A DNA stretch of 64,000 bases, from NCBI GenBank assembly GCA_037952775.1, contig JBANAY010000003.1:15438001-15502000 (forward strand). The letters are read 5' to 3'. Position 1 is the stretch's first letter. Every line of letters starts with the position of its first letter. The notes beneath the pieces were generated by a model. That model had not been told where the DNA came from. It ran no database searches and worked only from the letters and a program-made list of their open reading frames with translations. Positions 1 through 64,000 of the stretch are shown here, piece after piece. The position numbers were made by a program, and so were the translations under genes. Source of the stretch: Clonostachys chloroleuca. Taxonomy: Eukaryota > Ascomycota > Sordariomycetes > Hypocreales > Bionectriaceae.

Positions 1-11
1 GTTGAGGATGA

Positions 12-323
12 GAGACGTTACCTCCAGATGACGAATCCGACAACGGCGGGGATGAAGCCATCGTGCAGGAGATTGATGCAGTAATGCATCTTGGTGCTGC
101 CGGGGCCGGAAAAGGCCTGACAGATGCTGAAGAGCTCTTGATACTACAGCACCGTTATCATCAGCAGAGAGTTTCGCGGCAGTTTCACGAGTACATACCA
201 CCTGCTCATCAATCCATGAGAGCTTTGCGACAAACTTGTCGTGAAACTACCAGCCAGCATGTTAGCCATCACCATTGTCGGCCAGATAATGTCTCATCGG
301 CCACCCGCATGAAACCTAATTGA
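12..323 (+). pseudogene. possible exon or gene fragment at left edge
   Basis: A reading frame runs from about base 12 to a stop at 321-323 and would encode roughly 100 residues beginning with an acidic stretch (DDESDNGGDE) followed by a Leu/Gln/His-rich helix. No start codon with good context is seen inside the window and the frame has stops just upstream, so if it is coding it is an internal or last exon of a gene that begins outside. I do not recognise a family. It could equally be non-coding. Confidence 0.2.
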
Positions 324-825
324 TCCTTCCAACCCGGCATCCACGGAAGAGGTGAAGATGGATCGGCTACGGGGATTACGGTTTTGGAGATTCTGGGCAG
401 TCGAGGGGGCCATGAACTCACAATCTTGAAGTGGGCCGGTGGGCCTCCAAAGGACGTGAATCCCAGATACCAATTCTCCCGAATAATGTTCTGGAGGCCT
501 TTTGCGAGACCGCTGGGTCGGAATCGCGACCATGGTGTCTTGATGGTCATTGTCGCGTGATGTCGAGGAGCCTCCAGTACAGTCACTAAGTCGTTACCCT
601 AAGCCCACTGCGATGAATATCCTTAAATCAATTGACCCTGCTCTCGTTATTCCACAGACAATCAATGCGCTGCTTGAAGCACCCTGTAGGTACGGAAGAA
701 GTGAAGACACAAGGTTTGTTCTCACAAAAGAGGCGAAGAGGATATATGTACCTGGCTCTGGCTGATCGACCCGGTTTCATTAAACAGCCCCCTAGAAAAG
801 CTCTTGCCATCTGCAACGCCAGCGA

Positions 826-993
826 ATGAAGGAGAAGTTTCCCCCACGTGCTGAAGTGCTAGATCCCTGCTATCACAAGCTTTTCCACGGTGAGCCGGAT
901 GTAGTTAAGTGCCATTGTGCAAACAGCCGGCGTGCACGCCAAAAGGCAAAGGCTGACGTAGAAAATATAAAGTGTACCGCTAAAAAAAATTGA
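826..993 (+). CDS. short ORF, 55 aa, unknown
   Basis: A 55-codon frame opening with MKEKFPPRAEVLDP and ending in a basic tail. It contains a CHC cluster followed by RRARQK, which gives it a small zinc-binding or nucleic-acid-binding look, but no family is recognised. Its size and lack of neighbours make it more likely a relic exon of a mobile element than a free-standing gene. The surrounding bases 324-1120 show nothing else I can support. Confidence 0.15.
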   Translation: MKEKFPPRAEVLDPCYHKLFHGEPDVVKCHCANSRRARQKAKADVENIKCTAKKN

Positions 994-1123
994 GCTCGCC
1001 CGCAATGCTCGCAAGAAGACTGAGGGTAGTTATTATTATTTATATAGTACTAAATGTACCAAGTCCAAGTAAAGGAGAGATACTCGACTTTGAGACTGAA
1101 GATTTTGTTTAGTCATCGTCACA

Positions 1124-1296
1124 GGTTGTGGCGAGTGAGTATGGCGCAAACTGTGGCGCAAACCGTGGCGCAAACCGTGGCGCAGACGATTGAACGAAGG
1201 AGGGCGCGGAAGAAAGAACCTTTTCGTTCCTCAAAGGCACAGGAGACCGGTCCCCCTTTAGGGACCGCCAACGCCTTTTCGGAACGAGTTAAGAGC
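1124..1296 (+). repeat. dispersed hairpin repeat, copy A
   Basis: First of six related copies in the window. It starts with a run of 12-bp units of the type GTGGCGCAAACC and continues into a GGAAG..CCTTTTCGTTCC block. The core at 1225-1286 can fold: CGTTCCTCAAAGGC pairs with GCCTTTTCGGAACG, and an inner GGTCCC pairs with GGGACC around a CCTTTA loop. No coding capacity is evident. It could be a MITE, a SINE-like element or the end of a larger transposon. Confidence 0.7.
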
Positions 1297-2226
1297 CAAG
1301 TCGCCATTGTGTGGTGTGATGTTGGGAGAATTAGATTCGTTTATCATCGAATCATTTCCGTCTGGAGAGGTTGGGTCGACGGCACTCCTCGCAAGCAGCA
1401 GCTTCACTACTGCAGACCCGTTCCCTGCGCCGCATAACAGCGGCATCCAGCCATATTGACCCATAAGAGTCCTTGAAGTCTGGGTCGATAGCCCCCTTTC
1501 GAGAAGTAGCCGCATTACTACTTTCTTTCTGTTCGCCACGGCCCGTGACAATGGTGTCCAACCATATTTATCCCTGGAATTTGGGTCAACGGCGTCCTCC
1601 GCGAGTAGCAGTTTCACAACTTTCCTGTGGCCATTCTCTGCCGCAATTGACAACGGCGTCTGACCGTACTTGTCCTTAGAGTCCGGTGCCACGCCAGCCG
1701 TTGCAAGTATTAACTCCGCCACGGTACTATGTCCCTTCCGTGCCGCATGAAATAGAGGTGTTCGCCGGAAGTTATCCATAGAGTCGGGGTTAACATCCTC
1801 TCTAGCTAATAACAGCTTCACAATTCCTTCATGGCCGTTCGTTGCGGCTCGTGATAGTGGCGTGTGACGATTGTAGAGCCTTCCGTTGGAGTCTGCGTCA
1901 AGATTATCCTTTGCAAGTAATAACTCCACCAGTGAACTATGCCCGTTTTCCGCAGCTAGTAATAATGGAGTCCAACCATCGGCAGTCATACATTGGATAT
2001 CAGCCCCTTTCTCTAACGACATTCGAGCTGCGGCCACTTCCCCGTATTCTGAGCCCCATAAAAGTGCCGATCCTCCTGACTGCTTAACATTATGAAAATA
2101 GAGATAAGTACATAGCAAATGGTGAAGGCGATGATTCGATCGAGCTAAGCTATTAATATCTCTCTCTAATTCCATATTCTCTGCTATATAGAGAAGTAAT
2201 TCGTTTGGCAGACTAACAAACGACAT
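1258..2226 (-). CDS. F-box-like / ankyrin-repeat protein
   Basis: Encodes 322 aa from the ATG at 2226 (MSFVSLPNE). An in-frame ATG 63 bp upstream exists, but the F-box-like segment begins at the chosen start. Residues about 3-45 (LPNELLLYIAENM..LARSNHRLHHLL) resemble the F-box-like fold often found before ankyrin arrays in fungi. About seven ankyrin repeats follow, several with the TPL..AA..GH core. Family knowledge suggests a substrate adaptor for an SCF-type ubiquitin ligase or a protein-binding scaffold; this is inferred. The last dozen residues (LNSFRKGVGGP) and the stop lie inside the dispersed repeat copy A read on the opposite strand, so the original C-terminus was probably lost or replaced. 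No intron is needed. Confidence 0.65.
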   Translation of the reverse strand: MSFVSLPNELLLYIAENMELERDINSLARSNHRLHHLLCTYLYFHNVKQSGGSALLWGSEYGEVAAARMSLEKGADIQCMTADGWTPLLLAAENGHSSLVELLLAKDNLDADSNGRLYNRHTPLSRAATNGHEGIVKLLLAREDVNPDSMDNFRRTPLFHAARKGHSTVAELILATAGVAPDSKDKYGQTPLSIAAENGHRKVVKLLLAEDAVDPNSRDKYGWTPLSRAVANRKKVVMRLLLERGLSTQTSRTLMGQYGWMPLLCGAGNGSAVVKLLLARSAVDPTSPDGNDSMINESNSPNITPHNGDLALNSFRKGVGGP

Positions 2227-2914
2227 ATCTCTCTCAAAAACTGTAGGAAGATTATACAGAAGGCGGGGATGTCTGAGGGAAGGGCTCACCTTTAACTTAT
2301 CGTGAGCTGTCGGCTCCGAGCCCCCTATTGGAGCACTCGTGGCGGACTATGACATCAGTTTCACATGTCGGCAAGCTCCCGATGAATTATGACGTGAGTT
2401 GAATGACCCCTCCACAATCGATAAGCGCTCACTGAGGATGTGGGGGGAGTGGGTGACCATGGACAAGTATCGTCCTTAATCTCCCCAAGGGAAACTACAT
2501 ATATTTGCTTTTGTTTATATTAAACCGTTGGCGTTTACCGGCCCACCTCAGTACAGCATCATATATCCTACAATAGAATCCCAAACAAAAAGACATTCCG
2601 AGGCGGGTGAGTATATATCTTTATTCTCCGATAAAGCGCTAAATACCTAACGCTTCACGAGGCCAGACGCCTAATAACAGGGCAGAGCGTCTCCAAGAAA
2701 TTTATAGAAGGGCATTACATCGAGATCTCCTTGACCATCAGTTGGCACTTAGTCCAATTGCTCGATCATGACGGATATATTACGTATTAACGAGTATGGC
2801 TTCTCCATCCCGCTGGCCACCTGACCATTTGGGGCCTACTATGTAGCGTTAAATAGCAGAAATATCTCATTCTTGATTCTCTGAATTCAATGCCTCCCTT
2901 AGGTAAGAACAATC
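2227..2914. other. intergenic, no gene seen
   Basis: Between two divergently transcribed genes. AT-rich in part (2500-2560). It would hold both promoters; I see no distinct repeat, RNA gene or reading frame worth reporting. Confidence 0.4.
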
Positions 2915-3694
2915 ATGTTGCGCCACTTGCTTATTGCGCTCACTCTATTTGCGCTCTGCCCGTTGGGCAAATTCATTAAACTCAGCCTGCAATGGGCTAT
3001 ATGCGATACAGATCCCCAGACTGTACTTCAGAAGCTCGGCGAAAACAGTACTCGAGAGCCTTATAAAAAGACTCCTATTACTTACTATGATACCAATCCT
3101 CCATCCTATATCTGGGATGGGCTCATGTTCCGCACAAAAACCAGACGCGGAGAGGAGCTTTCAGCCGTTAAGGCTCATTTTGACCCTTCAGCATCAGACG
3201 CCCCAGAGCGATTCCTCTGGAACCAGGAGGCGGATGGTAGTACAATAATAACCGACGCGCCCGAGAGATTCCGCTGCGTCTGGGATCGGTACGGCAATAA
3301 TGTGTCCTTTGCCTGCCAGATGCAGTCTCTTCTGGCCGGGAGAAAGGAGCTCTGGACTGACGAGCAAGTTCGTTTTGCTGAACGTTGCCAGAGTGTCACT
3401 TGGGGGGATCTTGTCGGTTTTGGGCCGAACCCGAATCCAAAGTGGCGTCTGAACGTCACCGGCCACAGGGCTGTGATGGACGACGTACAGGCGGGACTCT
3501 TCCACCTAATGGAGCTAGAAGTGAAGGTTTTCAAGCACGATGGCGAAGCGGTTTACGAAAATATCAGTACATACTTGGGAGAGCGTGGCATCGTGTTGTG
3601 TCATAAGCAGGAGCCAAAAACCGTAAGACTGTTTCACGCTATGGGCTATGATAGGAGTCACCGTCTGGTGCAACAGTTTGGACTCGAGACCTAA
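2915..3694 (+). CDS. hypothetical protein, N-terminal hydrophobic segment, CYTH-like candidate
   Basis: Single-exon ORF of 259 aa. Residues 4-20 (HLLIALTLFALCPLG) are hydrophobic and could be a signal peptide or anchor. The body contains ITYYDTNPP, GLMFRTKTRRGEE and LSAVKAHF, followed by a Trp-rich WGDLVGFGPNPNPKW segment and the C-terminal HLMELEVKV. Spacing of charged strands and the DTN/FRTK pattern recall fungal CYTH-like (triphosphate tunnel) proteins, but the full ExExK signature is not obvious. Assignment is tentative; it may simply be a conserved fungal hypothetical. Start chosen at the first ATG, which gives the hydrophobic leader. Confidence 0.55.
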   Translation: MLRHLLIALTLFALCPLGKFIKLSLQWAICDTDPQTVLQKLGENSTREPYKKTPITYYDTNPPSYIWDGLMFRTKTRRGEELSAVKAHFDPSASDAPERFLWNQEADGSTIITDAPERFRCVWDRYGNNVSFACQMQSLLAGRKELWTDEQVRFAERCQSVTWGDLVGFGPNPNPKWRLNVTGHRAVMDDVQAGLFHLMELEVKVFKHDGEAVYENISTYLGERGIVLCHKQEPKTVRLFHAMGYDRSHRLVQQFGLET

Positions 3695-5533
3695 AACTTG
3701 GTCCTCAGTGTCCACGATAGAGTTCGCTGGAAAATACAAAACTTAGCAAAGGTTAAATATACTTACGACCGGCTTGTATTCTGTTAGAAATCGAGCGAGC
3801 AAAATACAAAACTTAGGTCAGGTTAAATGTTGAGTTATGCAGATTCAAGACTTCGGCTCCGGGATTTTGGCCCTCCAAGTCTAAGCTGTGGCTATTGAGA
3901 TGTGGCTTGAAGTGGCGCATTTTGTGGCGGAGGTGGTGGTGTCCCAGGTGTTGCTTTCGGGGGGGAAGGAAGAGCCTTTCGTTCCTCAAGGTACAGGAGA
4001 CCGGCCCCCTGCGGGACCCGCCAATGCCCTTCGGAACGAATCTTTTAAGCAGCTAACAGCGAAGTGGCGGAAAGGGTTCGTTGAATTCAGCAAAGCCTGC
4101 CAAGAAAAGCTCTGGCCGGTAGAAGCTCGGCTAAACTGCCTTTTGCTCCAGATCTTAGGCAGCAACGAACTGACTGTCATGTTGTGCCCAATGCAAGTCC
4201 AGATCGCAGGCGACGGCTATCGGAGCAATGCCTTCTGAAGTAGCAACATATTGCAAACGAGATGAATACCACTTGCGAGCTTGAATATGGTAGCGGTACT
4301 GTAAAATCCTAGCTGCAGAATCCACTACTGAGCGGTATTTGAAGTATAGCTAGCTCTATAAATGATATACTTAGTTCAGTATAGCGTTAGGAGCAGTAGC
4401 AAGGAGAAAGTCATATTACCCGTTAATAAAATATGTGCTCCTGTATGATTAGTTTTGTGTAGACACATTTCAGAAAGGGAGTGGGGCTTGGCCTCGCCCA
4501 TGAGCCTGGGAGAGCGATCCTCGCCTCTTGCATTGCCACTCTCACCTTGGCCTATAGTATCACGCCTGGATAGGCAAGCGTCAGCGGAAGCATACGATAG
4601 CCGCCAACTGAATACATAGGCGTTATGCCGATCACAGCATTTATATAAAATGTCCAGCAAGGTAGATTTTTTTTTTAGAGGATGGAATTTGTCCTATGCA
4701 CTCGGCTCGGTCTTAAACTTTAACCAACTGGACCTGCTCGCTACCCTTAGATCTTGAAGATAGCTGCTGACTGACACGGACCAGTTCGCCGAGAACGCGA
4801 CCGCGACTGCCAGTACAAGTCCCCCCTGTGTCTACCCTTGATTATCGCGCAGCCTGGTGTGTTGAACTGTCTCCTGATGCGGGAGAGTAAACAGGCAGTC
4901 TTGCACAGTGTGAGCCATCGGTTCTAAATTGAGAGGTCCCTGATCCTGCGCTGCTGCAGTCCGTCTCGAGGATTCCCGTCATCGGCCTCGGAGCTCTCTC
5001 TTAACTATTGATGGAGAGTCTAGTTAGGCCGTAGCTATAGACTAGGTCGGCGTCGGACATGGTTCACAAGGGTTAATGACGAAACATCTCGAGTTCGGGA
5101 TAATCACGTTCTGCAAATGAATAGTCTCTTGGAATGGACACTTGTCATTTCGGGACGCAATCTCATACAAAGTTTTGGCATTAGAGCGGGCAGCATTGGC
5201 CTCAAATACCTGGCGGTGGGCATTGCGGGCTGCCAAAGGTGGACAAGGTCCGGAAACACAAGGATGGCGCAGTGTTTCCACTAAAAGATATGATCTAAAG
5301 AAGGACATTGAGATCTTGGTAAAGTCTTTTTCCTCCGAGAGCATCCAAGAGTGGTCGAAGCGCAAATCCACTCTTTTCTAAAAAGCCTCTGCACCTAAGC
5401 GTTGTTCACTTGAATATGGGTGACATTCTGCAACAAACCATGTTCGAAATCAAATTAGATCTAAGAATCTGACGTGTATGAAAGGAACTCAAGTTGAGAT
5501 TCGATGGATGATGTACTCGATATGAGGCCGAGC
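3695..5533. other. intergenic region with repeat copy B
   Basis: Apart from the dispersed repeat at 3885-4049 nothing is clear. Two short direct copies of a motif beginning AAAATACAAAACTTAG occur about 68 bp apart near 3731 and 3800. Between 5040 and 5380 both strands have weak open frames (109 aa minus, 79 aa plus) that I cannot connect to any family. Confidence 0.35.
3885..4049 (+). repeat. dispersed hairpin repeat, copy B
   Basis: Begins CTGTGGCTATTGAGATGTGG, carries the GTGGCGG and GGAAGGAAGAGCCTTTCGTTCC blocks, and ends at CTTCGGAACGA. The hairpin core is kept although the arms have drifted (GGCCCC..GGGACC). Same orientation as the other copies. Confidence 0.7.
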
Positions 5534-6928
5534 TCAACACTCTGCAATCGGTGTTGACACTGATCCTGCACTGCTCTTAATTATCTCCGCAGCCAATCTC
5601 GACTGCTCTGTGTTGATTTCTAGCCATGATCGATCATGCTTGGTTAAATGTTTCTCCAACGTCCTCCATTTTTCATCCGTCTCTCCGTTCAGCCTGGCCA
5701 ACCACACCTCCCGGCGAGGCGAGGGTGCCAAGATGCCGTCCATCCACACGGTGACCTTTTCACTCTTAAGGAGCTGGATCGCCCCAAGCATGGCGGTACG
5801 GCCACCGAATCTATAACCACGCACCTCCATACTAACTCCCTCGCGTCGCATCCACGAGCACGCGAGCCGGTCCTCGCTGTAGCATAAGCTGTTGGTGGCC
5901 CACGTAGCCGTGATAAGCGCGAGGAGCGCGACACCATCCCACCCCTTCTGGGCGGCCACGAAGGTCATGGCGATCAGTTGGAGAGCCCCAAGCGCGCGGA
6001 GGAAGAGCGGGAGCGCGGCGCCCAGCGGGGACGTGATGGAATGGATCATGGGCTTGTTGAGCAGCGTGTCGACCACGGCGCGGGACCCGCGGTAGAGGTA
6101 CCAGGTCGACGCGTTTTCGTGGATGCCCACGAGCATGCATGCCGGGATTTCTTCGTTACTCGTGAGGTAACCTCCGGGGCGGGCAACGCGCACGAGGCGC
6201 CGGGACAAGCGGAAGAAGAATGTGACAACCAAACATGCGGTGGTACCGTAGAGGCCGTAGAGGATCGTCAGTGAAATGAGGCCCAAGATGCTAAGAAGGA
6301 TAAGGCTCTCCAATGCCATTGACAGGGAGATTGATGTAAATGGGATGGCGCGGGGGATGGGAGCGTTCTGGGGTGGGTTTAGGCAATCCAGAATGTAAAG
6401 CGTCTGGTACCGTCGGCGTTGAGTCTTTGGAGTCCCATTCTTCTCCTTCGTAGTGACTCGCTGTTCCTTCGACTGTGTCCCACCGTTGTCTTGGACGTCG
6501 ATACCAAGAGCCTTCTCGCCGATCGGCACCACCGGGACGCCGCGCACCGCCTGCTTGGTAAGGATGTCACTGGCCGATCCGTTGGCGCAAGGAAACACGC
6601 TGCCCCAGTTTGTGTCCCAGACGGTCCGGCGGTCCTCGGAAATGGAACACGCTCGGTCGATGAAGTCGGCACTCCCGGACATGAAGTCAGAAATCGCGGC
6701 AAGCACGCCGAGTGGAGGGAAGAAACCAGTTCCTATACGGCTTGCCAGAGCCGTACGGCCGACTAGCTGGTAGGAGAAGTGACCACTGGCTAGGTATATG
6801 ACGAGTGGGAGTAGGGCGACCCATTCGAAGATGAGAGCTAGCGTGGACGACGATACTGGGAGGAACGATGGGATATTGTCTTCGGTGCCGTAACTGGCAG
6901 GGCTGTCCTCGTTCATAGGGGTTGACAT
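5534..6928 (-). CDS. multi-pass membrane protein, unknown function
   Basis: Encodes 464 aa from the ATG at 6928 (MSTPMNEDS). Hydrophobic segments are visible near residues 32-52 (LALIFEWVALLPLVIYLA), in the paired block LILLSILGLISLTILYGLYG, in PLFLRALGALQLIAMTF and in VALLALITATWATN, giving about five or six passes. A basic, hydrophilic loop (KEQRVTTKEKNGTPKTQRRR) lies between the first and second membrane blocks. No catalytic motif is recognised. It is divergently transcribed from the HET-domain gene that starts at 7711, with about 780 bp between the two starts, which suggests a shared promoter region and perhaps a functional pair. Open without introns. Confidence 0.65.
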   Translation of the reverse strand: MSTPMNEDSPASYGTEDNIPSFLPVSSSTLALIFEWVALLPLVIYLASGHFSYQLVGRTALASRIGTGFFPPLGVLAAISDFMSGSADFIDRACSISEDRRTVWDTNWGSVFPCANGSASDILTKQAVRGVPVVPIGEKALGIDVQDNGGTQSKEQRVTTKEKNGTPKTQRRRYQTLYILDCLNPPQNAPIPRAIPFTSISLSMALESLILLSILGLISLTILYGLYGTTACLVVTFFFRLSRRLVRVARPGGYLTSNEEIPACMLVGIHENASTWYLYRGSRAVVDTLLNKPMIHSITSPLGAALPLFLRALGALQLIAMTFVAAQKGWDGVALLALITATWATNSLCYSEDRLACSWMRREGVSMEVRGYRFGGRTAMLGAIQLLKSEKVTVWMDGILAPSPRREVWLARLNGETDEKWRTLEKHLTKHDRSWLEINTEQSRLAAEIIKSSAGSVSTPIAEC

Positions 6929-7710
6929 GATGCTATTTATTCGAAATCGGTCCGTCTCAGTTAAGAACAAAAGTAAACTGCGCTGAGAAGAGAAAACGTT
7001 GTGTTAGACTGACTTTGCACTGATCTGAGTGAATACCTTACGTGAGGTGCGAGTCCTTACAAAGCCACTTTCTGCCAGCTCTTACGCCATCGCACTGAGA
7101 ACCCGTATCATTCGGTGCGCAATATATGCATGGCTGACGTGATGGCGGGGTTTTCTGAAGCGCCCTCGGGTAGGCTCACCGGCAGAAGGTGAAAGTTGTT
7201 GCTACGCCCGAGCCTAGAGATTGTAGCATTGCATATGCAAGCTGAGTGTGGTTTTGCAACCCACTGGTCACATTCGGACGGAGTTAGGATGCCGTATCCG
7301 AGGACCCCGCCTCAAGCAGCATAAGGAGCATATGTATTCTCTCATTTCGACGAATCGGTGCCAGCGGAGGGACTTCCTCTGCAGCTTACCGCATCTCACT
7401 GCGTCTAAGCGATGCCAGTAGTTTGCAAACCCCGCATTCAGCTTGGAGGCGCTGAGCTTACAATATGAGATATGACAATCGTTATGATGGTAATTGGACG
7501 AGAGAATCTCTACGTGGCCCTCGACAAGTGGTAGAGTGTAAGTATGCCGAATCTCCATGAAAAATACTAGCACATACTTAAAGAGGGCAGTGAACTCGGT
7601 ATTCATCGCCCCAGGGAACGCTCCGCACATTGCCACCTCAATAGTGTTAGTTGACCACGCCTTAATACCCATTTGGGGCTGCGACGAAAGCCCAACACAG
7701 ATTCTAATCC
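6929..7710. promoter_or_regulatory. divergent intergenic region between membrane gene and HET gene
   Basis: Holds both 5' regions of the head-to-head pair. A 134-codon open frame on the minus strand (7268-7672) lies across it but has no family resemblance and is treated as chance. No specific operator could be identified. Confidence 0.3.
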
Positions 7711-9744
7711 ATGTCTTCCATCCCGCAACGGCAGGGTGCTAGTTGGACAAGATGGGCATCGCCGAACGGCTTCCTGACGGGGGTCGCGAGCTGCTTATGC
7801 ATACCTCTCTCAAGGAGGAAGTCGAAACTATACGATCCATTGCCATCTAACACTATCATCGATGGGATCCCACAGGGATCAACGTATAACAATTCGGACA
7901 ACCTCGATAGAGACACTGTAAAAGTAAGAATCACTGTAAGAGCGAACCCCGACGCGAAAAATGGGGAGGTAGAGGCAGAGGCCACTCCCCTCCTAGTTAC
8001 CGTGCTGGACTCGGCAGCCCCCGAACCCACAGAGACTTCAAAGCTGGCCGGCGCGGCCGGACGTCAAACATCTGTCTCGGCAATCAGGAACAGCCAGGGT
8101 ATCATTCACCTCCAACTACCGAAAGACAATGGGCCAAAAAAGAAACTCCGGTTGATTCTTAGGATTGTTGCTCCCGAGACCAGACAAGAAAGGGAGGGTA
8201 CGGCTGACGTAGATATCGGCCAGCGTATCGAATATCCTGATGACATTACTGGTCCCCATGACATGGTGGGCGATAGGTGTGACACTGGCCACGAGATTGA
8301 GTCGAGAATCGTGGAAGAAATCGAGGAGAATGAGGATGCAGAGGGCTCGGTCGAAGTCGAACCGCCCGAGAACCAGAGCATGCACGCGCCGACCTGCGAT
8401 CCCAATAACAATAGCTGCCACCGCATCAAATGGAACAAGGAATCTTATCTCCATTGCAAAGCTCCGCCGGCGGTGAAAATCACAGACCATGAAGTACTGC
8501 CCGCGCAATTGCAATATGTCCCGGCAAGCCGCAGGACCATGGCCATCTCCCATGTGTGGAGCCACGGCCAAGGCGGTCGCCCGCATCTGGGAATCAACTC
8601 GTGTCTCTACCAGTGGTACCGGGCCATCGCGAAAAAGCAGTGGGACGCCCAGCGCAGCGTTGCACGCTGCGACTCCTTCTGGATCGACGCCGCTTGTATC
8701 CCGGACGAGTACGGCTTGCGGAGAGAGGCCATCGCCAATATCAACAATGTCTTTCGTAACGCGGCAGTGGTCTTGGTGATTGACAGAGGCATCATGGAAT
8801 GCGTTGCATCAAACAGTGAAGAGGACATGGTGCTGGTGCACGATGCGTGGCAAAACAGCGAGTGGAACAAAAGGGCGTGGACCCTGCTGGAGGGCATCCG
8901 CGGCACCGAGCAGCTGCACCTGCTCTGCGCCAAGGACCGGGTCATCTCGGTGAAAGACATGGGCCAGCGGATGAGGCGTCTAGAAAAGGTAAAGCTCATG
9001 GGTCGAGCGGAATCCGAACTCCTCGGCCTCTTTGAGAAGGCCCCGGCTGGTTACAGCTTTCCCTTCGAGAGCGGCGGAACCCTCCTCGCGAAACGAGCGG
9101 CTTCGAGACCAGGCGATATTGCCGTAATATGGAGCCTGCTTTGCCCCAAAGCATGCAGAAAAGAAATCTGCTACGATATGGCCGAACTACTCAGCAGAGT
9201 CGCTCAGGGTCCTGGCATTCGCACCTGCTTCCTCATGGCAACCATGCCACGCCTCGAGATGCCCGGGTTTCGCTGGGGTCCGACAGGCGCCAAAACCAGC
9301 CGGTTCAACTACAGATTTTCTAGCAAACAGTCGGACCACAGTGAACTCGCGAAATGCCGTGGCGACTCCCTAGGCTTGACTGCTGGATGGTTGGTCTGGG
9401 AATTGCAGTCCCAGTCAGACTGGCCTGCGTACCTCACATTGTCGGCCCTGGACTATGTTGAGCCGCTAGACTTGTCAAGCTGCTTGCGGAGCGGCCAGAG
9501 AGTTGCTCTCTTGCAGGCTGCGACCGGGCGAGGCCGGCTCTGTCATAACAGCCTCAGCTACATTACCTCTCATCGCCTGGTCGCAGTATGCTTTTGGAGT
9601 CGGGACCAGGCGAAGAATCAATATGAGTGGAAAGGTCTTTTTTATATTCATAAAGTAACTTCCGGAGTCGGGAGCGATTGGTACATAAGTGACCCGGGAG
9701 ACCTATCAGCCCACTTCACCTGGAAAGAGGTCACTCTGGTATGA
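7711..9744 (+). CDS. HET-domain protein (N-terminal extension type)
   Basis: Single-exon ORF of 677 aa. The HET (heterokaryon incompatibility) domain is recognisable from about residue 275: MAISHVWSHGQGG, then FWIDAACIP with a following REAIANINNVF, then VLVIDRGIM and SEWNKRAWTLLEGIRG. These are the conserved blocks of the family in the divergent form with an IDAACIP motif in place of VDAICINQ. Before it lies a 270-residue extension rich in Glu and Asp. HET proteins act as downstream or self-contained triggers of cell death after non-self fusion; the role here is inferred from the family. The C-terminal 250 residues have no identified domain. The divergent neighbour is a membrane protein. Confidence 0.8.
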   Translation: MSSIPQRQGASWTRWASPNGFLTGVASCLCIPLSRRKSKLYDPLPSNTIIDGIPQGSTYNNSDNLDRDTVKVRITVRANPDAKNGEVEAEATPLLVTVLDSAAPEPTETSKLAGAAGRQTSVSAIRNSQGIIHLQLPKDNGPKKKLRLILRIVAPETRQEREGTADVDIGQRIEYPDDITGPHDMVGDRCDTGHEIESRIVEEIEENEDAEGSVEVEPPENQSMHAPTCDPNNNSCHRIKWNKESYLHCKAPPAVKITDHEVLPAQLQYVPASRRTMAISHVWSHGQGGRPHLGINSCLYQWYRAIAKKQWDAQRSVARCDSFWIDAACIPDEYGLRREAIANINNVFRNAAVVLVIDRGIMECVASNSEEDMVLVHDAWQNSEWNKRAWTLLEGIRGTEQLHLLCAKDRVISVKDMGQRMRRLEKVKLMGRAESELLGLFEKAPAGYSFPFESGGTLLAKRAASRPGDIAVIWSLLCPKACRKEICYDMAELLSRVAQGPGIRTCFLMATMPRLEMPGFRWGPTGAKTSRFNYRFSSKQSDHSELAKCRGDSLGLTAGWLVWELQSQSDWPAYLTLSALDYVEPLDLSSCLRSGQRVALLQAATGRGRLCHNSLSYITSHRLVAVCFWSRDQAKNQYEWKGLFYIHKVTSGVGSDWYISDPGDLSAHFTWKEVTLV

Positions 9745-10395
9745 AGTTGATCAGCGAGTCACGAGTCCACGGGGTTTGTAACCCCTGGAAATCATGTGTG
9801 CTTGGAGACGCCTCGCAAAGGGACGCGGTGGACTATTCAGATTTCTACCTCCAGTGGACAGTATTTATCAGTCTTGACCCGTTCTCATTGACGGCATAAA
9901 TCGAACAAGCCAACGGTTGTTTACTTGCCTGGTCCCTGATGAGCTCCAGGCTGCCGGCTTTAATGTGGCTGTAGGTCCTTGGAATTTGAACGCTTCTCAG
10001 CTATGTGAGATCCGCTAAGCCTATTCTAGAAGTGTTGAATACTCGGTTCTGGACCCGCTCAATTAAGCTGTGTCGCGACCGACTTGCCGCCCACCAAACG
10101 TAGTAGTATGAACTGGACCCGACTAGCTGGATTAGAGAGACGAACAGAAGGAGAAGCCTTCCGTTTTTGTCGATCCTTTAAACAGAGCCAGGGTTGGAAA
10201 ATCCGATAGGTGGGTGGCTTGATTGCTGTGGCGCATCGGCTGTGGCTTAAGGTGGCACAGGTTCTGTGGCGCAGGTGGCGGTGTCCCAGGTGTTGCTTTT
10301 TTCGAGGGGGCGGAAGGAAGAGCCTTTCGGAACGAAAGGCAAAGGCACTACGTTCCTTCAGGCATAAGCCAGTCCACTTGGCTTATGAAGACTAG
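9745..10395. other. intergenic, carries repeat copy C
   Basis: No gene seen. The dispersed repeat (10221-10369) occupies its right end and stops close to where the DUF3435-like fragment begins. Confidence 0.4.
10221..10369 (+). repeat. dispersed hairpin repeat, copy C
   Basis: Contains CTGTGGCTTAAGGTGGC, GGTGGCGGTGTCCCAGGTGTT and GGAAGGAAGAGCCTTTCGGAACG. The second half of the hairpin is shortened, with CCTTTCGGAACGAAAGG forming a small palindrome of its own. Confidence 0.65.
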
Positions 10396-10887
10396 ATCCT
10401 CCAACGCAGGATCGAGGCTATTGATTTGATGGTATCACTTTGCGACAAGAGAGAGACGGTCAAACGCGATCGCGCCCAACCATGGGCTAACCCCGAACCG
10501 CCTATCAAGGCTGAATTGCCCGAGGCGTACGACAACAGTGAACTGAGCCCTGACCCATTTCCCCTGCTCATGCAGGCAACGCAGTGCCCTGATTGTATCG
10601 GCGATGAGCGACTATCCATTAACGAACGGATCTTTCCATACTACCGACCGACTGTTATGAACGATCACTTCGATGACCATCATCTGGTTAGACGAGAGCA
10701 GGCCGAGAAGAGTGGGCAGGCGATCAAGTGTGAGCATCCAAAGTGTACGATTATTGACTTTCGGCATTTAGACCACTTCATGAGTCATGTGCAGAAGGAA
10801 CATGGCATCATTCTACGGACAAAAGATCACGTGGAACAGAGGCGGCTGCGTAAGATGAGACGCCGTCAGATGATCAAGGCTTGTTGA
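10396..10887 (+). pseudogene. C-terminal relic of a DUF3435 (FluG/tyrosine-recombinase-like) gene
   Basis: The open frame from 10396 to 10887 starts mid-protein (ILQRRIEAIDLMVSLC) with a stop just before it and no ATG until 10429. It carries QCPDCIGDERLS followed by a C2H2-like pair, CEHPKCTIIDF..HFMSHVQKEHGI, the C-terminal signature I know from fungal DUF3435 proteins. The recombinase-like N-terminal part is absent, and the remnant abuts dispersed repeat copy C, so it is read as truncated. Related full-length DUF3435 proteins include the captain recombinases of Starship giant transposons, but many stand-alone relics exist too; this fragment alone does not prove a Starship. Confidence 0.6.
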
Positions 10888-11370
10888 TAACTCGGTAGAA
10901 CCGTATTTACTGTCTCACGTACTAGATAGAGTATCTTGCTTCAAAGCAGATACAGATTCAATAGAATGTTCAAGCAGCGTGGCTACCCTACAACTGCACA
11001 GGGACATGATTTGAAAATTCGGTTCGGCGGGGGTATTTATCCGGAACTCACGTGGTCAAACTGGCATGAACGCACTCGGTTGAAACAAATGTTCAGGCAA
11101 ACGCATTTCGAATCAATCAATTAACCTGATTCCTGCAGGTTATTTGCTATAATAACAGATATGTAAAGAAAGTTACACAGAGCTAGTTAGGGGTGATAGA
11201 GATTGTCTAGCGGTGTCCGGCCACGCAGATCCCTAGCGTCAAAGTTCCAATTGAGCTGCTGTGTTATTTGGTTAGGTTAATACTTCTATCGCGTTCCAAA
11301 AGAAAAATGATTCATCAAATGGTTTAAGAAACTTCTAGAAATACGGTGGCAAATTTTATTACAAGCCATG
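10888..11370. other. intergenic, nothing recognised
   Basis: A short open frame at 10936-11124 has no family resemblance. The left part may still be decayed sequence downstream of the DUF3435 relic. The right end would hold the terminator of the HET-ankyrin gene. Confidence 0.3.
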
Positions 11371-14300
11371 TTATAAAGCCTGCAGCACCCGCATGACGGC
11401 CAACAATAGCCATAGCGGCGCGCCCTCGACGGCGGCGCCTTTGTCGAGCAGCAGCCGCACGACGGCCTCGTGACCCGACTCAGCGGCCCGCCATAGCGGC
11501 GTCCGACCATCGTTATCCTTCGAATCGATGGCGGCGCCCTTGTCGAGCAGTAGCCGCACGACGGCCTCGTGCCCGCCCTCGGCAGCCCACAAGAGCGGCG
11601 TCCGGCCATACTTATCCTTCGAATCGACGGCGGCGCCCTTATCGAGCAGCAGCCGCACGACGGCCTCATGCCCGCGATCGGCGGCCCACCATAGCGGCGT
11701 CCAGCCATTGTTATCCTTCGAATCGACGGCGGCGCCCTTGTCGAGCAGCAGCCGCACGACGGCCTCATGCCCGAGCTTGACGGCTCCCCATAGCGGCGTC
11801 CAGCCATTCTTATCCTTCGGGTCGACGGCAGCGCCCTTGTCGAGCAGCAGCCGTACGACGGCCTCGTGCCCGAGCTCGGCGGCCCGCCATAGCGGCGTCC
11901 GGCCATTGCTATCCTTCGAGTCGACGGCAGCGCCCTTGTCGAGTAGCAGCCGCACGATGGCCTCGTGCCCGAGCTCGGCGGTCCACCATAGCGGCGTCCA
12001 GCCATACTTATCCTTCGGGTCGACGGCGGCGCCCTTATCGAGCAGCAGCCGCACGACGGCCTCATGCCCGCGCCGGGCGGCCCACCATAGCGGCGTCCGG
12101 CCATTGTTATCCTTCGAGTCGACGGCGGCACCCTTATCGAGCAGCAGCCACACGACGGCCTCGTGCCCGCGCCCGGCGGCCCACCATAGCGGCGTCCAGC
12201 CATTGTTATCCTTCGAGTCGACGGCAGCGCCCTTGTCGAGCAGCAGCCGCACGACGGCCTCATGCCCGAGCTTGACGGCTCCCCATAGCGGCGTCCGGCC
12301 ATTGCTATCCTTCGGGTCGACGGCGGCGCCCTTGTCGAGCAGTAGCCGTACGACGGCCTCGTGTCCGGACTCAGCGGCCCGCCATAACGGCGTCCAGCTA
12401 TCGTTATCCTTCGACTCGGCGGCGGGGCCCTTTTCGAGTAGTAGCCGCATGACGGCCTCATGCCCGCGCTCGGCGGCCCACCATAACCATAGCAGCCCGC
12501 GCTGCGTCCGGCCATTGTTATCCTTCGAGTCGACGGCGGCGCCCTTGTCGAGCAGCAGCCGCACGACGGCCTCGTGACCCGACTCAGCGGCCCGCCATAG
12601 CGGCGTCCGGCCATCGTTATCCTTCGACTCGACGCCGGCGCCCTTATCGAGCAGCAGCCGCACGACAGCCTCATGCCCGCGATCGGCGGCCCACCATAGC
12701 AGCGTCCGGCCATTGTTATCCTTCGACTCGACGCCGGCGCCCTTATCGAGCAGCAGCCGCACGACGGCCTCATGCCCGCGATCGGCGGCCCACGATAGCG
12801 GCGTCCGGCCATTGTTATCCGTCCACTCGACGCCGGCGCCCTTGTCGAGCAGCAGCCGCACGACGGCCTCGTGCCCCGACTCGGCGGCCCGCCATAGCGG
12901 CGTCCGGCCATCGTTACCCGTCCACTCGGCGCCGGCGCCCTTATCAAGCAGCAGCCGCACGATGGCCTCATGCCCGCGATCGGCAGCCCACAAGAGCGGC
13001 GTCCAGCTATAGTTATCCTCCGAGTCGACGGCGGCGCCCTTGTCGAGCAGCAGCCGCACGACGGCCTCATGCCCGAGCTTGACGGCTCCCCATAACGGCG
13101 TCCGGCCATCGTTATCCCTCGAGTCGACGGCGGCGCCCTTGTCGAGTAGCAGCCGCACGACGGCCTCGTGACCCGACTCAGCGGCCCACCATAGCGGCGT
13201 CCGGCCATACTTATCCTTCGAATCGACGGCAGCGCCCTTGTCGAGCAGCAGCCGCACGACAGCCTCATGCCCGCGATCGGCGGCTCGCCATAGCGGCGTC
13301 GAGCCATTGTTATCCTTCGAATCGAGGCCATTCGGGGCCCGCCATAGCGGCGTCCGGCCATACTTATCCTTCGAATCGACGGCGGCGCCCTTATCGAGCA
13401 GCAGCCGCACGACGGCCTCATACCCGCGATCGGCAGCCCACCATAGCGGCGTCCAGCCATTGTTATCCTTCGAATCGACGGCGGCGCCCTTGTCGAGCAG
13501 CAGCCGCACAACAGCCTCATGCCCGCGATCGGCGGCCCACGATAGCGGCGTCCGGCCATTGTTATCCTTCGGGTCGACGGCAGCGCCCTTGTCGAGCAGC
13601 AGCCACACGACGGCCTCGTGCCCGCGCCCGGCGGCCCACCATAGCGGCGTCCAGCCATTGTTATCCATCGAGTCGACGGCGGCGCCCTTGTCGAGCAGTA
13701 GTCGCACGATGGCCTCGTGCCCCGACTCAACAGCCCGCCATAGCGGCGTCCAGCCATTGTTATTCTTCGAGTCGACGGCGGCGCCCTTGTCGAGCAGCAG
13801 CCGTACGACGGCCTCGTGACCCGACTCAGCGGCCCGCCATAGCGGCGTCCGGCCATCGTTATCCTTCGACTCGACGGCGGCGCCTTTGTCGAGCAGCAGC
13901 CGTACGAAGGCCTCATGCCTGCGATCGGCGGCCCACCATAGCGGCGTCCAGCCATTGTTATCTGTCCACTCGACGGCGGCGCCCTTGTCTTCGATAAGTA
14001 GATCATCCATCACCCTCAGCGCTTCGTCATCCGCCTCTATCCAAGGGCCGTGACTAGTGTTCACGCTTCTCAAAGCTGTTCCATAAACCTCCACGGCTTT
14101 TCGGAGATTCTTTCCTGCCTCTTTGTATCTTTCCAGTCCATTCAGTAACAGTCCGAAATCCCATAATCTAGTAGCTTTATCCAGATACTCTTGGCACTTG
14201 CACTCTGTCATTGGACACCTGGGCTTCTCCGAACTGCCAATGAGGCGTTCATAGTAACCTTCATCCTGCGACTTACCTTGAGATACATCCCAGTCCCAAA

Positions 14301-15703
14301 CAAGCAGTATATCATTTGGAAATGCTGTAATCGATCGTACAAGTTCCAGCAAGGGAACTGCAATCATTATAATGGCCGAATGACCGTTGCATGGCCTGAT
14401 GATTGAAGGTTTTGATGCTCCTTGCATAAAACAGACAATATCCCCTACCTGGATGGATTTCGCTGAGGCCGGGAAGGTGAAGTAAGAGCTCTGTTCCCCT
14501 TTTGTGTTAAAATACCTCTTCCAAATAATGGTCACGTTCTGTCTGTCATCACGAGTAACATCTCTTTCGACTGAGGATACTTCGCCAAGAATACGGCCTT
14601 TGCCTTTAATTACCGCCACCTGCTTGTCTTTCCAAGTGTCCACACACATCCGATCAGAGAGGGAGAAGTTGACAAATTTTTGAAAGACTTCTTTCCATGA
14701 AGACTCGTAGTTGGGCGATAACCCTGCTGTGCTAGGATTATCCGAGCTCATACCGAGCAAGGCATAAACCTTGTCATGAGGCTTAGTAGCCTTGCGGGTA
14801 TGGTACATATCCATCAGCTCACTTAGAGGGCGTATACCAAGAGAAAACCTGCCTAGCTGACTCATTTCGTCTTTTTCATATCTAGGCCGGAAGATTGCGC
14901 CCATTATCAGGTAAGCTACTGAGCGGATCAGACCCTGCAGGTCTGGGCAGGTTTCGTAGGACAGCTGCAATGCGCTTAAGCCTGAGCAGAACGCATATCC
15001 GTCGATCTCCGTAAGACCGCACTTGATCAGGACATGTCGAGCTGCGGCAACCTCCTGAAGGACCTGAATCGACTTTGTTAATAGCTTCTGCCCATATTGT
15101 TGATTGTCTGCCACTTACCCAGATGCGCTGAAACCATGGCCGCTTAAGCAGAGTGAGAATTGTTTGCTGGTGCGTTTCGTCGATTGCGGAATTCGTGTGC
15201 TGCTTTTCGGCAGCCTTGCGTATATCGATGAGCGCTTGATCGCCACCATCTACCCCCTCCCCAAGCCAAACAATTACGCGACTAGCTTTAGCATAGATCT
15301 TCGCCATAGATTGAACCTGCTGTCCCTTTTCATCATTGCCTCTTTGGTTGATGCAAATAGCATCTACCCATATGATACGTTCAACAAGGCGATCTCGAAG
15401 ATGTGACAGCGCCACGCGAAGGTTTGCTGTAATGAGTAAGCGAAGGTTGTTTCCAGTGGGAGGATAAGAACGAGGATTGGGGCCCTGCTCCACTTCGGCA
15501 GTGAGGTAATTGCCACCTTTGTCGCCCGACTGTATATAGATAGGCTGACGATCCTTCTCAGAGCCCCAAACGTACGATAAGGCCTCGTATAGATGTGTCC
15601 CTTCGCCCCGCAGAGAGTGCTCGAAGAGTTGGCACTGTATGGGTGCCTTGTTATCTTTGTGCGGCATCAGGCGAAGCAAGCGAATACTGCCCTGCTCCGA
15701 CAA
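11371..15703 (-). CDS. HET domain fused to a giant ankyrin-repeat array
   Basis: Two exons are clear: 15703-15119 and 15063-11371, separated by a 55-bp intron (donor GTAAGT, acceptor CAG) that falls after WFQRIW and restores VLQEVAAARH. This gives at least 1,425 aa. The HET blocks YEALSYVWG, IIWVDAICINQ and AKASRVIVWLGEG are in the first exon. After a linker of about 230 residues about 26 ankyrin repeats follow, nearly all 33 aa with the consensus DKGAAVDSKDNNG, TPLWWAA, GHEAVVRLLL. One repeat near 13320 is truncated and one near 12490 has a small insertion. The true N-terminus is unresolved: 15703 is a TTG and the frame stays open and protein-like to about 15889 without an ATG, so an upstream exon is likely. 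The array may recognise ligands and the HET domain may trigger cell death, by analogy with the family. Confidence 0.8.
11400..13990 (-). repeat. 99-bp tandem repeats coding for ankyrin units
   Basis: About 26 direct repeats of 99 bp, GC-rich and highly alike at the DNA level, lie within the second exon of the HET-ankyrin gene. Differences cluster at the codons after VDSKD and around the WWAADRG stretch. The homogeneity makes unequal crossing-over or gene conversion likely, and it also keeps alternative frames open over long distances. Confidence 0.9.
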
Positions 15704-16470
15704 TGGAGAGTAGCAGTATTCTGAGGAAGGTTCGTCTCTGGGACTGTCAGAGGCTAGATTCCTGAATTCGTCGGGGGTAAAGATACCTATCCTGACTAGT
15801 TCGGATGTTTGGCGGATGGTGGATGGTGGCTGGTATAGAGGATATCGAGGGGGCGTATTCCGCGGTCGGCTTTGCCTGATGACTTGTCCTCAAGGCTGCC
15901 CCCTCGAGGTCGTGCTCGGGTTCCGATAGCACAGACGCGGCAGTGGGAAGGCTTAGTCGGTGTCGGCAATTCTCATCGGGGGGATCTGCTTGAACTTCCC
16001 CAGGCCGGATTCTTCATCCGCAGAGTTATGATCGACCTCCCTCCCCTTCGGCTCACTGGACACAGTGTCTCTGTCCTCACCAATCTTGATATTTCTCTTC
16101 GACATTTGTAACTTCTCGATCGATCGCTTTCGGCGAGGTCTATCGACGCGCTCGATCCAGCGTTCGCTGTATTCTTTTTTGGGGACGCTAGCTAGTGGAG
16201 GAGGAGGATGACGAAGGGAAGGACTGTTTGAGCCGATTCTTTGCGATTGCAAACTGAAGACCAGACTTGTTAATGTACGCACGATGAAGAAACATAGCTA
16301 GGGATACTTACAAATCAGGCTCTCATGGTTGTGAATAAGGAGATAAAAAGAAAATGCATCGAGGTCGAAACACAGTCTGCATTCAACGCCAGGCTGATTC
16401 TGGCGGGGCAGCTGCCTAATCGCTGCCTTAGCCGTATCGGCCACGTCTGGGTGGGTCCATGGATTTTTGG
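15704..16470. other. region upstream of HET-ankyrin gene
   Basis: Probably contains the missing first exon of the HET-ankyrin gene: the frame is open from 15703 back to 15889. A 109-codon minus-strand frame at 15953-16282, basic in the middle and acidic at the end, could be a separate small gene or part of that exon; I cannot decide between them. Confidence 0.3.
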
Positions 16471-16478
16471 TTTATAGT

Positions 16479-16662
16479 CTGTGGCTGTTTGAATGTGGCT
16501 ATTCGGATGTGGCGCTTTGTGGCGCAGTCTTTATGGCGCAGGTGGCGGTGTCGCGGGTGTTGCTTTCGAGGGGGCGGAAGGAAGAGCCTTTCGTTCCTCA
16601 AGGCACAGGAGACCGGTCCCCCTTTAGGGACCGCCAACGCCTTTTCGGAACGAGTTAAGAGC
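16479..16662 (+). repeat. dispersed hairpin repeat, copy D
   Basis: The best preserved copy. CTGTGGCTGTTTGAATGTGG start, GTGGCGCAGTCTTTATGGCGC, then the GGAAGGAAGAGCC block and the complete hairpin (16592-16652) with GGTCCC..GGGACC inside. Ends with GAGTTAAGAGC, as copy A does. Confidence 0.75.
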
Positions 16663-16945
16663 TTGGGAAGCAAGGCGCTTGCCTCGTGAAAGAATGAGCC
16701 TGATACAAGTACTTATCTTATGAAACCCGAGTCCTGGGTAGGCATCGCATAGTGGTCTTGGGGTGATGCGCAGTCGTAGCTGGCCTTCCAGGTGTCTGAA
16801 GGGAAAGGAAGAAAGAAGAGTGTGGGGTTGTGGGCAGCTAGGCACTGGCTTTATAGGCAATTGGAAGCTTTTTGGCAGGGGATTAGGGGGGCCGGTGGTG
16901 TCTACGTGTGACCTGTTTTTTCCCTTTTGCGCGATGTTGCATATA

Positions 16946-17205
16946 GCGCTAGCCTACGGCTCGGACCCTGCATTCGACAGCATTATAGTTTACTGTAGTT
17001 TCGTATCTTAATTTCTTTGCTTTTGGCATCTAATTTATTCAATCTAAATCTTCCTCACAAGGAAGCATTAAGTGATTCTCCATGGCTATGATTACTCGAA
17101 ATGGGATAACATAGATACAGACTCAGAACCAGAAATTTTGCCTCCATCAGTCCCTGCACCCCAAGTTCCCAATCTAGCCGCCCTACAATCAGGTGCACCA
17201 GCTCT
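16946..17205 (+). pseudogene. broken 5' copy of the DYSKWD gene
   Basis: This segment matches 22067-22317 over the whole 5' leader and the first 40 or so codons. The start codon at 17082 is followed by a one-base deletion relative to the intact copy, so the DYSKWDNIDTDSEPE frame is no longer joined to the ATG. Similarity ends abruptly after the codons for SGAPA, and unrelated sequence follows. It is a truncated duplicate, about 300 bp downstream of repeat copy D, whereas the intact gene lies right after copy E. Confidence 0.75.
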
Positions 17206-17453
17206 CTTCAAACTAGTGCGTGAAGAGTGCAAAAGTGCACAACCCCGGCTCTGTGGGGGCACTGAGTGGCGTGGCGCGTGGGACATTCGTTCGGCATTCG
17301 ATGGAACTCCAAATGCTTTCGGTGGCGACTTATAATGAAAATAAAATAATTGCTCCTCCCAGGCCCTTCCAATTTACAAAGGTATCTGAAAATACGCAGT
17401 CTTGTCTATATGATGTTTTGCCTGTAAACATGAATGTGATAAGGAAATCGACT

Positions 17454-20400
17454 TTACTGAGTTTTAATCCTCTTGGTTCTAGGTTCATCGTAGTCATAGT
17501 CGCCTGCGCCCCCCTCAACCGGTAGTTGCTTGTGGCCTTCCTGTGATGCACCCTTCTCAACCAGCAGCTGCACAATCGTTTTGTGGCCTCCTAGTGATGC
17601 TGCCTGGAGAGCGTTGCCATAGACGCCGCCCTGTGCGTTGATACCTGCGCCCTTCTCAACCAGAAGCTGTACAATCGTCTCGTGGCCTCCCTGTGATGCT
17701 GCCTGGAGAGCGTTGCCATAGACGCCGCCCTGTGCGTTGATATCTGCGCCCTTCTCAACCAGCAGCTGCACAATCGTCTCGTGGCCTCCTTGTGATGCTG
17801 CCTGGAGAGCGTTGCCATAGACGCCGCCCTGTGCGTTGATATCTGCGCCCTTCTCAACCAGAAGCTGTACAATCGTCTCATGGCCTTCCTGTGATGCTGC
17901 CTGGAGAGCATTGCCATATTCGCCGCCCTGTGCGTTGATATCTGCACCCTTCTCAACCAGCAGCTGCACAATCGTCTCATGGCCTTCCTGGGATCCAAAA
18001 TATAGTGCTGTCCGCCCTCTTCTGTCCATTGTGTTCACCTTGACCCGGCCTGCATGTAGCAACTGCAACAGCACGCTGCTGTGACCATTGAACGATGCAA
18101 GAAGGATGTTCATCTGCGGCACCCCTTCGTATGGCATTGTAGCTCTCGAGAACATTGAAACCCAAGTTTGAAATCGCTGACTCTGGGTGTCGTAAAGTTT
18201 GTAGATGCGATCTAACAACTTCCTATCGTTACTACTCGCATTTCGGAAGTGAGCCGGCCAATGCACCGCGGAATACTCCAAAAAGGGGTAAGTGCTAGTG
18301 TCACGATCCTCTCTGACCTCTGTGCTGAAACTGTCATCGTCAATATCTCCAAAAGACAGGTATTGAACGCAGATCTGCGCGAGTATTATGTCCGAATCAT
18401 GTACCTGTAGGGAGTGTTTCCAATAACCATCCGTTGGGTTATGGTTAGAGGCCTTTTTAATGAGAAACTCTTTCGCTGTTTGGTGTATCAAATAGATTCT
18501 GGAATCGTTTACAAAAACAAAGAGTCCGCAAAGGTCCCGGATTCGTGATTCTAGATGGCCTTGATCAGGATCAAGGTCCTTGTGTGCCCGAGCATCTTTT
18601 GATTCTATGGCCAGGTCGAAAGCCACATCCATTTCCGAGAGAGTGAGTGGCCGGCGAGCGCCGACGACAATATGAAGGAGAGTACGGGCTTTTTTTTGTT
18701 GATCGCCGTTGGGCCTGCTTAAGATCTTCTCGTATGCATCCTCCACCGTCGTCGGGAGCGAGTCAATCTTCTTCTTGTATGCCTTGGAGGTACGTTTGTC
18801 GCTGTTGTGGTAGAGATCCTCGATGACGAGATGCAGCCAAAGATAGGTTCGATGTGATGTCGCCAGGAGTTTTTCCTTTAACACGTTCTGGACTTCCTGG
18901 TCCAGATGAAGTTTGCGACCGGCATCGGCTACCCTCTGTTCAATGACAAGGTTGATTTCCTTACTAATATCAGCGTTGCTCTCTTCACCAGCTAGCCGAA
19001 TTGACGGAAGGCCAGGAGGAATGTCGTTAAAGCCAGACTCAATGTCCTGGTAAGGTCGACTAGTTACCAGGAATTTTAGCCGGAACTTTCTTGCAGATAT
19101 TGTCGCACGTCGAGCATAGAAATTTGTCAAGATCTGAATAAGCTTTGGCCGATCATGTCCCCGGCACTCATCGAGGGCGTCTATAACGCAAGTTACATTA
19201 TTTGCACGCTCGTCCGTAGCAGCAGCCAGGAAGACCCGCCACAGCTCGTCCACTTCTTTCTGTAGTTTCTCTCCGTCCTTCTCATAAACAGCCATTGCGT
19301 ATCGGAGAAGCGAGGGCCGGCTGCGAAAAAGTTGATGAAGGAGAGCACATAGAGCAGTCGCAATGGTATCTTGCTCTTCATTGTCTTTGAAAAAGAAGTA
19401 GCATACTGTATGCACGTCTGTACTCCGAAGTTCATTCTCGACAAGGGACTTCGATAATACCGATTTCCCACAGCCAGGATCGGCCGAGATCCAAAGCAAG
19501 TCATCTTGAGGGCTCTGCTGCCATTTTCTGTACTGTGGATGCTCCAGCACCCACCTACATGTATTGGAAACTCGGTCGGGGTTGACGTTCTTGAACTTTT
19601 CGTAATCTGATGTTCTGAAGGTTCGATGGCATTCAAACTGTTTCTCGTTTTCGTATCTGACACCTTGCTTCCGTGTCTGCTCAGAGATAGCCACATTGGT
19701 ACTAGACACCAGTCCGTGAAGCTCAGGATCTATGAGAACTCATTAGCAACTATTCTCCACCTTGACGCAGAAAGTCATGAATTATGCTGTTAGGAGAGAT
19801 GAGACGTCGTCGAATTCTTCGAATCCTATATCATCTGAAGACCACTAATTACCCGAGCAAGGCTAAGAAAAACCAAGGTTACTCACCCTTAACTAATTGC
19901 GGGACAGGCTTCTCCTGCAGAACTTGTTTTGGTGATATGACAGAAAGAAGCTCTTTCGCGAATGCTGCCGCCGTCGCAGCCGCATATTTCTGCCATCTCT
20001 TGTTTTTGTGGGAATCGGCATAATCGCATATGCCACGGATCACCAGGCACGGGAAGTCTGGCATCAGGCCCGCAGCCTCCATCTCGAAACAGAGCACCCC
20101 AAGTTTCTCGCTCAGCCGGTCCCGTGTCGCGCCATGCTTAATCACTTGATTGCCCGAGGCAATAATTCCGTAATGAACCACCGGCTCTTCGTCTTCTCTG
20201 GCAACCCGCGCGATCTCCTGCGTACCATCGCACTGGTCACACGTGGCGCCCAGATTAGGATGATCATAGTCTCCTCGGTACAAGCAATCGTTGGATGCGC
20301 CTTGATAGCCGAACTCCTTTCTCATTTTTGGTCGTTTGGCGGTCATCTCAGACAGATAGCGCGGGATCTGGGTATCTCCGGTGCAATGATCGGCTTCCAG

Positions 20401-20931
20401 ATGATTTAATGCGGTCAACAAGACCACAGGTGGTGCGTTGAGTGCCCCGGTCCGTTGAAACTCTCCCCCTTGCACCGTTTTGCCTCGATCATACTGGATA
20501 ACACCTCCGCTGGTCTCACTGGGTTTACTGACAACGACGTCACCCAGTCGGATATCGTGCGTTGGCGACGGCGCTCCACCTCCGATTCCGACCATCAACC
20601 CGAAACGGATCGACCTAAAAGTCCGCAGCATATCCTTGGCCACGGTGGCGGCAGATGTGGTGCCATAAACCCCTGCAGGCAGGGTGGCAATGACCACATT
20701 GTGATTTTGGATCTGGCCTAAGATGTAGTTATTGTGGTCGGACGAATCCTGCCCAACCAGGTTTGGATGGATCTCGTCGAGCATCATTTTTGCCGCAGCC
20801 ATTTCCGAAGGGAGCGCGCACACCCAGCCTACTGTGTACTCATCTTTTCCGATAACTCTGGTGTCATTGCGTCCCATAGTGCTCGGCTCGTAGCGATATG
20901 TGAAAGGTGGGGCAGTCTCTGAAGTGTTCAT
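17454..20931 (-). CDS. fungal NLR: phosphorylase-like, NACHT and ankyrin domains
   Basis: Exons 20931-19887 and 19729-17454 with a 157-bp intron (donor GTGAGT, acceptor TAG) that joins the frame as VKDPELHGLVSS. Protein 1,106 aa from the ATG at 20931. Residues about 30-320 form a nucleoside-phosphorylase-like (PNP_UDP) domain: [54 protein letters not shown]. The NACHT NTPase has a P-loop GCGKS near residue 434 and Walker B VIDALDEC near 530. About five highly similar ankyrin repeats (GHETIVQLLVEKGADINAQGG, with YGNALQAAS) follow, and a basic tail ends the protein. The architecture is that of fungal STAND receptors; ligand binding by the repeats is expected to trigger oligomerisation of the N-terminal effector. 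Function is inferred from the family. Confidence 0.88.
17500..17985 (-). repeat. 99-bp ankyrin-coding tandem repeats in NLR 1
   Basis: Five direct repeats, nearly identical at the DNA level, with a sixth shortened unit at the 3' end where GASQEGHK runs into the tail. The last unit looks like a partial deletion. Confidence 0.85.
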
Positions 20932-21640
20932 GGTAGCGAGTCTTCGCACCAACGGCTTCGAAATCAAACTGGACGTACAAAATCAATGCGGGTAATATAT
21001 TCGTCGCATCCAAGGATAGACTCGGCGCGCATCCAGGATGCTCTCCTCACCGACTGAGGATTGAAAATTCAAAAAAGTCCTGCGAGGAAGGTATATGTGC
21101 GAGCGGGGAAAGCTGGGAGAGCTGGTTGTAATCCGTGATTTGCTATTTGCTGAGGGCACCCCCTCGAACGCGGCGCTTACTCGCATTTGCATAGGCACCT
21201 CTCATCCAATTATATCGTTCTCATGCCAGCACAGCAGGTCGGTTTCACACGCTCTCTACCAATTCTTGAGATGTACACTAAAGTAACGGAATTTTATGCC
21301 GCTTCAATTGGTAGAGATCCTTGTCCGTACCTCTATGCTGCCTCCGCACACTCAAGGGGATACAACATCCACATTTCACAACCGACACCCCTCGATAATC
21401 GACAATGGCCGCCAGTTTATCCCAGCAACTTCAGATATCCGCTCGCAACCGCGCGCAAGTGAGCTAGCAAACATTGTTCAATAGCAAGCAGGCATCCTAA
21501 CTGGTATTCGTCACTTTGCGGTGCAGGCAGGGAAATGCCTGGAAGCTTAGTCCAACGAATCACCAGTGGCGAGGCCCGAGTGAATTTTGTGCTGAGACAA
21601 CTGCTAACAAAACCAAACCACAAGTTAACCCCGGCGACCG
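20932..21640. other. 5' region of NLR 1, nothing else recognised
   Basis: Lies between the start of the NLR gene and the phosphorylase-domain relic. Short open frames only. Confidence 0.3.
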
Positions 21641-21649
21641 AGGAGGCCC

Positions 21650-21895
21650 CCTTCAACTTGCAATGGGAATATATCATAGGCAATCATGCCTAATCATATC
21701 GCAAAAGTTATTATTGCCGTGCTTCCTAATAAAGAGTATGGCCTATCGGTCGCAGCAAGCGTCACGAGCGGTATGCTGCAGAGCTTCCCAATGTTAAAAT
21801 TAGCCCAATGGTCGAGACTGGCGGCGGCGCGCCTGGTTAATGACATTCGCCTTGGTAACATTGTTGTGGGTGCCCGGCTCTGCTGACTTTGAGAT
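21650..21895 (+). pseudogene. relic of a phosphorylase-domain NLR
   Basis: On the plus strand the segment IIAVLPNKEYGLSVAASV, then GMLQSFP, corresponds to the block VVIATLPAGVYGTTSAATVA..MLRTFR of the neighbouring NLR. After a frame change the bases give MVETGGGAPG and then, in another frame, NDIRLGNIVVG, matching [23 protein letters not shown]. At least two frameshifts and a stop interrupt it. It is oriented away from the intact NLR, so a divergent pair may once have existed. It stops a few bases before dispersed repeat copy E. Confidence 0.65.
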
Positions 21896-21928
21896 TTTAG
21901 CTAGAAGCAGGTCGCTGACTTAAAATAA

Positions 21929-22059
21929 CTGTGGCTATTCGGATGTGGCGAATGTGGCGCAGATGTTGTGGCGAAGGTGGCGTTCCAGGGTGTTGCTTTC
22001 GAGGGGCGGAAGGAAGAGCCTTTCGTTCCTCAAGGCACCTTTTCGTTCCTCAAAGGCAT
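21929..22059 (+). repeat. dispersed hairpin repeat, copy E
   Basis: CTGTGGCTATTCGGATGTGG start, GGAAGGAAGAGCCTTTCGTTCC, then a partial repeat of the TTTCGTTCCTCAAAGGC block. The second hairpin arm is missing; the sequence runs directly into the leader of the DYSKWD gene. Confidence 0.7.
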
Positions 22060-22195
22060 ACAGGCGCTAGCCTTCGGCTCGGACCCCGCATTTGATGGTA
22101 TTACGTTTACCACAGTTTTGCTTCTTCTTCTTTGCTTCTGGCACTAATTTATCCAATCTAAATCTTTATCAGACAGAAACATTAAGTGAATCTCC

Positions 22196-22861
22196 ATGGC
22201 GATTGATTACTCGAAATGGGATAACATAGACACGGACTCAGAGCCAGAAATTCTGCCTCCGGTGCCTGCACTCCAAGCTCCCAATCTAGTCGACCTACAA
22301 TCAGGTGCACCAGCTACAACACCGTCGATGACAAGCGGGACATCAGAGCCCATCCAAGCCGTTCTCATACGGTGTGATATTGAGACGACTAGATTCACAC
22401 CTTGGTCCTTGACAACGATCCAGGGAGGTCACCCCATCTTCTCTAACCACGTTCCCCCGGTCCCAAGACTCATCGAGTTTCCCCTGGTCTTCCACCGTGT
22501 CGGCACCCAGTCTGCGAACCGGGCAGACCTCGACAATCAAATTGCTACATATATCAATATTGATCCAGAGTCTGGGTATGCGCCTCCGGCGTGGCAGTCC
22601 TATGTAGGCACCGTGCTAGTGGCACGAAAAGACAAGAAGCCCTTGCTCCCCCATCATCTTGAGGGTATGTGGATGTATTGTGACTACATTCTAGACCTCT
22701 TTGGGGAGGGAAAAGGCGCACCAACACACTTGTATAATAGGCAAGCGTTTGAGGGGTGGTGGAAATGCTATTGCAAAGAGCAGAAGGAGTCCCGGCCGGG
22801 CACTGGAGGCGAGAATGACCAGGGTGATTGGCGAGCGGTTAGATCTCCTTATGAGATGTAA
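22196..22861 (+). CDS. conserved fungal hypothetical (DYSKWD start)
   Basis: ORF of 221 aa. The first residues (DYSKWDNIDTDSEPE) resemble the start of the Hsp90 co-chaperone Cdc37 and of some other fungal proteins; the rest does not look like Cdc37. The middle (RADLDNQIATYINIDPESG, APPAWQSYVGTVLVARKD) and the Trp-rich WMYCDYILDLFGEGKGAP and GWWKCYCKEQKE are protein-like and probably form one folded domain. A truncated copy with the same leader sits at 16946-17205. Function unknown. A 3' intron cannot be excluded, but the stop at 22859-22861 gives a plausible end. Confidence 0.6.
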   Translation: MAIDYSKWDNIDTDSEPEILPPVPALQAPNLVDLQSGAPATTPSMTSGTSEPIQAVLIRCDIETTRFTPWSLTTIQGGHPIFSNHVPPVPRLIEFPLVFHRVGTQSANRADLDNQIATYINIDPESGYAPPAWQSYVGTVLVARKDKKPLLPHHLEGMWMYCDYILDLFGEGKGAPTHLYNRQAFEGWWKCYCKEQKESRPGTGGENDQGDWRAVRSPYEM

Positions 22862-22889
22862 GGCTCTCCGTGGCCGGAATCAGTTGTCT

Positions 22890-23700
22890 TTGTATTTATC
22901 GCTGTCCAACAAGAGGCTTCACAGACTTTCGAATAATCGCCGTGTTTCCGCGGCTAGATTCGTCAACCTCTGCATGGCATTGAGTATGCGTTGGTCTGGT
23001 CGATTGCCGATGAAATCTTGATGTCGTACGGGACTGAGGAGCTTGATGCCTTGTAGTATCCTGCACCCAGATAGTTGCACATAGAGGCTAGTAAAATCGC
23101 ATTTGGAAGGCTGACCATTCGTTATACGGTTTCCCCGCAGCTCCGACAAAGCCGTCCCCTTGTACTTATCTGCACTCTCTCCGGCGAGTCCATTTAGAGA
23201 ATACTTAATACAGGTATAGGCATGCGAGTGAACCTGACAACAGTACGCAATGTAATTCGACTTCTTGTCGAAGTCAGCTGCGAGAGTGTCGGTGTCGCGC
23301 ACTATTCCGTCGACCGGATCAATTGGCTTCCTCTCCTTCCGGACAGCTTTTCCAGCTTCCTCATCTAAACATTCGTGAAATACCGAGTCTATATATCGAA
23401 CCACTTGGGCATGGCACTCTTCCTCCTCAGGTTTCGCCATATCATCAACTAGCGAAGGCAACTGCATATTACCCTGCAACCAAAGCAGTCCATGCAAGTG
23501 CAGACTGCCTCGATCGCTCGTCTCGACCCTTCCATGAATGGCTTCAGGCTTCGTTTGAAACTATCAACTGTTTCAGGAAAATCTCTACCCATGGTAAGAA
23601 GCTTTGGTAGCGCCATTTTCAAAGAAGAAATGGGATTGTTGCTCTCGGCATTTGAAGCCGAGTATGGCTTCCAGTTCATTCAATCGGAAGATAATCTGAT
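22890..23700 (-). pseudogene. degenerate Helitron Rep (Helitron_like_N) fragment
   Basis: On the minus strand the frame reads GRVETSDRGSLHLHGLLWLQ, containing the His-hydrophobic-His (HLH) motif of Helitron Rep proteins in its usual context before LLWL. It is followed by VVRYIDSVFHECLDEEAGKA and YIAYCCQVHSHAYTC, which I know from fungal Helitron helicase-like proteins. Upstream codons (to about 23690) are in a different frame, and sequence past about 23150 on the low-coordinate side no longer looks like the family. No helicase part is present. It is a broken fragment, not an active element. Confidence 0.6.
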
Positions 23701-24058
23701 GCAACAAACTGCACAGGGTCAGAACGCATCATCAAGCAACGAGGTGACATGATTACCTTTGATCCACACATGTGGTATGTTTGTTCGGCTCCTTCCGATG
23801 CTGCGACTGGAAGGAGAAAGGATCGGCTGACATGAAGTCCTGTAGCTCTTGCGTGTTCAACTCCCAATTTGGTGACTGCGGACCGACAAAAGCAAAAGTG
23901 GGGTCAACAGCATAGGAGTTGTGGGGCTACCCTAAAATTCAAAATTAATAAACAAAAATAAAGAATAAAAACAAAACAAAATAGACTACAAATATTCCTA
24001 GTCCTGGTCGCCGACGTAGCTTTGATGTACAAATTGTTGTTCGATTTACGTGGATGCA

Positions 24059-24547
24059 ATGGCAGTCAAGGAACTAAGCCTATCACTGCTTCGATCAGAC
24101 GCTGAACAAATATGTGTGAAAGAGCTTGGGAAATTTCGGCAATGGTGGTCAGAAATACGCAAACTATCAGCTGTCGGCGACATTCCCGACCAGGACGGCA
24201 AGATCGCTCGGTCGTTTAGCACCCTAGATGCCATCATCAATGACAAGACGCAGCCACCTCAGCTGAAGCGTCTTTGCTACGTAGCTATTGCAAACGTTTT
24301 TGAGGCAACTAAAGAGAAAGTCGGGATTATGCGAAGGCAGGGCCGAATAAAATCAAGGCCTGGTGCTACAAATGCAAGTTATGCTATACAACTATACCTC
24401 CAAGCGCAGAATAATGATTGCAATTTCGAATATGCAAAACAGCAATTATACAGACATCTGCGCATTACAAAGAGATGGCATGAATTAGGGGGGAGGTTTC
24501 CAATCATGCTGGTCACTTATAGTAGTGCAGCAGAGAAAATTATGTAG
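24059..24547 (+). CDS. hypothetical protein, helical, possible second exon
   Basis: ORF of 162 aa from the ATG at 24059; codon use and the amphipathic pattern (KELSLSLLRSDAEQICVKEL, PPQLKRLCYVAIANVF) look coding. No family recognised. An intron with donor GTAGGT near 24544 and acceptor TAG near 24590 would bypass the stop and join a second exon (to about 24870) whose product ends in a long Glu-Gly tract encoded by the GGAGAA repeat. Whether that exon is real is open. Confidence 0.4.
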   Translation: MAVKELSLSLLRSDAEQICVKELGKFRQWWSEIRKLSAVGDIPDQDGKIARSFSTLDAIINDKTQPPQLKRLCYVAIANVFEATKEKVGIMRRQGRIKSRPGATNASYAIQLYLQAQNNDCNFEYAKQQLYRHLRITKRWHELGGRFPIMLVTYSSAAEKIM

Positions 24548-24691
24548 GTGAGTTACACCACCGTCATCGAATATTATGCTAACAATTTAGCAACAATCGA
24601 TCAGTTACAAAGCCTATGCTGCGAGGAATTAGTGAAAACATGATACAAATTAGCTTACAGCGAGTGGTGGAATTCTGTCGGGTATTGCAAC

Positions 24692-24846
24692 AAGAAGAAG
24701 AAGAAGAAGGAGGAGGAGGAGGAGGAGGAGGAGAAGGAGAAGGAGAAGGAGAAGGAGAAGGAGAAGGAGAAGGAGAAGGAGAAGGAGAAGGAGAAGGAGA
24801 AGGAGAAGGAGAAGGAGAAGGAGAAGGAGAAGGAGAAGGAGAAGGC
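24692..24846 (+). repeat. (GGAGAA)n purine microsatellite
   Basis: GAA units, then GGA units, then more than twenty GGAGAA hexamers without interruption. All-purine on the plus strand. Confidence 0.95.
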
Positions 24847-25253
24847 GTTGCTGAGCTACGGCTGGGCTAAATCCATGATTCCACGAACAAACCAGACGAA
24901 TTTGACAATCTTGACAACGCAAAGCCAATGCCACCCTTCAAGCATGAGGGATGCGATGTTTCAATTGCGGCTATTCTGCGATTTTTCCGAAGTTTAGGAG
25001 CAGAAGGGAGAGACTGCTTGATAATATTGGAGCTGCATCTGGCCAATCCAGGCTTAGTGAGGGAGGCGAGACGGCTCAGGCTGATTGCGAAGAGTTTGAC
25101 AGAGCGCCCGGCTCGTTTGTAAAGACAGAGGAAGTGGATGATCAGATGATACTGTCTTGAAGGCCAATTCCCTTTAGTTCTAGTTTTGTCCTCTCTGGCT
25201 GGTCACAGCGTAATTTAGCGCCGTTGCTTTGCTCTTGCCCCATGTGCCCCGTG

Positions 25254-25560
25254 TGCAGCTTTGCGCCGTGCCCTATGCACCTTTGCGCCATGCCCTGTGC
25301 AACTTTGCGCCGTGCCCTGTGCAGCTTTGCGCCGTGCCCTGTGCAGCTTTGCGCCGTGCCCTGTGCAACTTTGCTCCGTGGTGTGCCACGTGTATGCCAC
25401 GTGTTTGCCACGTGTTTGCCACGTGTTTGCCACGTGTATAGCTTTGCGCCGTGCCCCGTGCCCTGTGCGCCGTGCCCTGCAGCTTTGCGCCGTGCCCTGT
25501 GCCTCGTGTGCGGCTTTGCCCCCTGTGCATCGTGTGCGTCTTTTGCCTCGTGTGCCCCGT
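25254..25560 (+). repeat. 22-bp / 11-bp minisatellite with a CACGTG block
   Basis: About a dozen direct units based on CTTTGCGCCGTGCCCTGTGC (22-bp period). In the middle (25387-25436) five units of 11 bp each contain the palindrome CACGTG. Further to the right the units become irregular (CTCGTGTGCG and similar). Open frames on both strands follow from the repeat structure and are not taken as genes. Confidence 0.9.
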
Positions 25561-25768
25561 GTGTCCGATAGCTTTGCCGTCCGTCTGACTCCTTGTGCCC
25601 CCTGTGCGCCGCCCAACCCTATCGTGGCGTGATACCGTCCATGTAAATGCTGGCTAAGCGGGTGGCCGCGGGCGTTGCCTTCGATTTTTAATTGTGGGAT
25701 ATCGCCGCTCTTACCCCCATTTCATATTCTGCCAAGCCAGTCACCCAATATGGCGCACTTTTAATAGC

Positions 25769-26062
25769 CTAGATGATGCACATTCCATTTTCCGCTCCGC
25801 ACTCTCCTGCTACGTACATGTACACAGCCGAAGCATTATCTAGTGACCTTGAAGCACCTTGACTCACTTCAAGTACAGCGTCAGTAGGTTTGCCAGCGCT
25901 GGGCCAGCTGGTAGGGACGAGTTCCCCGCCCTTCACAATGGATGTTGGCAGCACGATAGTTCCTTTCTTGCCCAATTCAAATCCGGCAGTCGGGGAGATG
26001 GACTGGCTATCGTCTTTAATAGGTCCCAAGAATTGAAGCCCAATCACATTAGCTAGGTCCAT
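25769..26062 (-). CDS. possible small gene or gene fragment, 97 aa
   Basis: ATG-started frame with sensible codon use (MDLANVIGLQFLGPIKDD, later KGTIVLPTSIVKGGELVPTS). No signal peptide and no recognised domain. It ends directly next to the breakpoint of the glutamate decarboxylase relic on the other strand, so it may itself be the end of a truncated gene. Confidence 0.3.
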   Translation of the reverse strand: MDLANVIGLQFLGPIKDDSQSISPTAGFELGKKGTIVLPTSIVKGGELVPTSWPSAGKPTDAVLEVSQGASRSLDNASAVYMYVAGECGAENGMCII

Positions 26063-26650
26063 ACCAATTCATGTGGATGCCGCAAGTGGCGGCTTCGTTG
26101 CGCCATTCCTCAACAGCACTGCAACACCATGGTAGGCCAAGCCATATTTTCCTGTGAAACACTTCAGTACTGACTTTCGCAGGGATTTTTCGATTCCTCG
26201 CGTAGCATCCATCAACGCGTCAGGTCATAAATTTGGCATGACACCTGCATCAACCTACCTGGCCGGGACTAAGGCTTCGGCTGAATTGAGATACTTCATG
26301 TCTTCGAATATCGTTGTGATTCAGTATTACAACTTTTTACGCCTAGGCTTTGATGGTTACAGGGAAATGATAGAGAAATGTTTTGATCGAGCTAGGAAGC
26401 TTTCGGCAGGACTCGAAAACAGTGGAATTTTCCACTGCATCAGTGAGATTGACCGGAGCGATGCATATTCTTTTTCGGGATCGCTCCCAGCGTCTCGTAT
26501 TTCACCTGCAGCCCTCAGCTCGGTGCCAGCTCCCTAAAATGAGCGAAGACGTGTTGAGTGATAAGCTAAAAGCCCGAGGAATTAGTGTGCCATGTAAGTA
26601 TAGATCCTTACCGATATATGCAAGAGAGCTAGCGGGTGATAAACTACTGT
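26061..26650 (+). pseudogene. glutamate decarboxylase (PLP-dependent) relic
   Basis: Translation from 26061 gives IPIHVDAASGGFVAPFLNST, then an in-frame stop (TGG TAG), then FSIPRVASINASGHKFGMTP with the HK pair that carries pyridoxal phosphate in this family, then QYYNFLRLGFDGYREMIEKC and ISEIDRSDA. These are hallmark blocks of group II glutamate decarboxylase. The segment between SGHKFG and QYYNF is shortened, and after ISEIDR the frame shifts; KARGISVPCKYRSLP may be the remnant of the later VPNY region. The first half of the gene is absent. Clearly non-functional. Confidence 0.75.
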
Positions 26651-27538
26651 CTCATGTTAGGCACCGGCATTGCAGTCGACGCCGGCTATGTCGTCGATGC
26701 CCCCGCCTCGTTAGGCCGAATCTCCCAGAAGTTACGATCTTGAGTTTCATTGACGCGCTCAGCGCGACACTAAATAAATACTGCCTCGATGCTATCCATC
26801 CTCTGCGTTACGGTGGTTTACTCTCGGAAACCTGCAAACAGCTTTTCCTCGAGGAAAAGCGAGAGAACGTCGACCGTTGCAGCATATGTCAAGCAGACAA
26901 GTGCGGGGCGAAGCCCTTCGACGACAGATGAAGGGGATCATTGATTCGGCATCACAGGAAGGATTATTGATGTAACCGCCAGAGCTCAAGATAGAGGTCG
27001 ATGTAATTTGCCGGTCTGCTCCAATGCAGCCTTTCTCTCTTTAAACCAACAGGCCGGGCACCAAAATGAGTACCTGGATATCCCCACTGATATCTTTGAC
27101 TGTACTAGACATTTCGCGCACATGTCGCTAGTTCCACAAGACCGAATTTATCGCCGTGTATTGCGCAGTATTGGCTCTTGACAGTTTGATAATATAAACA
27201 GTTGTAACAGACCGCTAACGTTCACCTTGGACTCCTATGGGTACTCAAGAGGACCAACTTTCTGCGGCTCGCGGCCTTTGCCCGCGAGCTCGGGCAAGGT
27301 TTCTTTCGTGACCAAAAACCATTGCATTCATTATTAAAGAGTAGATTCAGAGTAGAGATGAATAATTACCACGTACTAGTCCCAACATTTGATTCTCTAG
27401 TTGTTGCCTTAGCCTTCGCTCAACTTCTTTTATCTCTCCTCAGCAGCGATCATATATATTGTCAGGCACCCAACTGCCTACGAAATCCCTTTCATGCTCT
27501 CGTTGGTCTCGATGGCAAGTTATTGTCTCCTATCTTGG
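26651..27538. other. no gene recognised
   Basis: Open frames here have no family resemblance; the left part may be decayed sequence beyond the decarboxylase relic. The right end would be the 3' flank of the HET gene. Confidence 0.3.
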
Positions 27539-30053
27539 CTATTTTAGACTGACTTTCTTAGTCTTCAAGCCATATGAATCAAGTATTGGTTGAATCTGCT
27601 TGCTATGTGTCATCCCTGCAACAAAACAAGTGCCCACAAATTCGTAATGCTTACCCATCTGCCGGATCACAGCTACTTGATCAAGCCCACTCAATAAACA
27701 TACCGAGTCACCGTTCTGGATTTCAGGAGGAAACCTCCCAACATAGCCCTTCTTTGTCTCTGCTATAGCATGGTTATAGGGCTTAGACACTGCGCCAAGA
27801 TTGGCGAAATAGCTCGATTCGTCCTCGGCGTCGTTAGGGTCCTAGGAAAGTAAGTCAAGATAGTAGATAGGTAGATAGGACACTAACAGGAACTTTGTCG
27901 AATAGATCTTTCGTGTAGCACAAACGTGCGAAAGCAACTCTAGACTTGCGATCTTTAATGGGAAAGCTAAACCTAGCCAGAAATTTGGCAAATCCTAGAC
28001 AATCTCCGATGGGAAAGCCGTTTGGATTGCTGTGAGATACATCCCTGGGCTCCAGCAAAGAGCGCAATGCGGCCAGCGGGTGGCCTCCTGATACGTAACT
28101 TTTGTGGCGTAATGCAAAATCAAAAGGCCAGGTTATCGGCAAGCCTGTCCTATGAAGGAGTTTGGGTTCACCGTAGTCAGAGACTCTCGGTCCGATAGCC
28201 TTGATACGATCAAGAAAAATCACTGAGACGTCCATCCTGGAGCCCGTGATTATTGCATTCGATCTTGACTTGAAGATGCAATCGAATTCGTTTAGCTCTG
28301 GAGCAATTATTGCATCTGAATCTCCTCTGGAGGACGGCTTTGCTTGTGCCTGTCCTGGAAAATTTGGGCCCCATGAAGGCATGTCAGGGTCGGCATCCCA
28401 GCCGTACCCAACTCCAGCGAACATAAGAAAGCCTAGAGGTCCTCCTACGGGACGATTAGACTGGCCACGAGCCCATCTAAGATATTCAACCGTGAATTCC
28501 CGGCAAACAAGTCCAACAGATTTATTCAGATCGTAATCAGGAGCAAGGCTAATATTTGTGATGCCGAGAAAACCGTAATAATAATCTTTGGGATCCGTCG
28601 CGCGGGCGTCGGGCGAAGCCCACCAGATATTCCATTTCGGATCCTCTGGGCTCCAAAAGCAATGCGCAGGACGACCAATGTCCCGTCGAGTCTGGAAGAT
28701 GTGATCAAGTAGTTTCCAGATAGCCCGATGTGACCTTACCAACTTGGAGAGTTCCGCTTCCTTCAAAATTTTAGAATGAGATGGATTGACTATCCATTTT
28801 ACCCAAGCTGCAAAGGATTCTAAAATCTCCAATGAAAGTGAACGAGATCCACAAACAAAGACGGGGTGATGGGCGAGGATGATTTCTTGTCGTATCCATA
28901 TTCGGCTCCAGTACGATACGTCGAAAAGTGGTTGAGCAGAGCCTGCAGTAGATTCTCCTATAACTTCTTTGACTTTGTAGAGCCGCGGATACTGTTTCAC
29001 CCACATTAAATTGTTGTATGTGTCATTACAACACATCTGGAATGTGTATTCATAGCACATTCGACTGAACTTGCGTAGTCTATAGGACAGCAAGGCTAGG
29101 AGAAAGCCGATGGAATGAGAATATTTTATAAGGCTGGCGTCTAGTTTGTTGGCCCGTTTACGAAAACGATCGTGCCAGCTTCTAACTTCATGAAAGATAT
29201 CTGTCAGATTCCGTTGACAAAGCTCGAGCTCCACGCCATGTGGCTCTTGCAGCACTCCGATTATCACATCAGTCGTGTGCTGAAGAGCGTTCGCGACTGC
29301 ATAAATCTCAACGTCCCCGACAATGCCGGGTATCCCAGACGTTTCTTCAACAACTGGAAGACACCTTTTGGAGTCTATAACGTTAAGCATTTTCAGGCAG
29401 CTCCGCATCATTTCGAAACACTTGAGAAGTTCACGGTGATTTTTGTGGCACACGACATCCGCATCGCGAATATATCGCTCACGAGCCACAGTCTCAATTG
29501 CGTCCATCGCGCCGTGTATTGGATCACTAGGCGATCCTAGCCAGCAAAGAACAACACCACTTTGCGAGTAGATGTCTTTCATCAGTGAAACTTGGTGACT
29601 TTTCTCGTTGATGTCCTCCTGATTGATGCAGATAGCATCTACCCATAATTTCAAGCTCATTGCGTGCTTTGATTCCCTCAGGTGTCGGGGAGCACATTGC
29701 AAAGCCGACACCAGATTTGTCGTCACCTGGATTTTGTGCCCATTGACGAGGATGGTATCAGTGACAGCAGGATCCCCCCAGACGTAGGATAACGCATTGA
29801 ATTTCTTTGCGTCTCCAAGATCGGCGACTTCCAGCAGGCAAGAAATTTCCGGTTCGGTGGACAGGATCGTTAGAAGCCTGATCTGCCTGCCCGATATCCC
29901 AAGGTTGTCATAGAGGGATAGCCCATTAGGAAATGACGCAGCTTTGTCCGGACAGCCTCCCATTGTGAGCTTGGAATAGGTCCACCTGGATTTAGCCATC
30001 GCCTTAGGCCTACGGTTACAAGCGTCAGTCTTTATGTCTGATGTACTAGGCAT
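27539..30053 (-). CDS. HET-domain protein (canonical)
   Basis: Exons 30053-27888 and 27841-27539 around a 46-bp intron (donor GTTAGT, acceptor TAG), in frame, 822 aa. The start at 30053 is an ATG. HET blocks: FNALSYVWG (residues 85-93), LKLWVDAICINQEDINEK (134-151), SQSGVVLCWLGSP (163-175), and later the FDVSYWSRIWIRQEIILA block typical of the domain end. The second exon supplies the C-terminal motif GDSVCLLSGLDQVAVIRQM, then YEFVGTCFVAGM, which is common at the end of long HET proteins. Expected role: cell-death trigger in heterokaryon incompatibility or xenorecognition, inferred from family membership. Confidence 0.88.
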
Positions 30054-30545
30054 ATTGCCATACTGCTAGGCTGTCAGGCTGACTTCCAAATTGGAAAAGA
30101 ATGAGTACACTACTCAAAAAGGTTAGACTGGAGAATTTACTTCGTAAGCAACAGCCGCTTCCCCATTGGAATGTGGCTGGATTGTCGGGCAGAGCTGACA
30201 CTCCGACATACCCTAGACCCCTGTAAGCCACCAATCCGCCACCTGAGGGTCGTCTTGTCGCTCCGCTGAGATATACGTCCAGGTAGAAAATGACTTTTAA
30301 TATCTTAATTTATATCTCCTTACTATAGTTCTCTAGCATATTTCATTGAACAAATCCCCAACAGACCTCTTCCAGAGACCGGCCAGTTTGGTTTACAATA
30401 TCATCATTCAGAAATGCCACAGCGTTAACGCTGATAGTTGAAAATACAAGACGTGACATGATGCTTCAAAGATTGCTCTAAAAATTTGCAGAAAAGTTCT
30501 GATTTGGATTCTTCGTGTGTAAATAGTGAACAATTCAGAAAACGG
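30054..30545. other. intergenic, nothing recognised
   Basis: 5' flank of the HET gene. No repeat or reading frame of note. Confidence 0.3.
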
Positions 30546-30860
30546 CTAAACCATCTTAGGGATACGAATCTCAGAAATTGTCCACACCGACCCGTCGCTA
30601 TTGCTTGCAAGCCCCGAGTAGGTAGCACCTTGAGATGTTGCGACTGTCTTTCCAAAGTTCTTATCACCACCAGCTAGGGTAAGTTTAGTGTTAATATAGC
30701 GCTGTTCGGCAATGGTTCCGGAGCAGCCGTCATTGCATTCAGTTCCAGTGCCATATCCGCGCATGTAAGGACCGGACTTATAGGAAAAGGTGCTCAGAAC
30801 AGCACCGGTATCAACGTCAGTGTCACTCTGAACCTTTGCTGAAGAGCTCCGTAGCTTCAT
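30546..30860 (-). CDS. possible secreted beta-rich protein fragment
   Basis: ATG-started 104-aa frame, rich in Gly, Ser and Thr, with GYGTGTECNDGCSGTIAEQR and a regular strand pattern to the end (SDGSVWTISEIRIPKM). It looks like the C-terminal part of an extracellular protein; no signal peptide is visible and an in-frame stop lies a few codons upstream, so a preceding exon would be needed. Family not recognised. Confidence 0.35.
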   Translation of the reverse strand: MKLRSSSAKVQSDTDVDTGAVLSTFSYKSGPYMRGYGTGTECNDGCSGTIAEQRYINTKLTLAGGDKNFGKTVATSQGATYSGLASNSDGSVWTISEIRIPKMV

Positions 30861-31600
30861 CTGGCAGATCCAGCCTTATGTATGCGGCATTTGCCATTTC
30901 GTAGATGGTGCCCAAGTTGATTAAATATGCAATGTCTCGTGTGCTAAAAGTGAGGGCATCTGATGTTTATTTATATTTTGAGGGATTGTCTAGCAGTCTG
31001 CGAATTGAAGCCGGGGATGACGTAGCCAAACTACACACGAGTTGGTGTCAAAAATGAAGGAATCATGGCTATGGAGCCGAAAGATGTGCCCCGCCATTGA
31101 TTCCAGCCAATCATATGCTTCACGGACTAAAAGGAGAGCTTCAGACGGAGAATGGCCAGTGTTATATTTTCAGGTAAATATCCTTCTCAGGGTAAAGAGA
31201 ACCATGTCACGCGCACTAATGGACAATTGAGATCAAAATGAGCGCTTGATTTCCTATCTTAAGGAGTGACAAAAGTCGGTCTCTTATACTAATGGTTGTT
31301 ATGCCGATCGTCTAGGCAGCAGGATGCTGCCTGCAATTTAGGGTTACTCACGGTACACTTGATCCTTACCCTTGACAAACCATTTGCTCACGGTTGAATT
31401 GAATTGTATCCGAACTTGTTTCCTTCTTCCGATAGCAATGTCTCGGCAACATCGCTCATGTCCACTTTCATATCATTTTTTGACTCTTAGCTTCGTCATC
31501 ATTCGGGGCTTGATCATTCGAGGCTTATACCATGGACTCTTCCTTCTCTCCATTGGGCCCCTTGAATTAATATGAGTCCATGGTACTAGACTTGATTCCA
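30861..31600. other. no gene recognised
   Basis: Short frames only; no repeat seen. Confidence 0.3.
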
Positions 31601-31980
31601 ACAGCGGCTACCTATGAAGTGAATGATGCGATGTAGGCAAGTTCGAGGGGTGCTGGAATGTTCGGAATCATCGCAAGGATTACAACGACGAGTACTTCGA
31701 TGCATTCCAGAACAAAAAACCATTTCCACCAACCTTATTATTAGCCATATCCCGCGAGGTGAATGATGGATCTTAAGGGAGGCAAAAAGACTAACGCAAG
31801 TTCTCGAGTGGCTAGCCATCAAATAAGCCTCAGCCGTCTGGTGTTGTGGCCCATGGTTATCGAATACAACAAGGCAATATTGGCTAAAAGGTAGAAATGA
31901 CGATTGGTTAGAGTTGGTATGGAACCAAGATGATTAGGGGACTCCGGTTCTACTTATGCTTGCCAATGGGGTCGCACCAA
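31600..31980 (-). pseudogene. broken duplicate of the membrane-protein gene and its 5' flank
   Basis: Bases 31604-31760 match 33310-33450 inside the second exon of the membrane-protein gene (shared GTGAATGATGCGATGTAGGCAA type sequence with substitutions and indels). Bases 31920-31990 match 33976-34040 in the 5' flank of that gene. The segment between is shortened, so the copy is non-functional. It adjoins the FunK1 relic. Confidence 0.6.
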
Positions 31981-31984
31981 GAAT

Positions 31985-32564
31985 GACTTCAAACAGCAAG
32001 GTCAAGGTCGATCAAGAAGGCCGTCCAGGGAGGATTCTTTTCGTCTTCATTCATCATGAGGTTGTTGATAGAGATCTCTTTGTGGAGAAGGCCCACCTTG
32101 TGCAAGTGATGATGGCCGTCAATGCAGCCTTCCAGCGCAGAAAGGAGCGCAACGCGGGAGCTTGCTTTATATATTGGTTTCCCGTAGCCGCGAAGAATAA
32201 CTCGCCGGTGCACCCAGTTTGGTGGTCGCTCGCCGCTTGTCTTTGTTGGAGACGTCGGACGGGATCGCTTAATCGGCGGTAGAGTAGCGTCAGCATCGCT
32301 GGATAGCCGCTTCACGCCAGCGGTGGTACTTCGCCCTTTGCAGGAAATAGATACGTTCGTACTGGACTGCAGCTTCGCAACGTCCTGATCCATAATTCGC
32401 GGCTTCCGTGACGTCCAGACCCTTTCGAATGTTTTGTTGAATGTCGTCATTGGCACCTTGCCAGCCCAGCCGCCCTTCGGCAGCCATGCGGCGTGCAAGT
32501 ATAATACTTCTGCTCTCGTCCGGATGTTCTCTTCTATGCTAACAGTCTTTCTAGGTGCACTCAT
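31985..32564 (-). pseudogene. FunK1-type kinase relic
   Basis: Read on the minus strand, GVKRLSSDADATLPPIKRSR, VHRRVILRGYGKPIYKA, ALLSALEGCIDGHHHLH, GLLHKEISINNLMMNED and FLIDLDLAV correspond block by block to the intact FunK1 gene at 43.2-45.6 kb. The catalytic HRD is altered to HKE and the frame stops right after LDLAV, before the second half of the kinase lobe. Upstream, frameshifts split the region equivalent to NDDIQSIRKGLDVMKAANY between two frames. Truncated at both ends. Confidence 0.8.
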
Positions 32565-32922
32565 ACAACGCTCAAATACAGGTGTATACTGTTTAGTATT
32601 ATCTATTGATTTCTTTTGAATCTATGCCTTTAGCATTTTACAGCGTCTTACCTTGCGCCGCCGCATCTGCTCAACTTAATCTGATGTCCGTAGTGTGATG
32701 CCATGTGCAGAAGGCATATTATTCCCAAAGCTATATAGATGCGTAAATGAAATATCTCTACATTTGGAACCCTCAATCTTAGATTCAAATTAAGTCAGGC
32801 CGAAATCAAGGCATTTGCCACAGCAAGGGAAAACATTGGCGGATCTGCTTCAACGCAAGTGTAATTATGTGTTTCATATATATGCAATAATTTCAATGCC
32901 CCTCAGTATAAATGTAATGAGC
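32565..32922. other. intergenic, nothing recognised
   Basis: 3' flank of the membrane-protein gene; AT-rich, no reading frame of note. Confidence 0.3.
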
Positions 32923-33816
32923 CTATTCTTCCATACGGGAACTTCTTCCCGGTAAGTGGGCGCTTGGTGGTGGTAGAGGTCTGCTAAGGGGCCTGTTGGT
33001 AGGTCCGCGAGCAGGTAGAGACTGGTAACTGTTGTGCCGTCGGCCTGTCAATCGCCGAAAATACTGGTGCCAAGTAGCCGGAATAGCTGGCCTCCCATGA
33101 GAATCAGCGGGCCGCAAGACGATCGTCAAGCTCAGTATAAAGAATCCGCATGGTACGTATAGTAACCTATCTAACAATCGAGCAAGTGACAATCCAAGCA
33201 CAAGCAAAGATATCAGGCTGAAAACAATACCCGTTGTGAGTAAATAGTCAGCTAAGTGCTTGGTCGGACGCTCCGGGAGACCTTTGGATGCCTGCAGTAT
33301 TGCGATGAAAGCCAGGGTCTGCGAGGTGAAGGGCACGATGTACGCGAGTTCAAGGGGAGCTCGGGTTTGTAGGCATAGAGCGCACGTTGTAATGGCTAAA
33401 GCCTCGACGCTTTCCAGAATCACAGCCCATTTCCACCATTCCCTTTTGACGTACGGAACTGCAAAGGGGTAGGTGATTGCGATGATCTGACCACGTTCTC
33501 AGAAGAATACTAGAGGGAGTTGAAGATTGGGACTCACTTGAATGTTGGCAACTCCACACATAGATAGAGTTGCCAAAGTAAGGCGTATGGAGTTTCTCAG
33601 TACTTGCGGAAGGTTCGTTCTGCCGCTGTCATGCATGATGCAGAGGACCAGGGCGGTGATTTCCAGAAGTGTCCATCCTACCACCAGGAATCGAAACCAT
33701 CTTTGCTCTAGCCAACGGTCGCAGGACTTCAAGTAGACAAAGGTAGCAACAAAGGTAATAGAGAGGCCAGATGTCACATAGACATCGCCAAGTTGATATG
33801 TAGAAGTAATGTCCAT
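32923..33816 (-). CDS. multi-pass membrane protein, two exons
   Basis: Exons 33816-33538 and 33486-32923 with a 51-bp intron (donor GTGAGT, acceptor CAG), 280 aa. At least six hydrophobic stretches are visible: YVTSGLSITFVATFVYL, WFRFLVVGWTLLEITALVLC, LATLSMCGVANIQ, WWKWAVILESVEALAITTCA, LAYIVPFTSQTLAFIAIL, then LLTTGIVFSLISLLVLGLSL and LLYVPCGFFILSLTIVL. A Pro/Arg-rich cytoplasmic-type tail ends the protein. The order and spacing recall fungal seven-helix or RTA1-like proteins but no diagnostic motif is seen. A broken duplicate lies 1.5 kb downstream. Confidence 0.7.
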
Positions 33817-34614
33817 GGTAGTCTCAAGAGAGAACGCGTAGACTGGTCATGACTTATGCAGGTGTGAGGGGATTAGCCCATACTTATGCTTTGGTCAGAG
33901 CTGAGTTCGGAGAGAGGTTAGGAGACGAGCGTTCCGCAGGCTTCGTTAAACAAAGGGACCAACGCAGCTTTGTGTGGAACCACGATGAGGAGGGGACACC
34001 GGTTCTATTTATGCTTGCAAATGGGCTCGCACCAAGAATGACTCCACAACATCAAACAGCGCGTGATTAATGAGACAAGAGGGCTAACACGAAGACGGTT
34101 GTGTGCCTCCACTCCCTCATGGGTTGTCAGGGGTTGGGAGGATCATGACCGACGGCGGACGAAAGCTGCGTTGTCTAGGGACCTTCTACGCCCATATGAT
34201 CAAGTTAAATTGCACCTTGAATGCAGGAGCCTCGTGTGAAGATTTCCCAAATGATGCTATCGAGATGATCCTTAGGGGAATTACGGAGTAATGAATGTAG
34301 TATTGCTTAATCTTCATGACGGCAGACTAGATACGGTGAATACTAGCAGACTCGCTCTTAGTTATTCCTTAACCCTCTTATTCTAATCACGTTCACTCCC
34401 ACAGCCGTCTTTCAACGCCTCCTTCCCGGCCTGCTTTTCTTGAGGAGATCTTCCGCCCAATGAACGCCAAAAATAGAATATAGGAAGGAAAAGAAAAGAA
34501 GTGTGTCTAGTTCCCTTTGATGAAGTTAAGCCCGTACTTGGCTTCTTCGCTTGGTGGCAATGGCTCAGAAATAGTGCTCATATCAATTACTCCTCGCTGC
34601 TCTGGATTGTCTGC
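33817..34614. other. intergenic, partly duplicated
   Basis: 5' flank of the membrane-protein gene; about 70 bp near 33976-34040 recur at 31920-31990. No gene seen. Confidence 0.4.
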
Positions 34615-35220
34615 TTAGTTGTCGTTAGGTTCGAAGTCAATAACTGTAGGATTGCCAGACTCGCCTTGGCCCAAATCGATCCCAGCAGGGGTGCTTGGGG
34701 GAGTTTGGGGAGGCTGCTGCTGGTCTCTCTCTTCTCCTCCTGGGAGGTTTGTGGCATTGTTGTTCCTTTCAATTTCTCCTGGCTGCCCAGGGATGTCTTC
34801 CATAGAAGTGGTATTCTCCATCTCAAATGGATAATCGGAGTGTGCCAATCTACCCACGTCTATATGGCCTGAGGAATATTGAGGACGAGGAGAGGAATTG
34901 TCGGTGCCGTTGGTTTCCTTGTCATTGTTCTCCGTATCCTGAGATAGTTTTATAATTAGCTTGAGCCACCTAGGATGCATACAATCATACTTCGAACGAA
35001 TGAATTGTTGTTGCGCCGCCTCTAGACTCTCATCAGTCAAGAGTTGACTTACAGGAATTCTGTTGTCATCATGAGCTGGAGAGGATCCTGAAATGGGCCA
35101 TGGTGCTATGTCGGGCTGCCCTGGGATGTCTTCCGTAGACGTTGTTCTATCCATCTCAGCTTGTGGCGGCTGGGATGGCGGCTGGGGAGGAGGCTCTTCT
35201 CTATTGAGTCGCCCAGGCAT
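34615..35220 (-). CDS. low-complexity hypothetical protein, 201 aa
   Basis: ATG-started ORF, Pro/Gln/Glu-rich at both ends. It contains an internal duplication: TTSTEDIPGQP near residue 26 and TTSMEDIPGQP near residue 138. The middle (ESLEAAQQQFIRSKYDCMHPRWLKLIIKLSQD) is helical. No domain recognised. It may be an intrinsically disordered accessory protein; coding status is supported by length and codon use only. Confidence 0.45.
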   Translation of the reverse strand: MPGRLNREEPPPQPPSQPPQAEMDRTTSTEDIPGQPDIAPWPISGSSPAHDDNRIPVSQLLTDESLEAAQQQFIRSKYDCMHPRWLKLIIKLSQDTENNDKETNGTDNSSPRPQYSSGHIDVGRLAHSDYPFEMENTTSMEDIPGQPGEIERNNNATNLPGGEERDQQQPPQTPPSTPAGIDLGQGESGNPTVIDFEPNDN

Positions 35221-35700
35221 ATTGAGTAAGTATAATATTGAGTAAGTCTAGTATCGACGAGGTTTGAACAATGCCGAGGTCGCGTAGAATGGCTGTGACT
35301 ACTTCTGACTACCGCTGTTTAGTAACCAGCAACTTGAACACGGAAAGGTATTCGCAGAGGGAACAAGGGCATACACTTACGAATCTAAACTCAACAATCC
35401 AGTCCTTGTCATCAATGTTCTTTGATCAGGTCTGCGCGGCTCGTCGTAAGGTCACTTGGGTGTATCAAGATCGTTGTAGGACAGTCAGGATGGCTTGTAA
35501 GATCTGAGCTGAAACAGCACAATGGGAGAGGAATATGTCAATGTTCAATGGTGCAGACAACTTCCGAGGAAGATGGCCAATTGTGATCAATTTCCCTGAC
35601 CTGGGGACTTTTTGGGCAGTCAAAGGGGAATTGTTGCTCTTCTTATATGTCACGACCCGCTCGTCTAGTACTCAATCGTCCGAGGCAAATCTGCCCATGC
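35221..35700. other. intergenic, nothing recognised
   Basis: Short frames only. Confidence 0.3.
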
Positions 35701-36002
35701 ATAGGATGGCTGCAACCTCGTTTCTTCCAGTTTGAGCTGCATCTTGATATGGACAAGATCGAACGTGTTTCGTCAGGGGTAGTGGTTCCACGAACGAACT
35801 TCTTCTGACGTGGTCAGCGTTGCGCTAAGGCAACTCACGGCCGCGGCCACCCTTCACTCGATTGCATGCATGTTGGCTGTATCCCTGTCCTCGAAGTCAA
35901 GGTACGAGTAAGCTTCCTGCAGTGTGTTACCTCGGAAAGTATCACAAGTCTCCCACTCATGCCAAGCCATTATTCGGCCCCGAATATCCCATCTCAAGTT
36001 AG
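35701..36002 (+). repeat. duplicated segment, order A-B-C
   Basis: Three blocks that recur 0.4-0.7 kb downstream: A (35701-35800, begins AGGATGGCTGCAACCTCG), B (35806-35878, TCTGACGTGGTCAG to GCATGCATGTTGG) and C (35872-36002, TCGAAGTCAAGGTACGAGTA to CCCCGAATATC). Confidence 0.8.
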
Positions 36003-36288
36003 TGATATAAACCTCGACTGGGAAAGAGGTTCATTCTTTTACCCGCTGACCTGGCAGACAAGTAAAGAAGGAGTCGCGGGATCCGCTCCTGGTTGAATCT
36101 CTTCGCAACGATATTTTAATGGGGTTCAAAGATGTATCCCATCCATTTCGTGCTGCGTTGACCTGCAGCAATTAGTCAAGGACCAACCGGCCACCCCAAT
36201 TCCTTCAGGGGTAGGATGATGAAGGGGCAATTAGGAAGCCGTCGCCAACAATACCGGGAATCGTGCAGCCAAGGTTGATGCCAGGAAT

Positions 36289-36650
36289 TTCTGACGTGGT
36301 CAGTGTTGCGCTAAGGTAACTCGCGGCCGCGGCCACCTTCACTCGATTGCATGCATGTTGGTTGTTCCATAAGACACTCCTGCCCATTCATGGGATGGCT
36401 GCAACCTCGTTTCTTCCAGCTTGATCTGCATCTTGATATAAACTAGACCGAACGTGTCTCGTTAGGGGTAGTGGTTCCACGAGCGAACTTCTGATTGCAT
36501 GCATGCATGTTGGCAGTATCCTTGTTCTCGAAGTTAAGGTACGAGTAAGCTTCCCGAGATGTGTTACTACGGAAGGTACAACTCTCCCACTTAGGGCAAG
36601 GCATTAATTGACTATATCGGCCAATTTGGCCCCGAATATCTCATCCTAAG
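36289..36650 (+). repeat. second copy of the segment, order B-A-C
   Basis: B at 36289-36361, A at 36398-36491, C at about 36510-36650, each with scattered substitutions relative to the first copy. The change of order shows a rearrangement after or during duplication. No coding capacity. Confidence 0.8.
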
Positions 36651-37165
36651 TCTAGCTAAGCCGCATATATGGCCGTTCGGTTGTTTCTAATGTGTTCCAT
36701 CCGAGGTCTAACATACAAGAGCCAAACGAGATCTGAAGGTGTACCGTGTAAATCTGATCTCACTTAATAATACCTGTGGATGACCGCATAAATGACAATA
36801 CTGATGTGTTCGTGTAGGCCTAGCCGCAGGCCCAGCCGCAGCCCCCGGACACATGTACTTGAATGCATACATATTGCCGCAAGGCTACCGCAACTACGAA
36901 GAGGATTCCGATTTTCATAGGTTAATATTCTACCACTACTAAAAATTAAGTGGTCACCACCAGAGAACTATTCGAAAAACTATTGCTTGAACTTATCCTC
37001 CCAAGGCGAACGGGCTTCATTGTAAGATGACGAGATTATCAAACAGTAAAATGAAGTTATCCCATAGTTTAGTTTCTTTGGTGCATATGATATTATGCTA
37101 GTTACGGGGCGAGTGGGGCAATGCATATACAAAACTAATCGGAGGATTGGTATGACAAGAATATG
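36651..37165. other. no gene recognised
   Basis: Nothing apart from AT-rich sequence. Confidence 0.3.
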
Positions 37166-37310
37166 TACCACTTCCCCACTTCCCCACTTCCTCTTCCTCT
37201 TCCTCTTCCCTTTCCTCTTCCACTTCCCTTTCCTCTTCCACTTCCCTTTCCTCTTCCACTTCCCTTTCCTCTTCCACTTCCCTTTCCTCTTTCTTCTTCC
37301 ATTATTCTTC
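37166..37310 (+). repeat. pyrimidine tract with 18-bp units
   Basis: Nearly pure C/T. Four or more copies of an 18-bp unit TCCCTTTCCTCTTCCACT follow shorter CCTCTT repeats. Confidence 0.9.
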
Positions 37311-37895
37311 CCCCGCGCTACTCCATTCCCTTTCCTCTTCCATTCACTCCCCCACGGCGCTACACTTCTCCCACGCACCTACACCTTCGCACATTGATAG
37401 TGCTCTACGTCATCCGAGGTTACCCCTCCTTCAACCCTGTTGTCACAAATACGAGATTCCGCAAGAGCAAGAACTGGGCCGCGACGCAACATCTTGACAC
37501 TTTTTTCCAGTTGACAAGGAATGAAAAAGCGCCGATACAAACGGCGCTCAGACAGCAAACTCGTTGAGAAATGCAACAAATTGGTACTACCCCAATGCCT
37601 TCATTTTGTCAGCTGAAGCTAATCGTTGTCTAGACCGGCTTAGAGTGCGCTCCGCCTGAATGGGAAGACCACGCGGATTTGTCTAAGAGCATTCCTGATG
37701 AGGGTGTTGTAGCCCTGATTGTGGATGTGGATCGATCGGAGGGCTCAGTACAATTTTTCACAGTGTCGGACGACGAATATGTAGATATGGTCGGTCAAGA
37801 CGGGAAGGGTCAGGTCATTGTGTCTTGGAGGGAAGGGTTGCAATATGTGTGTTTTGGAGCATGTCGTGTTGGCAAAGTTCGTCAATTATCATCTT

Positions 37896-38833
37896 CTACC
37901 ACTGAAGAGGTTCTCTCTTAGTTAAAAATTGCATAGCACGCTTTCGGCTACATTGAATGGTGATAAACGGGAGACTCTCGGCGTAATGCGGCATTGTCAA
38001 GCGATAGTCAACGGTATCCTTTTGCTCAAAAAGAACACGGATAACATCCATAGCTTTCAACTTATAGGCATCATATTTCACCTCCTGTCCCATCATCTTC
38101 TCGCTAGCCACCTGAACCAAGCGGTTGTCGAGGGGGGTTTCCACAGCTCCATCATTTTCTATATACTTAGCCCGGTGGATAATATCGCCGTCGTTGCCGC
38201 CGTTGTCGCCACTGTTGTCGCTGTCGCTGTCGCTGTCGCCGTCGCTGTCACTGTCGCCGTCGCTAATATTTCGGTGATCATCGATCGTGCCGCCAACGCC
38301 AAAATAAATTGGATCAATCGGCAGTTCTGCGCGGATGCGTTTTGCAGGTCTGTCATCAGAAGATGCTTTTCGCCTCGCTTGTTTCGACTCTTTCGTAGTA
38401 GGTTAGCTGGAGTTCAAGAGGGAGGAAGAGTGATTATACCTAGCTTTGAAAGTACCGTTGCGCATGATGAGCTAAAGAGGCTCTTGAGAAGGTCATGCCT
38501 TGTGGTTTCAACAGAAGACATCCATTCTTTCAAGCATTGGACGACTTGGGTTTGGTTACTATTCATTCGTGCTAATTGAGTAATCGGAAAGGCGATGCAG
38601 CACAGGAGGAAAATAACAGGTCCACACTCCACATAAATAATAGACAAGAGAGACTGGCTATTATTCCGCCTACTTTGAGCTGCAATACTAAGTTCTCGTC
38701 GCTGCTGGGTCGTCTGAAGAAAGAGGTCTTCGATCTTGGATATCTTGGAACGATGATCTTGTGTCGGCTCCTGCTCTGATAAGAGCCATTCCCGTGACAG
38801 TTCTAATTTGCTGATAATACTAGTCTGGTCCAT
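37896..38833 (-). CDS. hypothetical coiled-coil / acidic protein, three exons
   Basis: Model: exons 38833-38674, 38571-38440 and 38389-37896, introns of 102 and 50 bp (donors GTAGGC and GTATAA, the second with a CTAAC branch site and AAG acceptor), 261 aa. Frame is kept across both junctions (AAQ-T-RMNSNQ and LSKL-E-SKQARRK). The N-terminal 90 residues are helical (SIISKLELSREWLLSEQE, LKEWMSSVETTRHDLLKSL). A basic patch RPAKRIRAEL could be a nuclear signal, followed by a Ser/Asp/Gly run encoded by a GAC/AGC microsatellite (38195-38265). The C-terminal 80 residues look folded. Family not recognised. The first intron could be retained without a stop, so the model is provisional. Confidence 0.5.
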
Positions 38834-38879
38834 AATAAGTGAGTGGCTTAGTAAAGCAAGAGCAAGAATATTAGAAGTG

Positions 38880-39062
38880 GGAGCAGAATTAGAAGAGGAA
38901 GAGGAAGAGGAAGAGGAAGAGGAAGGGAAAGAATAAGGGAGAGTAGCAGAGGCAGAGGAAGAGAGGTAAGAGGAAGAGGAAGAGGAAGAGGAAGAGGAAG
39001 AGGAAGAGGAAGAGGGAGGGGAAGAGGAAGAGGGAGGGGAAGGGGAAGGGGAAGGGGAAGGG
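38880..39062 (+). repeat. purine tract, GGAAGA-type
   Basis: (GGAAGA)n and (GGGGAA)n runs, all purine on this strand. It is the strand mirror of the pyrimidine tract at 37166-37310. Confidence 0.9.
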
Positions 39063-39520
39063 GTGGGTTTATCGCCCCTGTCAAAACAGCGGCCCACTAA
39101 TTTGGCCCAGCGAATGAGGCCGTTGGTTGCGCACTAGAGAAGAGACAATACCCTGCGAATGAGGGAGTTATTACGCAGCCGAATGGGGAAAGGTAACCAC
39201 ACTCCAAAATTCAGCTTGGAGGATGTTGTAGTCCATATTCCTCCCTCATCAATTGTCTACCTGGTCATCCCGTACCGTGTGACCCGGGGTTCACAATACC
39301 ACGCTCACTGAGAAACTTCCATAATCCCTAATATAAAAAGGACGCCTGAATTTTAAGACTCAGAATATTTGAGATGAATCAGTAACACTCAATCACCACT
39401 TTACAATACTATTAATTAGTACCAAAAACATATTCATATCCTCAAGTTGATATCGGTAGGCGATCGTTTTGTTTATATGCTGCTAGAGTTTTACAACTGA
39501 CTCGGCGTTCTAGCCTCACC
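39063..39520. other. intergenic, nothing recognised
   Basis: Upstream flank of the small cysteine protein gene. Confidence 0.3.
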
Positions 39521-39772
39521 ATGTGCCAGGAGTTGATCCCTCAGCGAGTGCACCGTTGTGGAGATGTTGTTGACGAACTGCCGATTGTGACGCCATGGGA
39601 AAATTGCGGTGGTTGTGGGGAGATTAAGCACACAGGATACTTAGGTCAGACTACACTGAGGGATCCCTGCGATGACTGCAAGGACAATGGTGCATGGGTT
39701 GAATACGACGGGGAATGGATGGAGAAGGCTGCCGCGGAGGCTGCTGCCGCGGCTGCTGCCGCTAATGCTTAA
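39521..39772 (+). CDS. small cysteine-rich protein, 83 aa
   Basis: ATG in good context (CTCACCATGTG). Two CxxC pairs, CGGCGE and CDDCKD, about 22 residues apart suggest a small zinc ribbon, and the C-terminus is a poly-Ala run with two Glu. No signal peptide. It ends about 200 bp before the accessory kinase on the same strand. Function unknown. Confidence 0.5.
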   Translation: MCQELIPQRVHRCGDVVDELPIVTPWENCGGCGEIKHTGYLGQTTLRDPCDDCKDNGAWVEYDGEWMEKAAAEAAAAAAAANA

Positions 39773-39968
39773 TAAGCCCTTTTGCTCGTGTCCACGAGCC
39801 GAAGCTTTTCCGAGCTTCTGTATGATGTTGACGGCCCTAAGATTATATAAGTTCTTCTGCTGTCCACTCTCCCTAAGCATATGGTCTGCAACAATCTTTT
39901 TTTACTCTAAGCTCCTCTTGGAGTGTTCCACGACAACATTGGCATGTTTTGGCCGTTCCAGGTTCAAA

Positions 39969-40892
39969 ATGTTTCAGGAGCTGCCTCCGTGCATAACTAA
40001 GCTCAGACTCATATCTAGGGGCGCAACTGGGTGGGTTTACCAAGTCGATGAGGAGATAGCCCTAAAATATACAAGGAAGGACCGCCTGAAGCAATTTCAG
40101 AACGAGAACAACAACTATAGCCTCTTCGAGCGTCATGGGTTTCCTCCATACTTGACCCAGAGCTTTCTCCGGCTTCCAGGTATCAACTTCTTACAGCTTA
40201 TGCCTAGTGGCTCCTTGGATAAGCGTATCTACAGCAATCAACGACGTGACTACAAAAATATGAAGTGTCTCGAGGTACTACGATTGGAGCCGACACAGAA
40301 GATTGAACAATGGGCTATGGAGTTATCTAGGGCTATTGCTTGGCTAGAGTCTTTGGGCTTGGTCCACGGAGACTTGAAGCCCGCCAATATTCTACTCGAT
40401 CCTAAAGATCACCTAAAGTTAGTTGATTTTGACTCCATTGCTGAAATTGGATCCAAGCACCTCGGTAATTCGCCACCTTGGTCACGACAACTTGGCCCCG
40501 AAGCTGGCCGACACCAGGGAACATACGGGCTATATGGAGCAACGAGTGAGCAATTTACTTTTGGTTCGATCTTATATACTCTTACCCGCGGCTTCGAGCC
40601 CTACGAGGATAAACGGAAAGCCGCCGTTGCACTTTTAAGAAGGATGGAATTCCCAGAATTATCTGGTACGCAGTTAGACAGAGTTATCAATCGTTGCTGG
40701 AGAGGAGAGTATAAGTCGCTCGTGGACCTAGAAAAGGAGATGGCCAGTTTGGAAGGTGCCACTGCGGCACCACTAGCAACGCTGTTGGATGATGAGTATA
40801 TGGCAAAGATGCGACAGAGGTGTGCTGAACTCCTTGACAGTGAGCTGGCCGGCATAGGCTTTGAGGGGTCGGAGGAGAAGCTAGAGACCTAG
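39969..40892 (+). CDS. accessory protein kinase-like protein
   Basis: 307 aa from the ATG at 39969 (MFQELPPC); the frame is open further upstream but that part is not kinase-like. Motifs in order: glycine loop SRGATGWVYQV, lysine in IALKYTRK, a Glu in FQNENNNYSLF, catalytic loop LVHGDLKPANILL (about residue 130) with HGD instead of HRD, metal-binding LVDFDSIAEIG with DFD instead of DFG, and FTFGSILYTLTRGFEPYED. This type of short kinase is common in accessory regions of ascomycetes, often close to HET and NLR genes. The key Lys, Asp and Asp residues are present, so activity is possible. Confidence 0.75.
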   Translation: MFQELPPCITKLRLISRGATGWVYQVDEEIALKYTRKDRLKQFQNENNNYSLFERHGFPPYLTQSFLRLPGINFLQLMPSGSLDKRIYSNQRRDYKNMKCLEVLRLEPTQKIEQWAMELSRAIAWLESLGLVHGDLKPANILLDPKDHLKLVDFDSIAEIGSKHLGNSPPWSRQLGPEAGRHQGTYGLYGATSEQFTFGSILYTLTRGFEPYEDKRKAAVALLRRMEFPELSGTQLDRVINRCWRGEYKSLVDLEKEMASLEGATAAPLATLLDDEYMAKMRQRCAELLDSELAGIGFEGSEEKLET

Positions 40893-42199
40893 TACAAGGA
40901 AGGCGGCTCTAAACTTCCGTGTCCCACCATGGCTACAGATATCGGAAGTAAAACAGAAGTGTGCTGTCCCGGATCCTCGCGAAGGCACCGATGATCGGGG
41001 TTTATCTCCTTCGGCTCGACGCCGACTCGCTTCATAGGCGCTTGTGGAGTCTCCACTAAGTTGTTTTGTGATGTCAAGCAGAGCGTTCCAGTCCGTATGG
41101 CTGTATGTATTATTGAATTGTTCATCGTTAAGGGGGGATCGTCTATTATAAGGAAAAAAACAACAAAGGGTCCTACTAAACGGGGTGCCATCATCAAGGG
41201 AGGCCACACGCTGGGTCAATTGTCGGCTAGGTCATGTTCGGTATCCTCGGTGTAGCAAGCCTAGAGCCCCTAACGTACGTGACGCTACTGCAAGCCATGG
41301 CGTTTGCTAGTTCGCTAGATGAGGCTTACCAGTCACTGGATCTGGTGACCTTGGCAGCCCTGGCGAGGCGTGAAGGGAGTCCGCTTGGACCTCGGGCAGA
41401 AGCAGCGTCGGGGCTTAGAACGGCTAGATTGCCCGGCGAACCGTGCGTAGAGGGGAAGGAGGGCGCGGAAGGAAGAACCTTTCGGAACTGACGTTCCTTC
41501 AGGCATGTGTGGCTTTCTTGGATGTGTGGCCCTGAGTGCGACTTTAGCTAGGGAGGGTTGACGTGACTCTGTTCCGAAGTAATCCCGGACGCTGCCGGCT
41601 GGATGGACGACTTTGGTGGCCCCAAACACGGCTCTCTGCATATCTCACGCTACACAACACGCGGGAGACTGGCCCGCATGTGGCGTATTGAGCCCAGTCA
41701 AAAGTGATTGAGAACCATCCCATTGGAAACGGCCTTGATTCCTCCGCTCTTTATTCAAATTGACCTGCGAGGGTAAGGGAATCTCATGCGCACGCCCTCG
41801 CATTGCGTTAGATCAGCTTAATCAAGAAGATGGGCATTGCCAGCCTCCTCTGATTGCGAGATGGTTCCCTGATCAATTTGCAGATTATCGCAATCTCATG
41901 CTTCTTCTTCTTCCCTCCCTACAAACTCTTCAGATTACTAGCCTACTCCGCTCGTGATCAGGTCATGATACGCTGCGAAGCGACATCCACATACTCATTT
42001 CTGCTGTCGCCTTCGGTGACTTCGACTTCGATCGCAGATGCCCACGGAGCTCCCCGTAAGGGTGGCGATTATGCGTTGCTACGGCGAATGCACTGGAGGC
42101 CGTTTCCTCTGCTGCTTGATTCTGCCCTATTCAAGCTGTTTGCGGATGCTCGAATATAGACGGCATTGCAATATATACAAGCTCAACCCAAACCAATCG
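40893..42199. other. intergenic with repeat copy F
   Basis: Apart from the short repeat copy at 41448-41513 no feature is supported; several open frames of 60-110 codons have no family resemblance. Confidence 0.3.
41448..41513 (+). repeat. dispersed hairpin repeat, copy F (partial)
   Basis: Only the core: GGAGGGCGCGGAAGGAAGAA, CCTTTCGGAACTGACGTTCC, TTCAGGC. Closest to copies A and C. Confidence 0.55.
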
Positions 42200-42227
42200 T
42201 GCCAAGTTGAAACGAGAAGGCTAGGAT

Positions 42228-42876
42228 GATTCGATCTCGACTTCATCGAGATCTGCAAGGGACAGCACCCGGGCCACTAGGTTCCACCGGGACGTCTTCT
42301 TAGAGATCGCTGATGGAATCCGGTTCGGGTTTGCTTTGAAGTGTTTTAGATCAATCGAATCTTCTTAACGAGGGATAGGCTCGGTGATTCCGAGCTCGGG
42401 CGCCATGGTGACGACGGTTCGCTCGTAGTTTCGATCAATATCAAGGATGACATCGCGGCCGGTGCTGCTACGTCGGGCGGGCGTCGTAGTCTTCAACGGC
42501 GAAGCTGTAACGAGGACAGACTCCGGAATTAGCAAGCCTTGACTTGGTGCGCAATTCTGCGGTGAGGAGAGGTGGATCCCCGCAAGAGCCGACGGCGGGA
42601 ACATGATGGCGCCTAGGAAGGCTTATAATGAAATGCGATCTTGTAAGGTATAATCATCGATACGATAGAGACCCAGAACGTTCTCCAAAACGAGGAATTG
42701 CACCACTTGAGGAAGCTGATGATGGACGGAAGGCGTCGTGAACGAGCGGCCCCGTCGGTGTGCAGCATTTCTCCGATATGTCGTCGCACTGCGGATGTCG
42801 TGAGGTGAATCTTCGACAGGCCGTGCCAGGATTGCGGAGGAGGGGTAGAGGAATGACAAAGTTTCCGTCTCTTCAA
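42228..42876 (-). pseudogene. weak coding signal, possible decayed gene
   Basis: On the minus strand a protein-like C-terminus is seen (HFKANPNRIPSAISKKTSRW, then LVARVLSLADLDEVEIESS and a stop near 42228). Higher-coordinate frames (42604-42365 and 42859-42623) could be earlier exons, but no convincing splice links were found. Not recognised. Confidence 0.25.
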
Positions 42877-43227
42877 TTAACCGCAGGCATTGTCGCTATT
42901 GTCTTGATGGGGCTCTGGCCCAAGAGGCGTGTACGGGACAGGAGATTCTTAGCAATGGTGTTAAGGTGACGGACGTGTGCATCGGGGATCAGTGAGCAGT
43001 GCTTACTAAGAGTATGGAAAATAGCTTTTCCTTTCCGAGTCAGCTATGCTTGATGGGAATGCTCAGCGTATATGACCCACCAATCTGTGTCGCCCATTCG
43101 CAGCTTTGTTTTTCCGACTCGTCATCAGGGTTTCTCCGAGTGCCCATCCAGTTGATCTCAAATACCTACGCGACACACAGTCTCGACCACTTCCGGCGCA
43201 AATGCGACAATAATGAGAGCAGTCGCC

Positions 43228-45622
43228 ATGACGGATCAAAACTGCTCAAAGATCATTGAAGAACATCCTATTGGAAATGGCCTCAACACCTTCCGTAATT
43301 CCTTCAATTCGATCTGTGAAGACGGGAATATCTCGCCAGATCCAGGTGCAATAGAGAGCATCTTGGTCAAGAAGGTATGTGTAGCGTAGCAGTGCTGATT
43401 TCGATGCTTGGCTGGTCTGACTGTGAGAAGAGCTACAGAATCTTATTCTCGTCCTTCTCTCCACATTACAACTCCATCCAGCCGCCCGACTGCTCCGTTC
43501 AAGTGGAAATGGCAAAAACCTCTTCGACGATTTGTTGCGGCTCAATTCCGCTGTCAACTCCGGCGAGTTCGATCTTGATCGCATTAAGCCACTCGTAAGG
43601 GCAGCCATCACCGACATTCCCGACGATACAGTTATCTGGAATCATCTCTACGAAGCTGTCACAGAATCCACCCCGCCTCCCCGACCAATACCTTCATCGA
43701 TCCAACAAACGCCATTAAGTCAGAACACGAGCGGCCTGGTAAACTCATCAGAGTTCCGCCAGGATGTGGACCCGATCCTTAAGTTGGAGCTCGGGCCGCT
43801 CTATACTGGACTTCCTAATTTCCACAAAGTTTTCTTTGGAGACGTGTCGGACCTCGACAGCGTCTCTGAGACCGTTTTTCGTCGGTGTACCGAAGGTGAT
43901 AATCCACTATTTACTGACGGTTGGACTGGATGGCCAGCAACTGCCAAAGAGAGCGACGTGTTGGCTTGGTTTAGTGGCATAATCCCGAAGCTGGAAGCCT
44001 TCGCAAGCGACCGCATTCCGACTCCAACGACTGGGCGAAAACTATTGGCGCAGCCCAGGACTCCCTTGATTGGCTCCACAGGCAAACGCAGTATGGATAT
44101 CGGCTTTGTTAATAGTAATATCATATACAACCCTGACTCTGAAGATTCAAGATATCGTTGGTCACACATCCTCGTTGCCGGCGAACTGAAAAGCAACCCC
44201 AAGGCGGACACAGCGTCGATTGCATGGATTGACCTTGCAAGGTACGTGAGAGAGGTTTTCGGCGCCCAGGAGACCCGTCGCTTCGTACTGGGCTTTACAC
44301 TCTGCGGGTCTTTGATGAGGGTATGGGAGTTCGACCGGCTTGGGGGGATCGCCTCCGAACAATTTGACATTAATAAGGAGGACGGTGGGCTACAGTTTGT
44401 GACGACCATCCTGGGATTTCTGTGGATGAACGAGAAGATGCTTGGGTTCGACCCTACCATTAGAGCATCCGGCGACGTGAAATATATCAACATTAAACGA
44501 AACGACAGAATAGAGCGTCTTATCATTGATGAGGTCATGAGACGAGCACCTTGCATTGCCGGTCGGGCGACAGTCTGTTGGAGAGCACATCGAGAGGAGG
44601 ATCCGCAGACGCCGCTTGTTATCAAGGACTCATGGCAATACCCAGATCGGGACGAAGAAGGCGAACTCCTCCGAGAGGCGACCGAGAAAGGCGTCGCTAA
44701 TATTGCCCGATATTACCACCACGAGACTGTTCGCGTACAAGGCATCAATGATGACATTCAAAGCATTCGAAAGGGTTTGGACGTCATGAAAGCTGCTAAT
44801 TATCGACTGGGACGTGCGACGCCGCAGTCAAGTGCGAATGCGTCTATTTCTCGCAAAGAGCGAAGTAGCAGCGCTGGTGTGAAGCGACCATCGAGTGATA
44901 CCGATGCCACCCTACCGCCGATTAAGCGATCCCGTCCCGTGTCTCCAGCAAACGCAAGCATAAACCGGGTGCACCGGCGAGTTATTCTTGGCGACTATGG
45001 AAAGCCAATCTACAAGGCAGGCTCCCCCATGGCGCTACTTTCTGCGCTAGAAGGCTGCGTCGAAGGACATGAGTTGTTGTACAGAGCTGGTCTTCTTCAC
45101 AGGGATATCTCTATCAACAACCTCATGGTGAATGAGGACGACAGGAACCCTTCCTGGCGAGCATTTTTGATTGACCTAGACCTCGCTGTTAGAGAGCAAC
45201 GGGAAGGCGCCTCAGGAGCAAAAGGGAAGACGGGTACGAGAGCTTTCATGGCCATTGGTGCACTTCTAGGGGAGCAGCATTCTTTCATGCATGACCTAGA
45301 GTCGTTCTTCTGGGTTATATTCTGGATATGTATCCACTATAACGGACCGGATCAGAGCAGGGTGGTCCAAGAATTCGATAAATGGAACACTGTGAAGATG
45401 AAAGAGTTGGCAAAGCTGAAATTGGGTACTGTGGCGAAAGAGGCGATTTTCATGGAGACAATCACGGATAATTTTACGGCTTATTACGCGCCTATGGTCC
45501 CACTATTAAGCAAGCTTCGGAAGACCGTCTTCCCTCGGGGCCAGCCCTGGGAACGGGAAGATGAGAGACTCTACTCTCAATTTAGAGAGATTCTCCGCAG
45601 CGGGCGGGAAGACTTGAAGTAA
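43228..45622 (+). CDS. FunK1-type fungal protein kinase
   Basis: Exons 43228-43374 and 43439-45622 with a 64-bp intron (donor GTATGT, acceptor CAG), 776 aa. The N-terminal half (DVLAWFSGIIPKLEAFA, HILVAGELKSNP, WIDLARYVREVFGAQETRRF) is the FunK1 lead-in region. The kinase core has VHRRVILGDYGKPIYKA, catalytic loop LLHRDISINNLMVNED near residue 600, metal site FLIDLDLAV, GTRAFMAIGALLG and HDLESFFWVIFWIC, all characteristic of the FunK1 family expanded in basidiomycetes and some ascomycetes. A Ser/Pro-rich insert with KRPSSDTDATLPPIKRSRP separates the two parts. A truncated relative is at 31985-32564. Confidence 0.88.
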
Positions 45623-46713
45623 TTTGCATTGGCAGTGAAATATCACAGAATATGTACAGTAGAGTAGGGATGATAACGGTTACACCACTCGCGCATTACG
45701 ACCCGAGATCTTCAATGAGGCAAAAACATATCCTCGGTGTGAAAGAATAGATTGAAACGAGCGGACTATATGAATTCTACAACCGCCATTGTTGGCTCTT
45801 CGACCCCTACAGGACCCTCCTGTGAGTTTGAGATGGGGATGGGCTAACATAGGCAAATTGATAAAGATACGGCAACGCGTTCGCGAACTCCTCCGATTCA
45901 CTGGTGGCGCCCCTCCGGTGCCCGGCAAGAAGTTGCATTCATACGCCACTAAAGTCAGTGACTCCGATCTTGACGCCATTGTCGGCTTATCACAAGATAT
46001 CACGTTCATATAGTCGTCGCTTTTATGATGATCGCTCGATTGACTACAGAATTTCCCTGGGTCTGAACACGATTGAACGTCTTGCAAAGTCGACGCCCGG
46101 CATCGTGCTACCCTGTTCCAGCCCCAGCAGCCGCTGAGACGGAAATAGCAAACCATTGAAAACAGCAAAATATAGGATGATACTCGTAGTCCATGTTAAT
46201 GCAGTTCAATCGTCGGAAGGAACGCAAATGCTAGCAGGCAGGTCCATGGGAGGGTAGTCCGTGGAGTCGCCTGCATTCACCGAAACGTACATCGGACGGA
46301 GGCTGTACGGTATCAGCCACATGTGCAAGCGCAACGGAGAATATCCATAGTACTTGCGCGTTTGCTCGCCCGTCGCGCCATCCTTAGAAAAGTACTTAGC
46401 CATTGGCGACCTGTACCTGCGATCACGTTGACGCGAGTGCGTTTGTTTATTTGTTGTTGCTCCATCAAGCGTTAGCTGTTGGTCACGGGAACTGTTGCAT
46501 GTTGATTAGACAGTGCTAAGCTGGTTGGCTGACGTGCTTGATTTGCTGCGTATTTCGTCGCGGGGTCTTCCCCGCTGTTCTCCAGAAACAAGCCGACCAT
46601 CTCGTTACGCCGTGCCCTTTAAATCGCATGAAATACGTTCGCTTGTTTAGCTGTCCGTCCGTCTGCGTTAATTAATCCCTACCTCCTTCCCCGCTCGATG
46701 ACGACCGCCGAAC
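45623..46713. other. intergenic, no gene recognised
   Basis: Short frames only. The last 100 bp is the leader of NLR 2 and contains an upstream ATG at about 46698 in another frame that overlaps the start codon. Confidence 0.35.
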
Positions 46714-49700
46714 ATGTCAGACCCCCTGGTCTACACCGTGGGCTGGATCTGCGCTATCGCCACCGAGTCTGTCGCAGCTCGAGCCTTCCTCGACGAAGAG
46801 CACGACGGACCTAGCCACGTCGCTCAGCACGACAACAACAGCTATGTTCTCGGCAAAATTGGCAGCCACAACATCGTCATCGCCGTCCTGCCGGATGGAG
46901 CGTACGGCACTACCTCGGCGGCGGTGGTAGCGCAGGGTCTCATTCACAGCTTTCCAAACGTGCGCATCGGGCTGATGGTGGGCATTGGGGGCGGCGCACC
47001 CAGCTCGAAGCATGATATACGTCTCGGCGATGTGGTTGTCAGCAGCCCTAATGGTGGCAAGGGCGGCGTATTCCAGTATGACTTTGGCAAGACCATTCAG
47101 AACGTCGCGTTCCAAGAAACGGGGTTCTTGGCCCAATCTCCGATGGTATTACGGACGGCTGTGAGCTCCCTCAAGAGCACCTACGAGCTACGGGGTCACC
47201 AGCTTGCAGACGAGGTGAAACGGGCCTTGAACCGCATCAAACGGCGAAAGAAGTACGCCCGACCTGCTCCAGCACGCGACAAATTGTACAAGCCCGACGC
47301 TGTTCACCCGATAGCAGCCGACAGTTGCGACGATGCATGCGATGCAGCTTACCTGGTGGCTCGTGGCGACCGAGACGAGGAGGATGACGACCCCGCCATA
47401 CACTACGGTCTGATCGCCAGCGGAAACCAGCTGATGAAAGATGCACGAATCAGGGACAAGCTGGCAATGGACAAAGGAGTCCTCTGCTTCGAGATGGAGG
47501 CGGCCGGCCTGATGAACCACTTTCCGTGTCTGATAATCCGTGGCATATGCGACTATTCCGACTCGCACAAAAACAAGGAGTGGCAGGGGTTCTCTGCCAT
47601 GATGGCGGCAGCATACGCGCGGGACCTTCTGCGGCAGATCCCGCCGAACATGGTCGAGGCGGAAAGACCGATTTCCGAGGCCCTCCATGCTAGTCAGTTT
47701 GCAAGTCCTTTGTATTCGCTCTATCTAACTCGGCGTAGTTGAACACAAAATCGACAGGCTGCAGCAGACCACAGCGGCAACGAGCGCTGACCGACGTACC
47801 GATAAGATCGAGCGATGGCTTCGCCCCCCGATCCGTCCACAAACGCCAACCATGCGAGGAAGCTTCGCCATGAGGGGACGGGCGCGTGGCTTTTGGAACA
47901 CTCAGTCTTCCAGGATTGGTACTCAGGGTCGCGTCGACATTTATGGCTGCACGGGCTCGCGGGATGTGGCAAGACTGTTCTTAGTGCAACTGTGCTGGAT
48001 CATCTCGCAAAGGGAAGCGGCCGCCTTATCCTCAGCTTCTTCTTCGACTTTGGTGACAAGGCAAAGAAAACTGTGGACGGCATGCTGCGATCGCTTGTCT
48101 TCCAGCTTTATCGAGGGGGACTGATTCTGCGCGTGTCCTCGACGCCTCATTCCAAGCACATCAAGATGGCCGCGACCAGCCTTCGACAAAAGCGCTCTCA
48201 GATGCTTTGTTCACGATGCTCGCAGCTCAAGAGAAGGTTGTTATTGTTCTGGACGCCTTAGACGAGTCGACATCGAGGAATGAGCTTCTCCGCTGGATCA
48301 AGGACACAGTGTCCAGGCAAGGCCTTAACCACGTCCAAATCGTTTGTACCAGTCGGCCTGAAAGCGAATTCCAGTGTGATATGACCTCCTTAATGGGCGC
48401 GGAGAATAGCTTGGCACTCGATAGGCAATCCGTCAACGCCGATATCCGATCGTACGTTGCAGCACAGCTTTCAGAGCGGCGTGATTTTCGGGACAAGCGC
48501 TTGTCCCCAGAAATCCGCGACAAGATACAGAGAAAGGTCGGAGACGGGGCCGACGGCATGTAAGACAGCGCTACTTCAATCGATGTGTCGATGCCTTTCT
48601 GACGGCGTGTCTAGGTTCAGGTGGGCATTCTGTCAATTGGACAGCCTGGCTCGGTGTCGTCACGAGGCGGCGATTGTGAACGCTCTCGCATCTTTGCCGC
48701 CGGACCTAGCAGTCACATACCGGCGTATGATTGAAAGCATACCGACAGAACTCAAGACCGACGCGATGCGGCTCCTGCAATTTCTAGTGCATATGGAGCG
48801 ACCACTCACGCTGGCGGAGGCTAAGGAAGTGATAGCCACACAGATCGAAAACGAGCCGCGAGGGTTTAACGTCAAGCGTCGACTATATCGCGACGCCGAC
48901 TTGTTGGACTACTGCCCTAGCTTAGTGACAGTTGTTCACGCCACCGATGATGAACTACATCTTGCTCACTTTTCCGTCAAGGAGTACCTGCTCAGGGAGA
49001 ACAAGTTCGACATTATAAGTGCAAGTATTTCTATTACGAGCACGTGCCTGACGTATCTTAGGGATATCAAGGGCAGCTATGGGCGGATCAGGCAGGATTT
49101 TCCGATGGCAAGATGTGCGGCCGAAATCTGGACACGTCATGCTGCCTTGGCTCAAGCGTCGAAAGATGTAGCTCGAGCGATTGTCAGTTTCCTCGAAAAT
49201 AAAGAGACTTTCCAGCGATGGGCTCGTTTGTATCAACCTGACAGATATTGGGTCGCTGATCCAGGCCTGCCAAAAGGTTCTCAGCTTTATTATGTCTGCT
49301 TCGATGGGCTCGTAGAGCCTGCGCGAGGTCTTATCGCCCAGGGAGCTGATGTCGACGCGCGGGGTGGCGAGTACGGTAACGCTCTCCAAGCCGCCTCATC
49401 GGAAGGTCATCAAGAGATTGTGGTACTACTGTTGAACGAGGGGGCCGATGTGAATGCGCAGGGCGGCCAGTATGGCAACGCTCTCCAAGCCGCCTCATAC
49501 AGAGGCCATCAAGAGATTGTCGGACTCCTCTTGGATAGGGGGGCCAATGTGAATACGCAGGGTGGCGTCTATGGCAACGCTCTCCAAGGCGCCTCATATG
49601 AAGGTCATCAAGAGATTGTGGGACTGCTGTTGAACGAGGGGGCCAATGTGAATGCGCAGGGCGGCTACTATGGCAACGCTCTCTATGCCGCCTCATACAG

Positions 49701-50889
49701 AGGCCATCAAGAGATTGTCGGACTCCTCTTGGATAGGGGGGCCAATGTGAATACGCAGGGCGGCGAGTATGGCAACGCTCTCTATGCCGCCTCATCGGAA
49801 GGTCATCAAGAAATTGTGGTACTACTATTAAACAAGGGGGCCGATGTAAATGCGCAGGGCGGCCACTTTGGCTACGCTCTCTATGCCGCCTCATACAGAG
49901 GCTATCAAGAGATTGTGGTACTACTATTGAACGAGGGGGCCAATATGAATGCGCAGGGTGGCGCCTATGGCAACGCTCTCCAAGGCGCCTCATTGGGAGG
50001 CCATCAAGAGATCGCGGCACTGCTGTTGAACGAGGAGGCCAATGTGAATGCGCAGTACGGCATCTATGGCAACGCTCTCCAAGCCGCCTCATTTAGAGGT
50101 CATCAAGAGATTGTCGAACTCCTACTAAACAAGGGGGCCGATATGAATGCGCAGGGTGGCGTCTATGGCAACGCTCTCTATGCCGCCTCATTCAGAGGTC
50201 ATCAAGAGATTGTGGTACTGCTGCTGAACAAGGGGGCCAATGTGAATGCGCAGGGTGGCGTCTATGGCAACGCTCTCCAAGCCGCCTCATATGAAGGTCA
50301 TCAAGAGATTGTGGGACTGCTGTTGAACGAGGGGGCCAATGTGAATGCGCAGGGCGGCCGCTATGGCAACGCTCTCCAAGCCGCCTCATCGGAAGGCCAT
50401 CAAGAGATTGTGGTACTACTATTGAACGAGGGGGCCAATGTGAATGCGCAGGGCGGCGAGTATGGCAACGCTCTCTATGCCGCCTCATTTAGAGGTCGTC
50501 AAGAGATTGTGGTACTACTATTAAGCAAGGGGGCCGATGTGGATATGCAGGGTGGCTACTATAGCAACGCTCTCCAAGCCGCCTCATCGCAAGGTCATCA
50601 AGAGATTGTCGAACTCCTCTTGAACAAGGGGGCCGATATGAATGCGCAGGGCGGCGAGTATGGCAACGCTCTCCAAGGCGCCTCATTTGGAGGTCATCAA
50701 GAGATTGTGGGACTACTGTTGGACAAGGGGGCCGATGTGAATGCGCAGGGCGGCCGCTTTGGCAACGCTCTACAAGCCGCCTCATATAAAGGCCATCAAG
50801 AGATTGTGGGACTGCTCCAAAAAAAATTAAAAATTGGCGTGATTACATCGTCGAAGCAGCCGGTTCTCGGACTCCGAGCAACCCAGTGA
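46714..50889 (+). CDS. fungal NLR 2: phosphorylase-like, NACHT, 15 ankyrin repeats (two frameshifts)
   Basis: Exons 46714-47692, 47739-48559 and 48615-50889 with introns of 46 and 55 bp. Domains: phosphorylase-like ([54 protein letters not shown]); linker [20 protein letters not shown] with P-loop [10 protein letters not shown] and Walker [11 protein letters not shown]; winged-helix-like region to about 49300; then 15 ankyrin repeats of 33 aa ([30 protein letters not shown]). As read, exon 2 is not continuous: the frame shifts by one base in a run of six C near 47827 and again in a run of five G near 48118; one base is missing at each relative to the protein expected. Everything else is clean, so these are either young lesions or sequencing errors in homopolymers. 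Confidence 0.82.
49345..50815 (+). repeat. 99-bp ankyrin-coding tandem repeats in NLR 2
   Basis: Fifteen direct repeats without spacers, very similar in DNA sequence. Variation is concentrated in the residue before YGNAL and in the codons around GHQEIV, the surface-exposed positions of the repeat. Confidence 0.9.
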
Positions 50890-52850
50890 AGAAACCACGT
50901 CTTCCAGACCCTAAGCCTGCCAATTAAACTTAATAATTCATTTTGTTATCTCTACTCTAGGGTTCATCTTTTGCCCAGCTTTAGGCCCTATCAGTTTTGT
51001 TTGGCGTAGTCGCAAATCGTGATTGGCAAACAAGAGGACTACTTTACATTGGATTGTGACGAAGGAAAAGGAAACTTCGACATCAACACTATGAACCATC
51101 GTCCCCGCGTTCATCTCGTTATTGACCCAAACAGTGAGAGCCGACAGACGAGATAAAAGGCCCGAAACTCTACTCTGTCGCGTCACAAGAAATAGCACTA
51201 ACTTCGTCGCCACAAATATAGCTGGTGCATTAACATCCTGGCTCTTCTGATCATTATAAGCTCTTACCAGTCCAGTTGGTCGTGCGGTATATCCAGCAGC
51301 CCGCGGTGACCCCTAGGATAGCGTATTCCGGGTGCGTAGTATCTACCTCATATTGCGTTATCCAAAGTTATCGTGGCTTGGGTCACGACATGGTTTGTAG
51401 TAATTTGTTTCTGTGGACGTAAGCTGTAGGTCGACGGAGATGCGCAAGCAAACTTTTCCTCCTGGGCAGCGGAAAGACGCGTGAGATTATTCCGACTGGT
51501 TATTTCAGACTCGTCATCTGACAAAGGGCACGGGTTGGATGGAGCGAGGGCACCCTCCGCCTTGCGGTTTGAGGATGGTGACAGGAGATTAGCTCTGCCG
51601 GTTCCCCTCGGTGGCTTATCTTTTCTGCCCCGCGGCCCGTAATATCTGTCGCCCTCGCTCGGATCCCAGTACCACGATCGGCCGCGATATATACATGATT
51701 GACAAGCGGAACGTTTGGTCAAGCCCGGAGAGACAGCAGAGAAAATCGGCGAATGAATGAGGCAGGTCCTCGATGCAGGTGACGAGATTGCATCATTTCT
51801 CGTCCGTTGCCGGTCGGGTGGTGACGCTGAAGTTATCGACTGGTTCGAGAGGGCTCCTTCAGCTTCTGTCTTCGAGTCACCTCAAGGGCTACTAAGAAAC
51901 TCGCCCTCAAGGCACTAGCGATCATTAGAAGCTCCTGACTTATTTAAAAAATTTTACGTGCTCTACTTCTATGCTAATTACCCGATATTGCCATGCCCAG
52001 TGGTGAGTCCTCACGTTGTTTGTGAGGATGACGGGGAAGATAAGGACTAGTGTAGGAAGGCTGATTGAACCTGGCATTGAAGCTTTTGCTTCTATAGGCA
52101 CGTTGGCTTCTTTTCTTCTTGCTCGATGTGTCCTGTGAGTATAACAACTCAGAAGCTGTGGTTGAACTTACTGTATACTAAGCTGGCCTACTTGGAAGCG
52201 AGTTTCGTGTATGCCGGACGTTTTCATACGAGCCCTCAGCAAATCCATGTCGGTCGGTACGTAGTCTGGCGCACAGATGCGCACAGCTTCTTGAAAAAAA
52301 AAACTATGCAAATATGAAGATTTATCTATTTTGGTAAAATTATCGTACGGCCACCGTCAGTCAAAATCGAATCAAATAGTTCGGAACACCTTGATAAAAC
52401 TTTCACCTCTATCTAGGAAACCTTTCCACCGGGCTAGGAGTACAATCTAGAGAACCTAAACTTAGGTTGAAGACGAATAATATCGTACACATTGGTTATT
52501 TACTCCACACAATACCACCCATACCACATCCTCCTTGCACAAGTTTGTACCCCGTAATAGGATAATACCAACTAATGGACCATTATTTAAGCCATATCTC
52601 TAATGTTCTGTCCTAAATTTTTGTGAATTGATTTCCAGTCTAGCTCCTTCGGCAGCTTGTGGCGGTGTAGTATTACTTTGTGCAACCGGGCCTAGGATTT
52701 GGCAAATCCAGAATTCGGTTCCTCTCGGCATACATAACTTTTCCCACCATGGCACAAAAAGGCCAAACTATGCTATTATGGTTTCTAATTGGCAACCCTA
52801 CTCATTATCCAAGTCTTAGTATATCCATCCATAAAAGGTCAACCCAGCGG
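50890..52850. other. intergenic, weak frames only
   Basis: Minus-strand frames at 50938-51213 (91 codons) and 51348-51722 (124 codons, starting MTKRSACQSCIYRGRSWYW) could be small genes, but I recognise nothing in them. The stretch 52310-52640 is AT-rich without features. Confidence 0.3.
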
Positions 52851-55529
52851 CTAAGCTGCCCAATTCCGAGAGTGTACAAGCTGGACAGGCACACCGCTCT
52901 CAAAATCCGTATCTTTTGATACTGCATCATCAGAGTGACCGGGATATAGAGGGACTCGTTGAGGTCCGAGGATCGAAATCTGGGCGTCAGTGTAGCTATG
53001 GTCATGCGTCGGTGTTGTGGAGATTAGGGGGTGCGCGCTGTAGGGGTTGCTGGAGATGCGGTCATCAATCTGGCTAGCAGTATCGTATTCTTGGCTATTC
53101 ATTGTATATCGCGGGCTCTGGCTAAGGGTACGAGATTGGGGGAGGCCGTTAGCCTGAGGATAGGGACAGCCTTGGTACAGATGCCTTAGGTCGTCCCTGC
53201 AGGAAACTGAGACAAGATGACTCGAATGTTTTCTTTTTGATGATGCCATCTCTTGAATGGAAGTCGAATATTGAATTGTAGCCGCTGGCGGTAGGTGTGC
53301 CGTCTTGATGCCTGATGTCGTTGGTCCATCGAGTTGGTTAACTGTACAAACCTGTGCCTGTGCTTTTTTCTCAACGGAGCTGGCTGGATAGTACTGAATA
53401 CTACTGAGCTCATCCTTCCAACGAGCAGCCTGTGGCCATATGTCTATTCTCTCCTCAAAAATGGACAAGATCGTGGTAAGCATCCTGGGGCCTTGGTCAA
53501 TAATAGAACGATCTTGGCAAACTAATTCATAAATTTATTAATTTGCGTTTTTAAGTAAACACTGAGATCGGTAAAGCCTGGGAAATACTCACTTAAAGGG
53601 TATTTGCAGAGATATGCGGACAACAGCCCACAAGTATAAACACAGAGAGCAAATATCTGGTCCTCGCCACACTTGCTCGTCAACTTGCTTGAGAATAGAT
53701 TGTTAATCTGTAGGAATAGCATATAGACTTCTTTATAAAGCTCGAGAGACGTCATGATATAGGGTTCCTGCTGAGCTTTCGCGGGGTCACAGTGGATGAT
53801 TCTAACCAACGGCAACTTAGCCAACAACGAACAAGCCCAGTTGAATAAATTTCAGGGGTATATAGTTTTCTTACTCTTCGACCCATGGTTGTCGCACCGC
53901 GATGTTGCAAAGCCGGGGCATCATGGTAACTTTAAGATATGCCTAAAAGGGACCAAAAGGTCAGCCAGCAACACAATTCGATCTCCGTAATGCGGTAAAC
54001 ATACCAGATCGTGCCCGTTTGATTGATGCTCCTGCAGTATAAGCAGGCTCCAGGTATGGTTCTCGGGAAGTCCTAACTCCCAGAGCTTCAACCTTTGCTT
54101 TATATGCTCCACCTCATGATCAAAGCCGCCCTGCCAAGGTCGTTGCTTGTAGTGGGCAAGTTTTCTTTGAATTGTGCCCCAGATATAGAATATCTGAACT
54201 GAAGATGCGAATAACGACTGTCCTTGATCTAGACTTGGCCCTGGTCGTCGATTGACGGGAAATCTGTTGATGAGTGAAGCCCTGGTCGAAGAATCTTGAC
54301 CGTGGCTGAAGTCGTGTTCGCTGCACGGGAGAAGAGTTGTGATATCACGAGGCGAGAGAAACAAAATAGATGTGCCTCTGGTAATTAGAATCTCTTGACA
54401 GAACAACATCCACTACCGGTTATTATGGTTAGGTTATTGGCACCGCTTTGCTATTTGGTCAGAGAGAGCAGCCTTACCAATGTTCTTCTCGCTGCTTCTG
54501 CTGTTCGTATTGCCTGGGGAGAAGGGGTATCCACTTGGAACGTCTCCTCTTTATGTAGTTGTAGCCAAGATGCCATACGAATGGCAATCCCGAGGTTAAT
54601 CTAAGATGACTTGTCAACAATCATCCATGCTGGAGGGATTTGGCCTCAAGGGGAGCGCATACATAACTTTCCTTCTCAAAGCCATGACAATGCTGCGCTA
54701 TACTCAACAAACAGAGTGCCTGGCATCTCTCTAAGGAAGGTCCTTGGCGGATCTGGTCAATCGACATGGCCGACGTGCGTTCCAAATAGACCAGAGAGGC
54801 CGTATTACCACTCTTGTATCTTTCTACTGCTAGCGAGCTCAGTCTGGCAGATACGGCAAGAATACTCATGAGGAGAAATGAGTCAATAGACTTAGGATTG
54901 TCACGTAATTTGCTGCAAAACTCGTCTCTAGGTATAAAACTGAGTTGAAACGAATGGTTACAGAAGCAGCCCACAGCCTCGACAAGTTCTTCTGTCGGCG
55001 GTAGCTCACATGTGTCAGCTAGCTCTGCAATTGTGATGTGAGTCCTCGAAGTGTTACTGGTGTCGCCTTTGCCTTTTGCCGACTGTCGCCGATTCGAAGC
55101 CTTAATCTTAGTGTCCCGGACGCGTGGGTGTCGAAATTCTCGATCAATGTCAGGTTCACCGCGCACAGGGTAGACACTAATTCCTATTAGCATTCATTTT
55201 TCCCGTATGCAGAAGCCTATAGCTTGGAGGAGCGCGTACCAGTCCTTCGGATCTACTCCAGACAGTTTGCAGCTTCGACAGTATGGGTTGTTCTGATCAT
55301 GGACACACTTGCTTCGCATCCGTCGACATCTGCCATCACCGTGACATGTCAGGTTCGAATGAACACGATTGTATCTCATACCGTTTTCTCTCTTCCACTT
55401 CTAGCCAGGGCCGTTGTTGAAGGCAATGTGAGGTTAGGGCCGGCGCACTTACCTTCGGCAAGCTATACGAGCCCTGAGCCTGACTTTAGGCGCTAACGAC
55501 GATGTAGGAGCGACTGCGGCAGCTGTCAT
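52851..55529 (-). CDS. Zn2Cys6 fungal transcription factor, eight exons
   Basis: Exons: 55529-55453, 55329-55240, 55176-54663, 54600-54478, 54412-54005, 53942-53875, 53801-53593, 53521-52851; all seven introns (62-123 bp) have GT..AG ends and keep the frame, giving 719 aa. The binuclear zinc cluster is assembled from three exons: ACRRCRRMRSKC, then CRSCKLSGVDPKDC, with C-x2-C-x6-C-x8-C-x2-C-x9-C spacing. The middle homology region (FLLMSILAVSARLSSLAVER, IAIRMASWLQLHKEE, ARRTLWMLFCQEIL, LSPRDITTLLPCSEHDF) is the Fungal_trans domain. The C-terminus is Ser/Tyr-rich and may be an activation region. The target genes cannot be told from the sequence; no obvious cluster of enzyme genes adjoins it. 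Confidence 0.85.
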
Positions 55530-57713
55530 GTACTCTGGGTGGCTACTAGACGGCACCGGGCTGGCTTTCCAGGGAAGGCAAGCAGAAGCCCCTAGGAGAG
55601 ATACGCGGGAGGTCATGTGGACCCAGAGACCAATAAAGAAGGCTCTATCTCTATATCGTGCACAGCGTCTTTGCTGGTGGGTCGTGAGAAAGAGCTACTT
55701 TCCGATTAGTAGAATGTGGGCGTATGTGGAGCTCTTAGCAGCCAAGAGAACGAAACCAGTATGTCAGTATAGATCAACCCCAGTACAAGATTAAACCTGA
55801 GATACTCGGCAGGCTCAGTGCCCCCCGCTGACCCTTGGGACTAGCTCTAGCTTCAACAGCAGCCCTGCCCTGGGTGGGTCACAATGCGAAGTTTAACGCG
55901 GTGAATTCAATAGTAGAATTGCTGAGGCTGGCGAGGGCTGGTAGATTAGTCTTGCAGATGTAATATTCTGAGGCTACCCCCTTTATATTGGCGCTACCTC
56001 GAGAAACAGTTGGGTTTAAGGTTTAAAATCCCCTTTCCGGTGCCCTGTGTTTGCCTTTTCTTACTCTAAATGCACACTGGCCTCAGCCACATTTATATAC
56101 TACTTTTCCAAAGCGAATTCGTCTTGTGCCTGAGACAGATTCGCGGGTGTCCTCCTAAATAGACTACCCTGCCCACCTGAACATTAACCTCTTAAGGCTA
56201 GACGGGGATGTTTCGAGTGACCCTTAGACGAGCTGGGTTAAGACAGTTCTCATATGGGAGGTAAGCCTAGATGTCGCTCGCTTTCCAGGAAGACACAAAG
56301 GTTGCGAAGCTCACGTAATTCTGATGTCATACTCATGAAGCAATCCGTTGCCCCTAAACTCTTGATCTTAGACTTGTATCGATATTAAACTAACTCTACT
56401 TCTCTAGCACTGACCTAGTATCGATTTCTACCCTCCCAGGCGATGCCATGAGTGCTCTGACGGACACGGAAAGTTACTGCAGCGTTTACCAGAGACGGAG
56501 GGGAGAGCTGAACGAGAGAAGGAGCGAGCCAACGTCAGACAGATTCGCGCATGCCCTTACCTAAACCAACCTAAACGAAGAGGGATGGAACCCCTGCACA
56601 GCTGAACATCAACCGCATAAGGCTAGGCTGGGAGGCGTTGAGTCAACTTCAGGTGGAGCTAGGTTTAAACACTTCTCATGTAAGACGAAGATTGGAGCAT
56701 ACCATCCCGATACACTGAGAGCATGAATAACTTGGCTCATACTTGGAACTCCATGGATAAGAAAACTGAAGCTGTGGACAACGTTCATTCGCCTCACAGA
56801 GATTAAACTAGGAGTGGATAATCCACATACGCGATCATCAGTTTTAGCTTTAGATATGAAGCTGCCCACGCTCGGTTATATAGATCAGGAAATTATCGTC
56901 ATGAGCATCAGACCGCTACCGTGTGGCCTGCCTCAACAGGATAGGTCAGGAGCCGGCTTGATGCTCGTGGCTGGGTTGTGCGAAGGAAGGTTGCGAGGGC
57001 GGGCTACGAGATATGAAGCTTCCTAGCAAATCTCATACAATGACGATACTCGCGATGATGTCGTGGGCGGGGGAGACAATAGCGGACTCAGTAACCGCAG
57101 CGGACCTGGCGGTTGTTGTCCTCTCGGAAGTCCCATGTCCGCCACCCTCTGGCAGCGAAGGAGTTCGCGTTATCAACCCCCAAGAACCAGGGTCTGCTGT
57201 CCACTCAATAGACGTATACAAATCCCTGAAGCGGCTCGTAGATAAGAGCACGGCGCGACCTCAGTGACCAACTATTAGTCAACTGTCAATAAATTTCGCG
57301 TACACTGCATACCAAGTCGACAAATACACCCACGAGGCATGTATATCACTCCCCAGATGAATCCATGAAACCGTCGCAAAAGTTCCTCCGAGTCCCCAAA
57401 CGACATGTTCTGCCACCAACATTTAAAAAAAATTAGGCGGGAAGTCAGAGCCCGCCACGCCCTCCGCACTCATCTGCCCAAACACATCAATCCTCCTGCT
57501 CGGCTATATCGGACTGGACATTCCACATGCCCTCGGGTGGGCCTCCTCGATTTTGATGCAATGGCGGCTCTTCAGGGAACGGCTGCTCGGCGTGCTGCTG
57601 CCGCTGCTCCGTATCCTCAACGGGGAGATCCAAAGGATCAGCCTTCTGGGCGGCTGTGGTTGTCGATGCGTAGACCAACTGACTGGACACCAGGCAGCAG
57701 ACGACGAATATTC
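55530..57713. other. intergenic and decayed sequence
   Basis: No gene supported. Two related segments, near 56130-56290 and 56535-56700, share motifs such as GACAGATTCGCG and a CTGAACAT..AACC..TAAGGCTAG block and seem to be an old duplication. The right end (from about 57480) belongs to the gene interrupted by the transposon. Confidence 0.35.
57485..57713 (-). pseudogene. 3' part of gene interrupted by the MULE
   Basis: Minus-strand frame reading IFVVCCLVSSQLVYASTTTA and then a Glu/Gln/Pro-rich tail to a stop near 57487. The frame continues into the right flank of the element (FRDTAKSARACG) once the 9-bp duplication is counted once. The main body of the gene is at 60679-61025. Confidence 0.45.
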
Positions 57714-57722
57714 TTCCACAGG
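57714..57722 (+). repeat. target-site duplication, left
   Basis: TTCCACAGG, identical to 60670-60678 on the other side of the element. Nine base pairs is the usual length for MULE insertions. Confidence 0.9.
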
Positions 57723-57830
57723 GGGGACCAATAGGTACGCACCTGGGTGCGCACGTAAGTGTCACGTGTTGCGCACCCGGTGCGCGTGTAAGGAAGTTAT
57801 GTAAGCCTAATCTCCTTGTAAGCCGGTCGG
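57723..57830 (+). repeat. MULE terminal inverted repeat, left
   Basis: 108 bp, rich in the motif GTGCGCAC and its variants (ACCTGGGTGCGCACG, TGCGCACCCGGTGCGC), which are themselves palindromic and may be transposase binding sites. Confidence 0.92.
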
Positions 57831-57941
57831 CAGCAAGTTTCGCATGAATGGTTTTCTAATCTCGAGACGACGAGCTACTATGCAGTTTCTTTTTGACAGT
57901 GATATAATTCGAGCTTGAGCAACTTTCATATCAATAACAAT

Positions 57942-60485
57942 CTAAGCAGCAACTGTAATGCTATCTTTGGTCTGGTTATTGTTCGAGTATAGAGCTTCTT
58001 GCTCGATAATGTCTAGCTCGATGCTCTTCCAAATCGCGTTCATACCTCTTCGCCTGTTTGTTAGACGGTCTTTCCTTATCTCCTCAGCAACCCGCGCTTC
58101 TACACGTTTATCTTCTGCCTTATTCCAGTCTAGGTATGCTATCATCTCCTCCTTAGTCCACTCCCGGCTAGGTTCTGTTGCTGTGCATCGTTTACCCATC
58201 TGCTTATAGTCCAAACACCAATTATAACTTGCTTTATCGTAGCGTAGAGGAAGGCCCATTGCCTTTCGATATTGCTGGTTAGTCTTCAAGCTACCTCGAG
58301 GCAGCTTGTTATACCACGCCGTACGTGCTGCAATGTATCGATGGTATATAGCACAAGGATGGTCATAACGCATATCTGACTCCGCCGATGGCGGCATATC
58401 TGGCGATGGAGGCATACCCGCGGATGAGGGTGGTGGTTGTCCTGTGTCTGGTGGGAATGGTAGTGGCTCTTGGTCAGATGGTGCCGCGGGCGCTGCTGCC
58501 TGCCGTCGCGGTAAAATTGAGGATAAGGATGAATCCGGTACTGGCAGTGGAGCTGAAGCTGGCGTAACGGATGGCAGTAGCGTGTTTGGAAGCGCTGTTG
58601 GGGTGGGAGAAGGCCTAAGATGCGTATATTGCAAAGGGCATGCCTTTGAGCTCATTGTGTGGCCCTGAGTATGACACCTTGAGCATGTAGGCTTAGCTGC
58701 TATCCGCATCTGTGACACTTGCTCGATAGCCTCAAATGCAGATGGCTCGCGCCGAGTGCTAGAACTGGGTAATGTTGACCTAGCAACTACCTGATCGAAT
58801 TGCCGGCGAGGCTCCAGAAGAAAATGAGGCTCTCCCTCTCGTTGAAGATGCCAATGCGTATGGAAGTGCTGTAGCTGAAGCGGTTGCTCTTGCCGCATAA
58901 GTGGCTCGATTACGTGAGCGCAAGGGAGCCCAAGCGTTGCTGAGAAGACTCCTGTGCAGGCGGGAAGTCTGTCCTGCTGAAGCCGCTTCCTTTGCGCCTC
59001 AACCTTCCGTAATGCCTCGTGAGATACCCAGCCTCGTATAATGCTGTATAGACTCCCTGAGAGTTCGATAGGCGTCCGGACTTGCTGCTTCGCTTGATTT
59101 GCCCGTAGTTCAGCTACTTGGTTAAGTATTGCCAGTTTGATAGCCCTCCAGGCCTCGAAGAGATCCAGCTGGGAAGTATCAAGGTACTTTTTGATGAGCT
59201 GATGAATACCCTCGCCTCGAGACGTAACCACATTTTCAAAGTGAAGGTGCTCATCAACCCAAGCTTTGACAAGCTTCTTTTTGTGTAGATCAAGCCATGT
59301 TTCGATGATGTAGGCGACCTCCCGGACGTGGGCGGAAGTATAGCGGTCTTTAAGCTGTTGAAGCCTGTCTTCAAATGTCTCTTCGTTTGTCGATGCCAGG
59401 AGCTCATGCCATTTCCCATAAAAGTCCTTCCACTCTTGGTGGCCTTGAGGTTCTTCAAATGTATTGTTACGGCGCATAAAACTTGGCTGACAGTAACGTA
59501 GAACTGCCTTGTTGGCATGCCAAAGGCATAGAAGCGACACTGCAGCTGGGAAGCAATGAGATACTGCATTCATGCAGGCGAGACAGCGGTCTGTAAGGAT
59601 CACAGATGGCATCCTTGCGCCACAGGCTTCGTACATTGAACGTAGCCGATCTAACGCCCAAACGTAATCCTTCTCCTCCTCGCCGCCGAGGAAGGCGAAG
59701 GCGATGCAGAATGAGCGTTGACAGGCGTCAACACCGACGATATCAAGAAGAGGCATCTTGTACTTGTTTGTCTTGTATGTGCAGTCTAGGATAAGTATAT
59801 CCGGGTATGACTTGAGGTACGCTAGCGATTCTGGGTGGGCAAACAAAACAGCTGTAACCCGACCATCCTGGTCGAAGCGTATTCGACTCCAAAACCCCTC
59901 TGCTTCAAGCTCATTAGCAAGAGCATGTATCGTGCTTTGACCCTTTTGCTGGTCTCGCTTGCCTTGTGCAATGCAATTGTAGATGTCTTGCTGGGTAGCA
60001 CGAGACTGTGTGTTCTGACGTAGGTAGGACCTGATCTCTTTCGGCGCTACCCCAGCATTCGCAAGGTTGTTGATAGTTGACCTATCAGCATGGGATAGCT
60101 GACGGTGAACTGGATGTGCAGATAGATTTGTGCTTGGCTCGTGGTTATGATGGGCAAACTCTCTGCCGGGACGGTGTGCAAGACGCCACATTGTCTTATC
60201 CAATGCCTCCTTTGCAAGCACTGAGAATTGGCAACCTGTACGTCGTGTTGTAGTCATCCGACGCCGTGCATTTGAGGAGTTTGGTGGCGCTCCTCCACGG
60301 TCACAGCTGAAGAAAACAATTCGTCTCCCGCTCTCTGTTTTCTTCGACTTCCCAGTGACAAATGCATAGCCCCTAGGAGCTGCCCACGCATTGATCGCAG
60401 TGTGCAGGGCCTCCCGAGAGCCATAGTCGCGTTCGGGCGGCAGGCAGTCATCAGGAAATTGACTAGTAGTTCTAGCCTGGTCCAT
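57942..60485 (-). CDS. MULE transposase with FAR1-type DNA-binding domain
   Basis: Single ORF of 847 aa, ATG at 60485. Residues about 20-115 form a FAR1/WRKY-GCM1-like zinc domain (CDRGGAPPN..CQFSVLA..HHNHEP). The MULE transposase core follows with D234 in LILDCTYKTNKY, D299 in VILTDRCLACMNA, the CLWHANKAVLRYC motif (CxxH) at 320, and a candidate catalytic Glu in TSRGEGIHQLIKKYL. A SWIM-type CTGVFSATLGLPCAHV and a zinc knuckle CSRCHTQGHTMSSKAC come later, then a Pro/Ser-rich linker and a helical C-terminal domain. The arrangement resembles the fungal Hop-like MULEs. No stop or frameshift is seen. Confidence 0.9.
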   Translation of the reverse strand: MDQARTTSQFPDDCLPPERDYGSREALHTAINAWAAPRGYAFVTGKSKKTESGRRIVFFSCDRGGAPPNSSNARRRMTTTRRTGCQFSVLAKEALDKTMWRLAHRPGREFAHHNHEPSTNLSAHPVHRQLSHADRSTINNLANAGVAPKEIRSYLRQNTQSRATQQDIYNCIAQGKRDQQKGQSTIHALANELEAEGFWSRIRFDQDGRVTAVLFAHPESLAYLKSYPDILILDCTYKTNKYKMPLLDIVGVDACQRSFCIAFAFLGGEEEKDYVWALDRLRSMYEACGARMPSVILTDRCLACMNAVSHCFPAAVSLLCLWHANKAVLRYCQPSFMRRNNTFEEPQGHQEWKDFYGKWHELLASTNEETFEDRLQQLKDRYTSAHVREVAYIIETWLDLHKKKLVKAWVDEHLHFENVVTSRGEGIHQLIKKYLDTSQLDLFEAWRAIKLAILNQVAELRANQAKQQVRTPIELSGSLYSIIRGWVSHEALRKVEAQRKRLQQDRLPACTGVFSATLGLPCAHVIEPLMRQEQPLQLQHFHTHWHLQREGEPHFLLEPRRQFDQVVARSTLPSSSTRREPSAFEAIEQVSQMRIAAKPTCSRCHTQGHTMSSKACPLQYTHLRPSPTPTALPNTLLPSVTPASAPLPVPDSSLSSILPRRQAAAPAAPSDQEPLPFPPDTGQPPPSSAGMPPSPDMPPSAESDMRYDHPCAIYHRYIAARTAWYNKLPRGSLKTNQQYRKAMGLPLRYDKASYNWCLDYKQMGKRCTATEPSREWTKEEMIAYLDWNKAEDKRVEARVAEEIRKDRLTNRRRGMNAIWKSIELDIIEQEALYSNNNQTKDSITVAA

Positions 60486-60561
60486 TACGGGAGAGGCGAT
60501 TTGAGAAGAACAGTACGCAGCGAAGTAAGGTTCTTTATCGAAAGAAAAGGGGTAGCTACGC

Positions 60562-60669
60562 CCGACCGGCTTACAAGGAGATTAGGCTTACATAACTTCC
60601 TTACACGCGCACCGGGTGCGCAACACGTGACACTTACGTGCGCACCCAGGTGCGTACCTATTGGTCCCC
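60562..60669 (-). repeat. MULE terminal inverted repeat, right
   Basis: Reverse complement of 57723-57830 over all 108 bp. Confidence 0.92.
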
Positions 60670-60678
60670 TTCCACAGG
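60670..60678 (+). repeat. target-site duplication, right
   Basis: TTCCACAGG, partner of 57714-57722. Confidence 0.9.
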
Positions 60679-61025
60679 CCCTTGCTGACTTAGCCGTGTC
60701 GCGAAAGGCCCTTGATCAGTCCCATGGCGTCGACAAAGCATTCGCGACACGGCTGGGCAAACATATCTGGCGCATGACAAACAGCGAGTGGAATCGAGGC
60801 AATGGCGCCGAGGAAGAAATTAAACGCGTTCTGCTGGCGGACGTAGACGTCGGTCGTCCGGTTCGGATACACAAGCACTTTAATGGAGTCTTGGGCGATG
60901 CCCACGACAAGACGAGCGTTTTGGACGACGGTGCGGATACTTGCATTGCTGATGATGCGGTGGCGGACCAACTCAAAATATTTAGACTCAGCCGCCTGAC
61001 ACTTAAGCCACAGGCACCCCCTCAA
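60679..61025 (-). pseudogene. main part of gene interrupted by the MULE
   Basis: Minus-strand frame with ARLVVGIAQDSIKVLVYPNR, TTDVYVRQQNAFNFFLGAIA and PLAVCHAPDMFAQPCREC, a protein-like stretch probably of a secreted or membrane protein; family not recognised. It reaches a stop about 10 codons before the element, and the continuation (FRDTAKSARACG) is in a different frame, so either an intron lies here or the gene was already damaged before the transposon arrived. The 5' end is not resolved. Confidence 0.4.
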
Positions 61026-61796
61026 CTCTGCTGCTCACACTCGATGTGCAACGTAGCCGACACCGCGATGCCACTTGTTCTCGCACTAACTTGTTGCTCC
61101 TCCAGGTTAAGGGGGGGGGGGACAGGGCAGGGCCAAGGACCCGACCCAAGGCGCGGTACTGGCCCCACCACCTGCTAGAGTTGGCTGGAGCCCTGTAGAG
61201 CCCGGGTGTAAATCCCCTGGCCACAGACCCGGCCAGACGCATTGCTTACCTGCCCGCCTAGCAGTTCCGCTCGCTCGCCCTTCCTCCATAGCAGCAGCCT
61301 CCCGCCCTCCCTATTACCTATACGTCGGTAGGTTGTAAGTAGCAGGTACTAGGCCGGCCTTAGGTGGTAGGCAAATGTACCGGGGGGGGGGCGGGGGCAG
61401 GTACCTCCTCCACGCGCTGTCTAATTACCACCAGAGCAGAGGCGTTCTGCTCTCTGCTTAGCCTTTCTCCCCCTTCTCCCCTTCTCCCCTCCTCCCTGCC
61501 ATTTCATGGCTGGTGCCAAGTTCGCATCTAGTGCCAAAGAGCTCCAGTAAAGTATCCATCAGAGTGCCACCACCACTACCACTAACCGACGCAAGCCCCC
61601 CAGTCCATTCTTCCTCCATCCCACCTCATCCATCCCCGCCGAAGAACTGCACTTCGAAGCTGTCCCATCCCTCAAACGCTTTTTGTCCACCTCCATATCT
61701 CTTTTTTCTCTCTTAACGATCTTGCTTGAGCTCCCAACATAGCAGACGCCCACCTCACCAACGGTCGCCTTTCCACAAGAGTCTCAACCGCCCATC
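61026..61796. other. 5' region of the Ras gene
   Basis: Contains two long G runs (61108-61121 and 61381-61390) and pyrimidine-rich stretches (61465-61500, 61690-61720) typical of promoters and leaders of highly expressed fungal genes. No gene seen. Confidence 0.45.
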
Positions 61797-62725
61797 ATGG
61801 CGGGACGAATGGTGTTGTACAAGCTGGTGGTGGTGGGAGACGGCGGTGTGGGAAAGACGGCCCTCACAATTCAACTGTGCTTGCAGCACTTCGTCGAGAC
61901 GGTGAGTATCTGGATTGTTCGATCGCTTGCACCGTGGCCTCTGGGCCGTAGTTTCGTCCCTTCCGTCGCCTCTTTCTCGTCGCTGCAGCCCGCTACTGCG
62001 CTTCCTTTAGCACCTCCCCTCCACCCCTCCTCAATTTAATAGTTGCACCCAACCCAGCTACCGGCAAATGACCTGAGCTCTCGCTGACCAGTGTAGTTTT
62101 TTTTCGCCATTAGTACGACCCTACAATCGAGGATTCGTATCGCAAACAGGTCGTCATAGATGGACAACCATGCATGCTCGAATTACTCGACACTGCTGGG
62201 CAGGAAGAGTACACTGCGCTTAGGGACCAGTGGATTCGTGATGGCGAGGGTTTCGTCCTCGTCTACAGTATCTCATCTCGATCGTCGTTCGGACAGATTA
62301 AACGTTTCCAACGCCAGATCCAGCGTGTCAAGGAGTCTGTAGCGTCGTCGCCCACCTACCCCGGTTCCCCAATGGCCACGAGTAATTCGAACCAATCCGT
62401 TCCAATCATGCTCGTGGGCAACAAGAGCGACCGAGTGACGGAGCGTGAAGTCTCAACTCAAGAAGGACACGCATTAGCCCGAGAACTAGGTTGCGAATTC
62501 GTCGAAGCATCGGCGAAGAACTGCATCAACGTTGAAAAGGCCTTTTATGACGTGGTGAGAATTCTACGTCGCCAACGCCAGAGCTCCTCGCCCCACGCAA
62601 GGCCACCGCGTAGTAGTGATCGAGCCACCACCCGAGATAAAGAGGACAGGAGAAATGGTAAAGGTGGGCGCAGCAGCCACGGCAACTCCAAGGGAGGCAA
62701 GGGCATCAAGTGCGTGTTATTATGA
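61797..62725 (+). CDS. rsr1: Ras-family GTPase, Rsr1/Bud1 type
   Basis: Exons 61797-61901 and 62114-62725 with a 212-bp intron (donor GTGAGT, acceptor TAG), 238 aa. All G boxes are present: G14-DGGVGKT-21 P-loop, effector [30 protein letters not shown] and EASAKN. The Ser/Pro-rich insert after IQRVKES and the basic tail are features of fungal Rsr1/Bud1 rather than of Ras1. The protein ends in CVLL, a CAAX box with terminal Leu that favours geranylgeranylation. Family role: polarity landmark GTPase at the plasma membrane acting upstream of Cdc42 in polarised growth and septation. The gene has no transposon remains around it and looks like core genome. Confidence 0.95.
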
Positions 62726-64000
62726 GATAGCAGATCACTTGACAGCACACAGTTCAAACACACTTCCCAGTGTGTTGGGGAGGGGTGAAGAGGTCCTGCC
62801 TGCCGGCAGGCTTAGGCTTCGCAACGAGCCAGCGAGCGACGCCAACCTTGATCATTGTATTTGCTCCCGACTTTCCTTTTCTGAGGCGATAGATTTTGGG
62901 GCGATCTGATGGCCTTGCCATTATCATGTAATTGGGTAGGCGCAGCCAGCGCGCCATGCAGAACGACAGCTGCGTTGCTTTCCAATTGGCTCATACCAAC
63001 CACAAACAACGAACATGAAAATCTAAAGAGGCATTTCCTGGGTGCTATGCCATTAAACGAAAACAAACACCTTTACCATTACGTTATTGACGAATTAACG
63101 GCTTGCCAATCCCCCCACACGAAGGAGGACTGAAGGGAGCAGTTTCATTACGACAAACCATCACAACCATGAATACTACCTACCGCCGCCACCGTTATCA
63201 AAACACGTTACTACCAGCATTCTCATCATGGATTATACTTGTCATCACCATCTTCATCACGATTTTGTTTCCCATACTGTTGTGGAGGAAATGGGGTAAG
63301 GTTTAAAGTGCGGAGCAATGGGTGTTTGGGTTCTTGGGCGAGTTATTCCCATTTATTTTCTTTTTTTTTGTTTCCCTGCTGCCCTCTACAGCTGGCTTTC
63401 TCTTACTCTCTTTTCAATCGCCCCCGCATTATTGAGAGAAAAGCGCCTTAGATGGATCAATGGATAGTTTACCGAATGACAACAACTTGGTTTAGCCGAG
63501 CATGGACCTGTGTACTGTTTTCTTGTTTTTTTTTTTCCGACGTCGCCGTGCTCCCTGAATCATGGGAAGAAAGCTCGACCAATAAATCACCGGGGGTACT
63601 CTTTTAGGAACTCCCTGCGACCGTTTGGCTTGTCCATAGTTCTGGGATGCTCTTGGCGCGTTTTGGGTGGGCGAGAAAAACGCTGAACTTGCGCTCGACT
63701 GGGGTTTTTGGATAATGGGACAAAACAGCATGATGGCACCCCGGCCCAAACCGACAACGGTGTGATGTATCTATGTATTATTCCTTGCTACCTTACCTAC
63801 CCACCACCATATTTACCTCTTTCTCAGCCGATTGCGACATCTGGCCAGTCCCTCTCTCTCTCTCCGCGTGTTACTTTGATGGTAATTATCCTGTGACTAT
63901 CGTGGCCAAAATTCTTTGGCCCAGGGTTTTTGTGTATTTTACCTACCTACCTACTAGGTTTCAAGGTTACAAGACCCTACCATGCCTATCTGGATGGCCG
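62726..64000. other. 3' flank of Ras gene, no further gene seen
   Basis: 3' UTR and intergenic DNA. The end has TACC tetranucleotide clusters (63789-63800 and 63940-63955) and CT runs (63853-63866). No reading frame longer than 100 codons. Confidence 0.4.

Follow-up and report, generated by a model that had tools for sequence, protein, structure and literature searches.

A duplicated FunK1 kinase and NLR block in a dense island of HET, NLR and kinase genes of Clonostachys chloroleuca

Introduction

Does a crowd of HET, NLR and kinase genes at one place in a fungal genome act as a single recognition locus, or is it assembled from parts with separate histories? The question is raised by a stretch of 64,000 nucleotides of the soil fungus Clonostachys chloroleuca (contig JBANAY010000003.1; hereafter the window), in which an earlier note described a modular locus of NLR, HET, ankyrin and kinase genes under birth-and-death evolution. 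The genus Clonostachys includes commercial biocontrol strains. FunK1 kinases, one of which lies in the window, are expanded in many filamentous fungi, and their role is not established. Here we compare the genes of the window with their copies elsewhere in the genome.

Results

Gene content of the window

Pfam confirms two NLRs of the PNP_UDP-NACHT-ankyrin type (NLR-A and NLR-B), a FunK1 kinase and a short accessory kinase (Table 1), all of which had been read from the open reading frames. The proposed fusion of a HET domain to ankyrins is borne out by a canonical intron that links the two frames, with one terminal stop. Relics of a further NLR, a piece of PNP some 58 residues long, and of a further FunK1 gene, found in the Pfam scan, are likewise present. 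Two of the three proposed HET proteins are clear, and the third barely exceeds the cut-off of 22.5 bits. The ankyrin reading frame of the supposed F-box/ankyrin gene holds up, with a weak F-box only (E 0.015, 15.5 bits, cut-off 24.3); the segment carrying this gene (1239-2745) recurs at 92-95% identity at four other places, plus partial copies.

Table 1. Features of the window; positions are counted from its first nucleotide.
Feature	Position	Strand	Remarks
Ankyrin gene with weak F-box	1258..2346	-	Pfam
Weak HET protein	7708..9744	+	23.4 bits; paralogue C3:29003987-29008287, 83% DNA identity
Probable C-terminal relic of a DUF3435 recombinase-type gene with zinc finger	10396..10887	+	
HET-ankyrin fusion gene	11371..15889	-	HET ORF 15889-14882, 112.5 bits; intron 15118-15064 (55 nt); 1488 codons
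NLR-A	17454..20982	-	PNP_UDP - NACHT - winged helix - ankyrin; Pfam
PNP fragment, relic of a further NLR	21707..21880	+	tblastn, 36-39% identity
HET protein	27855..30065	-	89.4 bits; 736-codon frame
FunK1 relic	31989..32460	-	nearest to type II, at 94% DNA identity with the copies at C4 and C3:13.81
Block A	32913..35971		sequence also present in the copies at C4 (93%) and C1 (89%), beyond the FunK1 slot
Short protein kinase	39966..40889	+	HGDLKPAN, DFD; 53.4 bits
FunK1 kinase gene, type I	43228..45622	+	exon 1 43228-43374, exon 2 from about 43433; 778 aa
NLR-B	46714..50889	+	PNP_UDP - NACHT - winged helix - ankyrin repeats; Pfam; NPHP3_N in two frames
Downstream remnants of duplicated block	51444..52142		matches to the C1 and C4 blocks
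MULE-type transposase	57942..60581	-	PF10551, 93.8 bits

Once a 157-nt intron is removed, NLR-A gives an open frame of 1124 codons. NLR-B carries 15 near-identical ankyrin repeats of 33 aa, varying most at positions 10, 20, 21, 28, 32 and 33, and its translation contains the P-loop GLAGCGKT. The architecture, with an N-terminal PNP_UDP, a NACHT/NPHP3_N domain with P-loop, a winged helix and repeats, fits a fungal PNP_UDP-NACHT-ANK NLR, and the PNP motif region aligns with solved nucleosidases (best E 0.0014). The PNP-NACHT junction of NLR-B requires a 120-nt intron; a C. rosea record stays in frame across this junction. The NACHT exon is frameshifted by a G run near 48114 that is one base shorter than in three of the four copies compared, which may be an assembly undercall. 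The FunK1 gene matches PF17667 over its full length (465.6 bits), retains the catalytic residues and is open after splicing; its first exon has a 2-base insertion relative to the other four copies. The kinase residues K, E, HRD, N and DLD are invariant in all 38 aligned FunK1 sequences.

The island is the densest 64-kb spot of the genome for HET, NLR and FunK1 domains among those listed (at least 150 HET, at least 145 NPHP3_N and 20 FunK1 positions, with fragments of one gene merged and eight weak FunK1 rows excluded). The window itself holds six positions (two HET, the weak HET at 7708 being absent from the HET rows counted, two NPHP3_N and two FunK1), and the interval C3:15452001-15516000, displaced slightly to the right of the window, holds seven, the maximum of 14,777 overlapping 64-kb windows. 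The next separate place in the genome has four, and in 200 random placements the maximum averaged 3.9 and reached 6 at the highest.

A duplicated block with a variable kinase slot

A block consisting of FunK1 and a PNP-NACHT-ankyrin NLR, followed in two copies by a PNP-NB-ARC-TPR NLR, has been duplicated among DUF3435-rich arcs of the genome and is decaying copy by copy. Four of the six near-full copies of NLR-B have a FunK1 neighbour. The copy at C3:27.47 Mb retains both genes at 95% identity; at C4:3.89 FunK1 (85%) is inverted beside NLR-B (93%); at C1:5.14 NLR-B (95%) stands beside a different FunK1; and at C3:13.81, with FunK1 at 85%, NLR-B is reduced to a relic. The NLR-B copies at C3:27.04 and C3:13.04 lack FunK1 nearby. 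Genome-wide, a PNP domain stands no farther than 3.5 kb from 4 of the 20 FunK1 loci, against a null mean of 0.11 and a maximum of 2 in 2000 draws, an excess over chance to be read with the reservation that the copies share common descent. No FunK1-NLR fusion was found among the 120 NLR and 240 FunK1 matches listed. Conoideocrella was the one other species noticed with both proteins on equal-sized contigs, among the matches listed.

Between C1 and C4 the block is collinear for about 28 kb, with identities mostly of 90-92%; the exception is the FunK1 slot, in which the match comprises no more than 104 bases at 69%. The window copy of the block ends before the second (TPR) NLR, and the MULE-type transposase sits 5.8 kb past this truncated end. 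The two larger open reading frames of Block A gave no Pfam match. Across five loci with NLR-B or its relic beside FunK1, which were not picked blindly, three FunK1 lineages occupy the slot, in both orientations: type I in the window and at C3:27.47, oriented as NLR-B; type II at C4 and C3:13.81, opposite to NLR-B; and type III at C1, with 28% protein identity, again oriented as NLR-B. Since five FunK1 loci lie within about 155 kb on C1, finding a FunK1 gene next to NLR-B at this site is not very unlikely.

The HET gene, the HET-ankyrin gene, NLR-A and the small kinase do not move with the block in the copies compared. NLR-A lies outside the duplicated block, and neither it nor the small kinase or HET genes have matching copies beside the block at the loci compared. 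The matches of NLR-A at these loci were weak and confined to other PNP and ankyrin parts. The two close paralogues of the small kinase (62-63%) lie elsewhere in the genome, both outside the duplicated arcs. Six arcs, comprising 8.5% of the genome, contain 17 of 20 FunK1, 16 of 25 DUF3435 and 16 of 44 PNP loci, counts that are partly circular because the arcs were drawn after the places of FunK1, NLR-B and DUF3435 were known. HET domains are not enriched in them (11 of at least 150 listed). Other repeats of the window recur within the same arcs as the block copies.

DUF3435 genes lie on both sides of the island, and the window and C4 have both the block and a DUF3435 gene in common. The probable DUF3435 relic inside the window, whose zinc finger match is weak (E 0.031), resembles nine places in the genome, six of them at or beside a listed DUF3435 domain and three not.

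Divergence, selection and decay

FunK1 types I and II are separated by a dS of 0.53-0.55, and NLR-B of the window and C4 by 0.10, 0.13 and 0.23. Gene conversion may make NLR-B appear younger than FunK1, as could be suspected from a dS of just 0.018 between C1 and C3:27.47 in their PNP exons. Both genes are under purifying selection, as judged from dN/dS of 0.10-0.29 in all ten FunK1 copy pairs and of 0.26-0.47 in 27 of 30 NLR-B comparisons, the remaining three giving 0.57, 0.61 and 0.83. None of the pairs compared combines a plainly intact FunK1 with a plainly intact NLR-B. Both genes are frameshifted at C3:27.47; the C4 copy has one frameshift in FunK1 and, late in the NACHT exon of NLR-B, one additional base; at C1 a stop interrupts the PNP part of NLR-B; and most of NLR-B is lost at C3:13.81. 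Some of these frameshifts and stops may be consensus errors. Birth-and-death evolution, as the earlier note had proposed, is supported by the six near-full NLR-B copies (the window included), the fragments, and the FunK1 copies and relics, on three contigs.

Discussion

The comparison shows the island to be a hotspot of two layers, a spreading and decaying block of FunK1 and NLR-B and neighbours that do not travel with it in the copies compared. To the full explanation, which adds a mechanism in which kinase and receptor cooperate, we give an even chance. The modular character suggested by the earlier note persists in the recurrent unit of FunK1 and PNP-NACHT-ANK NLR, and is not supported for the whole mixture of genes, given the distribution of HET domains and of the small kinase paralogues. 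That all the HET, NLR and kinase genes across the 50 kb work jointly as one allorecognition locus is very improbable: the domain density favours such a reading, and both the lack of HET enrichment in the block arcs and the lack of matching copies of the small kinase, HET genes and NLR-A beside the block at the loci compared speak against it.

That the unit forms a working kinase-receptor module is a tentative suggestion, which we hold to be slightly less likely than the passenger reading given below. The near-identical ankyrin repeats would sense a target, the NACHT domain would oligomerise, and the PNP domain would serve as a nucleosidase effector, with the neighbouring FunK1 kinase as the receptor's partner, be it a watched substrate, an adaptor or a responder. 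The kinase would be exchangeable and the receptor would stay, so that new kinase-receptor combinations could arise. In bacteria PNP_UDP is described as an immune ATP nucleosidase, and two-gene clusters are described as functional units in microbes (PMC10197012). The more specific form of the proposal, in which the PNP-NACHT-ankyrin receptor keeps its slot, FunK1 genes of old lineages (with identities down to 28%, in both orientations) are exchanged beside it, and FunK1 is substrate, adaptor or effector of the NLR, seems rather unlikely. Against the preferred two-layer explanation it counts that pairing among copies is expected from common descent, that the loci were chosen for holding FunK1 or NLR-B, and that two of the six near-full NLR-B copies have no FunK1 near. 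The crowding of FunK1 loci on C1, the lack of a plainly intact pair among those compared, the possible gene conversion in NLR-B and the absence of FunK1-NLR fusions among the matches listed weigh on the same side. The pair might instead be linked passengers of duplications in repeat- and DUF3435-rich arcs, with no functional bond, and the swapped kinases a product of recombination among many local FunK1 copies. We rate this at somewhat below an even chance. It draws on the partly circular concentration of FunK1, DUF3435 and PNP loci in the six arcs, on the FunK1 cluster on C1, on the further window repeats recurring in the block arcs and on the decay of most copies; it sits less well with three lineages and two orientations at the slot of five loci, not blindly picked, and with purifying selection on both genes.

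The DUF3435 genes invite a related reading, that giant transposons with DUF3435 captains (Starships) carried the block as cargo and left the remains that flank the island. A DUF3435 position is found no more than 80 kb from 12 of the 20 FunK1 loci, where random placement gives 1.3 on average, and from 19 of at least 145 listed NPHP3_N and 13 of 44 PNP loci. A DUF3435 gene left of the window (L029, from C3:15428001) and one left of the C4 block (L030, from C4:3829001) are 97.5% identical over 3.4 kb, further DUF3435 genes lie to the right of the window and a probable relic inside it, and one NLR is described on a Gaeumannomyces Starship (PMC12134995). Similarity around the window and C4 genes, however, stops after about 6 kb, in a comparison that left about 46 kb of the C4 interval outside and a genome search that covered 1-16 kb of the window's left part. 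The C1 block has no DUF3435 within 200 kb among the matches listed, and DUF3435 genes are described as more usually solo (PMC12134995). We consider Starship transport unlikely. Still less probable is that FunK1 itself is the effector, combining a nuclease-like domain (D..GExK) with its kinase in the manner of the described REase-kinase toxins (PMC5289972), and being restrained or released by the NLR. The candidate motif is well conserved across two FunK1 lineages (G299, E300 and K302 in 38 of 38 sequences, D271 in 36 of 38), strands and helices surround it in the structure modelled for the type II record P0002, one Fusarium protein combines FunK1 with PDDEXK_12, a FunK1 lies near a PDDEXK_12 at C4:8.53 Mb, and the ExK of one PDDEXK_12 protein aligns to the motif. 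The probability of that alignment is, however, very low (hhalign, 3.8%, P 0.011), model confidence around the motif is low (mean pLDDT 65), the N-terminal part of FunK1 has no significant structural match, and a Pfam search of seven FunK1 sequences, with E values allowed up to 10, returned no nuclease.

The physical and evolutionary link between FunK1 and an NLR points to immunity and cell death as the place to look for the role of these kinases, and three kinase lineages beside one receptor offer a natural experiment on exchangeable kinase partners of fungal NLRs. Being the densest by the domains listed, the locus is also a good site for watching the birth and death of fungal immune genes.

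NLR-B has the domain order and near-identical repeats of known fungal PNP_UDP-NACHT-ANK NLRs (Pfs, NACHT, ankyrin proteins), and its relatives among the 120 matches listed come from Clonostachys, Fusarium, Metarhizium, Penicillium, Aspergillus and others, at 60-91% over the 240 residues scored. It differs from them in that FunK1 lies within 3.5 kb of four of the six near-full copies and that both genes have spread together as a block. The Podospora het-d/het-e NLRs have HET as effector, where NLR-B has PNP. They share with NLR-B the near-identical repeats with few variable positions and RIP-like changes in copies described for them (PMC1805685, PMC12222747), the repeats being WD40 there and ankyrin here. 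The two-gene NLR-effector clusters nwd2/het-S and pnt1/hellp and the gasdermin-protease pairs are described as similarly small units of a sensor and a neighbouring gene (PMC12881547, PMC10197012); here, in contrast, a FunK1 kinase takes the neighbour's place, and the block has multiplied with its partner exchanged. The FunK1 family, to which the window gene belongs by its full-length PF17667 match, is described as a lineage-specific expansion in non-syntenic regions in Paracoccidioides (PMC3203195) and as expanded on lineage-specific chromosomes in Fusarium oxysporum (PMC6001611). Here, unlike in those accounts, FunK1 is linked to an NLR gene; our literature search for FunK1 together with NLR found no paper, though an earlier mention may exist. 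In plants, the NLR ZAR1 works with exchangeable receptor-like cytoplasmic kinases, and NLR-B with exchangeable FunK1 kinases, as proposed here, would by analogy act alike.

The NLR and HET island

Clonostachys chloroleuca is a hypocrealean fungus and a relative of the biocontrol species C. rosea; its genome amounts to 59.4 Mb in four contigs, the window being C3:15438001-15502000. Pfam scans recovered nearly all of the gene content that the earlier note had read from the window: two PNP_UDP-NACHT-ankyrin receptors (NLR-A and NLR-B), a FunK1 kinase and a short kinase are present, as are relics, and the three claimed HET ORFs are all matched, one barely above the cut-off. The supposed F-box/ankyrin gene has its ankyrins, while the F-box is weak. 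The proposed HET-ankyrin fusion is open once spliced (1488 codons, 55-nt intron), and so are NLR-A (1124 codons, 157-nt intron) and FunK1 (778 aa). Exon 1 of FunK1 carries a 2-base insertion relative to four copies, and a nearby acceptor preserves the frame. The G run in the NACHT exon of NLR-B is one base shorter than in three of four compared copies; the fourth, C3:27.47 (loci are named by contig and Mb), has the same shorter run.

The ankyrin part of the HET-ankyrin gene (12001-14000) has a GC content of 0.66-0.69 against about 0.5 around it. Strong strand skew with a sign flip marks 24001-26000 (GC skew 0.22 and AT skew 0.24 at 24-25 kb; AT skew -0.27 at 25-26 kb). Two simple-repeat stretches, on the plus strand one pyrimidine-rich and one purine-rich, occupy 37160-39080, and the small region between them holds an ORF (39133-38414) with no Pfam match.

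Gene density was scanned in 14,777 overlapping 64-kb windows with 20 FunK1, at least 150 HET and at least 145 NPHP3_N positions, the latter two sets being lower bounds in positions and counts. The genome maximum, seven listed domains, falls at C3:15452001-15516000; the window itself has six and the next separate place four. Maxima from 200 random placements were 3.9 on average and six at most. The island extends rightwards on C3, with a NACHT_N-NACHT protein at 15.509 Mb, recombinase-type DUF3435 genes at 15.513, HET at 15.525, FunK1 relics at 15.532 and 15.560, and NLRs at 15.597 and 15.632 Mb. Within the same island, 56 kb right of the window (C3:15558418-15560031), lies an inverted second copy (96%) of block A (window 32913-35971), with a FunK1 relic adjoining.

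Recurrence of FunK1 with NLR-B

FunK1 is a rare family in this genome, with about 20 loci obtained from 42 profile rows after merging pieces of one gene and excluding eight weak rows confined to the final portion of the profile. A PNP domain lies within 3.5 kb of four of the 20 loci (0.11 at random) and within 7 kb of five (0.19 at random), because both genes recur as copies in DNA comparison (table), FunK1 also as fragments. The stretch holding both genes (window 43.6-49.3 kb) matches C3:27470701-27476450 at 95%. Four of the six near-full NLR-B copies have FunK1 within 3.5 kb and two are without it. Collinearity between the C1 and C4 blocks spans about 28 kb, with identity mostly at 90-92%. 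Some 14 kb downstream, each includes a PNP-NB-ARC-TPR protein as second receptor; this TPR receptor and a FunK1 relic also survive in a degraded third copy at C3:14.08 Mb. The window copy of the block ends at about 52.1 kb, ahead of the TPR receptor, and a MULE transposase lies 5.8 kb past the cut end. Two further FunK1 relics (C1:5065759-5066810 and C4:8758830-8759881) have near-equal row patterns and scores, and look like a recent duplication.

Copies of the two window genes elsewhere in the genome
Gene	Position	Orientation	Identity
NLR-B	C1:5140221		95%
NLR-B	C4:3894378		93%
NLR-B	C3:27037071		93%
NLR-B	C3:13038125		92%
FunK1	C4:3891565	inverted	85%
FunK1	C3:13811941		85%
FunK1	C4:8523413		83%
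FunK1	C1:5022188-5024240		93-95%

Exchange of the kinase

Five loci, chosen not blindly but for holding FunK1 or NLR-B, have FunK1 beside NLR-B or its relic, and the kinase is not the same in all. Type I (window and C3:27.47) is oriented like NLR-B; type II (C4 and C3:13.81) has the opposite orientation and 80% protein identity to type I; type III (C1), again in the NLR-B orientation, is 28% identical. The flanks of the C1 and C4 slots share 80-96% identity, whereas within the slot only 104 bases match, at 69%. Block A, the flank on the far side of the slot from NLR-B, is full length in the window, C1 and C4; C3:27.47 and C3:13.81 are weaker cases, since their far flank is just a 0.4-0.6-kb repeat (72-83%) found elsewhere too.

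Types I and II differ by a dS of 0.53-0.55, higher than that between the window and C4 copies of NLR-B (0.10 in PNP, 0.13 in NACHT and 0.23 in exon 3); therefore either the types predate the copying of the receptor, or gene conversion homogenises NLR-B. A sign of such conversion is the dS of 0.018 between C1 and C3:27.47 in the PNP exon. The type II studied here is 99.7% identical to another C. chloroleuca record and 90% to a Metarhizium robertsii protein (P0005), so FunK1 types cross genus boundaries. The M. robertsii protein is thus nearer to this type II than the type I of C. chloroleuca is (80%), a pattern consistent with transfer or with types of great age. Records P0179 and P0295 of Conoideocrella luteorostrata comprise a type III FunK1 (QQS21_003823) and an NLR-B relative (QQS21_003847), 24 locus numbers apart and both on contigs of 173,816 bases.

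Selection and decay

Of 30 comparisons among copies of NLR-B, 27 give a dN/dS of 0.26-0.47 and the remaining three 0.57, 0.61 and 0.83; all ten FunK1 copy pairs fall at 0.10-0.29. None of the pairs read has both genes plainly intact. Both are frameshifted at C3:27.47; at C4, FunK1 is frameshifted and the NACHT exon carries one additional base close to its end; in C1, NLR-B is interrupted by a stop, accompanied by G-to-A changes, and at C3:13.81 most of NLR-B is lost. Part of the frameshifts may be consensus errors. In 295 kb of fetched sequence, C/G runs of exactly seven number 6 against 75 of length six, below the run-length trend, a scarcity that hints at homopolymer undercalling. The PNP-NACHT junction is in frame in a C. 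rosea record and in none of the five copies here. PMC12222747 reports a likely consensus error in an NLR gene.

Genomic surroundings

Six arcs around the copies, 5.07 Mb or 8.5% of the genome, contain 17 of 20 FunK1, 16 of 25 DUF3435, 16 of 44 PNP and 27 of at least 145 NPHP3_N loci, but only 11 of at least 150 HET loci. Because the arcs were delimited post hoc, the FunK1 and DUF3435 figures are partly circular; what is informative is how the counts differ from that of HET. A DUF3435 position lies within 80 kb of 12 of 20 FunK1 (1.3 at random), against 19 of at least 145 NPHP3_N and 13 of 44 PNP. The DUF3435 genes left of the window and of the C4 block are 97.5% identical over 3.4 kb, with similarity ending after about 6 kb, and the window has a probable DUF3435 relic in ORF 10396-10887. 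The block is possible Starship cargo.

Multi-copy sequence also occupies window 1239-3812. The ankyrin gene segment 1239-2745 recurs at four more places (92-95%) and segment 2743-3812 at five more (94-97%); at C1:5068580 and C4:8761641 both flanks abut and 1296-2744 is absent, which makes the gene look like a separable cassette. A paralogue of the small kinase (C3:19561874-19562755) has a HET domain (C3:19565578) about 3 kb away, possibly a kinase-HET neighbourhood of its own.

Possible working and known systems

The receptor is ordered PNP, NACHT, ankyrin repeats, and NLR-B has fifteen near-identical repeats with few variable positions. These repeats might act as the sensor, NACHT would oligomerise and the PNP domain would deplete nucleotides, with FunK1 as a putative kinase partner of NLR-B. 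Conserved kinase residues are found in all 38 FunK1 sequences of two lineages, and the C-terminal half has a kinase fold in the structure model of record P0002. Ahead of the kinase, FunK1 has a conserved D..GExK pattern whose sequence recalls PD-(D/E)XK nucleases; structural comparison of this part, modelled at low confidence, gave no significant match. A PDDEXK_12 protein (genome piece L027:1172-2089, C4:8.528 Mb) has a FunK1 gene about 3 kb away, and the two domains are joined in a Fusarium protein (P0216).

Each component is known; the FunK1-NLR pairing and the exchanged kinase slot were not found described, and the literature search returned no paper on FunK1 together with an NLR in fungi. 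In bacteria, PNP_UDP serves as an immune ATP nucleosidase according to PMC10197012, which also describes two-gene clusters as functional units of cell death in microbes.
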